From Natronococcus sp. CG52 (GTDB lineage: Archaea > Halobacteriota > Halobacteria > Halobacteriales > Natrialbaceae): a stretch of 64,000 bases of DNA. Under the pieces are notes generated by a model that was not told where the DNA came from, made no database searches, and worked only from the letters and a program-made list of their open reading frames with translations. Positions 1-64,000 of the stretch are shown in pieces (position 1 is the first letter of the stretch; each line of letters begins with the position of its first letter). The stretch is taken from assembly GCF_023913515.1 (NCBI RefSeq), contig NZ_CP099393.1, positions 310,001-374,000 of the forward strand, written 5' to 3'. A program made the translations under genes and the position numbers.

Positions 1-882
1 AGAGACGGAAAGGTCTACGCCGTCGTCCCCGTGACCGACGGCGGAGAGGGAATGATCCTCGATGCAGAAACAGGGGACCCCATCCGTGGTGGTACCAGCC
101 TATTGACGCCGGCGGTCGGCGACGGGGTGTGGATCTCCACGAGCGACACCGGATTCTCCGCTCAGGAACCGGCGGGAGAGGGGCTGTGGAGCGTACGCGG
201 TGCCACCTTCCAGTACAGTTCGGCGTCGATCGTCGAGGAGACGGTCGTCGTGATCAAGGCCGGGAGAGGGCATGACAGCAGTACGGAACTTGTCGGGTTC
301 GACGCCGAAACCGGCGACGAGCGGTGGTCCGTCGAGCTGGAGGACGACGATCGAGCGACGGTTGAGACCTATGACGTCCCGGTCCTCGGCGAGGACACGG
401 TGTACGTCCGGTCCCGAAGAAGCGGTTCCGATGACGTGCTCGTTGCGCTTCGACCGTCCGACGAGGACGAATCCGACGACGATCCTGTCAAGGATGATCC
501 GGACGATGACGAGTCACCTCAGGAAGACGGCAGCAAAGACGACCCCTGTTGTGAGGACGAAGACGGCAACGACGATTCCAATACTGGCGACGGGAGTGAC
601 GACTCCAATGCTGGCGAGGGGAATGATTCTGAGACCGGTAACGGCGGCGAGAGCGACGAAGACGACGGTGTCGGCAGGAATGGAGACGATACCGATGACG
701 GATCGAACGAACCCGACGATACCGGATCGGCGGACGACGAACCCGAACCGGGCGAGGACGACGACGCCACGCCCGGGTTCACGACCGGTGCGGGGATCGT
801 CGGCGGTGCGCTCGGCCTCGAGTGGCTGCGCCGGAAGGCCGGCGTCAATGAATCGACTGGCGTGGACGACCCGGCCGAGTAA
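1..882 (+). CDS. PQQ-type beta-propeller surface protein, 3' part
   Basis: The reading frame is open at the left edge, so the start lies outside the window. The visible part has beta-propeller blades of the PQQ/outer-membrane-assembly type (KVYAVVP, DAETGDPI, FDAETGDERWSVEL). A long, very acidic Asp/Ser/Gly/Asn-rich linker follows (about residues 150-245 of the visible part). Near the C-terminus is TPGFTTGAGIVGGALGLEWL followed by RRK, which resembles a PGF-CTERM tripartite signal (PGF motif, hydrophobic stretch, basic residues) recognised by archaeosortase A. The tail after the basic residues is longer than usual. Likely role: exported, cell-surface-anchored protein exposed to high salt; the ligand is unknown. 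The propeller assignment is good, the sorting signal less certain. Confidence 0.75.
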   Translation, partial: RDGKVYAVVPVTDGGEGMILDAETGDPIRGGTSLLTPAVGDGVWISTSDTGFSAQEPAGEGLWSVRGATFQYSSASIVEETVVVIKAGRGHDSSTELVGFDAETGDERWSVELEDDDRATVETYDVPVLGEDTVYVRSRRSGSDDVLVALRPSDEDESDDDPVKDDPDDDESPQEDGSKDDPCCEDEDGNDDSNTGDGSDDSNAGEGNDSETGNGGESDEDDGVGRNGDDTDDGSNEPDDTGSADDEPEPGEDDDATPGFTTGAGIVGGALGLEWLRRKAGVNESTGVDDPAE

Positions 883-1558
883 GGGCTCATCGTTCGGATT
901 GACCGCTGGGTCGTGCTGGATTCGCGCCTTGTCTTCAGCAGCAACTGACGGAACTACCGTGAGCCTGTCAGAAGAGGTGTGCTGAATAGAGTGCTCTGTA
1001 GGAGCACTAGACTGCGGCGACTTTGGGGTAATTGGCGGTGATTGGTTGCGGTGTGAGCCGGATGAATCTTACCCAGATCCGGGGGTCTGAGTAAGCAGAT
1101 TCCTGCAAAAACAAGAGACTGCGGTAGATTCCAGATACTAGTTCAGTGGTTGACTGTTCTCCGACGATATTGGGCTAATCACGGCGCCGTCTAGCGCTCC
1201 TACAGAGCAGACAATTCCCAATGGCTGGGATTAGATGAGTCCGTCTCCGATCAGGTAACCCTATCCAGAGTCAAAGATGCAGTCTCGAGCTATGACCAAG
1301 TATTCTGTCGCGTAGTGATCTATCTGAACTCTAATTTGCCAGCGAGCAGTGGGTTGATCTGCTAGCAATACGATCAAACGGGCCGACCAAAGGCTGGCGG
1401 AACCTTTCTATGGCGAGTAGACAGGCTTGGAGGCTATTGACTCAGACCAGAACAGCTCAAACAGTCGGTGAAAGAGTCCCCCCTCGATTCGAACAATTCA
1501 TGCGCCTTCGAGAGACGGTAAACGACACGAAATGACGGTTACTGCATGGTCGGCACGT
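883..1558. other. Intergenic region without convincing gene
   Basis: About 680 bases with no ORF that looks coding in either strand. The only structure seen is the pair of inverted 22-base repeats at 991-1012 and 1189-1210, reported separately as a possible MITE. Confidence 0.5.
991..1210. mobile_element. Possible 220-bp MITE with 22-bp terminal inverted repeats
   Basis: Bases 991-1012 begin GTGCTCTGTAGGAGC and match, with two differences in 22, the reverse complement of 1189-1210. The left repeat also contains a small perfect hairpin, GTGCTC-TGTAG-GAGCAC. There is no transposase gene between the arms. No clear target-site duplication is visible in the flanks (left GCTGAATAGA, right ACAATTCCCA). 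Size and ends fit a miniature inverted-repeat transposable element, but a regulatory structure is not excluded. Confidence 0.35.
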
Positions 1559-1915
1559 TCACTCAGAGGTCGCTGGCAAAGCGAGTTCGAGGTAAGGAAG
1601 TAGCGCCTCTGGATTCACACGGAGTTTCACCACTTCCTGTTCAACATCATACCGGACGAGCCCAGCGTCAGCCAAGTGTGGAAGATGGGTATGATAAAGG
1701 CCCGTGAGGATACGTTCATATCGATCACGTGTTGTCATCCTCTCCTCGATAGCGATGTATTCGGCGAGGTCACCGAACACGACGGCCCCCGGTTTCTGAA
1801 CGAGATACTGCAAGGCGTGCTGGCGCCGTGTGTGCGATAACGCCTTGAACACAGTCGTTGGGGATACATCTTCGGTAGCGATACCAGCGTTGGAGTCGGT
1901 GGCGTTGGTTTTCAT
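1559..1915 (-). CDS. DUF7344-type winged-helix protein
   Basis: 118 aa. After a 20-residue polar lead the protein has the pattern of the haloarchaeal DUF7344 winged-helix family: VFKALSHTRRQHALQYL as first helices, then DLAEYIA, then a helix with DRYERILTGLYHTHLPHLAD and the closing AGLVRYD beta-wing. It is expected to be a small DNA-binding regulator, often found alone in accessory regions. No partner gene is adjacent on the same strand. The ATG at 1915 is the natural start. The family call rests on pattern memory, not a search. Confidence 0.75.
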   Translation of the reverse strand: MKTNATDSNAGIATEDVSPTTVFKALSHTRRQHALQYLVQKPGAVVFGDLAEYIAIEERMTTRDRYERILTGLYHTHLPHLADAGLVRYDVEQEVVKLRVNPEALLPYLELALPATSE

Positions 1916-2145
1916 GGCTTGCTCCGACCCGGCCTACACGACATCAGGCGACTGTCTCATCGTTGTTGCGACTTCAGCAGAGTTCGAGTACTCACATGGC
2001 AATGATTCCCATAAGTCTGCCGATCAAATTGGATATAGGATATGATGACACTCACTTACCACGTAATACGTACCAAAATCGCTCTATGAGAAAAGACACG
2101 TATACGGCTCAAAGTCAGTAGATAGTGGACCCAGACACCAGCTAA

Positions 2146-2364
2146 TCAATCGTCAATGAATTCAGGATCATACGGAGACTCGTCGCTGGAGTATGTTTTC
2201 TGAATCTCGATCGTCCAGTTTGGAGCGTCGGCCACAGGAAGGACAATCTCCCATGTCTGTTCGAGGGGTATCCCGCGTGCAAACGCACTTGCAATCAAAT
2301 CAGTCAGTTCGCGCTCAAAGTCGGTAATCGCTTCTGTATCTGAAGGCTCGTTAGTTGGTGTCAT
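2146..2364 (-). CDS. Small acidic hypothetical protein
   Basis: 72 aa if started at the ATG at 2364. The frame is open back to 2418, but the extra residues are not acidic and look non-coding. The protein has a predicted amphipathic helix (ITDFERELTDLIASAFARG), then a strand-rich part (WEIVLPVADAPNWTIEIQK) and an acidic tail. The composition is typical of small haloarchaeal proteins. Function not recognised; no operon partner. Confidence 0.5.
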   Translation of the reverse strand: MTPTNEPSDTEAITDFERELTDLIASAFARGIPLEQTWEIVLPVADAPNWTIEIQKTYSSDESPYDPEFIDD

Positions 2365-2418
2365 TGTGGTAATGAAGGTAAAGTCGACACACAAAGAGAG
2401 GGCTAATCTTGTATTCAA

Positions 2419-2798
2419 ATCACATGTACGACTTTACATCTTTGGTGGGTAGCGAATGCCTATAACCATATCGCTGCTCCTCTCGAATTATCGATGGGGA
2501 ATGGAGTCCTTGATCACGTTCTGTTCGCGTATCTACGTAACAGCCGTGTCAGATACGATTGTATCTGAAGAATCGAATTTTAGTAAAATCAGCAAGATGG
2601 AAAGACTCGAAGACATCACAAGGTGATGAGAAACAGACACCCTTAGAACGCGTTATCGAACCGTCCCGAGTGAGCGGGCTGTCGTCGACGAGATGATATC
2701 CCGTTCGCCAAGCCGAACACTGCCAGAGGCGCAACACAATTCGAACTGCTGGACGAACTATCAGGCGACCGGTTCACTAATCAGCGGGAACTACCAAA
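2419..2798. other. Gap without convincing gene
   Basis: About 380 bases. A 62-codon frame on the minus strand (2549-2737) has a non-haloarchaeal, Cys/Phe/Arg-rich composition and is taken as chance. A 24-codon frame on the plus strand starting at 2493 is too short to support. Confidence 0.4.
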
Positions 2799-3137
2799 AT
2801 GAAAGATATAGAATACACCGATAACGAACTCGAAATCGGCGGGGAGTCGGTCGTACTCCCGGGCCCGATTCAGAACATCGTGACGATCGATGACCTGATA
2901 ATAGTACTATTTCGACCACCTGATGACGAGGCAAGCGGTAGAAATATCAGAGCTTTCGATCGTTCCGGAACGGAACAGTGGTCAGTAGAACCTGCAACGA
3001 TGCCAACGAGGAAATCGTACCGCTATACGGGACTCAGAATGGAAGGCGATGAACTCTGGGCATACAATTGGAAGGGAGGTGACTATCGGATCGACCCTTC
3101 TACAGGGAAAATAGAAGATAGTAAACTCTCGAAATGA
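2799..3137 (+). CDS. Hypothetical protein, beta-propeller-blade-like
   Basis: 112 aa starting at ATG 2799. It is strand-rich with repeated short motifs of the PQQ/WD-like kind (IRAFDRSGTEQWSVEP; DELWAYNWKGGDYRIDPSTG), enough for about two blades, so it cannot close a propeller alone. Small proteins of this sort occur scattered in genomes, often beside toxins as possible immunity proteins, but no toxin gene adjoins here. The coding assignment is firm from composition; the function is unknown. Confidence 0.6.
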   Translation: MKDIEYTDNELEIGGESVVLPGPIQNIVTIDDLIIVLFRPPDDEASGRNIRAFDRSGTEQWSVEPATMPTRKSYRYTGLRMEGDELWAYNWKGGDYRIDPSTGKIEDSKLSK

Positions 3138-3440
3138 CCGAGTGACAGCGAGTCTGATTGCGAGACCAATCGATCCGTAAACGTCCACAATCAACGCGAA
3201 CTGCCACAATGCCAACCGTAGAAATTCATCAGCGACGAGTCAGTGCTGCCCGACTCCACCCGTTCTTTAAGTGGTTCTGACTACAAGGTGGAGCTATGGC
3301 GGGAAGTCGTTCTCTCGTATCTTCACGCTCAGTAGCTTGGGCTGTCAGCACTGCTTCCAGGTAGCGAGTCGTAAGTTTATATCGGAAGCCGGGGCCAGCG
3401 CCGGCCAATGCATACGACTTCATTATCTCTTGGGTCTATT
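3138..3440. other. Gap before IS element, no convincing gene
   Basis: About 300 bases between the hypothetical protein and the left end of the first IS5-type element. A 64-codon minus-strand frame (3229-3423) lacks a recognisable family and is not supported. Confidence 0.35.
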
Positions 3441-4381
3441 GGGCTGCGTTGAATCACTAGACGGCGTCGGGGAAGGTCAGTAAATCAAAGGAGTTGAAGC
3501 GGGAGACTTCAGTTGTTCATGACCCAAATCTCCCGATTCACCGAGCGTTGCGTCTCGATAGCACAAAGCGTTACGGTGAACGAGGCGAATCCGCCGCCCC
3601 GAGCGGTGGCGGCGGATTCGCCGACTATGCCCTCGTTTCGCTGCATTGTCTCCGGATTTACCTCGATGCCTCCTACCGAATGACCATCGATCTGCTGAAG
3701 GAAATGCCGCAAATAACAGGCGAGATCGGCCTCAATGCGGCCGATCTCCCCGCACCCTCCACCCTGTGTAAGGCGTTTGACCGGATCGAGATGAGCGTCT
3801 GTCGAGTGTTGCTGCGCCAGTCGGCGCAGCTACACGATTCATCCGAACACGCTGCTATCGACGCCACATTCTACGAACGAGATCGTGCGAGTCGCCACTA
3901 CTGCCACCGAACGAATTACCGCGTTCAAACGCTCAAGGTCACAAAACTCGTCGATACAGCAACGCAAGCTGTGCTCGATCTTCACTGTTCGACGACGTTA
4001 GACGGCAGTGACGCGGATCTCTGTGAGCAGATCGCCCGCCGGAACGCGGGCGATCTGCGGTCACTGGCCGCTGAGAAGGGCTATGACAAGCAACAACTCC
4101 GCGAACGGCTCCGTGAACTCGACATTCGCCCACTGATCAAACACCGAATCTTCGCACCGTACGATCACGCACACAACGCCCGAATTGACGACGATCGGTA
4201 CGCTCAGCGGTCAATGACCGAAATCGTTAACTCAGCCGTCAAGCGCTCGCTCGGCTACGCCGTGCGAGCGCGTAGCTGGTATCGAGAGTTCCGTGAAATT
4301 GCTCTGATGTGTGCCGTCTACAACATCAAGCGTGCCGTCAAACAGTGAAATCCACCGCCTTACAGCGATTCAACAGTGCCC
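3441..4381 (+). mobile_element. IS5-family insertion sequence, copy A
   Basis: About 941 bp. The left end begins GGGCTGCGTTGAATC (3441) and the right end, read inward, begins GGGCACTGTTGAATC (from 4381). These are imperfect inverted repeats (12 of 15), with partial similarity continuing inward. They enclose one IS5-type transposase gene. The flanking bases ATT/AAT could extend the repeat, so the exact end is uncertain by about 3 bases and no clear target duplication was found. The right end lies inside a DUF1330 gene. Confidence 0.7.
3519..4348 (+). pseudogene. IS5-family transposase, frame-disrupted near the N-terminus
   Basis: DDE transposase of the haloarchaeal IS5 type. Key blocks are SEHAAIDATFYERDRAS (first Asp), the central LVDTATQAVLDLHCS, GYDKQQLRE, and the C-terminal NSAVKRSLGYAVRARSWYREF. 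The main frame (from about 3595) has only a weak TTG start at 3494 with an implausible leader. The expected N-terminus (MTQISRFTERCVSIAQSV), alignable with the second IS copy in this window, starts at ATG 3519 in another frame. The two frames must meet around 3590-3605, in a GC-rich CCGCCGCCCC stretch. Either a one-base indel has inactivated the gene or expression needs a -1 frameshift, as in some IS5-family members. The first is the simpler reading. Confidence 0.7.
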
Positions 4382-4682
4382 AATTTTCCAAGAGGAGATC
4401 ACAGATTGGGAAAAGTACCTGAACGAGTACCTCCCGCCGACTACGGAAACTATCGAGGACCACGGTGGAGAGGTGATCATCGGCATCCCCGACCCAGACG
4501 TCGTGGAAGGCGAGTGGGATCACTCCATGACCGCCGTCATTGAATTCCCCTCGGTCGAAGATTCTCGCGCCTGGTATGACGATCCGACCTACGAGGAACT
4601 CAAACCGATTCGTCATGAGGCAAGTGAGTACGCGAACGCGATCATCTGTCCCGGGTTTTCTCCGGACGATCTCCCAGACTAA
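4382..4682 (+). pseudogene. DUF1330-family protein, 5' end removed by the IS
   Basis: The frame continues out of the IS right end and encodes a DUF1330-like domain: TDWEKYLNEYLPPTTETIEDHGGE, then VIEFPSVEDSRAWYDDPTYE, a signature of the family (small dimeric alpha-beta barrel proteins of unknown function). The usual first strand and start codon are missing because the insertion sequence replaced them. An in-frame ATG at 4311 inside the IS would give a 123-aa fusion, but the first 23 residues are IS-derived. No matching 5' piece was found left of the IS. Confidence 0.7.
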
Positions 4683-4788
4683 TGAATTCTATCTGTGTGA
4701 CCACGTTTGAGTGGCAAAACCACTGACAGGGTATGTTAGACATTCGGATTTATTAGATTTCTATTATTACTGAACATAGCCTCTGTAT

Positions 4789-5055
4789 TCAGCATATCAC
4801 TCTTACCAGTGGCTTGTCAGTTCGATCTGGGCTGCTGAATAGATAGCGCGAATGCAGCTCCTTGTTGAACGGTAGGTCGCTCTGCTCAGAGAGTCCGTAC
4901 AGCGTTTCGAGAATCCACGATTTCTTCTCCTCCAAGACCGCCTCCACGTCCTCCACAATTGCGTCGACAGGCGCTTTCACCCATAAATCCATTGAGTCGT
5001 CCATCGAGATGCCAATCGTCGAGCGGTCACGACTCCACTCGATGTCATAGGGCAC
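4789..5055 (-). pseudogene. YgjP/SprT-like metallopeptidase, N-terminal fragment
   Basis: 88 aa. Residues 1-65 resemble the N-terminal segment of M48/DUF45 (YgjP-like) metal-dependent hydrolases (IEWSRDRSTIGISMDD, then LWVKAPVDAIVEDVEAVLEE). The catalytic HExxH part that should follow is absent and the last ~20 residues look unrelated. Full members run to over 200 aa, often beside type I restriction genes. Hence a 3'-truncated remnant. The family call is moderate. Confidence 0.5.
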
Positions 5056-5253
5056 GACCGTCTGGCCGATATGTAACTCGTTAATGGCTGGTAGTGCGCA
5101 CGCGCTAGTTCGACAATCCGTTCGTCAACTCCGTCCGCTCCTCGCCCGAGACACACGCTTCGCGGTCAGATCGTTCTCCCGGTTGGTGGGACGGCTCGAA
5201 GCGCGGAATCCGCGCACCACATTCATTAGTTGCCCTGGATAAACAACCAAAAT

Positions 5254-6093
5254 ATGTCACTCAGGGCGATGATCAGAAAAGACGTTCAGGATTCCGTCCG
5301 CTCGGGGATTCTACTCACCATCACACTACTGTTCGTCCTCGTCGCCGGGTTCTGGGCGGCGATTCAACACGTCCCCCCGATGTATGGCGAGAGCGACATC
5401 CCAACCAGTACGCTGGCATTGTTGAACAGTATGGGCCAACCGATGGCCTTCTTCGTGCCACTGCTCGGATTGGGTATTGCATACAACTCGATCGTGGGTG
5501 AGCGCGAGAGTGGAAGCATCAAACTCGCGCTCAGCTTGCCGAACTCGCGACGTGACATCGTATTCGGGAAGTTCATCGGGAGGAGCGTCGTCTTGGCCGT
5601 GGCGATACTCACCGCCTATTTAGTCGTCGCCGTCATCGCGTTGCTGACTTACGAGTCGTTCGCGACTGTTGAGTTCGTACTTTACACCGCGATGACGGTC
5701 TTTTACGGGTTGGTCTACGTCGCCATCGGGATCGGCTTCTCGTCAACGATGAACTCCCAGTCTGCGGCACTTGCCGGTGTGACGGGCCTCTACATCCTTT
5801 TTCAGTTGGGGTGGGACGCCGTCACGGCTGTTCTACAGACGGTGACGGTCGGATGGGTACCGCCAGAATCCGGACCTCCGGACTGGGTCGTATTGGTCTA
5901 TGTGCTCAACCCGACGGCAGCAATGGGATACGCGACACGGGCGATAATCCCTGAATTCGACGCAATCACGGCGTATCCGGTGTCGGACGCGTTCTACCTT
6001 CAGGAGTGGGTCGGGTTTCCAATCCTCGCAGTCTGGCTCCTCCTGTCGCTCGGATTCGGATATCGAACTTTCGCACGAACGGAAATACAGTAG
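5254..6093 (+). CDS. ABC-2 type transporter permease
   Basis: 279 aa with the start taken at ATG 5254 (MSLRAMIRKDVQDSVRSG), the classic beginning of this family; the frame is open a few codons earlier. About six hydrophobic segments are visible. The conserved cytoplasmic signature GERESGSIKLALSLPNSRRD between TM2 and TM3 marks ABC-2 permeases such as those of NosY/copper or multidrug exporters. No ATPase gene is adjacent: upstream is a gene remnant, downstream an IS. It is therefore an orphaned half of a transporter, possibly separated by rearrangement. Substrate unknown. Confidence 0.85.
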   Translation: MSLRAMIRKDVQDSVRSGILLTITLLFVLVAGFWAAIQHVPPMYGESDIPTSTLALLNSMGQPMAFFVPLLGLGIAYNSIVGERESGSIKLALSLPNSRRDIVFGKFIGRSVVLAVAILTAYLVVAVIALLTYESFATVEFVLYTAMTVFYGLVYVAIGIGFSSTMNSQSAALAGVTGLYILFQLGWDAVTAVLQTVTVGWVPPESGPPDWVVLVYVLNPTAAMGYATRAIIPEFDAITAYPVSDAFYLQEWVGFPILAVWLLLSLGFGYRTFARTEIQ

Positions 6094-6273
6094 ACAGTCG
6101 GTTCGGCGAGGCTCGCGCCGCGTTCCTCGGCGTCGGGTCCTCGCTGTTCTACGTCTACTAGTGCGTCTACGGGGACATGTAAGGTGATTTCGTGAAATAG
6201 ATAGCGGCGTCATGCTGCACACATCCTCTATATGTTGCACGCTATTTCTACCAACTTCTGAATAGGTCAGGTC

Positions 6274-7210
6274 GGCTCTATTGAATCCGTAGAGGGAGAC
6301 GGGATTCACTGTTTGACGGCTTGTTCGACGTTGTAGACTGCGGCTGCGAGAGTGATTTCACGGAACTGGCGATACCATGCACGCGCTCGGACGGCGGAGC
6401 CGTACGAGCGCTTGATCACTGAGTTCACGGTTTCACAGATCGAGCGCTGGTTGTAGAGTTCATCCTCGATCCGCGCATTGTGCGCGTGATCGTAGGGGGC
6501 GAAGACGCGATGTTTGATCAGTGGTCTTACGCCTTCAGCACGAAGTTCTTCGCGGAAGCTCATGTCGTCGTAGCCTTTGTCAGCTGCGAGGCTGAGCAGG
6601 TCGCCGGCGTTGCGCCGGGCGACCTGCGGCCCGATGTTGGTTCCGTTCGGCCACTTCGTGCTGCAGTGAACGTCGATAACCGCGCCCTGCGCGGTATCGA
6701 CGAGAAACGCCGCTTGTATCGTCCGTACGTCTCGGTCACAGCGGTTGAGGTAGTGGGTCGATGCTTGTCGACGGTCGAAGTACGTGGCGTCAATGGCGGC
6801 GTGACCGGACTGCTCGAGCAGCTCCGACGAGAGTCGGAGCAGCTCTCGCCAGATCCGCATCGGCGCTCGGTCAAACGACTTGCAGAGCGCGGATGGGCCG
6901 GGGAACTCGCCGCGCTCGAGAACAAGCGCGGCTCGTACCCGCTCCATCTCCTCGGCCCAATCGAGGACTTCAACGAGTGTCGCTTCCATGTGGAGCCGGA
7001 GAAAATGCAGGACAGCATGCTTCCAGCCGGCAACTCCGTTGCCGGCAGGATGGCTGATCTGCATCACCGCTGCATCAGTAAGTTTTCGTGTGATCGAGAC
7101 AGCCTGTTTAACGAAGCGGAAGAGAACCTTGTGCACAAACGGTCCTCTTCCGCTTCAATTCAATCATTCTAACGACTTGTCCCGACGCCGTCGGCGGATT
7201 CAATAGAACC
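6274..7210 (-). mobile_element. IS5-family insertion sequence, copy B (937 bp)
   Basis: The left end GGCTCTATTGAATCCG (6274-6289) and the reverse complement of 7195-7210 (GGTTCTATTGAATCCG) match in 15 of 16 bases. Outside them GTC occurs on both sides (6271-6273 and 7211-7213), a likely 3-bp target-site duplication. The element carries one transposase gene on the minus strand. It differs in sequence and ends from copy A, so the two are separate acquisitions. Confidence 0.85.
6306..7136 (-). CDS. IS5-family transposase, apparently intact
   Basis: 276 aa from ATG 7136. It has the IS5-type DDE core: GHAAIDATYFDRRQAS (first Asp), FLVDTAQGAVIDVHCSTKW (second Asp), ADKGYDD and the C-terminal ETVNSVIKRSYGSAVRARAW with the catalytic Glu. 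The length is normal for the family (about 270-290 aa). N-terminal helices (VLFRFVKQAVSITRKL) align with the out-of-frame start of copy A. It sits alone inside perfect-looking ends with a target duplication, so it may be recently active. Confidence 0.9.
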   Translation of the reverse strand: MHKVLFRFVKQAVSITRKLTDAAVMQISHPAGNGVAGWKHAVLHFLRLHMEATLVEVLDWAEEMERVRAALVLERGEFPGPSALCKSFDRAPMRIWRELLRLSSELLEQSGHAAIDATYFDRRQASTHYLNRCDRDVRTIQAAFLVDTAQGAVIDVHCSTKWPNGTNIGPQVARRNAGDLLSLAADKGYDDMSFREELRAEGVRPLIKHRVFAPYDHAHNARIEDELYNQRSICETVNSVIKRSYGSAVRARAWYRQFREITLAAAVYNVEQAVKQ

Positions 7211-7405
7211 GTCACACTCCATTCCAACAACCTCGAGTATCACCTCACCCAGGCCGTCATCAGCTACATCTTCCCACAACTGGAGGGCGTCCCGAAACGG
7301 AAAACCATCGTTCGAGAGCTCTCGGACGTCCCGGATATCGAACGCCCACTCCTCGAGAGCGCCGCCCAGGAAATGCTCCAGGTCACACTCACAGCAAATG
7401 AATAG
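7211..7405 (+). pseudogene. McrB-like ATPase, last 64 codons only
   Basis: Directly after IS copy B an open frame runs to a TAG at 7403-7405 that overlaps the next gene's ATG (ATGAATAG). It encodes a C-terminal helical segment (LEYHLTQAVISYIFPQLEG, KRKTIVRELSDVPDIERPLL), as in McrB-type GTPase/ATPase partners of McrC-like nucleases. Everything upstream, including the P-loop, was lost at the insertion point. The overlapping stop/start shows that the two genes formed one operon. The McrB assignment rests on position and the tail sequence. Confidence 0.6.
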
Positions 7406-8738
7406 AGACGAACTCCTCGGCCAGCTCACCGAGGATATCCTCGCCTATGCGATGCGTGGCTCCTTTCCCGAACAGGAGTTGGCCCGCTCGCTCAAACCGG
7501 AACAATTGGACGAGCGCTTCGAAGAGTACGAACTCCTGCTGGATCTCCACTTCATCCTCCAAAACGACGTCGTGGAGTTCGTCCGGACCCTCTCCGGACA
7601 TCTCCGCAGCATCCGCACCGAAACCCGAACGACCTCACGAACGCGACGCGGCACCGTCGACGGCCGGATCAACTGGGGCGACACGATCAAGAAGCGCTAC
7701 TCACAGTACCCTCGAGACAACTCGATTTTCGTCTGCGACAATCGCTCCGAGGACTACGATATCCCGGAGAACATCGTCCTGAAGCGCCTCATCTCGATCA
7801 TTCACCACACAATCCAGGAGGCAGAGGAGTACCTCCGTGCAGACTACGACTGGGTATCCGAGACCTGGAAGGGGAGCGACGATCTAATCGACGAACTCCA
7901 GCGAATTGTCGAACGCAACGTCCACGTCCGACGGATCCGTGAGCCCAATACGTACGAACCGACAGAGCGGATGCTCACGACGGCCGCGAACTCTCGTCAG
8001 GAAGTGTATCGAAATGCAGCCTCACTACTCAGATCACGCCAGCGACTGTTTGACGGCGACTCCGATGCAATCCGCCAGCTACTCGAGCAGACCGCGATCG
8101 CGCCGGACGATACGGATTCACTGTTCGAACTGTTCGTACTCTTTCGGTTCATCGCAACGATCGAAGACCTCCGAGAGAGCACGCCACAGTTCCAGACGAT
8201 TGCAACCGATCGGCAGGAAGTCGCTCGGTTCGACGGCGACCAAGAGATTGTGCTTTACCACGACAACTCTGCGCGTGATCGAAATCTCTCGTTCACCGCT
8301 GTTCCCGACGAAGCAGACACCCAGTCCCGGACTGACAGGGTACAGCGTGTCGCCAAGGAGGTCGCTGGCAACTACTTCGACAAAGAGTACCGGGACCACA
8401 CCAGGCGGCCGGACGTAATCGTCCTCGAGATCATCTCTGAGGACGGCGGCCACGAGTACCTGATCGTCGAAGTCAAAAACAGCGCTAACGAGGACACAAT
8501 TCGGAGAGGGATCAAGGAGACACTCGAGTATCTCGCCTTCTTGCGTCTCAACGAGCAGTACGTCTTCGGACGCGATACTGAGGAGTACTTCGGGTCCGGC
8601 TGGAACGGCCTGCTCGTTGTCCAGGATCTGCAACGGGAGACTGCGTCGCTCGAGGAACAAGCTGACAGTGAAATCAAGGTTCTGCAGGCCGCCGAACTCG
8701 AGAACCAGCTGGAACAGGTGCTCAAACGGAAATTATGA
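7398..8738 (+). CDS. McrC-like PD-(D/E)XK nuclease
   Basis: 446 aa. The N-terminal ~270 residues are helical and of unknown fold. The C-terminal third has a PD-(D/E)XK core: RPDVIVLEI (Asp near residue 338) followed by YLIVEVKNS (Glu-x-Lys near 357), and downstream helices. This fits the nuclease subunit of a McrBC-like restriction pair that cuts modified DNA. The partner gene just upstream is reduced to a fragment by IS copy B, so the restriction activity is probably lost. The last ~155 codons recur as decayed direct copies at 46.64, 51.05, 55.53 and 56.96 kb. Confidence 0.75.
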   Translation: MNRDELLGQLTEDILAYAMRGSFPEQELARSLKPEQLDERFEEYELLLDLHFILQNDVVEFVRTLSGHLRSIRTETRTTSRTRRGTVDGRINWGDTIKKRYSQYPRDNSIFVCDNRSEDYDIPENIVLKRLISIIHHTIQEAEEYLRADYDWVSETWKGSDDLIDELQRIVERNVHVRRIREPNTYEPTERMLTTAANSRQEVYRNAASLLRSRQRLFDGDSDAIRQLLEQTAIAPDDTDSLFELFVLFRFIATIEDLRESTPQFQTIATDRQEVARFDGDQEIVLYHDNSARDRNLSFTAVPDEADTQSRTDRVQRVAKEVAGNYFDKEYRDHTRRPDVIVLEIISEDGGHEYLIVEVKNSANEDTIRRGIKETLEYLAFLRLNEQYVFGRDTEEYFGSGWNGLLVVQDLQRETASLEEQADSEIKVLQAAELENQLEQVLKRKL

Positions 8739-9134
8739 TTCTACGTCTTAATTTAGTGCCTTGAGAGAAGAGGAGTTGTGCCCTGTAACCGAAATATATC
8801 CCCGCGAACCAAGCGCCCACATAAATACAGTAGTTTGCTGTTTCAGCAACACTCCCAAATTGTCAATCTCTTCCAACCACGTAACCTCGATCAGATCCCG
8901 AATTGTGCCATCGGTGCCTGCTGAGTAGTCTGATAGTGCACAACGATAAGGCCTGTCTCGACCCCCGTCCGTTTGTGTTTTGCGTCCATCTCACTTAGAA
9001 CTGCAACCGAAAACAGTGTCTCGCTACCGAACGTCTTCTCATGACTCCGGAGCCGATGTGTAAACGACGACTTCTTACCCCACTATATTCACGTCACGGT
9101 GACGAACGCGGTAGAAGTCAGGCTTTCTGGGGTG
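8739..9134. repeat. Downstream repeat unit with decayed convergent ORF pieces
   Basis: Bases 8739 to about 8940 are similar to the sequence after the other copies of the nuclease-gene tail (46685-46845 and 51526-51710). On the minus strand this shared part reads as the decayed end of a convergent gene (here AGTDGTIRDLIEVTWLEEID; at 51.7 kb AGTNGRIRDRIEVVQLE; at 46.8 kb a version with stops). A further minus-strand open piece at about 8911-9075 (FGSETLFSVAVLSEMDAKHK) has coding character but no start and is another remnant. The repeat and the nuclease tail travel together. Confidence 0.55.
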
Positions 9135-9854
9135 TCAGGCTTCGATTGGGAGGAGTTCATGCCAGTCTGCTTCTGCGAGTTCGAACTCGAACCTGTTCTT
9201 ACCTTGTACCCGCCCACTAGTTGAGCCTCCTTGAAAGATGTAGTGGGTGTAGATAATTTTCTCAGGGATGATATTGTCGGGGAATTCAGGAAGGATGAGA
9301 ATGCTATGCGTTTTTGAGGCGGCTTCCAATTCAACATTAGCCGTAGTCAGTCGTGGCGGGAGTTTATCGCGGTATATTGACGCCTGTTCTTGTGGGTTTG
9401 AGTTGTACGTGAATCCCTCTTCATCGATGATCTTCATTTCATCTAGTGGGTCCCATCGCTGCAGTGTGTCGCTGCAGTTCTCGATCTCGAAGATCGCGAC
9501 GAATCGTTCATTGGTGGTCTCACTCATCGAGATCTCGGAGACATCGGATTTGAAGAGGTTCAAGAGGGTCACTGAGAGCGTGTCGCCTTCAATAGTGATG
9601 CCGGAATCGAGTTGTGTGCGGACCGAATAGGCGTCTATCGGACACGAGACGGACTCGTGAGGGGCTGAAACACTGAGTTCTGTGTCGGGTGAGTCCGACG
9701 TAATCTCGGTGTAAGCGGTTTTGATCCGGTCGAATTCTTCCCCATCCCCTCCTTGGTCTGGATGGTGTTTCTTAACGAGTGCGGTGTACGCAGCGTCGAT
9801 AACTTCGTCACTTGCCCCTTCACTTACACCCAAAATTTCGTACGGGTTGCTCAT
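9135..9854 (-). CDS. J-domain protein with C-terminal beta-sandwich domain
   Basis: 239 aa from ATG 9854. Residues 4-52 form a short J domain (NPYEILGVSEGASDEVIDAA, then HHPDQGGDGEEF) with the HPD tripeptide needed to stimulate Hsp70/DnaK. There is no Gly/Phe region or zinc centre, so it is not DnaJ itself. The rest is strand-rich (ERFVAIFEIENCSD; TTANVELEAASKTHSILILP), like the DUF4352/telokin-type sandwich of surface-associated proteins. J-domain proteins of this kind occur among accessory and defence genes. The substrate is unknown. It stands alone on its strand. Confidence 0.8.
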   Translation of the reverse strand: MSNPYEILGVSEGASDEVIDAAYTALVKKHHPDQGGDGEEFDRIKTAYTEITSDSPDTELSVSAPHESVSCPIDAYSVRTQLDSGITIEGDTLSVTLLNLFKSDVSEISMSETTNERFVAIFEIENCSDTLQRWDPLDEMKIIDEEGFTYNSNPQEQASIYRDKLPPRLTTANVELEAASKTHSILILPEFPDNIIPEKIIYTHYIFQGGSTSGRVQGKNRFEFELAEADWHELLPIEA

Positions 9855-10428
9855 GCCAGGTTTTCTCTTGTAATGCTATATGAGTTCTCGGTTCTGTTGA
9901 ACTCTCTTCTTCAGATGTGTTATGCCTGAAACAGCGGTTGCATAGAGATGCGGACCTATCGCTGTTACTTCTTTCAACTACCGGTGGTGTGAGGAAAGTG
10001 GTAGTGTACCGAGAGTTCCATCATTTCTCGAGTAACACCCTCGTCGTAGACCTCGAAATAACGACTGAACAGCAACAACTTCCCGCTGCGAGTGGCTCGG
10101 TCAGCGGATTGAAGTCGCGAAAGATCACGATCCCCGGTCTCAAGTGCTCATATGTGTTGTGGCGCGTCCTCAATCTAATCCCCTCTAGTAGACTCTGTTA
10201 GTGGTTCTGTGAACGAGAAGGGCGTCGGCGTCATAGAATCTTTACAATTCACTCCTTTTTGTAAACAAATCTCTCGAATCCGATCCACATACTCTTCAGA
10301 CGCGGATCGGTCAAGGCTGAAGATTGCCAATTATGTTTCTCATGACTGAAACTCGATGTACAACACTCGATCGAGCGCACCATGCGTCTGGGATGAAGAG
10401 ATACCTACCTTGACAAACTGACTGTGAT
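9855..10428. other. Gap with a possible gene remnant
   Basis: Intergenic stretch of 574 bases. The plus-strand frame 9917-10201 has no haloarchaeal composition and is dismissed. On the minus strand 10175-10330 an open piece (SLDRSASEEYVDRIREICL, ending TESTRGD and a TAG) has good codon character but is preceded by a stop and has only a TTG. It is probably the 3' remnant of an unknown gene. Confidence 0.35.
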
Positions 10429-13400
10429 CTACCGGTCATCGTAGTCGCGGTACTGGCAGTCCCATCGAACGGGACACTCATCGCACGTCGCCTCGTCGGG
10501 GAGGTTATCTGGATCCATCACCGACCAACTGTTGGTCTCTCGAGCGTGCTCGAGGTGGTGCACCGTCTCGGTGAATCGATCCATCGCTGCCCGGACATCG
10601 GCCTCGGTGAACTCGAACTCGAGGCGCGTGTCCTCTGGGTCGTCCTCTCCTAAGAAGTACAGGACAACACTGTCAGGGAATATCCCTTCTTTCCGGGCGA
10701 ACAAGCCGGCATAGACCAGCAACTGTTCGCGGTAATCATCGAGATACCCTCCGGAACTCCCGTCCGGCCGCGTACTCGCTTTGTAATCACAGAGCTGTAC
10801 GTTGCCGTCGTCGTCAGCGATTACGTCGGCAACGCCTGTGAGCAGGAAGCTACCCGTGTTGAATCGGAGTGTACACTCCGTATCGATGATTTTTGGATAG
10901 AGGTCAGGCCCGATTCGTCGGTTGAACCGGGCGACGTGCTCGAAGACGGCGTCCACAGCAGCAGTTCCCATCGGCAAGATCCGCTGGTCGCGAAGCGCCG
11001 TGACGACATCGTCGAACTCCTCGCGGAGGTCAGACGTCGACGGAACCGAGCCACCAGTAACGCCCTCGACATCACCGTTGTAGTACCGGTGGGCCCAGTC
11101 TAGCGTCTGGTGGACCACTAGACCGGCGAACAGCTGAGTCTGACGGCCGGCTGCAAATTCGCTATCCGCGAGGTAACCGTACTGGCGCTTACACCGCCGG
11201 AACGACAGAACATCGCCGACGATGCTGTACGGCCGTTGAAGACCACCGGACTGGGATTCGGAGATGGCCGTCCCCGGGGGTGCGATTCGGGCCCCCTGGT
11301 CGACGCGCTGGGAGGAATCGAACCAGGATTCCGTCAGGGGGACGCCATCGTCAGCGCCGAGCGACGGAAGAACCGTCGACCCATCCGCACCGCGGAGATA
11401 GTAGTCGGCACTCAGCAGGACGAGTTTGTCCTGAGCGCGCGAATGAGCGACGTAGAACTGCCGGATGAGGTCCCGCTCGGCGCGCGTTACGACATCGGTT
11501 GGTGGCGTTCGCTCTGTGTACGGAGCGAGTTGGTCGGCGAGGCGGGGTAGCGGGTCGCCGTCTTCGAACGTTACGACCTTGTCGGACGTTCGCTCGAGGC
11601 TCGCTACGAAGACGATCGGGAACTCGAGTCCTTTCGCCTGGTGGACGGTCAACACCTGAACGTGGTCTTCCGGAAACGTATCGTACGGGTCCTCCGGGTC
11701 GTCGAGAGGAACGTTTTCCAGGTATTGGCAGAACGTCCAGTAGAAATCCGAGAGGAACCGGACCGAGGTGGTCGCGAAGTCGTCGTGAGTCGTCCGAGTC
11801 AGTCGCCGGTCATCGGTGAGCCCACGAGCGATCCCTTCGAAGGAGTCGAGCATTTGGCTCAACTTTCCGAGGCGTTTTTTGCGCGCGGGGTTTGCTGTCT
11901 CAGTCCATGTAGAGAACGGTGGAAGCGACCGAAGACGGTTGAACACACCCACTGGAGACAGCCGAACAGCCTTACCCTCGGTGGCGGTCCGAATCTCCCC
12001 GGCTGTCTCCTCAATGAACGCCTGCAGTTCGGTCGCACCGTGACGGTCGATGACGCGTTCAAGGGCCGACGTCCACGTGTCGAGTTTGTTTCCGAGACCA
12101 CCGTAGTCGAGGACGTTCTCCTCGGCCCACTGGAGATCAGGATCGAAACACCGGGCGAGCGCGCCCAACATCGCCTGGATCTCCTCATGTTCGGCAAATG
12201 CTTTGTTTCGCGGGTTGTGGACGGGGATATTGCGCGCCTCAAGTGCGGACACGCATTCCCCAACAAACGTCCGAGAATCCCACTGGGACCAGTATTCTCG
12301 GGTGCTGTGAGCCAGCAACGCGACCTGACTGAAATCTTCGATACCACCGTCAGCACGGAGCCGCTCTACCTCCATAGCGAACTGAGCCGCTGCGTCGGCT
12401 TTCGTATCGCCTTTTAGCAGCAGGACGTTCGGTTCGTCCGTGGGATCGCGGTGAGCCCGAATCGGTTCCTTTCCGTTAGCGCGGGCACCAGGGACCTGCA
12501 TCGTTGGGTTGTGGCCGATGTGGCGGTTCGTCCATTGGACGATCTCCGGGCGAGACCGGTAGTTCATTCGCAGTTGGCCGCTCGTTACAGCATCGGGATC
12601 GAGTCCGAGTCGGTCCACCAACCGGTCGGCGAACTCGATGAGACAGTCGACGGTACCACCCCGAAACCGGTACAGCGCCTGGTCATCATCTCCGACGACC
12701 ATCATCGTCGGAGGTGAATCTGGCATCAGTTCGGCCAGTCGGAAGTAGATCTCCTGCTGTAGCGGATTGACGTCTTGATACTCATCTACTGCGATGCGCT
12801 GCAGTGGCGCCTGATCTCGCTGATCGTCGCCGGTGACGAAGCGCTCGCCTGCTTCCGACTCGAGGAAGTCGAGGAACCACACCTGCAACCGCGCGAAGTC
12901 ACACCGCGAGTGATTACGGAGTGAGTCGAGGTAGTCACGGTATCCGTCAGCGAGTCGCTGATGGGCAGGATCGTCAGATGCAACGAGTTCATCAACGTCG
13001 ACCCGGAACTGCGAGATCCGGTTGAACAAGGTGGTCGCCGCCCCAGCAGCGATCGCTTTCGAGCACGTGTCGTCGCGAATGTGATTCTCAGGACTCGGAA
13101 CTGCATCCGGGAAGGCGGCGATGTCCCCCTGTGCGAGAACGTCGACATAGTCGCTCATCTGTGAGATGAACATCTCTTGGGCCTCCGCGTCGAGTAACTG
13201 AATGTTCCGATAGTCATCGAACCGGAAGTCGCGCATGATCTCGCCCCAGAGTTCGTGGTTCGTCCCGACGTACAGGTCGTCGACCGAAATGACGCCCGCG
13301 TAGCCGAGAGCCGTCAGACGAGACTCCAGGCGTTGTTTGAGATTCCGCGCGGCCTTCTCAGTAAAAGTCGTCACGATGATACCCGTTGGATGGACACCGT

Positions 13401-13650
13401 CGACCAGTAGCCACTTGAGGACGGTTGCACCGACGACCTCGGTTTTTCCTGCACCTGGACCCGCGGTGAGGTGGAGGGGGCCGGTTTCGTGGCGGATAGC
13501 GTTCTGCTGGTCGATGTTGAACGACCAGTCGTCGCCGGTCTCATCGCGTTTGACCGCTTCGATCGCCGCAATGAGTTTCTCGGTGGTCCATCGTCCCGGT
13601 GGAACCAGGGTCGATTCATCTGCCGTTGAAGTTGTATCCTCTACAGTCAT
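10429..13650 (-). CDS. UvrD/Rep-type helicase fused to Fe-S PD-(D/E)XK nuclease
   Basis: 1073 aa. SF1 helicase motifs: Walker A LTAGPGAGKTEVV (residues 61-73), motif II DEYQDVNP, FRGG and LTVHQAKGLEFPIVFVASLE. The C-terminal ~260 residues are a RecB/AddB/Cas4-type nuclease: a lone Cys in FRRCKRQYGYL (about residue 818), the catalytic GVADVIADD and LCDYKAS (about 955), and a terminal cysteine triad CDECPVRWDC (about 1056-1065). Together the four cysteines can bind a 4Fe-4S cluster. Role: ATP-driven unwinding coupled to end resection, for repair or defence. It lies downstream of a TFB gene on the same strand (195-bp gap) within a defence-rich area, so a defence role is plausible but unproven. 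Confidence 0.9.
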   Translation of the reverse strand: MTVEDTTSTADESTLVPPGRWTTEKLIAAIEAVKRDETGDDWSFNIDQQNAIRHETGPLHLTAGPGAGKTEVVGATVLKWLLVDGVHPTGIIVTTFTEKAARNLKQRLESRLTALGYAGVISVDDLYVGTNHELWGEIMRDFRFDDYRNIQLLDAEAQEMFISQMSDYVDVLAQGDIAAFPDAVPSPENHIRDDTCSKAIAAGAATTLFNRISQFRVDVDELVASDDPAHQRLADGYRDYLDSLRNHSRCDFARLQVWFLDFLESEAGERFVTGDDQRDQAPLQRIAVDEYQDVNPLQQEIYFRLAELMPDSPPTMMVVGDDDQALYRFRGGTVDCLIEFADRLVDRLGLDPDAVTSGQLRMNYRSRPEIVQWTNRHIGHNPTMQVPGARANGKEPIRAHRDPTDEPNVLLLKGDTKADAAAQFAMEVERLRADGGIEDFSQVALLAHSTREYWSQWDSRTFVGECVSALEARNIPVHNPRNKAFAEHEEIQAMLGALARCFDPDLQWAEENVLDYGGLGNKLDTWTSALERVIDRHGATELQAFIEETAGEIRTATEGKAVRLSPVGVFNRLRSLPPFSTWTETANPARKKRLGKLSQMLDSFEGIARGLTDDRRLTRTTHDDFATTSVRFLSDFYWTFCQYLENVPLDDPEDPYDTFPEDHVQVLTVHQAKGLEFPIVFVASLERTSDKVVTFEDGDPLPRLADQLAPYTERTPPTDVVTRAERDLIRQFYVAHSRAQDKLVLLSADYYLRGADGSTVLPSLGADDGVPLTESWFDSSQRVDQGARIAPPGTAISESQSGGLQRPYSIVGDVLSFRRCKRQYGYLADSEFAAGRQTQLFAGLVVHQTLDWAHRYYNGDVEGVTGGSVPSTSDLREEFDDVVTALRDQRILPMGTAAVDAVFEHVARFNRRIGPDLYPKIIDTECTLRFNTGSFLLTGVADVIADDDGNVQLCDYKASTRPDGSSGGYLDDYREQLLVYAGLFARKEGIFPDSVVLYFLGEDDPEDTRLEFEFTEADVRAAMDRFTETVHHLEHARETNSWSVMDPDNLPDEATCDECPVRWDCQYRDYDDR

Positions 13651-13845
13651 TTGGGATGGGCAGTGCTCATCAGGGCGATGGGCCCAATCATCGCCGACGC
13701 CTCAACGAAGGCGTTTCGCTGGTTGTGTAGAAACAGACGGTCGTTCCAACGGCGCTGGCGTCGCCGTTTACTCCCAAACCACCCTGTACGCGCGCCCGTT
13801 CTCCGGTCGATTCATATCCGACTGAAAACCAGTCGGATGGTCGTG

Positions 13846-14877
13846 TTACTCGAGTGCGTTTCTGATATCGCGGGAACGCTCGCTGATTGCCCGACGAGAG
13901 ACGAGGAGCACCTCGGCCACAAGCCGCTGGGAAATCGAAACCGCGGAGGACTGACCCGCGAGGTAGACCGCCGCCGCGGCCAGGGACGTTGCGTTGCGGC
14001 CGTTGTCTATCATTGGGTCGGCGTCCATCGCTTCAGCGAGGAGTGCTTCACCGTTCGTCGCGAGCACCGACGGCAGGTGACGGCCATCAGGTTCGTCGTC
14101 AACCGCTCCAGCGACCGCTGCTGCGTAGCGTGGAACAAAGTCCCGCGGTTTTACCAGCCGAGTGCTGGGGTTGTCGTCTTTCCGAACGCACGTTTTTGAG
14201 CGAATCAGCATCTGTGTCCGTTGAATCGTATGAGAATCGAAGTCGGTGTGCTCGGCGATGGTTTCCCATTCCCGAGGCGTTCGGTGGACGGCCGCGGCGA
14301 TACCGACCGCCCCTGCTGCGCACACCTCTGGTTTGTATTGTCGAAACAGGTCTGCATCCTCGTTGTTCTCGTGTGCACCGTGGAGGACCCGTGCAGCCTC
14401 TGTGTGTACGTAAATGGGAAGGTGCAGTTGAGCGACTAGGTGCGCGACCTCCGAGAGCGCATACTGTAATGCGTTCGTATTGGTCGGCCTACATGTACGC
14501 TCATGAATATCACGGAGGGTTTTCGGATGCCGTACCTTCCGTATGTTTCCAGTCGAAGGGTCGAGCTCGTGGTAATACCGTTTTCCTGGCTCATCCCGCT
14601 GGTTGCCCACACACGAACCGAGACCCTTGTCGTGTCTAACAACAGTTGCCGCCTGTGTTCGATGGTTAGTTACGTCTCCCGAGCGCGACTGCTGCCACGT
14701 TCGCTCGTCCTCGGGGTCTGCCATCGCCCCCCGTACGACGAGGGAACACACACTACAGACCACCTCGTATCGGTCTACGGTCGTGCCTGCACCACACTCG
14801 GGGCACCCAGAATCATGTTCGTCGCTCGCATAATCTCCGTTCTCATCATTGTCGGTGAATCTATCGCTTGAAGACAT
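13846..14877 (-). CDS. tfb: Transcription initiation factor TFB
   Basis: 343 aa. The start is set at ATG 14877 (MSSSDRFTDN) because a TATA box sits about 24-30 nt before it; the longer frame to 14952 would include the promoter. The N-terminal zinc ribbon is CPECG...CSVCS, then a B-finger/linker (DERTWQQS) and two cyclin-like repeats (VAHLVAQLHLPIYVHTEAARVL; AAAAVYLAGQSSAVSISQRLVAEV). It recruits RNA polymerase to TBP-bound promoters. Haloarchaea encode several TFBs; one inside an accessory island, upstream of a helicase-nuclease, may be a diverged copy steering local expression. The B-finger region is unusually long and His/Arg-rich. Confidence 0.88.
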   Translation of the reverse strand: MSSSDRFTDNDENGDYASDEHDSGCPECGAGTTVDRYEVVCSVCSLVVRGAMADPEDERTWQQSRSGDVTNHRTQAATVVRHDKGLGSCVGNQRDEPGKRYYHELDPSTGNIRKVRHPKTLRDIHERTCRPTNTNALQYALSEVAHLVAQLHLPIYVHTEAARVLHGAHENNEDADLFRQYKPEVCAAGAVGIAAAVHRTPREWETIAEHTDFDSHTIQRTQMLIRSKTCVRKDDNPSTRLVKPRDFVPRYAAAVAGAVDDEPDGRHLPSVLATNGEALLAEAMDADPMIDNGRNATSLAAAAVYLAGQSSAVSISQRLVAEVLLVSRRAISERSRDIRNALE

Positions 14878-14900
14878 CACCTGTAAGTATGATCTCCCGG

Positions 14901-14910
14901 TATATAAATC
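14901..14910 (-). promoter_or_regulatory. TATA box of the tfb gene
   Basis: Read on the minus strand the sequence is GATTTATATACC, a good haloarchaeal TATA element, centred about 28 bases before ATG 14877. This spacing implies a nearly leaderless transcript. Confidence 0.6.
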
Positions 14911-15166
14911 GTATCCAAGCCATTTTGCCGAGTGTATGTGGCTATAGATCATGCAATTTCACCCAGATTCTCTAAGTTACGAAGCCCACTGTAACTCCTG
15001 AGTTACAAAGCAGCCATAGTGGCAACACACCAATAGTTTACAATTGGAAATAGGCCTATCGGTACTATGCATGTACGCGGTCTTTGTAGACGGAGTCCAA
15101 CTGAGATTGCGCTGACGGGGAAAATGGTTACTGCTTAAGTAGTGCCCCGGCATACTAACAGATGGT

Positions 15167-17452
15167 ATGACTTCCAGCGATACAGAACACGGCAAAGGGG
15201 AACAAGATAACAACGAAAGCCGCCATATAGAGGATCCTGATAATCCTGAAGGGATTAAGTACGCACACGCGATGCCATCTCGGCGCTCCTATGACAGCCT
15301 TGCATCAGATATCAGTGTTGAGTCTGCAGTCGGCGAACTTGTGGATAACTCCAGTGACAGCGCTGTTCTGTCCGGAATTGAAAACGTCAATATCTCGTTT
15401 GACTTGAAAGAGATCGACGGAAACGAAGTTCTCGTCTACCAAGACCCGGCTGGCGGAGTCCGCAGACGCGATGCAGGCATATTCATGGGCATCGGACGGA
15501 GTCGTGACGAAGGTGCAGACGAACAATATGTCGGTACATTTGGTCTGGGTGCCAAACGTGCCCTCCGGCGGTTAGGAAATGAGTTCACAATCGCCAGCAG
15601 ACACCATGATGAGGACGAAGGATGGGAGTACACCGTTCCTAGTGAGTGGTTCGAAGACAACGAAGACGATGACGCATCAGAGTGGAAGTTCGAACTAGAA
15701 CCTGCAGATCTCGAACCCGGAGAGACGGTTATTGAGATTCACGATCTGAATTTCGACTGGGAAGAACGTCGAGATGGGCTTAAGGAGTGGCTCGCCACTA
15801 CGTATCAGAAGTTCCTCCGGTCAGATCCCGATGTTCCGCTCAATATGACGATTGAACTCGATGGCGAACAGATTGAAACGCCAGAACCAGTCGAATGGAG
15901 TTACTCCCCATGGCTCGATGGCTTACACCCTCGTACGTTCACCGGCCTTGAGTTCACGAACAACGGAACTACCGTCCAAGCACAGATCACGATCGGCGTA
16001 CTTCGCAAAGGAAACCGGCACCGTACTGGTACGTATATTTTCTGCCAGAACAGACTGGTTGAAGGAAATCTTACTGATGAAACAGGTGGGTTCGGCCTTA
16101 CACTTCGGAAGTTCAATCCATCCCAAAACAAACGACTCCGAATCGAAGTCGAACTCTTTGGCGATGCTAGCGACTTGCCGTGGTCGGCGGATAAGAGCAG
16201 GCTTCAGCCTACCCACTGGACACTTACTCCACAGCCAGGAAAAGGCGTGTTCTGGTGGCTCGACAGAGTTGCAGATCGCCATATGAGTGCGAGTCGGTAT
16301 GGAACGTTTGGTGATTTCGTCCACAGTCCCGCAGTCATTGAACCGTATAGCGCCGATAGCCCTTACGCAGCCAACAGCGGGGAGATCGAGGAGATCGGCA
16401 TCGGGAAGAAACAACGCAAACTCCGACGCGGAGAGGTGGGTCACGTACGGATCCATTATAAACCATCAAACGACTACGACGCCATCGACCGTCTCGGGAA
16501 GATTGCTGATACCCATGCGCGGTTGGGTGTTGTCGCCGAATCGATGTCTGATATCTCGATAGCAGAAGGCACTGGCGGGTTCAGTGGGGAACACTACCCA
16601 GAATGGGCCCGACCCACCTATGAGGCATTAGTTGGCAAACGATTCGTAGACCGGTACTTCGACATCAAAAACAAGGAATTCACTCACGAGACAGCCGAGC
16701 AGATGCTCGATTCCAACGATCCCGTAACACTCGTTGCCGACGCACACAGCGTTACTGGTGACTACCAAACGATTGCTCAGTACCTCACAGAAGTGAGCGA
16801 CCTCCCAGATACTGACAATTACAACATCAACAGCGAAGGGAGTGATGATGTCCAGGATTTGATTGATCAGATCGTCAAGGCCGCCAACCGCACCTTTACG
16901 AGTGAAACGCGTCGGACTGAGGATCCGGTTTGGGCCGTCCCAAGATATCACGCTCAACTGGCAATAGGAGCAGCTGACGACGTGGATGTCGAATCCTTCG
17001 AAATCGGTGATAGCCCGATCCTTCGGTTGGAAACCGGTGGACCGATTGCAAAAGAAGATGACGAGAAAGAAGGTTCCTCTAAATCTACTTCTGGGAAATC
17101 GGACCGCAAACAGCAGGACGCCTCCACGGTTGACGATGGTAGCAAACAGAAACCACTCATCAAAGAACAGAACGACGGTCCTTCCGCATCGCCTACGAAA
17201 GATGACAGCACGAAGGAGGGCGAACAATCTGCTCCAGGAAAAAAGGCAGATCGTGAGTCGCCGACTACAGATGAAAGGGGTGCTGAATCAAGCCGAGTTA
17301 CTCTCGCGGAATTCTGTGAGCAACACTCAGATCTCGTTGGAGATCTTGACGAGGAGACGCTCAAAGAAGACGACGCATTGATTGAGCACATCAGCGAACG
17401 TCTCAGAGTTGCCAACTTCGTCGCCGAACAGGGACAGAAGATGAAAAACTGA
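15167..17452 (+). CDS. GHKL (MORC/Hsp90-like) ATPase
   Basis: 761 aa. The ATPase core has the N-box AVGELVDNSSDSA (residues 54-66), the D-x-G-like DPAGGVRRRD (about 92) and the glycine-rich lid GTFGLGAKRALRRLG (about 122-136), the Bergerat fold of Hsp90, MutL and MORC proteins. A middle S5-like region follows, then a polar Lys/Ser/Asp-rich linker (about 625-720) and a small helical end. Such proteins probably act as DNA-binding clamps that close on ATP. It is convergent with a broken nuclease gene at 17.8-18.9 kb and divergent from tfb. MORC-like ATPases paired with PD-(D/E)XK nucleases are known in prokaryotic restriction-like systems, so these may once have been partners. Confidence 0.8.
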   Translation: MTSSDTEHGKGEQDNNESRHIEDPDNPEGIKYAHAMPSRRSYDSLASDISVESAVGELVDNSSDSAVLSGIENVNISFDLKEIDGNEVLVYQDPAGGVRRRDAGIFMGIGRSRDEGADEQYVGTFGLGAKRALRRLGNEFTIASRHHDEDEGWEYTVPSEWFEDNEDDDASEWKFELEPADLEPGETVIEIHDLNFDWEERRDGLKEWLATTYQKFLRSDPDVPLNMTIELDGEQIETPEPVEWSYSPWLDGLHPRTFTGLEFTNNGTTVQAQITIGVLRKGNRHRTGTYIFCQNRLVEGNLTDETGGFGLTLRKFNPSQNKRLRIEVELFGDASDLPWSADKSRLQPTHWTLTPQPGKGVFWWLDRVADRHMSASRYGTFGDFVHSPAVIEPYSADSPYAANSGEIEEIGIGKKQRKLRRGEVGHVRIHYKPSNDYDAIDRLGKIADTHARLGVVAESMSDISIAEGTGGFSGEHYPEWARPTYEALVGKRFVDRYFDIKNKEFTHETAEQMLDSNDPVTLVADAHSVTGDYQTIAQYLTEVSDLPDTDNYNINSEGSDDVQDLIDQIVKAANRTFTSETRRTEDPVWAVPRYHAQLAIGAADDVDVESFEIGDSPILRLETGGPIAKEDDEKEGSSKSTSGKSDRKQQDASTVDDGSKQKPLIKEQNDGPSASPTKDDSTKEGEQSAPGKKADRESPTTDERGAESSRVTLAEFCEQHSDLVGDLDEETLKEDDALIEHISERLRVANFVAEQGQKMKN

Positions 17453-17475
17453 TCGGAACCTAACCCAAAGCCAAC

Positions 17476-17698
17476 CGAGACACCTACAAACATATAAATT
17501 TTGAGTACGCTAAGAACCCGTTCACGCCAGGCGATTACGTGATCAAGCCGGACTACGACGATCCAGATCTGGCCGTTGTTCTCAAGGTCGCGGACAATAC
17601 CGACGACCGAAACACCGCTATAGCGTTCCTCAAACACCTCGAGAAAGAATTAGGCAAACAGACGTGTTCCCCCGGCTGGTCTTGGTTCACGCTGTGAC
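17476..17698 (+). pseudogene. Orphan 3' coding fragment after the GHKL ATPase
   Basis: Open frame just after the ATPase stop. It has strong haloarchaeal coding character (GDYVIKPDYDDPDLAVVLKV, then FLKHLEKELGKQ, ending WSWFTL and TGA) but no ATG; the only in-frame GTG is internal, and a stop lies at 17461-17463. It is probably the remaining 3' end of an unrecognised gene. A very short protein from the GTG cannot be excluded. Confidence 0.35.
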
Positions 17699-17773
17699 GA
17701 GGCAGGTATCGACTCCTATTCGTACGCTCATACCGAACTCACCTTCGAACCCCAGTACTGATCTTCGTCATGC

Positions 17774-18938
17774 TCAGCCAAACTGAAACTCTCGAGGATA
17801 CCAGTAATCGGTCTCGGGTTCCAGCGCTGCCTTCGGCTCGATGACGGGCGAGTCCCGGTCCAGAACGCCGAGGCTCTTCAATTGACTCGCCGTGTTCGAG
17901 ATGAAATGGCTGTGAACGATCCGTTTGAGGTAGTCGGGATCCTCGTAAATCTCGTCACCACGGCCCTGTTCGATAAGGTACGGCGCATCGCCGCCGTCGG
18001 AATCCGTATATACCAGATTCAGAAAGGTGCTCGGATAATTGTTGATCAGCGTCGTACACAGTTCCTGAATAGAGACTCGGTCACCGCCTCGTCGAAGTAG
18101 AACCTCGAACAGGGATACGAACTGATTCCGGAGGTACGTCGCGATCGAAGGGTGATTCTCATAGAGCGGACCGCGTTCTTTCAGCGTTTTCAGGTCGGCA
18201 ACCGACTCGATACCATAGCTCTGCAACAGCGTCCACCCCATCGAACCCTGTTACGTCAGGCGATACTCATCACTCTGCTCGTGAATCATGCCGAGGTACT
18301 CGGCGAGGCGAAGCATCCGCTTGTACGCGCGACGGTACGGGTACTCTGCCTCCTCCACCAGGTCGCCGATCTCGTCACTGGTGGTTCGATCGTGTCCACC
18401 GATCGCGACCACCGACATCAACTGGTTCAGCGGATTGGTGTAGTTCGGGAGTCGCCGTGATTGCTGGTTGCCAGTCACGTACATGCTCTCCAGCTGATGG
18501 CGCGTGTTGTAGATCCTTCATCTCCGCCGCGTAGGGATGTTTCTCCGCTACGTCCCGTACGTCACGATCGACTTCGAAGACGCCGATGCCCTTGCTCAGC
18601 GCGAGATCGTGCACCCGGTTCAGTTTCGTCCGGTCGGCCGCCAGGTACGCGTGATCGACACCGCGCTGGTAGCTGATCGCCTGTCCGAGCCCCTTCCGGA
18701 GATTCTCGGTCCCCTTCACCTCGATCGCAAACACGCGGTTCGACGGGGTGTACCCCAAGACGTCAGGTTTGTACGGCCCGATTGAGACGGAGTGGGACGG
18801 ATACTGATCGTAGAGTCGAGAGTAGCCCTCGCGAGACTGATGCACCTCTGGAACGTGGACGAAGAAATCGTAGCCGCGGTCGTCGAGCCAATCTGCGAGC
18901 GGCAAGAAGATCTCGGCTTCCGCTGTCGAGGTTCCCAT
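17774..18938 (-). pseudogene. PD-(D/E)XK nuclease with winged helix, broken twice
   Basis: Three consecutive pieces on the minus strand make one protein of about 385 aa. Piece 1 (from ATG 18938) holds a nuclease core: GPYKPDVLGYTP, then RVFAIEVKGTENLRKGLGQA (Asp...Glu-x-Lys). A one-base shift near 18505-18512 moves the frame to piece 2, which reads NTRHQLESM and a winged helix ending EYRLT. An in-frame TAA at 18251-18253 then interrupts EYRLT(stop)QGSMGWTLLQSYG. Winged helices commonly end YRLTxQG, so a GAA-to-TAA change is likely. Piece 3 (to 17774) is helical with unknown role. Two lesions indicate an inactive gene. It is convergent with the GHKL ATPase gene. Confidence 0.75.
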
Positions 18939-19058
18939 ATCGCATATGTAAAGTTGTTTCGGTAAGAAAGTTCCTTTGGCTAAGAAATTCTTTCTATGGT
19001 GTTTTCACTTGTCAGGGCCGATCTCACTCTATATTCAGATTAATCACACAAAAGTAAC

Positions 19059-19703
19059 TCAATATATTTCTTGATATAACACTCCCTCATCAGTTATGGA
19101 TACGTACTTTCTCTTTCCATGATATTCTGTGTACATAAATCCTAATTCCTCTAGTTCAGATACATGTCTTGTTACAGTACTTTTTGCGATATTAGTCTCT
19201 TCGGAGAGTTCCGAAAGAGATAGATCAGAATCTAAATACGCAAGATAGGAGAGGATTTCGAGTTGTCTATCGGAAAGGGAAACCGTAAGATCAGGGAACA
19301 CTAATTCAGTAACGGAACCATCAATATCGCTAAATTGTAAAACTGCGTCAACATCGTGCTTGTGCACAAATGTCGCTAGTGCGAGAGGCAGATAGATATC
19401 CCTCGCACCACCTCCCAGTACCACGACCATCTCACCCTGTTGGTTGGTTATAAGCGACGAACACTGACCGATCGCCGTGTGAAACGCGTCGTAACGTATT
19501 TCAACTCGGTCGACAGTTGTACTGGGTTGTAATTCCTCGACTAACCGTTCGACATCCGCGACGGCCTCGTTTGCTCGAGAGGACTCGTTTTGATCGTTCG
19601 GTTGGAGGAGAACGATTCGATCACCTTGTTCAAGGCCGTTTGTCAGGATTGGACGAGTAACTCGAGTACTGTCGAACCCGATCGTAGAAACGTAAGTGCG
19701 CAT
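19059..19703 (-). CDS. CARF-wHTH transcription regulator (Csa3-like)
   Basis: 214 aa from ATG 19703. The N-terminal ~125 residues follow the CARF Rossmann pattern of Csa3: YVSTIGFDSTRVTRPILTNG, GDRIVLLQP, then GGGARDIYLPLALATFV, where cyclic oligoadenylate would bind. The C-terminal part (about residues 140-214) is a winged helix (LSDRQLEILSYLAYLDSDLS; IAKSTVTRHVSELEELGFM). Csa3 proteins regulate CRISPR adaptation and interference genes in response to second messengers, but no CRISPR array or cas gene is in this window. The gene is divergent from the Dpd-like operon starting at 20046 and is the obvious candidate regulator for it. The family call is good; the target is inference. Confidence 0.75.
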   Translation of the reverse strand: MRTYVSTIGFDSTRVTRPILTNGLEQGDRIVLLQPNDQNESSRANEAVADVERLVEELQPSTTVDRVEIRYDAFHTAIGQCSSLITNQQGEMVVVLGGGARDIYLPLALATFVHKHDVDAVLQFSDIDGSVTELVFPDLTVSLSDRQLEILSYLAYLDSDLSLSELSEETNIAKSTVTRHVSELEELGFMYTEYHGKRKYVSITDEGVLYQEIY

Positions 19704-20045
19704 GCACAGTGGTTATGGGTTGCAATCCAAAATAGTGGTTCCGTTTCAAAGCCATGGGATACAGCAATATGCATTCCAGAGAACTGGGTTGGACATCACA
19801 CCGTAGTGCTTGAGTTATACTTCTGGGGTTGTATCTGCTGCCGTGAGTTATAGACGATGACTCGGTCCCGCGGGACACGCTACCAATTATTCACACAAAT
19901 GAAGTAATTATCTGATAGCCGAAACTACTATGGTGTGTCGTCGTGGTTGATTGACCAGATAGAGTAAATTCCAAGAGACGGGGGAGGATCCACTGATCAA
20001 TGAGTGGGTTATGCACAAAACACAGAGAGAGTTACAACACTACCG
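19704..20045. promoter_or_regulatory. Divergent regulatory region between CARF regulator and Dpd-like operon
   Basis: 342 bases shared by two divergent transcription units. A perfect 12-base palindrome GTCCCGCGGGAC lies at 19865-19876 and could be an operator. For the minus gene an AT-rich CTATTTTGG at about 19729-19737 is a weak TATA candidate. On the plus side no strong TATA stands out before ATG 20046. Operator function is a guess. Confidence 0.35.
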
Positions 20046-20909
20046 ATGGAAACGCAAAATTGGCACCATGGATTTGAGAACGGGTTTGCAAGGACGCTCA
20101 GTGATTTTCTTGAGCCGTACTCGCCGACCATCGTTGTCAAAGATTCACAGTTGCAGAAACGAGGACAGCATGCGAGGGCGCAGTTACGAACGGTACCGTT
20201 TTTCCAACTCTTCGGATTCAATTCGGTGATCCACGCTGAGATTTGGGATAATCAGTACAAGATGGTCGACTACGAACCCACGGAGCCGGCAGCGGCACTC
20301 GAACGCGTGGACGACCTCTCATTCCCGCTTGTGCATATCGTTACGCAAGAAGGGATCACGGAGTACGGCGAGGAAGAACTCGTCCGTCGATTGGTGAGAC
20401 GGTCGATCGAGGAAGGGGGAGAGTACGTCCTCGTTACGGATACAGTTTCACCGACGACGCCGACGTACACCAAGAAACCGGGGAAATCACTTCCCGATGA
20501 GTTCGTCGATATGACCGTGAAAGATTACGCTCATCTCTCGAATACGTTCCTGAGAGAGTACCTCGACTCACGACTTCCGGTCGTGGAAACGCGGAACCTG
20601 TTCCTTCACGCAACATCGACGATTCACAACCGCGAAGGCGCACCTGCGTCGTCGATCGAGGAGTTATTCGATTATACGAAGGCGCCGTCACAGAGTCCGG
20701 TCTGGGAATCCGTCGAATACTTCCTTCGACACGATCTCGAGAGCGTCCTTGAGGATTATTCTGAACACATTCGGGAGGCACTGCGATCGTGGATGGAACG
20801 CGGCGACACCCAGAAAGTGGCCAACCACATTCTCGAAACCTTGCAGGTGTGCAACTACGATGAAACAGAACTAGAAACGTATCGACAACGCAACCCACAG
20901 TACCGATGA
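20046..20909 (+). CDS. Unrecognised first protein of the Dpd-like operon
   Basis: 287 aa from ATG 20046 (METQNWHHGFE); the frame is open 14 codons further to a GTG, less likely. The N-terminal half looks alpha/beta (PFFQLFGFNSVIHAEIWDNQ; FPLVHIVTQEGITEYGEEEL), the C-terminal half helical (YFLRHDLESVLEDYSEHIRE). No catalytic motif was recognised. Its stop overlaps the next start by four bases (ATGA), so it is translationally coupled to the DpdG-like gene and most likely belongs to the system. It is not one of the Dpd proteins I can name, and may be a lineage-specific component. Confidence 0.7.
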   Translation: METQNWHHGFENGFARTLSDFLEPYSPTIVVKDSQLQKRGQHARAQLRTVPFFQLFGFNSVIHAEIWDNQYKMVDYEPTEPAAALERVDDLSFPLVHIVTQEGITEYGEEELVRRLVRRSIEEGGEYVLVTDTVSPTTPTYTKKPGKSLPDEFVDMTVKDYAHLSNTFLREYLDSRLPVVETRNLFLHATSTIHNREGAPASSIEELFDYTKAPSQSPVWESVEYFLRHDLESVLEDYSEHIREALRSWMERGDTQKVANHILETLQVCNYDETELETYRQRNPQYR

Positions 20910-21781
20910 CAGCCAATAACTACCGAGAGGCGGATGGAAAGCCGGAGAAAACGCTCGTCAACTACAACACAGTTCGGCCACCTGAACTGAAGCAAATCTG
21001 CAAGACACTATCGAAGCACGGGTCCGGGGCAACGACCGTGAAATCGCTTCGAGATGCATTCGTACTGGACGATGACGACCACCTCGAGCGATGCCTCAAG
21101 TTCCTACACGGTATCGACCTGATTGAACGGCCCGAGGAACGAGTCGTGGAACGGGTGAACGAGGACGTATTCCCGGAACTCTCGTTCGAGGCGCGACTTC
21201 TCCACCATCTCCACCACCAAGAGCAGCCACAAGATCACCTCGCGAGAGCACAGGCAATCGCGTTCAAGAACTCGCCACGAACCCTCGATCGAGAGTTGCT
21301 CGTAACCTACCTCAAGCGCGATCTAGAGTACATAAATTGGAACAAGACGAAAGTGAACATGTGGTATCGGCTGTACGAAGGCATTGGGGCCCTATCGTTC
21401 GTCGATACTCGTGAACTCGTTCTGAGTCCGTCTCGAACACTCCTGTACGAGTTGCTCGAAACGTTCCACGAAACGGAAGGGTCGACCGACTTTGGCGAGG
21501 CCGTCGCGTGGATCGAGGAGCACTTTCTGTCGGTCCGAATCGACCGCCCAGGAACCCCTCGTCTCCATCAGGGAGTCACCGATACGCTGCAGAATCTCAT
21601 GGATAAAGACGCTATCGACGTTCGAGGAATGGCCGATGCCCAGAACGAAGTGATACTTCCCTCGACGCACTCGCACCACGAGGAACCTGCTATAAAAGAG
21701 TTCGAACTTCACGGACTCCCGTCGAACCGCACTGCAAGTACCAGATACCCGCTCGAGCGATTTACGGAGGTCTCACAATGA
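20906..21781 (+). CDS. DpdG-like protein (by position and size)
   Basis: 291 aa. An N-terminal winged-helix-like segment (LKQICKTLSKHGSGATTVKS, then HLERCLKFLHGIDLI) is followed by a helical body (LVTYLKRDLEYINWNKTKVN, WYRLYEGIGALSFV). Size, all-helical nature and placement directly before a large ATPase match DpdG of the bacterial 7-deazaguanine restriction operon (order G-H-I-J-K), but homology was not tested. Start and stop overlap both neighbours by four bases, so it is made in step with the ATPase. A winged helix paired with an AAA protein recurs at 43.1-45.1 kb. Confidence 0.65.
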   Translation: MTANNYREADGKPEKTLVNYNTVRPPELKQICKTLSKHGSGATTVKSLRDAFVLDDDDHLERCLKFLHGIDLIERPEERVVERVNEDVFPELSFEARLLHHLHHQEQPQDHLARAQAIAFKNSPRTLDRELLVTYLKRDLEYINWNKTKVNMWYRLYEGIGALSFVDTRELVLSPSRTLLYELLETFHETEGSTDFGEAVAWIEEHFLSVRIDRPGTPRLHQGVTDTLQNLMDKDAIDVRGMADAQNEVILPSTHSHHEEPAIKEFELHGLPSNRTASTRYPLERFTEVSQ

Positions 21782-24700
21782 CTACAATGCCGATCGACTG
21801 GGACAACGAGGCTGTCAAACGATATCTGACCGCCGAGTCCCATCAGAAGTCGAAAGAAGAGTTCGAACGAACACATATAGATATCGACAGGATCGAGGCG
21901 GAGTACCTCTTTCCCCATTCGACTACCGACGACTTCGTCACACAGGCCGAGTTCCGGGATGCAGTCCTGAAGTCGTCAGTGATGGACGACAACCGGATCT
22001 TCATTCTCCGAGGGGAGACGGGTTCCGGAAAGAGCCAGTTGTGCCAGTGGCTAGAGTACCAAATCGGGGAGAGCCGTGGATCTGGAGTCGATGACACACA
22101 CATCGCCCTCCACGTGTCACGGAGTCAGACCCAAATTAGCGACATCATCGACATTCTCACTGAGCCAGTAGATATCGACATTCAGGTCGGTAATGTCGAC
22201 CAACTCGACCCGGAGAAAGTTGCGAGTGCGATGGTGGCCAATCTTGAGGCCTATGCTCCGACGGCTCTCGAGATGCTCACTCCAGACGAGGTTTCAAAGC
22301 TCGTTGAAAAGCGCCAGAACGGCGTCGATCTCGAGGAGATTCTCGAGGACAATATTAGAAAATATCAGGAAGCGGTAGAGAGCGACGGTGAAAGGGAGAT
22401 ACCGAACCTCATTTCGGAGGACGACTACCGGAAACTGTCGCTCGCTGCGTTCAATCAGGCTCGAGGTGGAGATACGATCTTTCCCGCACTTCGAGGATTC
22501 CTTCATGATGAACTTTCGTCGAAACTCAACGTCGGGGATTTCCAGGAGAAATTAGAAACCATCTCGGATGCGTATGTGGAGGAAGGGCTCCGTCCTGTTC
22601 TGATCTGTGAGGATCTGACAACGTTCAGCGTGTTGAAAGAGCAACTCCTCGATCACATCTTCCAACTCGATAGTGGACACTACGACGTCGTTCTGGGGTG
22701 GACGACGGGATGGGAGAAGGACGACCTGAGCAAAGCCCTTGGAACGAGCGAGGACACGTACACATACATGAAAGACCGGGCAGAGGGATACCTCAGTACG
22801 ACCGACGACTCCGGTCAGGCGTACTTTCTGACCGAGGACGTGACGGTCGAACTCGCCCGAAAATATCTCTCCGTGATTAGAGAGGACTCGGACATGGATC
22901 CCGGCGTCGAGATTCCACATAGCGACTTCGACGATCTGTACCCGTTCAACGCCGAGTTCGTTCGGCAATCGTACGAAAACCTCGTTCAGGACGGAAATGA
23001 GCGGCGAACGCCACGCCTCCTCCTTATTCGAATTGTGAAGGAATGTCTCAATGCGACGGCCCCACCGTTCGAAGCGATCGACGGAAACCCGTACGTAAAG
23101 CAGTTCCCAACGCCGGTTTCACTCGAGTATCCAACGACCATTCAATCGTTGGCAAAATGGTACGGCATTCCAACAGCCAATGGCGACATTCGGATCCCAC
23201 GAGGGATCTTCGAGACGTTCGATATCCCGGTTCCAACGTCGACGATCTCGAAAACGGAGTCGGACATCGTTCTCCCTCGAGAAGGGGGCGGTACGATACA
23301 AACGACATTTAACCTTCAGCAAGTGGGTGGAACAATCAAACCTGGGGCAGAGATTACGATCGAAACAACGCTTAATGCCCGTCCGGAGTCCGATGTCGAA
23401 GTAGAGTTAAATGGTGATCATATCGGATTTACGGAGGACGATGGAACGCTTGCGGTAGAGCTGCCAGACGAAGAACAGGAGGTCACGATCATAGCCAAAA
23501 AGGCACAGTTAGCCGATACTATTGAGTTTACCGTCGGAACAGACTCTCTACAACTAACTGCAGACCCGTCACAGCCTGCACAAGGAGAGGAAGTTACCGT
23601 CACGACTCGAATAAACGGGGAACCAATTGAGGGAGTACGGATCTACCGTGACGGGGAATTTGTCGGAGAAAGTGACGAAGATGGCACAGTTCAAGTCACA
23701 GGCGCAAAAGCGCCTCGGATGACGATCAATGGTGAATTCGACGAACTGGAGAACGAACTCACGATTCCAGTTGTCGATGACAGTATCTATCCTGTAGATA
23801 CGAAACTGGACGATGACGAGGTCGAACAACGACTCCACGAATACCAACAGTGGCTCAAAAATGGCGAAAAGTACGATAGCTCAGGTACCCTCAAGGAGGG
23901 TGCTGCAAACGTTTTGGAGTTGTGGCATGACCCGACTCGTCTCGCAAATCCAAACGCTTCGGCGACGGGTGTCGCAGGGATATACTACTCTCGAGGAAAC
24001 GCGACACCAGTCTCAATCCAATCAGTGGACGAACGAACGGGAATTAGTATCGAGCTGCCGTTCGGGACCGACCACGATTCGATATACAAGCCGCTCTTGT
24101 GGTCTGGAATTAGTTCGAGCGATGATCTACCCCGTGAAGATCGCTATAACCTGAATTACGATCTTGTACAGGGATGGGTCGATGACAAGGTTGCCGAGTT
24201 CCGGGCACAAATGCGTGCAGATATCGAGGAGTGCCTGGAGAAGTGTGGAGAGGGTTGGACCATCGAGGAATTCATCATCGTTGCCCAATATCTCCTGCAC
24301 AACGTTGGCAAAGGAGTCACCGACGTTTCCCGAAGCCTGGTTTTCGAGGAATATTCCGCAACGAAGGACTACGACCATCCAGTAACCAAGAGGTTCAAGA
24401 GAACAGATAGCTTCTTCGACGCGCACGGTACGCTAACGAAATCGAGTAGTGCCCCTCTCGATCTTGCTGAGGGGTTCTTTAAATTGAAAGAGAACTTCGT
24501 TGACGACGAGCGACTCTCGCGTGCATACGATCGAGTCGCCGAGGATCCTTCTTCGTACGTCACTGAGGCGATGTATATCGATTCGAGTGATCTTCCTGAT
24601 GCCTACAAAATCAGGACTTCAAGGACCTCCACAGAACACGTCAAGCTCGGAACACTATTCAAACGAGTCAGAGAGTACGCCCAGGAACTGAATTCGCTGG

Positions 24701-25170
24701 GCGCGAGTGATGTCGAACACATCACGAAGAGCGTCGAACGAATCGACCAGTGGTTCGACGAATCCCACAATGTGCCCGAGTTGCTGGAACTGTACAACAC
24801 GCTGTATGAGTCGATTGGCACTCTCGAGCGAACAGCTAACGATCGATGGAAGAAACAGAAAGAAGTGCTCGAGAGTGAGGACGGAATTCACTTAACGGAG
24901 TTCAAGAGGGACATTGAATCGTTCCGGGACATCGAATCGAAGAGTGGACCTGAACTTATTGCCCTACTCCATCGGTTCGAGGAGAGTCGTGACCAACGTG
25001 TCGAATGGGAGATTTACGAAGCGATCGACGAGATGATCCAAGCGACTCGGGAGGTCGACATTCCTGAGACGGGGGACAAACTCGAGACCGAAGTGCGAAA
25101 ATCGGACGAGATGGGGAAGTTACTGAAGCAGCGTTCTGCAGTCGAGGGCGTCATCGGAGGTGAGCACTAA
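21778..25170 (+). CDS. dpdH: DpdH-like large P-loop ATPase with internal Ig-like domains
   Basis: 1130 aa. Walker A is LRGETGSGKSQLCQWLEYQI (about residues 78-97), and a hydrophobic strand ending in acid (LRPVLICEDLTTF, about 267-279) fits Walker B. After the ATPase part, residues about 516-667 are two beta-sandwich repeats of bacterial Ig/big type (GAEITIETTLNARPESDVEV; GEEVTVTTRINGEPIEGVRI, then VYRDGEFVGESDEDGT-like turn), normally found in secreted proteins, although this one has no signal peptide. The C-terminal ~450 residues are helical. The name DpdH is by position and architecture. In the bacterial system the G-K proteins are needed for restriction of unmodified DNA; an ATP-driven scaffold role is inferred. 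Confidence 0.7.
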   Translation: MTTMPIDWDNEAVKRYLTAESHQKSKEEFERTHIDIDRIEAEYLFPHSTTDDFVTQAEFRDAVLKSSVMDDNRIFILRGETGSGKSQLCQWLEYQIGESRGSGVDDTHIALHVSRSQTQISDIIDILTEPVDIDIQVGNVDQLDPEKVASAMVANLEAYAPTALEMLTPDEVSKLVEKRQNGVDLEEILEDNIRKYQEAVESDGEREIPNLISEDDYRKLSLAAFNQARGGDTIFPALRGFLHDELSSKLNVGDFQEKLETISDAYVEEGLRPVLICEDLTTFSVLKEQLLDHIFQLDSGHYDVVLGWTTGWEKDDLSKALGTSEDTYTYMKDRAEGYLSTTDDSGQAYFLTEDVTVELARKYLSVIREDSDMDPGVEIPHSDFDDLYPFNAEFVRQSYENLVQDGNERRTPRLLLIRIVKECLNATAPPFEAIDGNPYVKQFPTPVSLEYPTTIQSLAKWYGIPTANGDIRIPRGIFETFDIPVPTSTISKTESDIVLPREGGGTIQTTFNLQQVGGTIKPGAEITIETTLNARPESDVEVELNGDHIGFTEDDGTLAVELPDEEQEVTIIAKKAQLADTIEFTVGTDSLQLTADPSQPAQGEEVTVTTRINGEPIEGVRIYRDGEFVGESDEDGTVQVTGAKAPRMTINGEFDELENELTIPVVDDSIYPVDTKLDDDEVEQRLHEYQQWLKNGEKYDSSGTLKEGAANVLELWHDPTRLANPNASATGVAGIYYSRGNATPVSIQSVDERTGISIELPFGTDHDSIYKPLLWSGISSSDDLPREDRYNLNYDLVQGWVDDKVAEFRAQMRADIEECLEKCGEGWTIEEFIIVAQYLLHNVGKGVTDVSRSLVFEEYSATKDYDHPVTKRFKRTDSFFDAHGTLTKSSSAPLDLAEGFFKLKENFVDDERLSRAYDRVAEDPSSYVTEAMYIDSSDLPDAYKIRTSRTSTEHVKLGTLFKRVREYAQELNSLGASDVEHITKSVERIDQWFDESHNVPELLELYNTLYESIGTLERTANDRWKKQKEVLESEDGIHLTEFKRDIESFRDIESKSGPELIALLHRFEESRDQRVEWEIYEAIDEMIQATREVDIPETGDKLETEVRKSDEMGKLLKQRSAVEGVIGGEH

Positions 25171-25952
25171 TGGGACAAACATCAGAAACGGTCCGTGCAA
25201 GGAACGCACTCAAATCAGAAGTCGAAGCCATTGAATCGAAAGCCGACAAATACGAAGAAGCGACGAACTTCGAAGAGAAAAAAACGGAGTATCTGAATGA
25301 CTTATCGAAGATAACGACTGAACTCGGTCGATTAGAGCGCCGTGTTGAGCATATGGAATTTAATACCGCAATTCTCTCAACGGTATTTGATGAGAAGGAC
25401 CGGTCGAGCCTTAGCGACGTAAACGATGCCCGACGCCGAGTTCGTTCGGTTGTCGACCACGACCAAGATTACTGCTACGAACTGGTTGCCGAGGGGAAAA
25501 CTGACCAATATATTTCAAAAGTTCGACCGATTGGGGGACAAGTAGAACAAGCAACCGAGGCTGTTAAAGATGATCTTCGTGATATAGAAGATCAGTGGAA
25601 CACTCGAGTCCAATCCGCAAAAAACGTTCAGCGCCTAGTTAGTGGGTCCCGGAACGCTCAACGAACACTCGATTATATCGAGACCTTTGTCAATAAGCGT
25701 ATTTGGGACGACGACGAGGAGATTTCGGTCCTCGAGTCCGATTGGCGTGGCCTCGAGAAGCAGTGGGAAGACGGACTGGTCGTCGATTGGAATCAGTTCC
25801 AGAAAACTCACGGACTGAGTGACGACACAATCGAGGTCTTGAAGAGGTTAGCTGACGGCAAGACTGTTAAACTACGCGCACTCTCGGAAGATATCGCGGG
25901 TGAGTTGTTGTCCGTTGACGAATTGCAGAGCGTCGTCGAACTCAGCATCTAA
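25170..25952 (+). CDS. DpdI-like coiled-coil protein
   Basis: 260 aa. The start overlaps the previous stop by one base (TAATG). The N-terminal ~70 residues are strongly heptad-like (RNALKSEVEAIESKADKYEE, then DLSKITTELGRLERRVEHME), with another helical stretch to about 150. The C-terminal 60 residues (LSDDTIEVLKRLADGKTVKL, LSEDIAGELLS) look like a small winged helix. The small gene between the ATPase and the helicase corresponds to dpdI in bacterial clusters; this is a positional match only. A role as adaptor between ATPase and helicase is plausible. Confidence 0.65.
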   Translation: MGQTSETVRARNALKSEVEAIESKADKYEEATNFEEKKTEYLNDLSKITTELGRLERRVEHMEFNTAILSTVFDEKDRSSLSDVNDARRRVRSVVDHDQDYCYELVAEGKTDQYISKVRPIGGQVEQATEAVKDDLRDIEDQWNTRVQSAKNVQRLVSGSRNAQRTLDYIETFVNKRIWDDDEEISVLESDWRGLEKQWEDGLVVDWNQFQKTHGLSDDTIEVLKRLADGKTVKLRALSEDIAGELLSVDELQSVVELSI

Positions 25953-25955
25953 CAG

Positions 25956-28900
25956 ATGGAACATCCAGCAGAACGTGCAGAAGAGGTCATCGAAGCCTAC
26001 GAACACAACTTCGTAGGCAGAGTCGGCGAGGCCGCACGAAGCGTGGCGAGTCGCTACGAAAACACACCTGGCACCGAGGACTCATTGATCAGCATCCGAG
26101 GCCCGTACCTTCAAGCGCTCGATGTTCCGAACTGGAGCGATCAGTCGTGGGAGTCGTTCTGCAGCGAGGCTGGTGTCAATCCACTCGTTCGGGAGGCGTT
26201 CTCCGAATTAGGATTTCGGCGACTATACGACTTCCAGGAGCGGAGCATCGAAACGATCAGCCAGGGACACGATACCGTCGTCACCGCCGCAACGGGTCGC
26301 GGGAAGACTGAAGCGTGGCTCATCCCAATACTCGACCGGATTCTCGAGAGAAAGCGCCAGGAAGACGAGACCAGCGTTAAAGCGACACTCATCTATCCGA
26401 CGAAGGCACTTGCACAGGATCAGTTCAAGCGACTGGTACAGTACCTCTACGCCATCAACAAAAAGTGGCCGTCGTCGGAACAGATTACGATCGGGATTTA
26501 CGACGGTGATACGCCAACGAACGTCGGCTCAAAGGCGCAGGGGTATCTCCAATCGTCGTTCAAGTATTTCGAGTGCCCTGGGAGAAACGACGACCTCGAG
26601 AAATGTCGCCACTGCGGCCAGGGTGTCCGAGTGCACCATGGCGGCCAACAGTACGAACTGCAACCCGAGAAGCGCCAGTGTATCGACGATGTGCCACTCG
26701 ACTTCATCAAACTCACAAAACACTCGATACTGAACGAGGGTGTCGATATCCTGCTAACGAACCCGGATACGATCAACCTCAAACTCATCAATGTAAATGC
26801 AAACGACGAGCACGAATCATTTATTTATGATCCAGAGTTCCTCGTCTTTGACGAGGTTCACACCTATGATGGATTGTTCGGGAGTTATACTGCGACTCTC
26901 ACGAAACGGCTTAGAGCACTTCGCAATGAACGCGGGTATGACGACCTGCAGGTCATCGCCAGCAGTGCAACCGTAGACAACGACGTCGAACTCTTCCAGA
27001 AAGTCAGTGGCGCCCCAACGGTCGAGCATGTTCCTGAGCGACCGCGAACGTTAGAGCCGTCAGCAGTCGACGCCCTTCCGAGCGCGTTTCTCACAGAGGA
27101 CGTGACCAACGAAACCTTGCTGGAGTTCGCTCATGGCGGCCCTGCACCTGCGCTCCTTTCGAATCTCTCATTCGATGTGGAACCGGAGGCACACGACAAC
27201 GAGAGGCTGGAAGAGTTGCTTCAGGATGCACTGTTTGACTACTTCACTGCAGGCGCTCAGTCAGACCCGATTGTGAATACCGTCCAGAACCTCCATCAGG
27301 AACTCGTCGACGATCCGCGACCTCGACACGAGTTCCTCGAGTCAATCGCGGATCGATACAATCTTGAGGAGAGCGAGGCAGAGACCGTTCTCGACAACTT
27401 CCAAACGGTAGGGATCTTTTCGGGACTACTGGAGAATCGAACGCATCTGTTCTCCTGGCCGATCGATGGATTCTACGCGTGTGCGGCCTGTGACGCAGTC
27501 TATCGATCACCACAGGATTCGTGTACAGCTTGTGAACACGAGTTTGTAACTCGAGCGGCATACTGTCGCGGCTGTAACGATGAAGCGTTAGTTGCGTGGT
27601 ACTGTCCGGACTGTAATCAACTCGAACCGTACATCCCGACGGACGAAGGCGATGTTGCGATCGAAGACGAGCATTACTGCCAACGGTGTCGACAGACCCG
27701 TGCGGAGGATGTCCGATCACTTCGGGTCACCTTCCATCCGACACTGGAGTGTACTTCATGCGGTACGCGTTCGAAACGATCGACAGTCGAACCGTGCGAG
27801 GCTTGTGGGACCAACATGGTGCATACGGACCCTGACGTGCTCTCGTGTCCGAATCCTTCGTGTGAAGAAACTCGTTCCTACGAGTCAGGTTGTCCTGATT
27901 GTGGAGAACGGCAACGACCAGTAGCCGGCGATTCATACGTCGATTGTTCTGATTGTGGTGAAACCCACAAGATAGGCCGAAATGCAGAACCCTGTACCTG
28001 TGGTAATTCGCTCGCTCAAACCCAATATATCCCCTGGGTCTGTCGTAACGAAGAGTGTGATCGCCAGTACTTCGGAGACCCACCGGACACGTGTGAGTGT
28101 GGATCGTCGTATACGTTCGCTCGAACGGGCCTATTCGAAGTCTTTGAGGACCAGTATTGTGAGGCGTGTGATACGTCCTTCGTCGGAGACCCAACGTGTG
28201 ACTGTGCGGAACGGCATTCTCGGCGACGAGAGGGGGCCCACCAGTCCTACAAAACGTTCGATCGGAACGGCAAGATACGGACTGCGAGCAGTTTCCGGGC
28301 TGCGGTCCCCTGTACCCACAAATCATTGCGGTACGATTCGAACAGACGCTACGACGAACTCGTTCGTGGTCCAGGTAACCTTGCGGTAACGACCTCCCAG
28401 TACCTACTGCGACGTGTTGCCGACGACGAGGGCTACGAGTCGGCGAAAATGCTCTCGTTCGCCGACTCACACCGGGACATGAAAGAATTGGACCGTGATT
28501 TCACTGAACCAGAGGTCGGGACACTACTCGATCAATCATTGCTCGAAGAACTCCGGGAGATGGAGACCGCTTGGGTTCCATTCGACGACGTACTCGACGG
28601 TGCAATGGACCGGATTGACACGCTTCATGATGAGCTCAGCCCACCCAAAGACGTCCAAAACCTCTCGTTCAAACTGAAAGCCGAACTCGTGGACAGCGCA
28701 CGCCGGCATATGGATGTTGAGAACGCGATCCGCGATCGACTCCGCCGGCGGGGAATACCGCACCGATACAGTCCACGATATCGTGAGTACGGCGGTTCAC
28801 TCGCGGAGGAGGGACTTGTAGATGTCCGGCTCTCACCAGTGCTCTACGAGTCGCTCGACGAGCCGGCTCGTTCCGTATTGCGCGAACTCGTGAAGGCCGG

Positions 28901-31442
28901 CAACGACTGTTCGATCGACGATGTCCAGAAGGCCGACCCGGCTACGGATATTACGGCGATCGTCGACCGACTCGTCGAAGACGACGTCCTGATTCGGACA
29001 GATGAGTACGTCGCGTTCAGCCCGGTTGCACTCGAAGTGACCGTCGCTGGTCACGGCGATGGATTACGGTACACACCGGGGTCCGGAACCATCGACCACA
29101 CCCTCGACAGTCAGTTCGGGACGAGAACTAACTCGAGTGTTCCGTTCGAAACCGATCTCACAGAACTCGCAAATCCGGATCACGCCCTCTTTACAGCACG
29201 TGCGTATCGAGCACTGTACTCGGAGACACGCATCCTCGTGAGCCGAGTCTATCACGGAATGACCGATAAACGAGAACGGCGTGAACTCGAGTACCTCTTT
29301 CGCGAAGGGAACTACCCCCATTTCCTCTCGTCCGGGCCGACGATGGAACTCGGCGTCGACATCGGAGCACTCGATGCGCTCCTATTGTACGGGACACCTC
29401 CCAACATGAACGCGTATCTTCAGCGTATCGGTCGTGCTGGACGGAGTTCGAACTCGTCGCTCGTGCATTCGGTCAGTCAACGAAATCCGATCGACTACTA
29501 CTACTACGACCAACCGGAGGATCTCATGGCTGCTGATCCCCAGCCAGTGCCATTGAAGGAGTACAATAGGGAGGTGCTTCGCGTCTCGTTCACGTGGGCG
29601 ATCTTCGACTACATCGCGGCGAATTTCGTCGTTCCTTGGGACGTTGAACAGCACGGACAATACAAGACGGTCTCTGGTGGAGATGAGTTCGAGCAACAGG
29701 TGCCAACATCGGACGATGATGGGGCGAAGCTCACTCACGTGATGTCTGCACGGACAAAAGAGCTCGGGTTGGATACCGACCAGTCCAAATTCGCCGTCCT
29801 TGGGACGATCGTGTACGACTACCGAAACGAGATTGAATCGCATCTGAAGTCGATGCTCGACCATCGGTTCTGCATCGACTGTAGCCGAAAATACGAACGT
29901 GAATCGGAGTACTCACAGTGTCAAACCGATGGGTGCAACGGAAGGCTCGTCGACGCACTCGCCGAGTTTGGCGAACTCGCTGAGGAAGCGGTCGAGAACT
30001 TCGAAGATCGCTATATTCACAGTTATACCGACTATCGTGCGGAATTAGAAGACGAACTCGAGCGAGTTAGCCGAGAGACACGTCGTGTCCAACGGAATCG
30101 GAGACGCGTTGCATCGGGTGACGAAGCACGGAGAGTATTAGAAGAGCGCCAAACACTCCTGGATCGGCAGACCGCATTGAAAGATCGCCTGCGCCGAATC
30201 GAGTCGCTCTCCTATGGAGATTTTCTTCGAGAATCGCGACAGAGTAGGTATGCGTTCGATATGCGAACCGTCTCGGACAACGTCGGCATGATGCTCGTTG
30301 ACAGTGACGGGGACGAATACACGTCGCGGTCGATCGGCGACGATCGCGGTCGATCGATGCGGATGGCGATCAGTGAACTTCACCCGGGCGCCGCATATCT
30401 TGATGGCGGGGATGCATACGTCGTCTCACGACTCCTGGTCAATGACTTTGGTTCGTCAGAACTCCGTGAACGAGTGCGGGCGACCGATGCACCGGAGCTT
30501 GCCGAGCAATATCGCTGTCCTGCTTGTCGAACGGCGTTCGACGCCCCGAGCGCTCACTGCGACTGTGATTCAGACGTTTCGCTTGTTCGACAGCGCCTCG
30601 TCTCCCCTGCTGGTGTAACCGCCCATCGATCGGACTTATTGATGACGGCCAACGGTGATCCAGCGCGGGCAGTGTACGAAAACACACAAAACGAGGTTCA
30701 AAACACGTATGCTGAGCGGAACACCGATATCCTCTCGTTCGACCCCGAATCCACGTTCGAAGTCCAAACTGAAGGAGGGGTTCTCGGCACAGTCCAATAT
30801 GGGACCTTCACCGTTCTACTCCACTCCTCTGAGTACCGCGCAAAGTACAAAAACGGTGAAGTTGATGGACAGTCGACCTTGTTCGAGGTCTGTGGGGCAG
30901 ACGACTGCACAGGTATCGTCTATAATAACAATGATCGAGCCCATTGTAGCGCGAACGCCGAGCACAACCCGCGCGGCAACGAAGGATCGGAGTTCGTCCG
31001 ATTGGGATACAGCTATGAGACGACTGGTGTTCGAGTTGATCTACACGACTCGGAGCAATCCCACACGCTCGTTCACGGCTTCAGACTTGCCCTCCAGTAC
31101 CTCGGTGGAGTCAGTATACGCGAACTGACCGAAGTCGTTCACGACGGTGAGAAAACCGCTGTCGACTTATTCGACTCCCAAGAGGGGGGAGCAGACGTTG
31201 CACGGTTGCTTGTTGCAGAAGGTGGAGAGAGACACGAAAACTTCCAAACGGCAGTCGACTTGCTGACCGATCATTTCCACTGTGATTGCGATACTGGGTG
31301 TCCACTCTGTCTCTATCAATACGGGTGCGACACGCGAAACAGAGACGATACGTTCGACCGTGATTCAATCCTGACCACTCTCACCGAGTCACCAGTTGAA
31401 TTGGTCGAACGCGATACTCAATCTAGCGGAAACAGAACCTAA
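25956..31442 (+). CDS. dpdJ: DpdJ-like DEAD/DEAH helicase with zinc motifs, copy 1
   Basis: 1828 aa. SF2 helicase: Walker A TAATGRGKTEAW (about residues 108-119), motif II FDEVHTYDG (about 297-305), motif III SSATV (about 336), and motif VI QRIGRAGR (about 1154-1161) preceded by SSGPTMELGVDIGALDALLL. Between the RecA lobes lies a long insertion with at least ten CxxC pairs (about residues 505-760), zinc ribbons resembling rubredoxin knuckles. The C-terminus carries the MZB/DUF1998 zinc motif CDCDTGCPLCLYQYGC (about 1775-1790), as in YprA/Hrq1-like helicases and DrmA. A 3-base gap follows dpdI. It likely translocates on DNA lacking the modification and feeds the PLD nuclease encoded downstream. 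The copy just downstream is a paralogue, not a duplicate by sequence identity. Confidence 0.8.
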   Translation: MEHPAERAEEVIEAYEHNFVGRVGEAARSVASRYENTPGTEDSLISIRGPYLQALDVPNWSDQSWESFCSEAGVNPLVREAFSELGFRRLYDFQERSIETISQGHDTVVTAATGRGKTEAWLIPILDRILERKRQEDETSVKATLIYPTKALAQDQFKRLVQYLYAINKKWPSSEQITIGIYDGDTPTNVGSKAQGYLQSSFKYFECPGRNDDLEKCRHCGQGVRVHHGGQQYELQPEKRQCIDDVPLDFIKLTKHSILNEGVDILLTNPDTINLKLINVNANDEHESFIYDPEFLVFDEVHTYDGLFGSYTATLTKRLRALRNERGYDDLQVIASSATVDNDVELFQKVSGAPTVEHVPERPRTLEPSAVDALPSAFLTEDVTNETLLEFAHGGPAPALLSNLSFDVEPEAHDNERLEELLQDALFDYFTAGAQSDPIVNTVQNLHQELVDDPRPRHEFLESIADRYNLEESEAETVLDNFQTVGIFSGLLENRTHLFSWPIDGFYACAACDAVYRSPQDSCTACEHEFVTRAAYCRGCNDEALVAWYCPDCNQLEPYIPTDEGDVAIEDEHYCQRCRQTRAEDVRSLRVTFHPTLECTSCGTRSKRSTVEPCEACGTNMVHTDPDVLSCPNPSCEETRSYESGCPDCGERQRPVAGDSYVDCSDCGETHKIGRNAEPCTCGNSLAQTQYIPWVCRNEECDRQYFGDPPDTCECGSSYTFARTGLFEVFEDQYCEACDTSFVGDPTCDCAERHSRRREGAHQSYKTFDRNGKIRTASSFRAAVPCTHKSLRYDSNRRYDELVRGPGNLAVTTSQYLLRRVADDEGYESAKMLSFADSHRDMKELDRDFTEPEVGTLLDQSLLEELREMETAWVPFDDVLDGAMDRIDTLHDELSPPKDVQNLSFKLKAELVDSARRHMDVENAIRDRLRRRGIPHRYSPRYREYGGSLAEEGLVDVRLSPVLYESLDEPARSVLRELVKAGNDCSIDDVQKADPATDITAIVDRLVEDDVLIRTDEYVAFSPVALEVTVAGHGDGLRYTPGSGTIDHTLDSQFGTRTNSSVPFETDLTELANPDHALFTARAYRALYSETRILVSRVYHGMTDKRERRELEYLFREGNYPHFLSSGPTMELGVDIGALDALLLYGTPPNMNAYLQRIGRAGRSSNSSLVHSVSQRNPIDYYYYDQPEDLMAADPQPVPLKEYNREVLRVSFTWAIFDYIAANFVVPWDVEQHGQYKTVSGGDEFEQQVPTSDDDGAKLTHVMSARTKELGLDTDQSKFAVLGTIVYDYRNEIESHLKSMLDHRFCIDCSRKYERESEYSQCQTDGCNGRLVDALAEFGELAEEAVENFEDRYIHSYTDYRAELEDELERVSRETRRVQRNRRRVASGDEARRVLEERQTLLDRQTALKDRLRRIESLSYGDFLRESRQSRYAFDMRTVSDNVGMMLVDSDGDEYTSRSIGDDRGRSMRMAISELHPGAAYLDGGDAYVVSRLLVNDFGSSELRERVRATDAPELAEQYRCPACRTAFDAPSAHCDCDSDVSLVRQRLVSPAGVTAHRSDLLMTANGDPARAVYENTQNEVQNTYAERNTDILSFDPESTFEVQTEGGVLGTVQYGTFTVLLHSSEYRAKYKNGEVDGQSTLFEVCGADDCTGIVYNNNDRAHCSANAEHNPRGNEGSEFVRLGYSYETTGVRVDLHDSEQSHTLVHGFRLALQYLGGVSIRELTEVVHDGEKTAVDLFDSQEGGADVARLLVAEGGERHENFQTAVDLLTDHFHCDCDTGCPLCLYQYGCDTRNRDDTFDRDSILTTLTESPVELVERDTQSSGNRT

Positions 31443-31462
31443 AGCGTTTAACGAGACCCACC

Positions 31463-34400
31463 ATGGCATCTAATCACCACGACACGATCGAACTGGCCGA
31501 ACGAATGAAGCGAGCGTACGGCGACCACTACGTAGCTGCTAACCAACCGCGTGTTCTTCGAAATATTATCAGCCGCTACGAAGAAACCGACGAGAACGAC
31601 TCGGTTGACGAAGCTCTCACGTCGTTTATGCGAACACGAGGGCCGTATCTCCAGGCGTTGGACCTCCCTCGCAAGGGACCACAGTGGATCGAATTCGCCA
31701 AGGAAGTAGGACTTCACGAGGACATCGTTCGAACGTTTGATGAGGCCGGATTCGAGAGCCTGTACCAGTTCCAGGCCCAGACGATTCGGCGAGTACTTGC
31801 AGACGATCACACGCTCGTCACCGCAGGGACAGGTCGAGGAAAAACGGAAAGTTGGCTCATTCCGATTCTGCAGTATATTACGGAGGCAAAAGCCAAAGAG
31901 CATTCGGATCACCCCAAGCAGAGCGTTAAGTGTGTATTGACGTATCCAACGAAAGCGCTGGCCCAAGACCAACTGAAGCGACTCATCGAATACCTATACG
32001 AATTGAATAGGAACCGAACGGGTGACGATCGAATCACGGTCGGAATATACGACGGTGATACGCCGTCTAACGATCCCGATGAGTACGATTATTTGAGTAC
32101 AGCGTACAAGTTCTTCGAGTGTCCATGTGACTACTGCGACGCCTCGCTCACCGTAGAGCGGACAGAGGATGAGCGGTTCCAGGTCACTCATGATGCGACG
32201 ACAACCGAAGACGTCGCACTCGACTTCATTTATTTAACCCGTGACGAAATCGTCGACGAACAGGTTGATATCCTCCTCACGAACCCGGACACGATAAACT
32301 ATCGGCTCTTCAATATCAACGAGGCGGAAGAACAGTCCGTGTTCATCTCACAGCCAAAGTATCTCGTTTTCGACGAAATACACGAGTACTCGGGGCTATT
32401 CGGAGCGTTCACTGCTGGATTGATGCGTCGATACGCCCGAGCACGCCAAGAGTTGCTCGATCACGCGACGCCCGAAGAGGACGATTTGCGATTGATCGGT
32501 TCGAGTGCGACCGTCGAAAACAGACGGACGATCTTCAACCGCATCAACCCATTCACCGATCCGTCTACGTCGGTCGTAACGGAGGATCCGGAAACGATCT
32601 CGGCAGAGAAACCGGTGGTTGTCGATGAAGCATTTTACACCAAGGCGATCGACGACGAGACACTCGTTCAAGCCGCTACAGAAGATACTACGGCAGGTAC
32701 TGCAGAGAGTCTACTGTTGGATGTCCTGTCAGTTTCGACTGATGGTGAGTCAGTAGACACACGGGAGCAACTCGAGGAGGCACTATATACACAACTCCTG
32801 TCTGAAAAAAACGATCGGCTGGAGTTCGTTCGGGCGTTGTATTCGAAGCTCTACGAGGACCCAATGGAACCCGGCGAACTCGTCGAAACGATCGAGTCCA
32901 TGTTCGACCTCAATAAAGAGGAAGCCGAAACGCTCCAGTCGAACTTCGTGACGATTGGCCGACTCTCGGGCGTCCTTGAGAGTCGAGCACACCTGTTTTC
33001 GTGGCCGATTGACGGCTACTATACGTGTCTCAACTGTGGGACGGTCTATGATACTCCGCGAGCGGAGTGTACGGAGTGTAGTCATCACTTCGTGACCAAA
33101 CTATCCTACTGTAACCACTGCGGGGAAGAAGCACTCGAGTCCTGGTTCTGTCCCTCGTGTGATCGTCTTTCACCGCTCAACGTGACGTCCTCCGAAGGGC
33201 GGTTCGAGTATTTCCACACGCCGGAGTGTACCTGTGAGACAGAAATGATTCGAACGATCTGGCGCCCATTCTACGAATGCTCTGGCTGTGGTGAGCGGCA
33301 GAAGATCAATCGGGTTCGGCAGTGTCCAGACTGTGATGACGGAACGCCGCTCTTTCTCACTGCCGACCGGAACGAGTTACAGTGTACTGATCCCGAATGT
33401 AACGCCTCAGTCGAACCAGATTCGTCGATAAGCTGTCACTCGTGCGAGTCAGACGACCTCGAACCGTTATCAGACACCGACGTTCTCTACTGTACCGATT
33501 GTGGCGAAACACACGCTGAGACAGAGGGGCAGCACTGTTCGTGTGGCGGCAGTCTGACCCCCAAACGGTTCCTGGGATGGCAATGTAACGATGCATCCTG
33601 TTCTGCAGTGTTCTTTGGAGAGCCGCCACAAACGTGCGACTGCGGCAACAGGCGATTCGCTCGAACTGCATTATTCGATGTGAATCAGATAGAGCACTGT
33701 GAGTCCTGTGATCGTGAACTCCTTCCACAACAGGAGTGTTTCTGCGATGCACCGAACACGAAGACATCAGTACGAGGATTCACACACTACAAGCAGGTCG
33801 ACGAACGCGGACAAATTCGAAGTCCGACCGATTTCCCGGGTGCAGTTCCGTGCTATGACCGTGGAAAATCGTATGGGAAGTCGAACAGATACGAATCGAT
33901 GCTCCGTGGACCTGGGAACACTGCGGTAACGACGTCACAATATCATCTTCGATCGGTCGTAGACCGGGACAATCCCGAATCGTTCCGGCGTGCCAAACTC
34001 CTCTCGTTCTCTGATAGCCAATCAGATATGAAGGAGTTGACTCGTGATTTCAACGAACCGGAGGAAGACCTCTTTTTCACGCAACTCGTTATCTCCGCGA
34101 TAGACGATTCGTGGACGTCATTAGAAACGATTCAGCAGGGTGTATGGGAAGCAGCACAGGCATACGAGGAAGAACTCAAAACCGAGATAGATACAAATAG
34201 TTTCGCATTCTTGAATGATCTGACTACGTACGATGAATCAACAAAAGAGTACATCTATAACGAAGCGGCTGCACGGATCCTTTCTGGCCGGTTCAATAAT
34301 CGCTGGTCGACCCGTCTGCAACTTCCGACCGATGGAATCGTAAACGTCCGACTCGACGCGGAACTGGACTCGCTCTCCGATGAGAAACGAGAGCTCGTCG

Positions 34401-36961
34401 CCTCGCTCCATACACAGGCGAAACGATACGTCTCGTCACTCTCCGAAGAAATCGATGGAGTCGGACATCACATCGACGAACTGGTTGACGACGGGCTGTT
34501 GGTGAAAGAAAATACCGACAACGGGTATCTCGTCCGCTTCAACCCAGAATCCGTCGAATGCGCACTCGTTTCGGAAGCGATACCGATCGATTACGATTCT
34601 GTCGAAGAACGGTTCTATACTGAATTCGACAAAGAAGTGTCTGAGATCGATGCCGATCTATCGACGTTTACTGCCGATTACAAGGATCGGGCAGATCTCC
34701 GGCATCCATATTTTACACTGACCGCCTTCCGGATTGCATCGTCTGATCCCGTTATGCTGTTGGGCCAATCGTACTTCGGAAACACTGAACGGAAGGATCG
34801 GCGTCGAATTGAGTATCAATTCCGCGAGGGGCGACATCCCCACTTTCTCTCGTCCGGTCCAGCGATGGAACTCGGCGTCGACATTGGTGATCTAGATTCG
34901 CTCCTCCTCTATGGAACGCCTCCAAATGCGAACTCGTACCTACAGCGCGTCGGACGCGCCGGTCGGAAATCCGGTTCGTCGATGATCCACTCCGTCAGCC
35001 GTCGGAATCCGATCGACTACTACTATTTCGAACGACCTGGCGAACTCATCAGCTCTGACGCACAGCCAGTCCCGTTGAACGAAACCAACGAGGAGGTATT
35101 GACGAGATCGCTCACGTGGGCCATTTTCGATTTTATCGCTGCAACGAAATGGATGCCGTGGCGACGTGAAGCGAGCGCTCTTCAAGATGCGTTCGTCTAC
35201 GATACCGACGACGGTCCAACTGAACGGAGTGAGACCCGACCAAACGAGATCGTTACGTTCAGTTCTCTCTTGGCGAAGTCGTGTATTCAGCTTCAACCGG
35301 GAGCTGACGTCTCTCCACTCGAAGGAATTCGGGATGTCATCAGTGAACACGAAACTGAAGCACGGTTGTGGATTCAGGATCTCCTTCGCTTCAGTTATTG
35401 CCAGCAATGTGGGCGCAAACACGATGCCGGATACGAAGGGCCATGCGCGAACGATTCGTGCACTGGGACGACAGTCTCCGCACTCGAGGAACATAGTGAC
35501 GTTGTCGAGACAGCACTCGCCAATATCGAGTCACAATTTGTCGACGCCTATGTCCGGTTCGAAAACGACCTCTATGACGAACTGGACCGGATCGAAGACC
35601 GGATCAGTGATTTGCGTCGGTCTTCACGGGGGAGCCGCCGAAATCGAAGGAGTGGCGCTTCGGAGGGGTCCGATGATCGTGAAGAACTCGAGCGCCTTCG
35701 GGAGCGACGGACACAACTAGACGAGTTTCTCCAGCGCCTCGAGGAACAGTCGTTCGGTGATTTCCTCTCGGCTTACAGCAACGGTGCGTTTAGTTTGCGA
35801 ACGGTTTCGGATACGGTAACATACGAACTCATCGGAGATGATTTCGAACATGTCACCCAGAACGCGCTCAATCGGGAAGTGCGTATGGCGTTGTCTGAGT
35901 TACATCCTGGTGCTGCGTATCTACATTCGGACAATCAGACGTACGTGGTGACAGAGGTCATCGAGGATTCGTACGAGACACCAAAGATTCGAGAGGACCT
36001 CCCGGATGAGGCGATTTGCCTGACTTGTGGGATGGTCGATGAAATCGAAGCGGGTACCTGTGATAGTTGTGGGAGAGAACTGAAACGGCTGACAACCATC
36101 GTGCCGAAGCGTGTCAGAGCATATAAATCGAACCTCCCACTCGAGACACTGTCGACTGGTGATCAATTGACACCAAGTCGTATCTATCGAAATCATACTG
36201 AGGAAATACAGAGTACATACGCTCCGGTCGATAGTGAGGTCGTGTCGTTCGAACCTGATGCAGACAGAGCGTTCGAGATCGTCGACGGCGATGGGACACG
36301 ACTCGGAACCTTCGCTCACGGTGCAGTAGAGATTCGGTCAACGACGAAGCAATTCAAGGCTTCGTACAAAGGCGGTGGGTCAGATCCACTGCCAACTGTC
36401 TTCGAACTCTGCGGAAACAACGGTTGTAATGGGGTTATCAGCCGTGACAGCGAGACAGCCTACTGCACCCGCCACCCTGAACACGACGTGAGCGACTCCA
36501 GAGCAGTTCGATTGGCTACCGAGTTCGGAACGCAAGGTGTTCGCGTCCAATTAAATCACAAAGAACTCGAGCATACAGTTGCACACGGACTCCGGATTGC
36601 CCTTCAGTATATCGGCGGTGTTGGCGTGAGGCAGGTTCCTGAAACCATCGAAGAGGACGGAACGTACGTCTACGACGGTGATAAAGGGGGCAGCGGGATC
36701 ACCGTACTGCTGACCGAAGGTGCCGAGGACCCCGATGGGAAGTTCCAGCGCGCACTCGAACTTGTCGAAGAGGCGTTCGAATGTGATTGCGATGATGGAT
36801 GTCCGTTCTGTGTGTTTCAGTACGGCTGTACCGAGCACAACGATCCCCAGTCGTTCGATAAAGAGGCGTTCCAATCGCTATTGGATAATGGCCTCGAACT
36901 CGATTCAATTTCGACAACTGAACTCGGAGGGGAAACAACTGCGAGAAAGATGGATGACTGA
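31463..36961 (+). CDS. dpdJ: DpdJ-like DEAD/DEAH helicase with zinc motifs, copy 2
   Basis: 1832 aa, colinear with the preceding helicase: Walker A TAGTGRGKTESW (about residue 118-129), motif II FDEIHEYSG (about 302), motif III GSSATV, SSGPAMELGVDIGDLDSLLL, motif VI QRVGRAGRK (about 1160), a CxxC-rich central part and the terminal MZB motif CDCDDGCPFCVFQYGC (about 1773-1788). All helicase motifs are intact in both copies, so both may be active and could form a heteromer or deal with different strands or substrates. The gap to copy 1 is 20 bases; its end overlaps the next gene by 8 bases. Bacterial clusters are described with one DpdJ. Confidence 0.8.
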   Translation: MASNHHDTIELAERMKRAYGDHYVAANQPRVLRNIISRYEETDENDSVDEALTSFMRTRGPYLQALDLPRKGPQWIEFAKEVGLHEDIVRTFDEAGFESLYQFQAQTIRRVLADDHTLVTAGTGRGKTESWLIPILQYITEAKAKEHSDHPKQSVKCVLTYPTKALAQDQLKRLIEYLYELNRNRTGDDRITVGIYDGDTPSNDPDEYDYLSTAYKFFECPCDYCDASLTVERTEDERFQVTHDATTTEDVALDFIYLTRDEIVDEQVDILLTNPDTINYRLFNINEAEEQSVFISQPKYLVFDEIHEYSGLFGAFTAGLMRRYARARQELLDHATPEEDDLRLIGSSATVENRRTIFNRINPFTDPSTSVVTEDPETISAEKPVVVDEAFYTKAIDDETLVQAATEDTTAGTAESLLLDVLSVSTDGESVDTREQLEEALYTQLLSEKNDRLEFVRALYSKLYEDPMEPGELVETIESMFDLNKEEAETLQSNFVTIGRLSGVLESRAHLFSWPIDGYYTCLNCGTVYDTPRAECTECSHHFVTKLSYCNHCGEEALESWFCPSCDRLSPLNVTSSEGRFEYFHTPECTCETEMIRTIWRPFYECSGCGERQKINRVRQCPDCDDGTPLFLTADRNELQCTDPECNASVEPDSSISCHSCESDDLEPLSDTDVLYCTDCGETHAETEGQHCSCGGSLTPKRFLGWQCNDASCSAVFFGEPPQTCDCGNRRFARTALFDVNQIEHCESCDRELLPQQECFCDAPNTKTSVRGFTHYKQVDERGQIRSPTDFPGAVPCYDRGKSYGKSNRYESMLRGPGNTAVTTSQYHLRSVVDRDNPESFRRAKLLSFSDSQSDMKELTRDFNEPEEDLFFTQLVISAIDDSWTSLETIQQGVWEAAQAYEEELKTEIDTNSFAFLNDLTTYDESTKEYIYNEAAARILSGRFNNRWSTRLQLPTDGIVNVRLDAELDSLSDEKRELVASLHTQAKRYVSSLSEEIDGVGHHIDELVDDGLLVKENTDNGYLVRFNPESVECALVSEAIPIDYDSVEERFYTEFDKEVSEIDADLSTFTADYKDRADLRHPYFTLTAFRIASSDPVMLLGQSYFGNTERKDRRRIEYQFREGRHPHFLSSGPAMELGVDIGDLDSLLLYGTPPNANSYLQRVGRAGRKSGSSMIHSVSRRNPIDYYYFERPGELISSDAQPVPLNETNEEVLTRSLTWAIFDFIAATKWMPWRREASALQDAFVYDTDDGPTERSETRPNEIVTFSSLLAKSCIQLQPGADVSPLEGIRDVISEHETEARLWIQDLLRFSYCQQCGRKHDAGYEGPCANDSCTGTTVSALEEHSDVVETALANIESQFVDAYVRFENDLYDELDRIEDRISDLRRSSRGSRRNRRSGASEGSDDREELERLRERRTQLDEFLQRLEEQSFGDFLSAYSNGAFSLRTVSDTVTYELIGDDFEHVTQNALNREVRMALSELHPGAAYLHSDNQTYVVTEVIEDSYETPKIREDLPDEAICLTCGMVDEIEAGTCDSCGRELKRLTTIVPKRVRAYKSNLPLETLSTGDQLTPSRIYRNHTEEIQSTYAPVDSEVVSFEPDADRAFEIVDGDGTRLGTFAHGAVEIRSTTKQFKASYKGGGSDPLPTVFELCGNNGCNGVISRDSETAYCTRHPEHDVSDSRAVRLATEFGTQGVRVQLNHKELEHTVAHGLRIALQYIGGVGVRQVPETIEEDGTYVYDGDKGGSGITVLLTEGAEDPDGKFQRALELVEEAFECDCDDGCPFCVFQYGCTEHNDPQSFDKEAFQSLLDNGLELDSISTTELGGETTARKMDD

Positions 36962-38927
36962 ACGGTTACAATCATCGGCATCAGAATTGCGAATTCGCGA
37001 CCCTGAGCACGTTTGGGGCGTTTCGCTGGAAAGTGTCTACCTCGCAGCAGCAGCCATCGCTGCAGACGAATCAATGGCTCGAGGTCTCAACTCTAGTTAC
37101 CGGGCGAGCATTCTTGCCACCAATACGAAACGCGATCGAACAGTCCATACAACCGTTCACGAGGTGCTACTGTCGAAGCTGGGTTTGAGAACTCGAGGGG
37201 GAAGGCTGACGAACACTGGAGTAATTCTCGTCACTTCTGATGATCCGCTCCCGTTGCTCCAGCAACTCGTCGTTACCGAATTACCTCGAGTGCGGGCATT
37301 GTTGAGACGCCTTCCAGACGATGTCCAGGGGTTCTCACGGAGAGAATTCGAATCGTTCCTCCAAGATGAATACGACGAGACTGTCACAGCACCACTCCTC
37401 GCCTCGTTCGGTTTCGGTGACCTGGGGACATACGGATACGAACCCTGCACAGAGGAAGTAGCCGATGAAATACTGTATGATCGGCCCGATCAACCGCTGC
37501 CGTCATATGCCTGGACCACCGAAGTGGTTCGGGCGATGACAGGAGTGCGTGACGAGATGTTACTGAGCCAGATCGTTGCCACACTCGAGGACGAAGACCA
37601 GCGAGTCAACGTCCCACACACGAACCACGATGTGCTCTTGGCAGAACCGAACCGAGAGCCGTGTCTGGATCCGGAAAGCATCACAGCAGCGATTTCCGTG
37701 GCTGTCGACAGATTGAATCGTGAACAGACAGTCATACAGCAACTACTGGTCACGAACGAAGACCACCTGCGAGAGAACGGTTCGGTGATAACGATAGAGG
37801 ACGTCGTTGAGACGACTGAACTCTCACGAACTGCCGCACAATTCGTTTGTGAGACTGTGAAGACGTGTCGATCACGGGGTGTTGATCAACTTCCAGCCGA
37901 ATACAGTTCGACTCGCTTGGACACTACCGTTTACAAGTCGTACAAATTGTTTTCGTCTGTCCCTGAAATAAGCTGCCAGTTGACCGAGCGAAACGGCGTT
38001 CAACTGCTACGGTTTCACGAGTTACCAGTAGTAGAAGGAGCACGTGACCAATGGGAAAACATCGTCGCGTTTCTCATCGATCGATTGCAAGATATCGAGA
38101 CGAGACGCGAACAGGCCGCCAATTTGACTGTGGGTGTCGAGCCGTCTGTCCGGGAGTCGCTCGCTGTCAACCAGTTTGAACAACTTGAGGAGGGCGTTAT
38201 CGAGCCGACATACTTCGCGTACACGCTCCCGGATCCAGACGTTCTCGGTGAAGAACAGATGAATGCATTCGTCGGCGATTCGACGGGGCTTCGGAAAGAA
38301 CGGGCGCAGTTGAACCGGTGGTCGAAGACGAAAGGGCCGGACTCTCGTCGGTTCACCGAACTTACGGACGAGTTGGTGAGCAAGGGCCTACACGAAGAAC
38401 TGGATGAACGCATCCTGCGAATTATGACGCCGTACGACGACGACACGTTTTCGGAGTACGCATCACAGTTTCGCCAACTCCTGAGCGAGGGATACGAGAT
38501 TCGGTTGCTCACACGCCATACACGGAAAAAGTGGCAGTGGGAACGATTGCGAGACAATCTGATCGGTGAACTCGATACGAATCGTGAGAACGTAACAATC
38601 CGAACCTACTCTCGCTACAAGGAGTTTGAGCGCATCACATCCGAAACAGATGCGAGAGAACTCGCCGAATTCGGAATCCATGCAAAACTACAGGCGATCG
38701 GCCACGCCGAGGAGGGGGCGACGCTTATTGGGTCAGCAAACTTCATGGAAAACAGCTACGACTGGAATCCCGAGTGTGGTATCTACACGGAAGCGACCAA
38801 CTTTGGGGCCGCCGCTCGAGAGTTCTTCGACTTCGTCTGGCAACTGTCCCAAGCAGATGAAGTGGATCTCGATCGTCTTCAAAAAATCCCGAAACAGGAC
38901 TTCTACCCCACATATTACTATAAATAA
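36954..38927 (+). CDS. dpdK: DpdK-like phospholipase-D-family protein
   Basis: 657 aa from ATG 36954 (MTERLQSSASELR), which overlaps the helicase stop by 8 bases. The frame is open further upstream, but only as a shadow of the helicase gene. The C-terminal part has a single PLD signature: GIHAKLQAIGHAEEGATLIG followed by SANFMEN (HxK near residue 576, Ser/Asn after), the hydrolase site of PLD-type nucleases. The canonical Asp of HxK(x4)D is not obvious. The N-terminal 450 residues are helical and unassigned. PLD proteins of this sort are the presumed nucleases of Dpd and DISARM systems. One HKD motif means it should work as a dimer. Confidence 0.75.
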   Translation: MTERLQSSASELRIRDPEHVWGVSLESVYLAAAAIAADESMARGLNSSYRASILATNTKRDRTVHTTVHEVLLSKLGLRTRGGRLTNTGVILVTSDDPLPLLQQLVVTELPRVRALLRRLPDDVQGFSRREFESFLQDEYDETVTAPLLASFGFGDLGTYGYEPCTEEVADEILYDRPDQPLPSYAWTTEVVRAMTGVRDEMLLSQIVATLEDEDQRVNVPHTNHDVLLAEPNREPCLDPESITAAISVAVDRLNREQTVIQQLLVTNEDHLRENGSVITIEDVVETTELSRTAAQFVCETVKTCRSRGVDQLPAEYSSTRLDTTVYKSYKLFSSVPEISCQLTERNGVQLLRFHELPVVEGARDQWENIVAFLIDRLQDIETRREQAANLTVGVEPSVRESLAVNQFEQLEEGVIEPTYFAYTLPDPDVLGEEQMNAFVGDSTGLRKERAQLNRWSKTKGPDSRRFTELTDELVSKGLHEELDERILRIMTPYDDDTFSEYASQFRQLLSEGYEIRLLTRHTRKKWQWERLRDNLIGELDTNRENVTIRTYSRYKEFERITSETDARELAEFGIHAKLQAIGHAEEGATLIGSANFMENSYDWNPECGIYTEATNFGAAAREFFDFVWQLSQADEVDLDRLQKIPKQDFYPTYYYK

Positions 38928-38994
38928 TATATTATATATGCCTAAATGAATGGAGGGGGTAGTCGCATATATGAACATAGGTGAAGTGGGGAGA

Positions 38995-39004
38995 TTCATA
39001 TAGA
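38995..39004 (+). promoter_or_regulatory. Probable TATA box before dpdA
   Basis: TTCATATAGA about 40 bases before the GTG at 39040, within the 112-base gap after dpdK. Two further AT-rich TATA-like tracts lie at 38925-38942. It suggests that dpdA and the next gene have their own promoter, separating modification from restriction genes. Confidence 0.45.
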
Positions 39005-39039
39005 AGAACGCGCAAACCTTGAGACGGTGAACACTATCT

Positions 39040-41241
39040 GTGAGGTTCTACGTTCCTGAATGGGATGACAACGTCGATGCTTACTATGACTTCGAGCACG
39101 ACGAGCACTCGGAGCTCGGGACCGAGGAGCGCGAGCAACACTATATCTGGGATATTTTCGACTACGAAACAACCCCAATAGACGGCGTGCTCATTTCACG
39201 CGAACAGGTCGAAGAGAGCGCCACGAAATTCGATCAACTCACATCCTATGGAGTCTACGACGAACGATCAGATCTCAATATCCCTGACTGGCTCCCGACG
39301 ATCAGTGACTGCGGCGCCTGGGGCTACAAATCGCTCCCGTTCCCTCCCTACGACAACGACGAGATGCTGGCGTTCTACGAAGACCTCGGCGTCACAGTTG
39401 GCGTGACGATCGACCACCTAGTGCTCGGGTCTGGACACGAGACCCGTCTCTATCTCGACAAACGCGCGTTCGCTGACTCCCCTCTCACGCCGAGTGACCT
39501 CCCCGAAGCGTTGACTGACGAAGTCGACGTCATGGTCGACGACTGGCCCACAGAGTGGCCGGACTACGTCGATGACTACGACCCGACGATATACGATGTA
39601 TCCACCGTCGAGCCGTTCGAACAGGAAGATTTCGAGGGCGATCCGGCAGCAGTGCTCGAGCGCCTTGACGACGACCCCCGGGCCGTCTACCGAGACGACG
39701 ACACGGAGTTCCGATACCAACTGACGCTCAACAACGCCGCGGAGATGAAGGAGTTGTACGACGCTAACAACTACTCCTTCCGGCTGATGGTCGCGATTCA
39801 GGGCTGGGATCCGACGTCGTACACGCGAGCAGCGGATCAGGTACTCGACCTGGGCTATCAGTACGTCGGTATCGGCGGCGTCGCCGGGAGCAACGCTAGC
39901 AGAATTCGGGATATCGTTACCGGCGTCGGGAACGCGGTCAAAGAACACGAACGAGCCCGGAAGACGCGAGTCGATACACACGTGTTCGGGTTCGCGAAAA
40001 CCGATGCGTTCGATGCGATCGGTCAAACCGGGATGACGAGTTTCGACAGCGCGAGTATGCTCCGGTCGGCTTGGACCGGCGGTGACAACTACCACCTCGA
40101 TAGCGAACGCCGCTACGACGCGCTTCGCGTCCGATTCGGCTCGAACAGGGATCCACTCGAGGAACAGATCGAAACCGCCCTCCGTGGACAGGAGTTGCTC
40201 CATTCGCTGCGAGCATTCGACGAGGATGAATCGATGTCCCAAGCGATCAGAGAGTGGGCCGCTGAGGCGGAAGACGCCCTCGACGAGTTGGCGTCCTACC
40301 TAGAGAACCATCGCCACGACGACGAGTACGACCAGCGTCTACTTCGGGATGTTGAGGACCACTTCCGTGACCACTACGATCACGGTCGCGAACTGCGGGC
40401 GAGTTTCAGTCGCTCACTCCGAAAGCAGGTAATCAAACTTCTTCGAGAGGACGACCCCGAATCCCCTGTCGAGTTCGAACAGTATCAAACGTTGATCGGG
40501 ACTGCTCGAGAGAAATTTGAGGAGTTCCCTAGGATGGCAGAGACAATCGAACAAGACGAAGAGGAGATAGATGATGTTGCTACGTTCAACCAGATCAAAG
40601 AACTCGTTGAGGATTATGCGGACTGGATCGGCGATGAGCGGTTGCTCAAGGAATACGAGAAACTCCTCAAAGAAGAGCCATGGACGGAATGCGACTGTGA
40701 AATCTGTCGAGAATACGGCATCGAAGTCGCTATCTTCCGAGGGAACAATCGCAACCGTCGTCGAGGATTTCACAATACGAAACGGTTCTACGATCAGTTC
40801 CAGGAAGATCTCCCGAAAACACTTGTCGTCACACCAGCTACTGATGCGATCGCAAAAAAGAGCTTGATAGAGGGATATTTCCTTACCGAACACACAGACT
40901 TCTGGTCGAGCGTCCATGACCTACCGGTTGCCGAGGTTGGCGTGATAAGCGAAACGGGCGTTCACGAGTGGTGGGCGGACGCACCAGCGTCAGTTTCGCT
41001 CGATTCGGATGCCATGGCAGTATCCGTCGGCGAGTTCTGTGCACGATACCAGAATGTCTTCCTATACGATCCCGAGGAGACGATTCATCGTGATGTCGTC
41101 CAGAACATCGAACAACACGGCTGTGCCGTCGAGTCATACGAGCGATCACAGGACCTTCGGGCGGCCGTTCTCGATCGACTGGGATATGACAGCGAGTTCG
41201 TGCCGGAATTTATGGTTCAAAAGGGGCTGATGGAGTTCTAA
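39040..41241 (+). CDS. dpdA: DpdA, TGT-like DNA guanine transglycosylase
   Basis: 733 aa from GTG 39040. The N-terminal pattern RFYVPEWDDNVDAYYDFEHD suits DpdA. TGT-fold signatures: SDCGAWGYKS (about residues 89-98), VAIQGWDP (about 254), QYVGIGGVAGSN (about 277-288), HVFGFAKTDAF followed by TSFDSASML (about 313-341, holding the nucleophile Asp), and a zinc site CDCEIC (about 549-554) completed by a His in RRRGFHN. Bacterial DpdA swaps guanine in DNA for preQ0; archaeal tRNA TGT does the same at G15 for archaeosine. The length and the large helical insertion (about 370-540) distinguish it from tRNA TGT. It is two bases from a DUF6884-like gene. Confidence 0.85.
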   Translation: MRFYVPEWDDNVDAYYDFEHDEHSELGTEEREQHYIWDIFDYETTPIDGVLISREQVEESATKFDQLTSYGVYDERSDLNIPDWLPTISDCGAWGYKSLPFPPYDNDEMLAFYEDLGVTVGVTIDHLVLGSGHETRLYLDKRAFADSPLTPSDLPEALTDEVDVMVDDWPTEWPDYVDDYDPTIYDVSTVEPFEQEDFEGDPAAVLERLDDDPRAVYRDDDTEFRYQLTLNNAAEMKELYDANNYSFRLMVAIQGWDPTSYTRAADQVLDLGYQYVGIGGVAGSNASRIRDIVTGVGNAVKEHERARKTRVDTHVFGFAKTDAFDAIGQTGMTSFDSASMLRSAWTGGDNYHLDSERRYDALRVRFGSNRDPLEEQIETALRGQELLHSLRAFDEDESMSQAIREWAAEAEDALDELASYLENHRHDDEYDQRLLRDVEDHFRDHYDHGRELRASFSRSLRKQVIKLLREDDPESPVEFEQYQTLIGTAREKFEEFPRMAETIEQDEEEIDDVATFNQIKELVEDYADWIGDERLLKEYEKLLKEEPWTECDCEICREYGIEVAIFRGNNRNRRRGFHNTKRFYDQFQEDLPKTLVVTPATDAIAKKSLIEGYFLTEHTDFWSSVHDLPVAEVGVISETGVHEWWADAPASVSLDSDAMAVSVGEFCARYQNVFLYDPEETIHRDVVQNIEQHGCAVESYERSQDLRAAVLDRLGYDSEFVPEFMVQKGLMEF

Positions 41242-41243
41242 TC

Positions 41244-41945
41244 ATGGACATACTCATCATCGATCAGTGTTCGAACAAGAAATCGTACCCAGACGAGAGC
41301 GCCGTCTTCGACGCGGCAGACATCGACAAGGCGGGTCTCGATACCCTTCGCGATCGTGAGGAGGCTGTCAGTCTGCCGGCACGAAAGCTCTATGGGGGGC
41401 GCCAGCAGCGGTACATTAGTGAAGCAACAGACTCCCTCCGCGCCGATCGGCATACCGTCGACCGCTATTTCATCAGTGCCGGATTCGGACTCGTCGAAGA
41501 GCGCGAGGAACTTCCGCCGTACGACGTGACCTTCGCAAAGATGACTGATAGCGAAATCGAATCCCGTTCTGCGTCACTACAGATTTCGGAGCGCACGCAG
41601 GAAGTGATCTCCGCCACCTCTTACGACGTTGTCTTTCTGGCACTTGGGAGGGATTACTATCAGGCCCTGGATGTGCCCGAGATCTTGGCTGCATTGCCCG
41701 AGACCTCGATCGGCGTGACCTTCAACCAGGAGGAGGTCGCAGATCGATACGAGAACGTTGTTTCGGTTCCCGCTCGGACCGACCAAGCGAAGGAACAGGG
41801 CACGATCGTCGTTGCGCTGAAGGGGACCTACCTGAAAAACTTTGCAGCCCGTCTCGACCCTGGTGGTGAACTCGAAACACCTGACGAAGTGGAATCAGCC
41901 TGTCTCTCTAAGCCGACCTCACAGCAGGATCTGTCTGATTTCTAG
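41244..41945 (+). CDS. DUF6884-like protein, DpdA partner
   Basis: 233 aa, two bases after dpdA. Start MDILIIDQCSNKKSYPDE, then SLPARKLYGGRQQRYISEAT, YFISAGFGLVEEREELPPYD and DVVFLALGRDYYQAL. The Cys-x-x-K/K start, Arg-x-x-Tyr helix and SAGFGL...PYD block are the hallmarks of DUF6884, commonly found fused to or beside DpdA/TgtA-type enzymes. Its role is unknown; a part in base exchange or substrate delivery is plausible. The family call is fairly confident, the function is inference. Confidence 0.7.
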   Translation: MDILIIDQCSNKKSYPDESAVFDAADIDKAGLDTLRDREEAVSLPARKLYGGRQQRYISEATDSLRADRHTVDRYFISAGFGLVEEREELPPYDVTFAKMTDSEIESRSASLQISERTQEVISATSYDVVFLALGRDYYQALDVPEILAALPETSIGVTFNQEEVADRYENVVSVPARTDQAKEQGTIVVALKGTYLKNFAARLDPGGELETPDEVESACLSKPTSQQDLSDF

Positions 41946-41995
41946 ATCCTAACTCAGGTACTTTGTCCGTTCTCTCTATCTGTTCTAGATTAGAT

Positions 41996-42020
41996 TTAAA
42001 TATTGTAGTCTTAATATGCA
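41996..42020 (+). promoter_or_regulatory. TATA-like tracts before the second TGT gene
   Basis: TTTAAATATT (about 41996-42005) and CTTAATATGC (42011-42020) lie 35-60 bases before ATG 42056 in a 110-base gap. This is consistent with an independent promoter for the three-gene TGT/wHTH/AAA operon. Confidence 0.4.
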
Positions 42021-42055
42021 AATTACTTTATTTCGGCCAGCTGAGCTAAAACCCG

Positions 42056-43090
42056 ATGCTGTATCGACAGCAAGTGCTCGATCTTCCACATGGAGAACTG
42101 CATACCCCAGTTCTCTTTCCCGTCCGAAACCTTGGGAAGCGGTCGAGTGACAACACACCAGCATACGTAGACATGATCCCGGATCTCCCAACGGCGATGA
42201 TCAACGCCCGTGCGATCAGAAACCGGGATCCAATGTGGGAGCGGTTGACTGATGGGGTGACGCTCAGAGAGGAGATGGGTGTTCCGGAGAACACGATCGT
42301 CTATGCCGATAGTGGTGGGTACGATTTCAGTCAGACAGCACCAGATACAACACCTCGAGAAACTCTCGAGACCCAACGGTTGTTCGATGCCGATATTTTT
42401 GGCACAGTAGACATTCCACTATCCAGAGAGAATCGGGCGGCAAAGAATCAACGTCGAATCGATCGAAGTGTTGAACTTGCGTTAGAAGCGAGCGATCGTC
42501 ATAATGGGGATGAACTTCTGCTCGCAAGTGTTCACGGGTATGATCCGGAGACGATTCAAAACAGTATTCGATATCTAGAAATCCGAGGTGATTTCGATGG
42601 ATATGCGCTAGGGAGTCTCGTCCCAATACGAACAGATTACAAAAAAGTCACAAAACTCGTTTTGGCAGCCCGAACTGCGACGGAGAAACACCTCCACGTC
42701 TATGGGCTTGGCGGACTGGTCTATCAGCCCCTTTTGCTCTATCTTGGAGTGGATAGTTTCGATTCGTCTGCCTTCATTCGAAGCGCAGGCAATCGAAACT
42801 ACTTGCTCCCCGGATTCGGCGGTGAAGAGCTGTGGAATATCGATGAGCTCGAATACCTCCCTTGTCCCTGTCCCGTCTGTGGGTCCCGAACACTCAACGA
42901 TATCCGAGAGGATCGTGATGCGCTGGTTAAGCACAACCTTTGGGCACTGGCCGCGGAATTACGCCGATTTCGGTACGTCTCGGCTGCTGGCAAGGATATC
43001 GAGGACTATCTTGATCTCCGGTTCCAGGGCAACGAAGTAACACAACGAGCATACAGAACGGCCAAGCAGCAAGTTCGGAGGTTATCATGA
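42056..43090 (+). CDS. Second TGT-family protein (short DpdA-like)
   Basis: 344 aa. TGT fold: LDLPHGELHTPVLFPVRNLG at the N-terminus, YADSGGYDF (about residues 82-90, catalytic region SGGF in tRNA TGT), ASVHGYDPE (about 157), FDGYALGSLVP (about 181), YGLGGLVYQPLLLYLGVDSF followed by DSSAF (nucleophile Asp, about 232-236), and a complete zinc site CPCPVCG (about 268-274) with His in LVKHNLW (about 292). It is too short for archaeal tRNA TGT, which carries extra C-terminal domains including PUA, and resembles phage-type DpdA. It is coupled by a four-base overlap to a wHTH gene and an AAA gene, so it belongs to a separate module from the 733-aa DpdA. Confidence 0.8.
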   Translation: MLYRQQVLDLPHGELHTPVLFPVRNLGKRSSDNTPAYVDMIPDLPTAMINARAIRNRDPMWERLTDGVTLREEMGVPENTIVYADSGGYDFSQTAPDTTPRETLETQRLFDADIFGTVDIPLSRENRAAKNQRRIDRSVELALEASDRHNGDELLLASVHGYDPETIQNSIRYLEIRGDFDGYALGSLVPIRTDYKKVTKLVLAARTATEKHLHVYGLGGLVYQPLLLYLGVDSFDSSAFIRSAGNRNYLLPGFGGEELWNIDELEYLPCPCPVCGSRTLNDIREDRDALVKHNLWALAAELRRFRYVSAAGKDIEDYLDLRFQGNEVTQRAYRTAKQQVRRLS

Positions 43091-43989
43091 CCACCGAACG
43101 CGCAACGGTTCGCCCCGTGACTCTTGGCCGACTCACGGAACTTACTCACCTCTGTGAGACGATCGGGAACACGACGGCCGAGATCGAAGACGCACTGGAT
43201 ATCACGAATCGACGCGCCCGAGAGACGGTTCTCGAAGCCACACGGATCGGACTACTCGAAGAACACAACGCGGAAGACAGCGAGGAGGAAGCAGTCTACC
43301 GGACGACCCCTGTTGGAGAGCGGTTTCTGGACGCAATCCGTGACGAAGATTGGTCGACAGCGGATGATATTCTGACTGTTCGAAGCCCGCATTACAGTGC
43401 CTTCTCTGAGGCACTGTCCGAAATCGGGCCAATCGGCCCCGATAAACTGCTCAAACACCTCGAGGACGCACACGAATTCTCGTCCTATTCGTTCAACCAG
43501 ACCGGGATCGAGGTCATTGGAAGTTGGGGTGAACGACTCGGCGGAATCCAACGGAACGCCTTCACAGGCGATTACTACGTCGTCAATCGTGTATCCCTTC
43601 CGGAGAATTTCCAGTACGTTCTCCTCGAGATCTACGACGAACTCGAGGAGACGGCTGGTGTCAACCTTCGCCAGCGCTATCTCTCGATCCCGCGGCTCCG
43701 AGAGCGAACTTGTGAACGACTTGGATGTACTCGAGAGACGTTCGACCGAGGACTCTCGAAACTCTGTCAGGAGAACGTCGGCAAACTCGAGTTATCAGGT
43801 GCGCCGCTGGATACGGCGGCGAAAGACTCGGCGCTGGGTATCAAAGAAATTGAACTTGCAGACGGTGACTCACTCGTTTCGACCTCGCAGTCGACTCGCC
43901 AAGTAATGGCCGGCCTCGAACAGTTCGACAAACAGTACTACTATCTCGCGGTGTACGACCGCGAGATTACGTTCACACCAGACCAATGA
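43087..43989 (+). CDS. Winged-helix protein coupled to TGT and AAA genes
   Basis: 300 aa, overlapping both neighbours by four bases (ATGA). The N-terminal winged helix is LTHLCETIGNTTAEIEDALD, then RARETVLEATRIGLLEE. A second HTH-like region follows (EALSEIGPIGPDKLLKHL), as does a helical C-terminal part with RLRERTCERLGCTRETFDRG. It resembles the DNA-binding companions often encoded before ATPases of the Orc1/MoxR class in defence operons. Specific family not recognised. In this context it may target the TGT homologue or the ATPase to DNA. Confidence 0.65.
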   Translation: MTTERATVRPVTLGRLTELTHLCETIGNTTAEIEDALDITNRRARETVLEATRIGLLEEHNAEDSEEEAVYRTTPVGERFLDAIRDEDWSTADDILTVRSPHYSAFSEALSEIGPIGPDKLLKHLEDAHEFSSYSFNQTGIEVIGSWGERLGGIQRNAFTGDYYVVNRVSLPENFQYVLLEIYDELEETAGVNLRQRYLSIPRLRERTCERLGCTRETFDRGLSKLCQENVGKLELSGAPLDTAAKDSALGIKEIELADGDSLVSTSQSTRQVMAGLEQFDKQYYYLAVYDREITFTPDQ

Positions 43990-45137
43990 GCGAAGCCTTC
44001 AACATCAGCGACGAGGCACAGAACTACGATCAATTCGGACTCGACGAGAATCCGTTTCCGTATAGTCCGGTTCCCGCGAAAAATCCAGAAATATACTGCG
44101 GGCAAGAACAAGCGACGGCTGCGATCAGTTCGACGGTCTCGACGACGCTATCAACGGGCAAATCGAAGCACCTTGTCGTCACTGGAAAGTACGGTAACGG
44201 CAAGTCTCATACACTCAAGTACACACGATCACTTCTCCGAGATCGAAAAGACGTCGTCGTCGGCTACGTCGCTCAACCCGGAGAGGGGTTCGTCGACATC
44301 TATCATGAGTTCATGTATGACCTCGGCTTCAGTGAGGTACAGGATATCGCGTATGAGTATCTTGCATCAATTGCACGAGAGATCACCGAGACGAACCCCG
44401 TTGGTGCAAATGCGATGCGCTCGCTTATTGACGAAGGAGAGGTACTCCTATCAGAAATCATTCCAGAGACCATCAAGCGATTGAGCGACGTGACGCAGTT
44501 CGCAGACTTCGCTAGAGCGATCGTGCATATGGTGTACGAGGACACGAATCTATACGCGTGGCAGTGGCTCACCGCAGAAGGAATTCGATACGAACAGCGG
44601 AAAGAAATGGAGATCCACACGGCTCTAGACGACGATACGATGGGCGTACGAGCGTTTACAGCACTGAAGAATGTGCTCCTTGAGTTAGGATACACTGCCG
44701 TTTTTGTCTTCATCGACGAATTTGAGAGCATTGCGCGACTCTCGTCTAAAGACGAGCAGGCAACGCTGAACAGCATTCGTCACCTGATGGATCAAAACAG
44801 TGAGGGGCTCTGTCTTTTGTTCGGTTGTGCACCCGAAGTTTGGCAGGACGTGATGAGTGAGTACCATGCATTCAGTGAGCGAATCGGTCAAGAAGTCGCC
44901 CTTCGACCGCTTACGAACGAGCATCTCCATGAGTTGGTTGAAGAGTATCTTGAACAGGAGCGCATAGGCGAAGCAGTCGGTGTACAGCCGTTTACTGAGG
45001 ATGGACTAGATATGGTATTACAGCGGTCACAAGGAAATATACGTCAGGTCCTTTCAGTCTGTAGCCGTCTTTTGGACTCCGCAGCACAGAGTCAGCAGTC
45101 TAAAATCACTGCAGAATTTGTCCAAGAATCGCTTTGA
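43986..45137 (+). CDS. AAA ATPase (Orc1/Cdc6- or BrxC-like) of the second TGT operon
   Basis: 383 aa. After a lead YDQFGLDENPFPYSPVP, Walker A is VTGKYGNGKSHTLKY (about residues 66-80) and Walker B VFVFIDEFES (about 239-248), followed by sensor-like and lid helices (GCAPEVWQDV; VLQRSQGNIRQVLSVCSRLL). The total length and lead resemble Orc1/Cdc6-type ATPases, but no C-terminal origin-binding winged helix is present. It could provide the ATP-driven DNA-remodelling that DpdB supplies in the bacterial system; that is inference. Last gene of its operon. Confidence 0.75.
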   Translation: MSEAFNISDEAQNYDQFGLDENPFPYSPVPAKNPEIYCGQEQATAAISSTVSTTLSTGKSKHLVVTGKYGNGKSHTLKYTRSLLRDRKDVVVGYVAQPGEGFVDIYHEFMYDLGFSEVQDIAYEYLASIAREITETNPVGANAMRSLIDEGEVLLSEIIPETIKRLSDVTQFADFARAIVHMVYEDTNLYAWQWLTAEGIRYEQRKEMEIHTALDDDTMGVRAFTALKNVLLELGYTAVFVFIDEFESIARLSSKDEQATLNSIRHLMDQNSEGLCLLFGCAPEVWQDVMSEYHAFSERIGQEVALRPLTNEHLHELVEEYLEQERIGEAVGVQPFTEDGLDMVLQRSQGNIRQVLSVCSRLLDSAAQSQQSKITAEFVQESL

Positions 45138-45511
45138 TCAAATCGACTAACTAATATATAGAAACAAGCCAGTTTTCGGATATATTTGAGGTTGATGACA
45201 GCGTTTAAGTAATTATCTTAGTCTAATTACTTGAATCCAATCCTATCTGAAAAATTCTTATATCCATTAATTCACATAAATCCCTCCTAACCCAAATATT
45301 TCCTGCGAAAGGGAGAGAATTTTCAAGTTAAATTCGGAGTCCAAGGGGATATCTATGAATTCCGCAGTTCTCTGTATGACCAACCAATAAGACTATATGC
45401 TCTACCCATATTCTACAGATATGATTCCGAGAAGGACAGAAGCTACCAGAGATAGGATTCAATCATTGTTAGTGTATAACAAGAGGTTCCAGATCACGTG
45501 GGTGATTCTGC
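45138..45511. other. AT-rich intergenic region
   Basis: 374 bases, clearly AT-richer than surrounding genes, with no coding frame. It separates the AAA gene from the transporter gene and probably contains the latter's promoter. No further structure was recognised. Confidence 0.5.
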
Positions 45512-46171
45512 GTGCAAATTGAAGACACTCGAGCGATCTTCACTGCCCTATTTGCAGGATCCGTCGTGCTCGCTAATGTGCTGGCAGCGAAATTAACATG
45601 GATCGAGTTACTCGGAATCGGCGGAGTCGCTATCCCGGCCGGATTCGTTGCGTTTGGCGTCGCATATCTAGCGTCTGACTTGCTTGTGGAATACCACGGG
45701 CGTGAGTACGCAGCGTCGGTCGTGAACGGGACTGTCTTCACTCTCATTGTGGCATACGTGCTGGTCTTCCTGGCGATCTGGATGCCAACAGCACCGTTCT
45801 ACGAAGGTCAAACAGCGTTCGAGGCTACATTGGGTGACTCAGCATCGATTATTTTGGCATCGGTTGTGGCATTAGCAATCGCTCAACACCTGGATGTTCG
45901 ACTGTTCTCGAATCTCAAGTCTCGAACCGGGGATAGCCATCGGTGGGTACGGAACTGTGGTTCGACGGCCGCCAGTCAAGGCGTTGATACAGTTGTGTTC
46001 ATCACACTCGGATTTGCGATTTTTCCCGCTCTGGGACTTGGTGGCGACCCATTATGGGGTTGGGCGCTAGTATCGATTGTCATTGGTCAGTATGTGGTCA
46101 AACTCCTGGTTGCACTCGTTGACACAATGCCGTTCTACGCAGTAACAGAAGTCGTTGAAGCGAAGGCTTGA
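45512..46171 (+). CDS. YhhQ/VUT-family queuosine-precursor transporter
   Basis: 219 aa from GTG 45512. Six hydrophobic helices. Family marks are SVVLANVLAAKLTWIELLGI at the start, IPAGFVAFGVAYLASDLLVE followed by YHGREYA (the conserved SDxxxExYG-like loop), then LSNLKSRTGDSHRWVRNCGS near the middle (RN at a conserved cytosolic loop) and TAASQGVDTVVFITLGF. The family (COG1738) imports queuosine precursors such as preQ0, preQ1 or queuine. Being the first gene after two TGT-like genes, it may secure the modified base for DNA. Start codon not firmly fixed. Confidence 0.8.
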   Translation: MQIEDTRAIFTALFAGSVVLANVLAAKLTWIELLGIGGVAIPAGFVAFGVAYLASDLLVEYHGREYAASVVNGTVFTLIVAYVLVFLAIWMPTAPFYEGQTAFEATLGDSASIILASVVALAIAQHLDVRLFSNLKSRTGDSHRWVRNCGSTAASQGVDTVVFITLGFAIFPALGLGGDPLWGWALVSIVIGQYVVKLLVALVDTMPFYAVTEVVEAKA

Positions 46172-46640
46172 GCGGCTAAAGAAGGCGAAGTTGGGAGCAA
46201 TACGCGAGGTTCTTCGGTAAATAGCAAAAGTGTAAGATGCACGCTCAAGTAGGAGTACTGTGGGTGTGGATTCCCTTCTCTAATACGATCCTCGAGCGCG
46301 GATTCACACTCGAACAACCCGTTCAGAACGATAAAACAGCTACTGAGTCTGACCGAACTGTCGCATTTGTCCAGGGCACCAATACGTATCTGCATCGGGA
46401 CTGCGGGAAAATCCCGCTACAACGTCTGCCTTGGAAAACTGATCCACTTCTGTAGCAGAAGCTGTAGCTTACGTCTCAAGCCCGCCAATCGTGATTTAGC
46501 CTGTTCCGATATCGGCTACTTCGAAATGGATAGACAGACTCATTGGAAGAAGAACATTCAACTTCCTAACGTAGCATCTAACAGTATGGCGAACGACCGC
46601 CGGATGACTACCGATCGCTTCTTCGGGGGCGTTGAAGAGC
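46172..46640. other. Gap without convincing gene
   Basis: About 470 bases. Frames at 46237-46455 and 46367-46684 have mixed composition, and the second merely runs into the nuclease-gene tail. Probably degraded sequence at an island boundary. Confidence 0.4.
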
Positions 46641-46684
46641 GACTCGAGAACCAGCTAGCACAGGTCCTCAAACGGAAATTGTGA
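46641..46684 (+). pseudogene. McrC-like nuclease tail, repeat copy 2 (last 14 codons)
   Basis: CTCGAGAACCAGCTAGCACA onwards encodes LENQLAQVLKRKL and TGA, nearly the same as the end of the gene at 7398-8738. Similarity goes on for about 150 bases past the stop, including the decayed convergent ORF. It is joined upstream to unrelated sequence. Confidence 0.65.
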
Positions 46685-46942
46685 CTCAATGGCCGCCTTG
46701 AGAGAGGGAGTTTTGCCCTACACTCGAAATTCATCCTCCGAATTGGACACTGACTTAAATATAGTAGTTCGTCGATTTAGTAATACCCTCGACTTTCGAT
46801 CTCTTCCAACTACGTGACCTCGGTCAGATCCCAAATCGTGCCCTCTTCGAACAGTGGAATGGAATTATGGGTGTCACATCCATCGAAGAACGATTCTACC
46901 GAATCATCGAGTGGGTCCCGAAACTCCTCGAGCCGAGTATTA

Positions 46943-47600
46943 CTACGAACTGGTCGACACGCCATACACCTGGTCTATCGATTCATTGTAGAGTTCGTCA
47001 ATAGTCGCGATCAACTCCTCGTTCTCAACTACCAAGTCAATGAACGCTTCCTGTAACGCTGCAACATACGCGTCGAAGAAGTCCTCATGAGCGTCGACAT
47101 CAATATCGTACGTTGCTACCATCATATTTCGCTTGTTACCCGTAACCTCCGCAGACGATGGATGCAAATTATCAATCACAGACTCATTCTCGTAGAACGA
47201 ATCCGCGAACACATCGATAAACGCCTGACCGTTCGCCCCCATGTTCCGAAAGCACACTTGCAGCGTTCGCACCCCAACAGCAAGGTCCCGGTTCCGTTCA
47301 AGCCGATGATGAAACCCAATCCGGACGTCGTTTCGATCATCGGGCCGCGCGTAAATCTCTCCGTCCAACTCAGCCGTATGTCGCTACCAGCCATCCTTGA
47401 AAATCATCCCTCAGTCCGAGCTGCTCGTCCGGAACTTCCAGCGACTCCCACCGGCACCGGTCTCAAGCTCAATAGTAATCAGATCCTCATCAAAATTCGA
47501 GTACGTGCCGAGCTTCTCTCGCTCAAGCGCTTCCCCCTTGACATCCCGGTGGAGATCAGCCTCACGGCTGGCCAGATACAGAGACTAGTCGATATTCGTG
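46943..47600 (-). pseudogene. Decayed unknown gene, paralogue of the fragment at 57.2 kb
   Basis: The 3' part (to 46943) is open and encodes QVCFRNMGANGQAFIDVFAD, NKRNMMVATYDIDVDAHEDF and the end DQVYGVSTSS. Upstream in the same frame the sequence still reads like protein (ALEREKLGTYSNFDEDLITI, GAGGSRWKFRTSSSD, GMIFKDGW, HTAELDGEIYARPDD) but contains a TGA and a TAG, so the gene is dead. Family not recognised. The fragment at 57165-57510 is about 80% identical over the shared end, and both sit just after a nuclease-tail repeat, so tail and gene were copied as one block. Confidence 0.65.
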
Positions 47601-47632
47601 CGAGTACCATCGAGAAGACGGATAAGGATTGA

Positions 47633-47866
47633 GAATATCTCTACCGAATATCTAGCTGATCCGGTGTATCTCATTTTACAATCAGCTGATAGTTGTTTCG
47701 GGAGTATTAACCTTTGATCTTTTTGATCGTATAACGCTAGATCACTTACCTTATCTATCCGACTAGTTTTGGTTATGGTACATCCATACTAGTACTTGGC
47801 AAATATGTGGAAAATTCACGATGTACGTAGAACGGTTTTATCTTTATATGGGCAGTGCTATAAGCA
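47633..47866 (+). promoter_or_regulatory. Intergenic region with TATA box for the zinc-ribbon gene
   Basis: AT-rich spacer. CTTTATATG at 47842-47850 lies about 20 bases before ATG 47867, a typical TATA box for a near-leaderless haloarchaeal transcript. Confidence 0.45.
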
Positions 47867-48067
47867 ATGGCAACGACAAGCAACAACCCGGGTGAAATAA
47901 TGGAATACTGTACTGATTGTAACCAAAATACGATCCATACTGTTACCATCCAAATTCGGACAGAGAGTCATAAGCAAGAGAATGCACCCTTCTCTCGAGA
48001 GCCATATCGGGTTAGTGACTGTCTACAGTGTGGACTCCGAGAATCACTCCGTATGAATAATGCCTGA
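47867..48067 (+). CDS. Small zinc-ribbon protein (DUF7835-like)
   Basis: 66 aa. Two CxxC knuckles, YCTDCNQNT and DCLQCGLRE, frame a beta-ribbon with HTVTIQIRTESHKQENAPFS followed by REPYRV and end LRMNNA. This is the pattern of the conserved haloarchaeal DUF7835 putative zinc beta-ribbon family. It probably binds one zinc ion; a role in nucleic-acid or protein contacts is unknown. A TATA box lies 20 bases upstream. Confidence 0.8.
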   Translation: MATTSNNPGEIMEYCTDCNQNTIHTVTIQIRTESHKQENAPFSREPYRVSDCLQCGLRESLRMNNA

Positions 48068-48540
48068 CATTAGATATATTTGCGAGCGAAGGCTGTTTAT
48101 CGTGGACCTGTGCCTTTCAGGTACTTGGGATTCAAGAGCAAATAAGCGACGATGTTATCAGTAGATCAAACCGCCTTGGGGTCAAACTTTGAAGAGCTTG
48201 GCCTGCTACGCTTGCGGAATTTCGACCATACAGAATGATTCCATCGTTTACCAGAATGTTCATCAGAGAAAGGCCCTATAATTAACTTACCAGAGCCATG
48301 ATTGTTTTCCAATTCGTGGCATCGAGCGGTGGTAATCAAACCAGGTTTCGGTTTTCGACTTTTCCGTCCACTCAGCGCCACACCAGAGATCCCCATATTA
48401 TACAGTCTCAATTACTAAAATATTTTATATTCATTAGTGATCATAGTTGCTCACATAGATTAAAAATAATATAATATTTATATTCGAGATAGAAAATTTT
48501 AGATATTTTTAATATTCGGGGCGTCACATATGCATTTGCA
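48068..48540. other. AT-rich gap; one doubtful small ORF
   Basis: About 470 bases. A minus-strand frame at 48166-48411 (81 codons, Lys/Arg/Ser-rich, start preceded by AT-rich DNA) could be a small basic protein but matches nothing I know and has atypical composition; not accepted. 48412-48540 is extremely AT-rich and likely holds the promoter of the next gene. Confidence 0.4.
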
Positions 48541-48774
48541 ATGTCCGATGCAAAGACTTGCTCCAAGAACCAGGCCGTTGAATTCCTCAAAGATCACCCA
48601 CGGATGATGGGCGTGTTGTTTACCCTCTGTCTGCTCCTGTCGCAGGCGGGAAGTGTGGCTGCGGCGAACGGCGGGGAATCCGCTAATCACAACTCCACGA
48701 TATCGATATCGTGGCTCCAGCGTAATTCACCTTCTATTCGAACCGGGATATCTTCGAGCAGAAGAAACTGTTGA
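48541..48774 (+). CDS. Small secreted/membrane protein, DUF7503-like, with aberrant tail
   Basis: 77 aa. The first ~45 residues have the signature of the short haloarchaeal DUF7503 family: VEFLKDHPRMMGVLFTLCLL, then LSQAGSVAAANGG, one hydrophobic helix with an Ala cleavage-like end. Family members stop at about 45-50 residues. Here the frame runs on for about 30 residues into the antisense of the convergent CHAT gene (overlap from 48687), so the native 3' end was probably replaced by rearrangement. Confidence 0.55.
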   Translation: MSDAKTCSKNQAVEFLKDHPRMMGVLFTLCLLLSQAGSVAAANGGESANHNSTISISWLQRNSPSIRTGISSSRRNC

Positions 48775-50839
48775 ACTTCATTGGTAGAAAGTTTGAATGT
48801 TTCGAGTGGGCCTCCAGACAGGAAGTACCTGTCGTGTGAGTCAATATAGGGGATGAACACCGTTCCCATTCCATACAAGCTAGTCGGATAGGTTTTGATT
48901 TCGACCTCGTAGCCGTCGTCAGCGGACTCGATTTCACACATGTTTACTACGGAACTCTCCGCTTGAGCGATCGAAAATCCGCCGTCCCCGACGACACCGT
49001 ATTGCCCACCCAGCAGTATCGTTTCGCGTGCGATTTCGTGAGCGGCATACAACGGGAAACCACGATTGAGCAGGCGAGCAATCGTCTGACCCATCTTTAC
49101 TGCTTCACTGTCGATCAGATCTCCCAGCGTAGCGATCCCACCAATACTTCCACCTCGGATGAGATGACAACCCTGCCTGTAAGACCGACACGCGTTCAAG
49201 AAGAACGCGTCAATGCCGACAGCGTCGAGCGTCGCCGCGTCGAGCACCCCGTCTACGCACTGGAATCCTTCGTCGTCGATATGACCGATGTAATGAAGGA
49301 AATCGGTCTGTGTTTGAAGAATTGATCGTAATTCGTCGACCGTCGGGTTCTGGTGGATGGTGATTTTGAACGGTAAGTCATCACGGGAGCCGTAGACTTC
49401 GTCGACGATATCTCTCTCGTGATCCATATTAAAATCGACATCAGTTAATACACTCGAGAGATCGATATCGTTGTAGACGACAGTAATATCGATATCGTCC
49501 TCGGTCGGTCGTCGACCGAGGCGATTGTAATATGCATCGAGTAGCGCTTTGTTCGCTCCGAGTGGTATCCCGTTGCCAATCCATATTTCCTCAAGTGAGC
49601 CGTTGCGCTCTGGACGAATATACGGCTCAGCGAACGTTGCGGCACTCGTTTCTCGAGTTTCGTTGCTATTTCGAAGGAACTCATCGAGGAGTGCTTTTTG
49701 TTGGTTTTCCGGTGAAATCTCACGTCCGCGAGATGTTCTCACAACGGCGAGACGATGTGAAATAAAGGGTAGTACTTCGACGTGCTCGGGTTCGGGGTCG
49801 ACGTGAGCAGTGACCATCCAGTCCGGGATGTGTGGCTCGATCGTCGAATACGGGACGTCGAAGTAGGCTTCGAGACGCTCAGCAGGTGAACAGCCATATA
49901 GCGAGACAGGATCGTGATCGAGATCCGGCTCTACTGCTCGACGCTCGTGGAGATCGATCGGGTGAACGCCTTCGGTTCGGACGATGCAGTCAAGGAAAAA
50001 TACCTGTTTCAGTATCTTTTCGACAGTGTCCTCGAATCGTTTCCCTGTGTCAAGGGCGTACCGGAAGCCAGATTCGGTGACCAATTGTGGCGTCTCAGCC
50101 GGAACAACATCAGCCCCGAGATAGTACGCGAGCGGAGCGGCGGCGTAGATCGATGGGTAATTAGCCGGGATTTCGAGGCGGATATCCGAATCTAAACGCT
50201 CTATACCAGCCGGAATGTGCAGCTTCTCTCCAAGCTTGACGACTGGAGGATGACCGCGGTTCGAGGGAAACGATCGTTCGGGACTTTGTGTTTTGAGTGC
50301 TGACGCGAACGTTGAGACGGCGGCCATCATATCCTGCGGATTATCGGTCGTCGTGACGGTGGCAATGGCTCTTCGTGGTCCGAACACGCTCCAATCAGTA
50401 CTTCTGTTTCATCACCGAAATCGATGTAGGTCTGTGTAAAATTCGAAGAGATAGTGATAGCACTCTGTACCTGAAGATAGAGTGTAACCGGGGCAGAGAG
50501 TTCGAGGGTATAGACTCCCTGAGAAAACGTTTCGTGTGATGACTGCTCGAGGCTTGATACAAACGATCTTGTTCCGTCCCGTACGTGTACTGGTACAACG
50601 GTTGGCAGCGTAATCGCGTTCGTCATTATCGATACTGCTGCGTCGACAGGAAACAAGAGTTGGTCGCTGGCTATCTGTTTCGGTGAAACGGTATTAGGTG
50701 TCCAAAGAACATACCGGTGTCGGTCGATTTGATCGAGGACCTCAACTCCACAGCCGCCTTCCACCAGCTCAAATGAGATGTCTTTCACTAATGTACTTTC
50801 ATCTAAATGAAAGTGTGATTCGTCCGATACCTTCATCAC
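48687..50839 (-). pseudogene. CHAT-domain (caspase-like) protease, one frameshift
   Basis: Two overlapping minus-strand frames form one protein of about 717 aa. The first (ATG 50839) encodes a beta-rich N-terminal domain ending DFGDETEVLIGACSDHEE. The second continues with AIATVTTTDNPQDMMAAVST. They join near 50365-50372 where one base appears missing (GAGCCATTGCC). The second frame holds the CHAT protease: HYIGHIDDEGFQC (catalytic His) and FFLNACRSYRQG (catalytic Cys), then GGIATLGDLIDSEAVKMGQT. Such proteases act in prokaryotic immunity or programmed cell death. If the frameshift is real, the protein is inactive unless expression restarts at a GTG or ATG near 50387, which would give 566 aa with the full protease domain. 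Confidence 0.75.
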
Positions 50840-50983
50840 TATCTTTTGGGGGCCGCTAGAGTAAATTTCTTAGGTTAGGTCTGTTCTATTGAGACAGAAA
50901 AATTGTATTTCTTATTGTATATAGTTAGTATTTTGTCAGTAGAAAATCACCTCTGGCAATTTGGGACGCAGAGCGCAGAAAGG

Positions 50984-51053
50984 TCACCGTCTGTTTAGTA
51001 CCTCCGTTGGTGTTTGATCGATGAGTGATTGATGCGGTCGCTGCGTGTTATAA
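50984..51053 (-). pseudogene. 3' remnant of an rve-type transposase
   Basis: On the minus strand the sequence reads NYNTQRPHQSLIDQTPTEVL then NRR and TGA. This is the classic C-terminal end of integrase-core (rve) transposases, where RPHQSL and TPxEVL are conserved. Only about 23 codons remain. It abuts the start of the third nuclease-tail copy, implicating a mobile element at that junction. Confidence 0.55.
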
Positions 51054-51525
51054 TTCTGTACGCGATCGGAACCTCTCGTTTACCGCGGTTCCCGACGAGG
51101 AGGACAGCCAGTCCCGAACCGACAAGGTGCAACTCGTCGCAAAGGAGATCGCTGGCAACTATTTCGACAAGAAATACCAGGACCACACCGGGCGACCCGA
51201 CGTGATCGTTCTCGAGATCATCTCGGAAGACGGCGACCACGAGTACCTGATCGTCGAGGTGAAGAATAGCGCCAACGAGGACACGATTCGGCGAGGGATC
51301 AAGGAGACACTCGAGTATCTCGCCTTTTTGCGCCTCAACGAGGAGTACGTCTTCGGACGCGATGACGAGGAGTACTTCGGGTCCGGGTGGAACGGCCTGC
51401 TCGTGGTCCAGGATCTGCAACGCGAGACAGCGTCGCTCGAGGAACAAGCCGAGAGCGAGATTAAGATTCTGCAGGCCTCTGAGCTCGAGAACTAGCTAGC
51501 ACAGGTCCTCAAACGGAAATTGTAA
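51047..51525 (+). pseudogene. McrC-like nuclease tail, repeat copy 3 (about 155 codons)
   Basis: Encodes the nuclease core of the gene at 7398-8738 from RDRNLSFTAVPDE to LKRKL with high identity, including RPDVIVLEIISED and EYLIVEVKNSAN, but has no native start (N-terminal ~290 residues missing) and an in-frame TAG at 51493-51495 replacing a Gln codon before LAQVLKRKL. Similarity continues to about 51700 after the stop. Dead copy. Confidence 0.75.
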
Positions 51526-51857
51526 GCCGATAGTCCCCTCGGAGTGAAAAGTTGTGCCAGATACTCGAAATACACCCCCTGGAGCGAGTATTTGTTTAAT
51601 ATGGCCGCGCGCTATATTCGCAATACTCCCGATTTCCAGTTGTCTCCAACTGCACGACCTCAATCCGATCCCGAATTCTGCCATTAGTACCCGCTAAAGA
51701 GTCAAAAGCACGTGCTGATGACCTCGAGAGACGTTGGCGCTACCGCTTAGCAACGATGAGAGGATAAAGACACGTACCGCACCCGTCCACAGTAACTTAT
51801 ACCAGACTCCATATGGTACTATATGTGGCTTGTTAGTTGGGCTCATATCGATATTCT
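51526..51857. repeat. Repeat continuation and promoter region of the YjiH gene
   Basis: 51526 to about 51710 resembles the sequence after the nuclease gene at 8739-8930, with the same decayed convergent ORF (AGTNGRIRDRIEVVQLE on the minus strand). The remaining part includes ACTATATGTGG (about 51816-51826), a TATA-like element about 35 bases before ATG 51858. Confidence 0.45.
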
Positions 51858-53321
51858 ATGTTTGATCAGACTACTTGGTCGAACGACGAACAGGAAACAA
51901 AGCGGGTAGAATCGATTTCAGAACCGAAAACGATAGACGATATCGATTTGACAGAGATTCGGCGTGGACCTGTCTCGAAATTCGTACTGGCGTTCCTCGT
52001 TGGGTTCGTGTTTTTTCTGTTTCCTATCCCCTGGGACGGGCAGGTGACGGTCCCGTTTGATATCGTCGTCAATTGGATAACCGGATCATTTCCGATGTTT
52101 GCGGGTGTCTATGCACTGCTTCTGATCATCACTGGCGGTCTCTTGACAACGATTGCAGAATTTCGGAAACGTGGTTTCCTTTCGATCGACGACGACCTTG
52201 CAGGGAAGTTGACGCTTCCGTACTGGGAAACGTCGGCACCGTTCTGGTTCTTTCGAGTTGCCGGCGCCATCCTTGCTCCCTTCCTCTTTCTCGAGGTCGG
52301 TCCTAGCTGGATGATTGGACCGGAGACCGGTGGACTCGTCTGGGGGACGCTTATCTTGAGTGTCGCAGTGATTATCCCGATCGGCGCGATCTTTATCAAC
52401 CTCTTCGTGGAGTTGGGTGGGCTCGAGTTCGTCGGTACAATGGCCCGTCCGATCATGCGGCCGTTATTCAAAGTCCCCGGACGGGCAGCACTCGATAGCG
52501 TTGCCTCCTGGGTCGGCTCCTATAGCGTCGGACTCTACATTACTCGCAATGTCTTCGATCGTGGAGAATACTCGAAACAGGATGTATACATCATCAGTAC
52601 GTGCTTTGCAACGGTATCAATCGGGTTTGTCGGGGTCGTTGCTGCTACAGTGGACTTGTTAGAGCTGTTCCCAATCATCTTCCTGGCATACCTTGTCTGC
52701 ATTGCGATTTCGGGAGTTATTCTGGTTCGAATCCCACCACTAAGTAACGTGCCTGAGGAGTATATCGCCGAACCGAACCCGGAGACGCCGTTCCGGGGTT
52801 CTGTTGGAGATTACTTTCACTTTGGACTCTCTGAAGCGGTCAAAAAGGCCGAAGAAGGAGGCACCATTGTTGGAGCATCGGCTCGTGGCTTCATTGATGG
52901 ACTCAAACTTGCCGTCCTCATACTTGGAACGATTCTTTCGATTGGTCTCGCAGCAGTGATTATTGCCGAGCATACACCGACGTTTGAAATCCTCTCGCAG
53001 CCGCTCGTGCCAATCATTGAACTGTTGAGGATTCCCGATGCGGAAGTCGTTGCTCCAGCAACGATTATCGGAATCACGGAGATGTTCATTCCGGCACTAC
53101 TTGTCGCCGAGGCTGATGCAATGGCGCGGTTCTTTATTGCTCTTCTCTCGATCTCCCAGCTGATTTTCTTCTCGGCAACTGCGCCGATGATGATGGATAT
53201 GTTTAGCGATATTCCGATTCGGTTCCGGGACCTCGTTCTCTTGTTCGTCATGCGGACCGTGATTCTTGTGCCGATCATTGCTGCGATGACACACCTCGTT
53301 GCAGCAGTTGGTTTGCTCTGA
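51858..53321 (+). CDS. YjiH-family membrane protein (nucleoside-recognition/Gate domains)
   Basis: 487 aa from ATG 51858 (MFDQTTWSNDE). After a 45-residue polar N-terminus there are about ten hydrophobic helices, among them FVLAFLVGFVFFLFPIPWDG, ITGSFPMFAGVYALLLIITG, the Gate-type segment DSVASWVGSYSVGLYITRNV, then FATVSIGFVGVVAAT and the end LFVMRTVILVPIIAAMTHLV. The pattern fits the YjiH family with nucleoside-recognition (Gate) domains, putative transporters of unknown substrate. The gene looks intact and is flanked by repeat debris, so it was probably brought in with the island. Confidence 0.8.
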   Translation: MFDQTTWSNDEQETKRVESISEPKTIDDIDLTEIRRGPVSKFVLAFLVGFVFFLFPIPWDGQVTVPFDIVVNWITGSFPMFAGVYALLLIITGGLLTTIAEFRKRGFLSIDDDLAGKLTLPYWETSAPFWFFRVAGAILAPFLFLEVGPSWMIGPETGGLVWGTLILSVAVIIPIGAIFINLFVELGGLEFVGTMARPIMRPLFKVPGRAALDSVASWVGSYSVGLYITRNVFDRGEYSKQDVYIISTCFATVSIGFVGVVAATVDLLELFPIIFLAYLVCIAISGVILVRIPPLSNVPEEYIAEPNPETPFRGSVGDYFHFGLSEAVKKAEEGGTIVGASARGFIDGLKLAVLILGTILSIGLAAVIIAEHTPTFEILSQPLVPIIELLRIPDAEVVAPATIIGITEMFIPALLVAEADAMARFFIALLSISQLIFFSATAPMMMDMFSDIPIRFRDLVLLFVMRTVILVPIIAAMTHLVAAVGLL

Positions 53322-53462
53322 GAGCGCCAATCTCCAGTCAGCATTCTCGTTATGAAGGTTAGTCACTACTCGTACACCGTCGGTATTGGTGGAGCTATCG
53401 AATTGAACCGAGCAGCAACACCCACCACAATCTACTTTGCACTATGGATACTCTTGTTATCT

Positions 53463-54134
53463 ATGGATAATAGAAGTAGCCACAGTTCTGTTTCCATTCC
53501 GATACCCGTTCCAAACGAGGACGTTTTCAGATATACTGCCTGCGGGCCAATTCTTTCTCTCTTAGTCGACACCCCGCATTCCTCGTTCGGAATTCGCGAT
53601 CTCGGACGTGCAATTGACCGTCCTCACCGAAGTATCTCACTCGCCGTTGAAGACCTCGAGTCGCTGGGACTGGTAACCACCACAACAGAAGGTGGAAAGA
53701 AACTCGTTCAGATCAATCGCAATCGACTCACCAGCCCCGACGATCCTATCCTTCGAGTACCACAGGAAGAGTTTCGAGACCCCGTCCACAGCCTCCAAGA
53801 AAAAATTCTCGAGGAACTCGAGGACGTAGCGGGAATCCTGCTCTTTGGAAGCGTCGCTCGAGGGAACGCAGACCGACGGAGCGACATCGATTGTTTCGTC
53901 TTAGTCGGCACGAACCGGGCAACCAATCAAAAGCGAGCTCACGAACTTGCCCAAGAGCTGGGCAGTCAACGATTCGACGGCGATCGGTACACCTTCGAAA
54001 TACTAGTTGAATCCACCGAGTCGGCCGAACGACAAGCAGACCGCCTCCAAGAAATATTCGCAGACGGACTGACTCTATACGATACGGGACCGTTGAGCGA
54101 CCTCAAGACAGAGGTGCTGGCCAATGGACGATAG
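53463..54134 (+). CDS. MNT-type nucleotidyltransferase antitoxin with N-terminal wHTH
   Basis: 223 aa from ATG 53463 (MDNRSSHSS); the longer frame to 53352 reads non-coding. Residues ~20-90 are a winged helix (PILSLLVDTPHSSFGIRDLG, RPHRSISLAVEDLESLGLV). Then the minimal nucleotidyltransferase domain with the hallmark LLFGSVARGNADRRSDIDCF (GS...DxD). It overlaps the next gene by 11 bases. In HEPN/MNT modules the MNT protein silences the HEPN RNase by adding AMP; the fused wHTH probably autoregulates the operon. Confidence 0.85.
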   Translation: MDNRSSHSSVSIPIPVPNEDVFRYTACGPILSLLVDTPHSSFGIRDLGRAIDRPHRSISLAVEDLESLGLVTTTTEGGKKLVQINRNRLTSPDDPILRVPQEEFRDPVHSLQEKILEELEDVAGILLFGSVARGNADRRSDIDCFVLVGTNRATNQKRAHELAQELGSQRFDGDRYTFEILVESTESAERQADRLQEIFADGLTLYDTGPLSDLKTEVLANGR

Positions 54135-54621
54135 CGACGTCGACGCTGCGCTCGAAGCGGCTGAGAGAGCGTTCGAGGATACTCGTGACCAGTCACTTGA
54201 GACAGGACTCGACGTAACTGACGAGGCGCTCGTCCAACTACGGAAAGCCTGCCGACTCCTCGAGGCCGCGACAACACTCCGTGAACGAAACGGCCACCAC
54301 ACCGTCGTTATCGAGACTTCGTTCGTCGCCATCGAACGGAGCATTCAGTTCTACCTCATCCACCGCAATACTGCAGGCGGTGCAGACCTTCGGCATGATC
54401 ACGCCGCAGTCTACGAACGAGCTGTAGAGATCAACCTGTTCAGCGAGTCGTTTGGAGACCGACTACTCGAGCTCTGGAAAACGAATCGGGCAGCGGTGTA
54501 CTATCGGGAGGCTGCTGCGACCGCAGAACAAGCTGATGCGATGCTCGAACTCGCAACTACCATCCACGAACACGTTCTCCGATTCTCGTCTGTTGGATAC
54601 GAGTGTATCTGCAACCAATAG
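54124..54621 (+). CDS. HEPN-like partner of the MNT protein
   Basis: 165 aa, all-helical, coupled to the MNT gene. HEPN-type features are the long helices ALVQLRKACRLLEAATTLRE and ETSFVAIERSIQFYLIHRN, and late in the protein LWKTNRAAVYYREAAATAEQ. The canonical RNase motif Rx4-6H is not clearly present; Arg followed by Tyr-Tyr stands at that place, so the toxin might be altered or use another chemistry. The identification rests largely on operon context. Confidence 0.7.
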   Translation: MDDSDVDAALEAAERAFEDTRDQSLETGLDVTDEALVQLRKACRLLEAATTLRERNGHHTVVIETSFVAIERSIQFYLIHRNTAGGADLRHDHAAVYERAVEINLFSESFGDRLLELWKTNRAAVYYREAAATAEQADAMLELATTIHEHVLRFSSVGYECICNQ

Positions 54622-54766
54622 ACTACGGTCCCCCAAGCTATGAGAGGCGTGAAATTTCGTGAACAGCTACAATGCCAAACTGCCAATATGGAAAGGAGCA
54701 GTGGCATACCAGTGACTCGTTAAAACCTTTCCAATCTATGTAGGGTTGGGGGTTAATGATGAGCAC

Positions 54767-55365
54767 TCACGCGTCGTCAGTCACGTTGTGATCGTTGACG
54801 TCAATCGCATCAAGCGACGCTCCCGAGTCCTCGATTTCGTAGTATTCGTGCACGATGGGTCGGAGTGCCTGAAGAATAATCTCCGCAGCCAGCGGCGAGA
54901 TATCGAGATCCTGAGCCATCAGCCGATGAGTTACCTCTCCACGTTCTCGTGCGACGGCATAGGTGAGTGCCGTCGCGAGCCCGGCGACACCGTGGCGGTC
55001 GATGTAGGTATTGATGTCACCATCGGTCTCGCGACGGCCAACAGCGTCGATCAGTACCGGCGTAATCGTGTACTTGCGATCACCACCGCCTGCCGTCACG
55101 GTTAGGTCGATCTCACGGGCGGCATACTGCCGGGGCTGTTCGTCTCGCGTCATCTCAAGGACACCACCGTCGACGAGCCGGTTGACGTAGGTGTACGCCG
55201 TTCCCTGTGCGAACTCGAGTTCGTCGATGACCTCTTGGACAGTAGCTTCGCCCTCGCGAGCAAAGTACGCGTAAAGCTGGGCCAGTTGTGGCTCCTCGAG
55301 GAGGTCCGCGACCGAGAGGAAGTCACGAATGAGGTCACCGTTAGTCCGATTCGAGTGCGTGACAT
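54767..55365 (-). CDS. Winged-helix transcription regulator, start region disrupted
   Basis: About 199 aa. The helix-turn-helix is LEEPQLAQLYAYFAREGEAT, VQEVIDELEFAQGTAYTYVN, RLVDGGVLEMTRDEQPRQYA, as in TrmB/MarR-like haloarchaeal regulators. The C-terminal half is helical with acidic tail. The frame is open upstream to 55618, but that part is antisense to a nuclease-tail repeat and has no acceptable start. The best start, ATG 55365 (MSRT...), lies one base out of frame with SNRTNGDL, so a one-base loss near 55355 is likely. May be non-functional. Confidence 0.6.
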
Positions 55366-55533
55366 GGTTTCGGTCCTGATTACAGTTTACAGCAAGCAGT
55401 AAAGGGTGTTTGGACCACTTCGCCGGTATCGAGACAGGATGATCCTTTTGACGAGCAACTGAATTGGCCTTGAATACCGTCGCGACTATCGTCTCATCGA
55501 CCGGGTATTGCTCTGATTGGAAGCCGTCAAAAT

Positions 55534-55723
55534 CAACGAGGAGTACGTCTTCGGACACGATGACGAGGAGTACTTCGGATCCGGGTGGAACGGGCTGCTC
55601 GTCGTCCAGGATCTGCAACGAGAGACTGCGTCGCTCGAGGAACAGGCCGAAAGCGAGATCAAGGTACTGCAGGCCGCCGAACTCGAAGACCAGCTAGCAC
55701 AGGTCCTCGAGCGAAAACTGTGA
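55534..55723 (+). pseudogene. McrC-like nuclease tail, repeat copy 4 (about 62 codons)
   Basis: Encodes NEEYVFGHDDEEYFGSGWNG then LLVVQDLQRETASLEEQAES and ends QLAQVLERKL with TGA, matching the end of the gene at 7398-8738. No native start; the catalytic residues are upstream of the break. Copies 2-5 share CTAGCACA or a near variant where the full gene has CTGGAACA, so they are closer to each other than to the full gene. Confidence 0.7.
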
Positions 55724-55819
55724 CTACAGCTCTAATTCAGGAGCGCCTCAAATGCTGGTGTGGAACCAACATAGAAGTCGTCCGTCCCTCAGAATCCACT
55801 GATCAAGACAAATCTCGAA

Positions 55820-56230
55820 TCACTTCTCAATGGAACTGTCGTACATCTCTCCGAACGCCTGTTCGCCGCGGATCAGTTCGTCTACGCCTTCTGTAAGTGT
55901 GACCTCTCCGAAGACCGTCGCTCGATAGTAGGTGTACAACCCATCCTGTCCCCGTTCGGTGCGTTGTCGCTTCTCAACGAGACTTACATCAAGAAGTTTG
56001 TTGAGGTGGTAGTGAAGGGTACTATCGTCGATCTGCATTGCCTCCTCAAGCTCCTTTGGACTCATCTCTCCGCCGTGAACGAGTCGGTAGAGGATCTCGT
56101 ACCGTGTCCGATGACCAACGGCAGCATGCATCTCGAGGTATTCATCCAGAGAGAGGATGCTGTCGTTGGGCAACAACTCCTCCGGATCATCTGGGAAGTC
56201 CCCATTAGCAGCGCGAGAATTCGTAGCCAT
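55820..56230 (-). CDS. ArsR-like winged-helix regulator
   Basis: 136 aa from ATG 56230 (MATNSRAANGDF); the open frame to 56293 is less likely because it would run into the divergent promoter. Classic winged helix: EMHAAVGHRTRYEILYRLVH, GGEMSPKELEEAMQIDDSTL, HYHLNKLLDVSLVEKRQ and a wing GLYTYYRATVFGE. Divergent from the DUF7509-like gene, whose control it may exert. The intervening ~100 bases contain TATATACT at about 56300-56307. Confidence 0.75.
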   Translation of the reverse strand: MATNSRAANGDFPDDPEELLPNDSILSLDEYLEMHAAVGHRTRYEILYRLVHGGEMSPKELEEAMQIDDSTLHYHLNKLLDVSLVEKRQRTERGQDGLYTYYRATVFGEVTLTEGVDELIRGEQAFGEMYDSSIEK

Positions 56231-56328
56231 CTTGCTTCGAAAGACGAGCGGGAGACTCTTAGTCGTTGTCAAGCCAGTACTTCCCGGAAACACCGTTCTT
56301 TATATACTCTCGAAGAAGAGCAAACTCC

Positions 56329-56943
56329 ATGGAAATTACACGAGATCGAATCACCGATCAGCTGGGGGACGTCAAATACGATCGCTTCCTGTTCTATCTG
56401 ATGGGCCCGTACAAGTCGTTCAATCTCAACTATATCCTGAGCGAAGAGGAGCGCCAAGAGATCGATATCGACGATCTTCCGGGACCGCTTCGGAGGCTCT
56501 TTCAGAACAAAGCCGACATCGACGAGGCACAGGCACTCTTGCGGCGAATACAAGGGGAGCTTCGAACTACGCCCGGAGTAAACGCGTTTCTGGCTCTCGA
56601 CGTCGATGTGGATACGGATGATGTGGATGCAGTGACCCAGAGTATCGAGTACACCCGGTGTAGCAATGGCACCGCGTTCATCGTTCCCTTTCTTGGGCAC
56701 AATTTCGGTGTCGGTGAGGAAGCTGGAAGCATCCTTGCCACTCTCGCAGAAACCCACGGTGACCGGCTTGTCTTCGTTCATGAAGACAATGTAACAAGTG
56801 CTATGATTCGGTCGGCAAAAGTACGGTGGGATCTGCGGATCGAAACATACGACACTGAGGCTGAACTCGTCGACACCCTCCGGCGGTTCGTAGGCGAGAT
56901 TATGCAACGTGAGCACCGCGGCGGTCTCGATCACCTGCAGTGA
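56329..56943 (+). CDS. DUF7509-like protein, Rossmann/TIR-like
   Basis: 204 aa from ATG 56329 (MEITRDRITDQLGDVKYDRF), following an AT-rich TATA-like stretch. It has an alternating strand/helix pattern: FLFYLMGPYKSFNLNYILSE, VNAFLALDVDVDTDDVDAVT, then NFGVGEEAGSILATL, DRLVFVHEDNV and a last helix VDTLRRFVGEIM. This resembles the haloarchaeal DUF7509 family, which looks like a TIR- or nucleoside-deoxyribosyltransferase-type fold. If so, nucleotide hydrolysis is possible; a catalytic Glu candidate lies in VGEEAG. Family by pattern memory, activity unproven. Confidence 0.65.
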   Translation: MEITRDRITDQLGDVKYDRFLFYLMGPYKSFNLNYILSEEERQEIDIDDLPGPLRRLFQNKADIDEAQALLRRIQGELRTTPGVNAFLALDVDVDTDDVDAVTQSIEYTRCSNGTAFIVPFLGHNFGVGEEAGSILATLAETHGDRLVFVHEDNVTSAMIRSAKVRWDLRIETYDTEAELVDTLRRFVGEIMQREHRGGLDHLQ

Positions 56944-56955
56944 GCGTCATATACT

Positions 56956-57017
56956 CAGGTACTGCAGGCCGCCGAACTCGAGAACTAGCTAGTATCGGTC
57001 CTCAAGCGAAAATTGGG
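56956..57017 (+). pseudogene. McrC-like nuclease tail, repeat copy 5 (about 20 codons)
   Basis: Reads VLQAAELEN, a TAG, then L-VS-VLKRKL and GGA in place of the stop codon. It has the same in-frame TAG as copy 3. Similarity to the other copies continues for about 100 bases after it. Confidence 0.6.
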
Positions 57018-57164
57018 ATTCGATGGCTGCCCTGAGTGAAGAGGGATTATGCACTAAGATAGAAATTCACCCTCTGGATAGAGCACTATCTTAAATATAT
57101 TATTGCACAACACGTGAACAACACGATATCGAGTCGACTCTTGAACTCTTCAAGCCGAGACTCA

Positions 57165-57512
57165 TTACGAACTAGGTGACACGCCATACACCTGGTCTAT
57201 CGACTCATCGTAGAGTTCGTCAATAGTTGCGATCAACTCCTCGTTCTCAACGACCAAGTCAACGAACGCGTCCTGTAGTGCTGCAACATACGCGTCAAAG
57301 AAGCCCTCATAAGCGTCGACATCGATATCGTACGTCGCCTCTATCATATTCCGCTTATTGCCTGTGACCTCCGCAGACGATGGGAGCAGATCATCAACCA
57401 CAGACTCATTCTCGTAAAACGAACCCGCGAACGTATCGATAAACGCCTGATCATTCGCGCCCATATTTCGGAAATACACCTTCAATGTTTGCTCACCAAC
57501 CGCGAGATCCCG
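57165..57512 (-). pseudogene. Fragment of the same unknown gene as at 46.9 kb
   Basis: Encodes YCPRDLAVGEQTLKVYFRNM then GANDQAFIDTFAGSFYENES and the end DQVYGVSPSS, colinear with the pseudogene at 46943-47600. Similarity ends near 57512; the open frame beyond that (to 57650) is antisense of another remnant. The 5' two-thirds are missing. Confidence 0.65.
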
Positions 57513-57641
57513 TGGGCAGTACACGAGGTTTCCGATGAATACGGCTACCGTGTCTCCGAGGCAGGTGAGGACCAGTTCGTACTGGGACCGAAGAACGCAC
57601 GGGTCTCCTTTCGGGACCTCGAGGAATTTCTGAACCGCTGA
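57513..57641 (+). pseudogene. 3' end of an unknown plus-strand gene
   Basis: Open frame reading AVHEVSDEYGYRVSEAGEDQ, FVLGPKNARVSFRDLEEFLN, R and TGA, with clear coding character and no start. It begins exactly where the fragment on the other strand ends, so 57512/57513 is a recombination joint. Confidence 0.5.
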
Positions 57642-58225
57642 GAGCCCCATGACAACGTCCCAACGACCAGCTACGGCTACGCTTACGTATCGAGAAACGA
57701 CCGTCTCAGGGTGATATAGATGTGGTCGTACAGCCAGACGGTCGCAATCTTCTGTGCGAATGCCGTGACCCTCGAGTGGTCAGCTGGACCGATCCACCCA
57801 GACCCAATTGCAAACGTCATCGTGAACACACTCGTGATGATCGCCGGGGCACTCGTTGTTGCCCATGCGATGACGGTCGGGTAGCCGATGACGGACGCCT
57901 GCCAGATCGGTGAGCTGGTCCTCGAGATGGCTGAGGCCAAGTCCATGCCTGAGCCGCTCACAGAGGAGTACAGCGACCGGGTCCAATTGGCAGTTGTCGT
58001 CTACGAGTCGCTCGAGTTCACAGCTGACCACACGAAAGTTGCTGAGTCTTCGATATCGATCCCGATCTACTCGACGAAGCTGCCTCCGACTACGAGTGGC
58101 ACAGGTTTCGCAAATATCATCGTTAGACAATTGTCAAGCTATAGCCCCCAAATCCAGTTCCGAATTGACAGCCATAGATTATCATCACAAAAATATTGAA
58201 GACGCTGTAATTGGTATGTTGTACC
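57642..58225. other. Region of probable gene debris
   Basis: No complete gene. A minus-strand frame (57683-57961) encodes two hydrophobic stretches (ASVIGYPTVIAWATTSAPAI) and might be a membrane-protein fragment. Plus-strand frames overlap it. 58140-58225 is AT-rich and contains the promoter of the next small gene. Confidence 0.35.
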
Positions 58226-58435
58226 ATGAGCCCTACTATCACACTTGAGCCGGTTGAAGATATCCCCTCTGATTCCCGAGTTTGTCACTACGATGAGCTG
58301 GCCGAAGACGCGAAGGAAGAGTTCCCGATCCTCACCGAAAACATCGACGTCTCTGTCGACAGTACAATTGCGAATGGACTCCAGGAGTGTGACCTCGTGA
58401 AATACACTGACTACTACAAGGTCTCCATTGGTTAA
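58226..58435 (+). CDS. Small haloarchaeal protein (DUF7979-like)
   Basis: 69 aa from ATG 58226 (MSPTITLEPVEDIPSDSRVC). It contains HYDELAEDAKEEFPIL, the core pattern of small DUF7979-type haloarchaeal proteins, then VSVDSTIANGLQECDLVKYT and YYKVSIG. Function unknown. Its stop codon overlaps that of the minus-strand remnant that follows. Confidence 0.65.
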   Translation: MSPTITLEPVEDIPSDSRVCHYDELAEDAKEEFPILTENIDVSVDSTIANGLQECDLVKYTDYYKVSIG

Positions 58436-58525
58436 TCCACGTACTGTGACTCCCACTCTCGACGTTCCTCAATTGCGGTTTGCCCTGCGTCGTTGATGTC
58501 GTAGTAATTCGTCCGGCGACCGATT
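58432..58525 (-). pseudogene. 3' remnant of a phage-repressor/PadR-like winged-helix gene
   Basis: The minus strand reads GGIGRRTNYYDINDAGQTAI, then EERREWESQYVD and TAA, the usual end of PhiH1-repressor-like winged helices (wing RTNYYDIN, final WExQYV). A stop lies just upstream in frame and the first helices are missing. Confidence 0.5.
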
Positions 58526-58844
58526 CCTCCAGAATTTTATCCAGCGGACCGACTAATTGCTCTTTTCACTCGTCGGGCAGTTCGTCTCGAGGCGCCTTCG
58601 ACGACACAGCATCGCGGAATTCCTTCCGTTCACGTTCGCCATCCAACTGTTCAAGCACGCACCCAGTGGTGCCCTCCATCGCCCCCAGTTTGGTTGCGAC
58701 GGAGATATTGCGATCCAATATTCTTTGCCGCGTTGTAGTTGGTGTGGTATTCTTCCAGTCACCAACCATTCAATGGAAGGATCATATAAATATATAAACG
58801 TATTAGATATATTTATATACGAATTAATCTGATTGTTAGATTGA
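58526..58844. promoter_or_regulatory. Gap with divergent AT-rich promoter region
   Basis: A minus-strand frame at 58566-58769 (67 codons) is Arg/Thr-rich and could be a degraded small gene; not accepted. Bases about 58783-58830 are extremely AT-rich with several TATA-like elements (ATATAAATATATAA, TATTTATATAC) and likely drive the toxin gene starting at about 58845. Confidence 0.45.
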
Positions 58845-58867
58845 ATGTCATTTAGAAGACTCATTGC

Positions 58868-61800
58868 TTGTTTTTCGCAGTGCTGATGGTGATGTCGTTA
58901 GTCACTACACCAGCTTTAGCAGGTTCACCAAGCGATCCTGCTCGCGATGAACAAGTCACGTCGACTCTTGGACAAGGTGCTAATGATGGTCCACCAGGAA
59001 ATGGAAATGAACCGCCAGGCCACGAACGTGGAGCTGATGCAAACGTTACTATTCCCACGATAGAGGAGAATACAACGGTCGAATTACTCTTAGATAGCCG
59101 AGATCAACTCGAGGAACTCGACATCGAAGACGAGGAGGCTGCACAAATTCGAAACGAAAGTATCGAAGCGATCGAGGCGTCAGCCGAGACGTATCGTGAG
59201 CAGGTATTTGCAGATTCCAAGGTCACCTTCGAACATCAGAACGATACCATAGCTGCTCTCGAGGAGTTGCACGAGGTCGTTACTGGGGACGACGAGCAGA
59301 CCGTCGATCGTGCGAAAGCAAATGTTCTGGAAGCAAGCAACGTGAGCGCGCGTCTTGCGACGCTCAACGCGTATGAAACGGTCTACGAGTCTGAAGAGGA
59401 GTTCCGGAATCCTGGCCAACGACAAAGTGCCGGGAGTGGACTCGGCAACGCTGTAAACGCAATCGAGCGTGGTGATAACGCCGAAGCGACCGATGCGGTA
59501 ACCCATTACCGCAACGCCTGGGAGCATGCGGAGCGGTCACTCGACGTCGTCGAGAAGAACACTGATCCCGAACTCACGCTCACGCAGGGACCCGCATTCG
59601 AAGAGAATGACACAGTGACTACACCAGTCTACATTTCTCTCTCGGATGTTCGCCCGTATACGTACGAGAATGCCAAGGTGAGTATCGACGACGGCGACCC
59701 CAGAATCGTTGACTTCACAGCTGATCCGGTTGCAGGCGGTGTTGCTACAGGGAGCATTACGATCGAGTTCGATTCTGAACTCGAGAACCGGACGATCACC
59801 GTTGAAACCACCTCGACACGTGATTCCGATAGAAGTGTCACAGAGACACTCGAGATTCACGTCGACGAAGACGACATTATCTCCGAACGTCCCGATCCCG
59901 ACGAGTACAACGAGATCTCGGTCACGGAATCCGATTCTGGTGTGACTGTCGGTGCAGGCGGAGACGGATTATGGGAGAATGACCTCTCGGTCACTGATAG
60001 GACACCTGATACGGACGACGTGTACCGTGCTGGACCGATGGTACGCATCGAGAATCGAACCGCAATCAATCAAGCCGAGGTGACGATTCCGATAGAGGGT
60101 GCTGATCTGGATCGAGATGCCAACCTTTCGATCGTTACTTGGGATCCACAGAGCGACGAGCCATGGACGCCTATCGAGACTGAAATCGACGAGGAGAACG
60201 GGACTGCAAGCGCCGAGGTCGATCACTTCTCGTTCTTCTCGGTGTTCTGGATTGGCGACTGGGAGGACCATACGAGTGATACGATCACGCTCACCGAGGA
60301 CGATTTCACAGGCAACGATACGAATGTTGGTGACGGTGATCGCGATTTCGTGAAGTCCGATTTCGTCTTTGTCATTGACGAAAGCGGTAGTATGAGCGGC
60401 GCCCCCATTCGAAATGCCCGAGAAGCCTCGAAACGGTTCGTTGGTGCACTCGAGGACGACGAACGGGGTGGACTCGTTGGTTATGCCTCGAGTGCGAGCC
60501 TAGATCATCCGCTCACACAGGATCACGACGCGTTGAACGCGAGTATTAATAGACTCTCTGCAGGAGGTGGAACGAATACCGAAGCTGGATTACGTACTGG
60601 GCTCGATCACCTCGAGAAGAACGGCTGGGAGAACCGCTCGCAGGTGATGATCCTTCTGTCAGACGGTAAATCGAATAGTGGCTCCTACCCTGTACGAGCC
60701 GCCGAAGACGCAGTTGATCAGGGAGTCGAGATCAGCACCGTCGGACTAGGCAATTCGATCGATGAGAACGAACTCCGGCAGATCGCCGCCGCTACTGGCG
60801 GGGATTTCTACCACGTCGAAGATGCCAGTGACCTGCCCGACACCTTCGATCGCGTTGCCGAGAATCAAACTGGGCCCGAACTAAAGGATACCAATGGTGA
60901 CGGGATCCCCAACGCAGTCGCCGAAATGGACCTGCGCATGCCGACCGGTGGTGACGGCATCGCAGGCACTCCCCTCAATCTCGATCCACTTCGAACGGAT
61001 ACTAGCGGTGACGGCTTGCTCGACAACGAGACCGTCGACATCAATTACCGAGTGTTCGAGGAAAACAACGAAACGAAACTCGAGGCACAGGTCACGAATG
61101 CGATTGCTCATCCCGCCCGATATGACACCGCCAACAATGGCCTATCAGACTACGAGGAGGTCGAGATATGGGAGACTGATCCGATGCTTGCCGATACTTC
61201 CGGGGATGGGTTTATCGATTCCGTCGATCCAGAACCGCTCGACAAAACGTTCCCTCCGGATGTTCAATTTAATTCGCAGGGATGGTTCGAACGAGAACTG
61301 GTCGTCGAAGCTCGGCACGACAACGGAATCGAATCGATCGACGTAGAAAAGTACGTTAACCCGCTCCACCGCAGCGCTCAATGGCAGGATGCATCGTTGA
61401 AGGATGAATATGTTGATGCTGGTTGGACAGTCAATGAGTTCCAGATGCGGGATGAACGCAGGCTCGCCACGACGAAACCCGACGAACTCGAAATTACTGT
61501 TGCCGCAGAGAATGACTACGAAGTGATCCTCGAGTTCGATAGGGAAACCAGTGAACTCTCAGTATCCACTGCATATCCCGTTGCGTCGAGACAGGTAAAA
61601 AAACGGAGCCTCGGTGTTATCCCTGTCGTTGGTACTGCCGTAGCCACAGGGCTTCTCGCATATGACGTCGGGAAATACGGGTATGGAGCGCTCACTGCTA
61701 ATACTGTTAGCGGAGAGCAAAATGCCGAAGACTTCGTACACCACATTCCACCGACGCCAAACGAAGATAAATGGGAGACGCCCGAGGGCGTCGAGATATC

Positions 61801-62974
61801 GCTTCCAAGTGGGGCCGCCTTCGAAAGCGATGTTCATGACGGTCATGAGCGCAAGCACGGCTGGGAACAAATCCCCGAGACACCGGGTATCGATCAGCCC
61901 GACGATGTCGGCGAAATCGTCGAAAACAATGATCCGATCGATATCGATGGCCCATTTGACTTGATAATCGGAGAGACAAATGGTCACGAACTAATCTTCT
62001 GGATCTACGAAGGCACACTAGTCTTCGCCCAGGAAACGTTCGAAAAAGAGGAGGTCGCCGAGGAATCCAGTGAGGAAATTAACGAAGAGCGAACAGGAGA
62101 AGAGCAGGTCACCGAAGAAGAAATTGAAGACACTATTGAAGAGGAGCCGGACCAGGTCCTCGATAACGACCCGTATCACAGGTACGAAATCTATCACCTC
62201 GTTGCAAAGGGTGTCCAAGTCGTCATTCGAACAACGGGTGAGAAGATAGTCGACTACTTCGTCGAAGACGTCGAACAAGAACCTCGCTGCATACTCGCCG
62301 AAGAGGATATCGACATGACGGTTCAGGAGACCGAACGAGGGGAATTTGTTGCCTCTTCGAGCGAATACACGTCGTTCCTCGGAACGTTCGAACGGACAGC
62401 CAATCCAGTAGAGACTGAGCTTCGGTGTGTCGATGATCCAGAAGCAGTGATCCAAACGTACGCCGACGACCCGACCGACATCACTGACGGCAGTCTCGGC
62501 GAGAACGTCAGCGTCGAGTTCGTTGACGAGCGCGGACTCGACCTAGAGTGGCCCGAGGATGGCTTCGACGAGGGTGACGCTACCGAAATTGGACCGGACG
62601 TCGTTGCCTACGACGAAAGCAGTGATGAGTGGCTCATCATCGAGGCAAAAACGACGACCAACACCGAGGCCATTGGAAAGGATCTGCTGGAGACCGATGC
62701 CTACGAGGGAGATGCACAGCTCCATGATGCGTGGATCCGGAATAGTCTTGAAAAGCTAGAAGATGAAGGAAAAATCGATTCAGAAATCGTCGATGAGATT
62801 GATTTCGCGCTCACCAGTGGAACCGTTAGTAAGGAACTCGTGCTCGTAAAAGATGTTGAGGGAGCAAGTCACAGAACGTTACGAGATCCACAAAACAATG
62901 ACACAGACATTAGCACCGAAGACGTTGCAGGGATTGACAAGGCAACTATCGTCGAATTAGCTGCAAACGAATAG
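58868..62974 (+). CDS. Secreted VWA polymorphic-toxin-like protein with C-terminal PD-(D/E)XK domain
   Basis: 1368 aa as read from TTG 58868. The natural start is probably ATG 58845 (MSFRRLIAC), which would give a perfect signal peptide running into FFAVLMVMSLVTTPALAGSP if the T-run at 58871-58875 had six instead of five bases. Domains: Gly/Pro-rich lead; helical 60-230; beta-sandwich regions 230-480; VWA domain about 490-690 with MIDAS DESGSMSG; three thrombospondin-3-like calcium loops (DTNGDGIPN, DTSGDGLLD, DTSGDGFID, about 674-785); a hydrophobic hairpin (VIPVVGTAVATGLLAYDVG, about 912-932); a Glu-rich linker; and finally a nuclease-like domain with PDVVAYDESSDEWLIIEAKT (Asp ~1243, EAK ~1257-1259). 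This architecture is that of exported toxins; a probable immunity gene follows four bases later. Confidence 0.8.
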   Translation: MFFAVLMVMSLVTTPALAGSPSDPARDEQVTSTLGQGANDGPPGNGNEPPGHERGADANVTIPTIEENTTVELLLDSRDQLEELDIEDEEAAQIRNESIEAIEASAETYREQVFADSKVTFEHQNDTIAALEELHEVVTGDDEQTVDRAKANVLEASNVSARLATLNAYETVYESEEEFRNPGQRQSAGSGLGNAVNAIERGDNAEATDAVTHYRNAWEHAERSLDVVEKNTDPELTLTQGPAFEENDTVTTPVYISLSDVRPYTYENAKVSIDDGDPRIVDFTADPVAGGVATGSITIEFDSELENRTITVETTSTRDSDRSVTETLEIHVDEDDIISERPDPDEYNEISVTESDSGVTVGAGGDGLWENDLSVTDRTPDTDDVYRAGPMVRIENRTAINQAEVTIPIEGADLDRDANLSIVTWDPQSDEPWTPIETEIDEENGTASAEVDHFSFFSVFWIGDWEDHTSDTITLTEDDFTGNDTNVGDGDRDFVKSDFVFVIDESGSMSGAPIRNAREASKRFVGALEDDERGGLVGYASSASLDHPLTQDHDALNASINRLSAGGGTNTEAGLRTGLDHLEKNGWENRSQVMILLSDGKSNSGSYPVRAAEDAVDQGVEISTVGLGNSIDENELRQIAAATGGDFYHVEDASDLPDTFDRVAENQTGPELKDTNGDGIPNAVAEMDLRMPTGGDGIAGTPLNLDPLRTDTSGDGLLDNETVDINYRVFEENNETKLEAQVTNAIAHPARYDTANNGLSDYEEVEIWETDPMLADTSGDGFIDSVDPEPLDKTFPPDVQFNSQGWFERELVVEARHDNGIESIDVEKYVNPLHRSAQWQDASLKDEYVDAGWTVNEFQMRDERRLATTKPDELEITVAAENDYEVILEFDRETSELSVSTAYPVASRQVKKRSLGVIPVVGTAVATGLLAYDVGKYGYGALTANTVSGEQNAEDFVHHIPPTPNEDKWETPEGVEISLPSGAAFESDVHDGHERKHGWEQIPETPGIDQPDDVGEIVENNDPIDIDGPFDLIIGETNGHELIFWIYEGTLVFAQETFEKEEVAEESSEEINEERTGEEQVTEEEIEDTIEEEPDQVLDNDPYHRYEIYHLVAKGVQVVIRTTGEKIVDYFVEDVEQEPRCILAEEDIDMTVQETERGEFVASSSEYTSFLGTFERTANPVETELRCVDDPEAVIQTYADDPTDITDGSLGENVSVEFVDERGLDLEWPEDGFDEGDATEIGPDVVAYDESSDEWLIIEAKTTTNTEAIGKDLLETDAYEGDAQLHDAWIRNSLEKLEDEGKIDSEIVDEIDFALTSGTVSKELVLVKDVEGASHRTLRDPQNNDTDISTEDVAGIDKATIVELAANE

Positions 62975-62978
62975 AACA

Positions 62979-63740
62979 ATGGTTGAATTCACCACAGAAC
63001 AACAAGAACGCGCGGCAAAACAACTCGAGCGATATCGATCGCGAGCTGAGAAGCACGAGAAGTTGTACGAAGAAGGGAAGGTGGAACAAAAACTCTCTAC
63101 GTTCTTTTCTGGGTTGGCCAGTAAATACGATAAACTTGCCATATTATCTGTGTATCACGAGCAGACGATTGAGGCGCGAGAGTACTTCGAAACTTCGGCA
63201 GAATATTATCTGCGAAGTGCCGAAGAGAGCAGCGTTACAGTTCCAACAACACTGACACTTGCCCGTGGCCTCTACAATGCTGCTCTTGCGGGCCATTCGG
63301 ACTTGATTCGAGAGTTCGCTCGACAGATCACTGAGATAATCCAAACAGCGGACATCGACCCTGATGAGCCAGATGCTGATCGATATTATTTCTCGGGGTG
63401 TCTCGCAGGCGCCATCCTCGACGACGTCAGCGACCATCTGCTGGACGGACTTGCCACAGTCAACGAGGGGAAACCGGAGACTCATGCCTTGTATGGCAGT
63501 GGGATTCTCGCATTCACTCGCGGGATTCGTAACGACGATATCGATCAAATCGAAGACGGAATCACCACAATGATCGAATACCATACTCGCTCTACGAACG
63601 ATGAGAACGTTGTCGATCTCGTCATGGCCCCAGAGGCGACCGCCTTACTCATCATCTCACGCTGGATGGGGTATGAACTCGAGATTGACAGCGATCATAT
63701 CCCCGCGGAACTGGCCGACGAGAGCGCTTCTACCCACTAA
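62979..63740 (+). CDS. Probable Imm49-type immunity protein
   Basis: 253 aa from ATG 62979, four bases after the toxin stop, hence one transcript. All-helical, TPR-like: AAKQLERYRSRAEKHEKLYE, FSGLASKYDKLAILSVYHEQ, ETSAEYYLRSAEESSVTVPT, DRYYFSGCLAGAILDDVSDH. No signal peptide, so it stays in the cytoplasm where it would neutralise the nuclease domain of the toxin. The pattern resembles the Imm49 family, often paired with PD-(D/E)XK toxins. The immunity role follows from context. Confidence 0.7.
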   Translation: MVEFTTEQQERAAKQLERYRSRAEKHEKLYEEGKVEQKLSTFFSGLASKYDKLAILSVYHEQTIEAREYFETSAEYYLRSAEESSVTVPTTLTLARGLYNAALAGHSDLIREFARQITEIIQTADIDPDEPDADRYYFSGCLAGAILDDVSDHLLDGLATVNEGKPETHALYGSGILAFTRGIRNDDIDQIEDGITTMIEYHTRSTNDENVVDLVMAPEATALLIISRWMGYELEIDSDHIPAELADESASTH

Positions 63741-63863
63741 ATTTCCATTTCCATTTAATGGTCGAGAGTCATTGTCCGTAGCACACAATTTAGTTTCCTG
63801 GATTCCATCAAAAAATCTACTGCAAGTATGGCGGTGTCGCCAAGTCAACCGAGATCCCCAATG

Positions 63864-64000
63864 CTACTCCGTAATTAGATCGTATGACCCGAGATATCGC
63901 GTCCACTCCGTTACTGACTCGAGCCTGCAGACAACTTGCTTGGTCCGTTCGTGTTCGAAGTCCACATGGTAAATGTAGTCACCAAGTTCGGTCGTTGACG
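63864..64000 (-). CDS. C-terminal end of an unrecognised gene running off the window
   Basis: The minus-strand frame enters from the right edge and ends at a TAG (63864-63866). The visible 44 residues include TTELGDYIYHVDFEHERTKQ and TEWTRYLGSYDLITE, strand-rich and of normal haloarchaeal composition. Family not recognised. Convergent with the immunity gene. Confidence 0.5.
   Translation of the reverse strand, partial: STTELGDYIYHVDFEHERTKQVVCRLESVTEWTRYLGSYDLITE

What the first reader, a model, noticed from the sequence alone, without database searches (positions are those of the whole stretch)
20046..46171. Haloarchaeal Dpd-type 7-deazaguanine DNA modification/restriction island
Seen: one packed operon encoding a wHTH protein, a large P-loop ATPase, a coiled-coil protein, two DEAD/DEAH helicases with MZB zinc motifs and a PLD protein, followed by a 733-aa TGT homologue with zinc site, a DUF6884-like gene and a second TGT homologue. 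Known: the bacterial Dpd cluster (DpdA TGT homologue; DpdG-DpdK for restriction) marks DNA with preQ0/ADG and restricts unmarked DNA; halovirus DpdA homologues exist. Inference: this is a chromosomal or plasmid archaeal version in an organism that already makes preQ0 for archaeosine.
Basis: partly seen in the sequence, partly recalled or inferred. Interest (0 to 1): 0.92.

Follow-up and report, generated by a model that had tools for sequence, protein, structure and literature searches.

The report
Haloarchaeal BRIGADE DNA-marking defence island
A plasmid-borne gene cluster in a salt-loving archaeon that very probably marks its own DNA with an altered guanine and attacks unmarked DNA; it belongs to a class (BRIGADE type II) named only in 2025, and its marking half always carries a second, unexplained base-swapping enzyme.

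Summary
Window 20046-46171 holds a packed restriction operon and a base-modification operon. The 733-aa protein is a genuine DpdA (NCBIfam equivalog 281 bits, cut-off 200; PDB 7ui4, E 4e-50). The next gene is DpdC-like, with a YaaA/DUF328 fold. With the PLD gene and 7-deazaguanine genes this matches BRIGADE type II (Bell et al. 2025 preprint, PMC12458937): a new member of a known, experimentally untested class.

My comparative work adds: the core DpdA-DUF6884-TGT2-wHTH-BrxD-like ATPase is obligate (DpdA and TGT2 each in 56 of 391 haloarchaeal genomes, 55 shared); it carries alternative effector modules and evolves apart from them; preQ0 genes or a YhhQ transporter often accompany it; a divergent Csa3-like CARF regulator adjoins the restriction operon in 12 loci, whose genomes lack detectable Cas10.

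Most likely mechanism: preQ0 is swapped into DNA, probably hydrolysed to dADG, and the helicase/PLD module destroys unmarked DNA. The replicon is a circular plasmid of about 343.6 kb; the apparent second island copy is contig-end overlap.

The parts
19059..19703 (-). Csa3-like CARF-wHTH transcription regulator, divergent to the restriction operon
   Evidence: Pfam Csa3_N 5e-16 plus HTH; divergently adjacent to g1 (110-388 bp) in 12 retrieved regions including the window; annotated csa3 in L022, L024, L026
20046..20909 (+). g1, 287-aa protein of unknown fold, first gene of the restriction operon (20004 GTG is an alternative start)
   Evidence: no Pfam, PADLOC or NCBIfam hit; conserved family, profile match starts at 20046; in 35 of 391 genomes, 34 of them DpdA+
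20906..21781 (+). g2, 291 aa, in the position of DpdG (homology not shown)
   Evidence: no profile hits; hhalign to DpdG not significant
21778..25170 (+). DpdH-like P-loop ATPase, 1130 aa
   Evidence: NCBIfam DpdH 3.6e-12, N-terminal part only; Walker A GETGSGKS
25170..25952 (+). g4, 260-aa coiled-coil protein (position of DpdI)
   Evidence: only coiled-coil type weak hits; conserved in BRIGADE II loci
25956..31442 (+). YprA-family helicase 1 (BRIGADE II, clade B2a), 1828 aa
   Evidence: DEAD/Helicase_C, DruE/DpdJ/DrmA profile hits, tree, motifs
31463..36961 (+). YprA-family helicase 2 (clade B2b), 1832 aa, 36% identical to helicase 1
36954..38927 (+). PLD-family putative nuclease, 657 aa (ATG start at 36954)
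   Evidence: PLDc_2 1.5e-6 above cut-off; invariant HxK...GSANF in 16 orthologues, but the Asp of the canonical HxKxxxxD motif is Gly
39040..41241 (+). DpdA, DNA-guanine transglycosylase, 733 aa
   Evidence: NF041059 281 bits > 200; PDB 7ui4 4e-50; invariant catalytic and Zn residues D90, D125, Q254, D336, C551/C553/C556/H578
41244..41945 (+). DUF6884, DpdC-like protein (YaaA/DUF328 fold), 233 aa
   Evidence: PF21818 2.8e-8; PADLOC DpdC 3.7e-13; AF2 model pLDDT 86.6, only significant Foldseek hit 5caj YaaA; fused to DpdA in 30 of 52 DpdA regions
42056..43090 (+). TGT2, second transglycosylase, 344 aa, no PUA domain
   Evidence: TIGR00432 2.4e-36 below cut-off; PDB 1iq8 1e-22; own clade 100/99; all catalytic and Zn residues kept, His for Gln at the Q169 position
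43087..43989 (+). 300-aa protein, probable N-terminal winged helix (low confidence)
   Evidence: low-confidence AF2 model, N-terminal helical part only; always between TGT2 and BrxD
43986..45137 (+). BrxD-like (PF10923) AAA ATPase, 383 aa
   Evidence: PF10923 9.7e-19; PADLOC BrxD 2.4e-13; Walker A GKYGNGKS
45512..46171 (+). YhhQ/QueT-type queuosine precursor (preQ0) transporter
   Evidence: TIGR00697 1.8e-36 above cut-off; within the island in 11 of 53 retrieved regions

Best explanation
This is a BRIGADE type II island on a circular haloarchaeal plasmid of about 343.6 kb: a self-marking DNA modification core plus a helicase/nuclease restriction module. Inferred mechanism. (1) preQ0 is made by the host archaeosine pathway and/or imported by YhhQ. 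(2) DpdA, with TGT2 as obligate partner and with the BrxD-like ATPase and its 300-aa companion helping it onto DNA in place of DpdB, exchanges guanines in host DNA for preQ0. (3) The DpdC-like DUF6884 protein probably hydrolyses dPreQ0 to dADG. (4) The separate operon g1-g2-DpdH-like ATPase-coiled coil-two YprA helicases-PLD scans DNA and degrades DNA that lacks the mark; a Csa3-like CARF regulator probably controls this operon. Shown here: gene identities, intact catalytic motifs, family placement, co-occurrence and modularity. Inferred: which base is made, the order of steps, the roles of TGT2 and BrxD, and restriction itself.
For: DpdA over the equivalog cut-off and matching the solved DNA-guanine transglycosylase 7ui4; it groups with bacterial DpdA, not with tRNA TGTs. 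DUF6884 has DpdC profile hits and the YaaA fold, and is often fused to DpdA. preQ0 genes queC/D/E/folE (two or more) or YhhQ lie in 30 of 53 retrieved regions (annotated). The helicase tree reproduces the published BRIGADE layout: window helicases are two sister clades on the ARMADA/Druantia side, while Haladaptatus/Natrinema loci show the type I pattern, one helicase with DpdJ. DpdA and TGT2 are in 56 of 391 genomes each, 55 shared (Fisher p 6e-65). Restriction marker g1 in 35 genomes, 34 with DpdA (p 7e-33). Identity correlations: TGT2-wHTH-BrxD 0.90-0.93, YprA1-YprA2-PLD 0.97-1.0, between modules 0.34-0.58.
Against: No chemical or phenotypic evidence exists here. The DpdC match covers only the N-terminal part of DpdC, so dPreQ0 could be the final mark. 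DpdB is absent, so the loading step is speculative. The paper calls the type II helicases 'nearly identical', but these two share 36%. The PLD protein lacks the canonical Asp of HxKxxxxD. g1 and g2 have no known fold. Several loci carry the core with other effectors or none recognised, so the pairing with this restriction module is not fixed.
Confidence: 0.8

Rival explanations
1. Two adjacent but independent systems: a deazaguanine DNA-marking operon (39040-45137) and an unrelated helicase/PLD defence operon (20046-38927) that happen to share a defence island.
For: The modules evolve separately (between-module identity correlation 0.34-0.58 versus 0.90-1.0 within). The core also occurs with a different PD-(D/E)XK-containing module (10 regions) or with no recognised module. 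There are separate transcription units, sometimes divergent.
Against: The restriction marker g1 is in DpdA+ genomes in 34 of 35 cases, far beyond chance, and lay within the retrieved flanks in 21 regions. The layout resembles bacterial Dpd clusters, where both halves were shown to act together (literature).
Confidence: 0.08
2. A canonical bacterial-type Dpd island moved into an archaeon.
For: DpdA above the family cut-off; DpdC-, DpdH- and PLD-like genes in a similar order to an annotated Enterobacter Dpd island.
Against: No DpdB over cut-off in 391 genomes; helicases not in the DpdJ clade; DpdH and DpdJ far below equivalog cut-offs; no DpdD or DpdE hit and only trace DpdF helicase-domain hits; two helicases and a second TGT.
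Confidence: 0.05
3. The TGT operon acts on tRNA or on another RNA (or salvages queuosine/archaeosine precursors) rather than on DNA.
For: TGT2's nearest profile and solved structure are archaeosine tRNA-guanine transglycosylase.
Against: TGT2 is about 344 aa and lacks the tRNA-binding C-terminal region; the genome has its own TgtA and a TGT-like ArcS on the main contig. DpdA belongs to the DNA-acting clade. The genes travel in defence islands.
Confidence: 0.05
4. BREX-related capture (BRC) system with a TGT (PMC12839542).
For: A TGT together with a BrxD-like ATPase.
Against: No PglZ, DUF4007, DUF6079/BrxC or HerA/FtsK hit among the island proteins.
Confidence: 0.02

Closest known systems
BRIGADE type II (Bell et al. 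2025, PMC12458937)
   Same: Halophilic archaeon, predicted 7-deazaguanine cluster, two ARMADA-side YprA helicases with extra zinc motifs, PLD nuclease gene
   Different: The two helicases share 36% identity here (the paper says 'nearly identical'). The second TGT, the wHTH-BrxD pair, YhhQ and the Csa3 regulator are not described in the paper's main text (its supplement could not be read).
Bacterial Dpd islands (dpdA-K, e.g. Enterobacter plasmid L033; literature: Salmonella Montevideo)
   Same: DpdA, DpdC-like, DpdH-like, a YprA helicase, PLD; preQ0-based marking expected
   Different: No DpdB, D or E; helicases from another YprA branch; a second TGT; archaeal host
Bacterial two-TGT Dpd loci (Paenibacillus pART37 L032, cyanobacterial plasmids L029 and L030)
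   Same: DUF6884-like domain joined to DpdA, a second small TGT close by, no annotated DpdB
   Different: The DUF6884-like domain is N-terminal to DpdA there; their second TGTs do not group with TGT2; no wHTH-BrxD pair annotated; Paenibacillus has an annotated DpdJ and DpdK
BRIGADE type I (Haladaptatus YSMS36 L137, Natrinema SYSU A 869 L138; my assignment)
   Same: Haloarchaeal, several TGTs (DUF6884 annotated in L137), two YprA helicases, PLD
   Different: One helicase groups with DpdJ; the two L137 TGTs tested did not score as clear DpdA

Membership tests
BRIGADE type II | Found in halophilic archaea | tested here: met
   Close relatives are all haloarchaeal; host is of the same class
BRIGADE type II | Predicted 7-deazaguanine gene cluster with Dpd homologues | tested here: met
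   DpdA, DpdC-like, YhhQ
BRIGADE type II | Two YprA helicases, both ARMADA-like | tested here: met
   Tree: sister clades B2a/B2b on the ARMADA/Druantia side, separated from DpdJ (SH-aLRT 99; quick method, no bootstrap)
BRIGADE type II | The two helicases 'nearly identical' | tested here: inconclusive
   36% sequence identity; the paper may mean architecture
BRIGADE type II | PLD (or PD-(D/E)xK) endonuclease in the operon | tested here: met
   PF13091 above cut-off; HxK..GSANF invariant
BRIGADE type II | BrxA-like insert after RecA1, RecA1 zinc hairpin, MarR-like insert in RecA2 | not tested
   Helicase structures were not predicted; 14 CxxC motifs counted in each helicase
Bacterial Dpd | DpdA above family cut-off | tested here: met
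   281 bits versus 200
Bacterial Dpd | DpdB present | tested here: not met
   0 of 391 haloarchaeal genomes over cut-off, none in G000
Bacterial Dpd | DpdC | tested here: inconclusive
   Partial PADLOC match, YaaA fold
Bacterial Dpd | DpdH, DpdJ, DpdK equivalogs | tested here: not met
   Hits below NCBIfam cut-offs or none
Bacterial Dpd | dPreQ0/dADG in DNA and restriction of unmodified DNA | not testable with these tools
   Needs LC-MS and transformation assays
Archaeosine tRNA transglycosylase (TgtA) | Equivalog score and tRNA-binding C-terminal region in TGT2 | tested here: not met
   125 bits versus cut-off 350; 344 aa

The most novel reading that the evidence does not exclude
A DpdB-free way of writing 7-deazaguanine into DNA. 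Two catalytically complete transglycosylases, DpdA and TGT2, work as an obligate pair (perhaps a heterodimer, as in eukaryotic queuine TGT), are loaded by a BrxD-type AAA ATPase and its 300-aa companion, and serve several interchangeable restriction modules. The restriction operon is switched by a CARF (Csa3-type) regulator although none of the 12 host genomes checked has a detectable Cas10 to make cyclic oligoadenylate.
Probability: 0.35. Interest if true: 0.72.

Novelty: new member of a known kind. Interest (0 to 1): 0.5.

Why it matters
BRIGADE has been proposed only from sequence, and I found no report of a 7-deazaguanine measured in a cellular archaeal genome. About 14% of sampled haloarchaeal species carry the DpdA/TGT2 core, including culturable strains, so the prediction is directly testable. 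It also offers a reason why haloviruses such as HVTV-1 fill their DNA with preQ1 (PMC6884629): to look like marked host DNA. The obligate second transglycosylase without DpdB reopens how such bases get into double-stranded DNA.

Tried and rejected
Second island copy in the genome: rejected, contig-end redundancy. Viral origin: TGT2 had no match in annotated phage genomes, DpdA only one weak phage match, and limited pattern scans of IMG/VR found no relative of either (low sensitivity). g2 as DpdG: similar position and length, but hhalign not significant (prob 1.3% and 9.6%). DpdC in the PDB by sequence: none; the fold search worked instead. Structure of the 300-aa protein: model too poor (pLDDT 48.5), not searched. 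A search of all genomes with the helicase profile failed technically; g1 was used as restriction-module marker instead. Strict mutual exclusion of DpdB and a second TGT in bacteria: not claimed, because Scytonema (L031) has DpdB plus what looks by eye like a degenerate TGT. BRC/BREX: gene content does not fit.

Full report
OBSERVATION. The window is G000:C3:310001-374000 of a haloarchaeal genome. C3 is 378,493 bp, and its first 20 kb equal window 33633-53636 at 99.87%. So C3 is a circular replicon of about 343.6 kb with overlapping ends, and there is one island, not two.

MODIFICATION CORE. The 39040 protein passes the DpdA equivalog cut-off (281 versus 200 bits) and matches the solved DNA-guanine transglycosylase 7ui4 (E 4e-50). 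In 13 homologues the residues at the positions of the general acid, the substrate-binding residues, the nucleophile and the zinc ligands are invariant. The next gene (DUF6884) has DpdC profile hits over its N-terminal half; its AlphaFold2 model (pLDDT 86.6) has one significant PDB match, YaaA/DUF328 (5caj, E 1.6e-5). PMC12839542 assigns DpdC to DUF328. In 30 of 52 DpdA regions the DpdA frame is long enough to include this domain at its C-terminus; in Paenibacillus and cyanobacteria a similar domain precedes DpdA (read from the sequences). That is good evidence for linked function.

SECOND TRANSGLYCOSYLASE. TGT2 (42056) is a separate, strongly supported clade (100/99) apart from DpdA (100/98), though several deep branches in that tree are long and its position relative to other TGTs is unsure. 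It keeps every catalytic and zinc residue but has His where TgtA, E. coli Tgt and haloarchaeal DpdA have Gln; Enterobacter DpdA also has His there. It lacks the C-terminal region of tRNA TgtA. In 391 haloarchaeal genomes DpdA occurs in 56 and TGT2 in 56, 55 shared (Fisher p 6e-65; genomes are related, so the p-value overstates independence). The two exceptions are draft assemblies, one with DpdA near a contig edge. Of the 52 DpdA regions, 49 hold TGT2, the 300-aa gene and BrxD together; the other three are split contigs or a second DpdA copy. In the plasmid collection the same 7 haloarchaeal plasmids hold DpdA, TGT2 and full-length BrxD. DpdB is over cut-off in none of the 391 genomes; two have weak partial matches. 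I infer that TGT2 and the BrxD pair do what DpdB does in bacteria; this is not shown.

RESTRICTION MODULE. The order g1-g2-DpdH-like-coiled coil-YprA1-YprA2-PLD is conserved. In a tree with DpdJ, ARMADA and Druantia-like references (the latter two labelled by me from gene context), the two window helicases form two sister clades on the ARMADA/Druantia side, while loci from Haladaptatus and Natrinema show one helicase with DpdJ and one on the ARMADA side. This is the type II versus type I split that Bell et al. describe for BRIGADE in halophilic archaea. The paper's 'nearly identical' does not fit 36% identity literally. Marker gene g1 occurs in 35 of 391 genomes, 34 of them DpdA+.

MODULARITY AND SUPPLY. 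Pairwise identities correlate at 0.90-0.93 among TGT2, wHTH and BrxD, at 0.97-1.0 among YprA1, YprA2 and PLD, at 0.72-0.75 between DpdA and the TGT2 group, but only 0.34-0.58 between core and effectors. At least three genes of this effector module were found in 32 of 53 retrieved regions, and a different module with a PD-(D/E)XK protein in 10 (flanks were limited to about 20 kb, so counts are lower bounds). Two or more of queC/D/E/folE, or YhhQ, are present in 30 of 53 regions. The window genome has a strong queC on the main contig C1 and YhhQ in the island. A Csa3-like regulator is divergently adjacent to g1 in 12 regions, and the Cas10 palm domain was not found in any of these 12 genomes. 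Csa3 proteins of Sulfolobales bind cyclic tetra-adenylate made by type III CRISPR (PMC8699464), so the ligand here is unexplained.

MECHANISM. Shown: identities, motifs, family placement, co-occurrence and modularity. Inferred: preQ0 exchange into DNA, hydrolysis to dADG, ATP-dependent loading, destruction of unmarked DNA by the helicase/PLD machinery, and CARF-controlled expression. The bacterial Dpd system is the experimental precedent (as cited in PMC6884629 and PMC11888242).

VERDICT. A real, well-preserved member of BRIGADE type II, a class already proposed in 2025 but untested. The parts I did not find described in the accessible text are the obligate TGT2-wHTH-BrxD partner set, its independence from the effector modules, and the CARF regulator without detectable Cas10.

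Noticed in passing
window 1-64000 versus G000:C3:1-34861: Contig C3 carries about 34.9 kb of terminal redundancy with a few mismatches and indels (first 20 kb checked); gene counts for this genome are inflated there.
   Followed up: yes
window 18375-18938 (minus): 187-aa protein next to the Csa3-like gene with a motif resembling PD-(D/E)xK nucleases (FAIEVKG) and no Pfam hit; longer homologues lie near several other islands.
   Followed up: no
window 10429-13650 (minus) and 15167-17452 (plus): UvrD helicase with a C-terminal PD-(D/E)XK domain, and a GHKL ATPase protein, upstream of the island: probably further defence genes.
   Followed up: no
L137 (Haladaptatus YSMS36 plasmid) and L138 (Natrinema SYSU A 869 plasmid): BRIGADE type I-like loci with two or three TGT genes each; one 673-aa TGT has a C-terminal stretch that looks like DUF6884, and the two TGTs examined share TGT2's His.
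   Followed up: partly
L029, L030 (cyanobacterial plasmids), L032 (Paenibacillus): Bacterial Dpd loci with a DUF6884-like domain N-terminal to DpdA and a second small TGT, without annotated DpdB; the cyanobacterial second TGTs have lost most zinc ligands.
   Followed up: partly
G026, G277 (L023) and about ten further regions: The same modification core with other or unrecognised effector genes, including a helicase module like that of BRIGADE type I in Natronosalvus.
   Followed up: partly
G508, G576, G584, G600 (same phylum, distant kin of the window genome): Shorter DpdA-like proteins (open frames of about 580 aa) in genomes outside the window's order.
   Followed up: no
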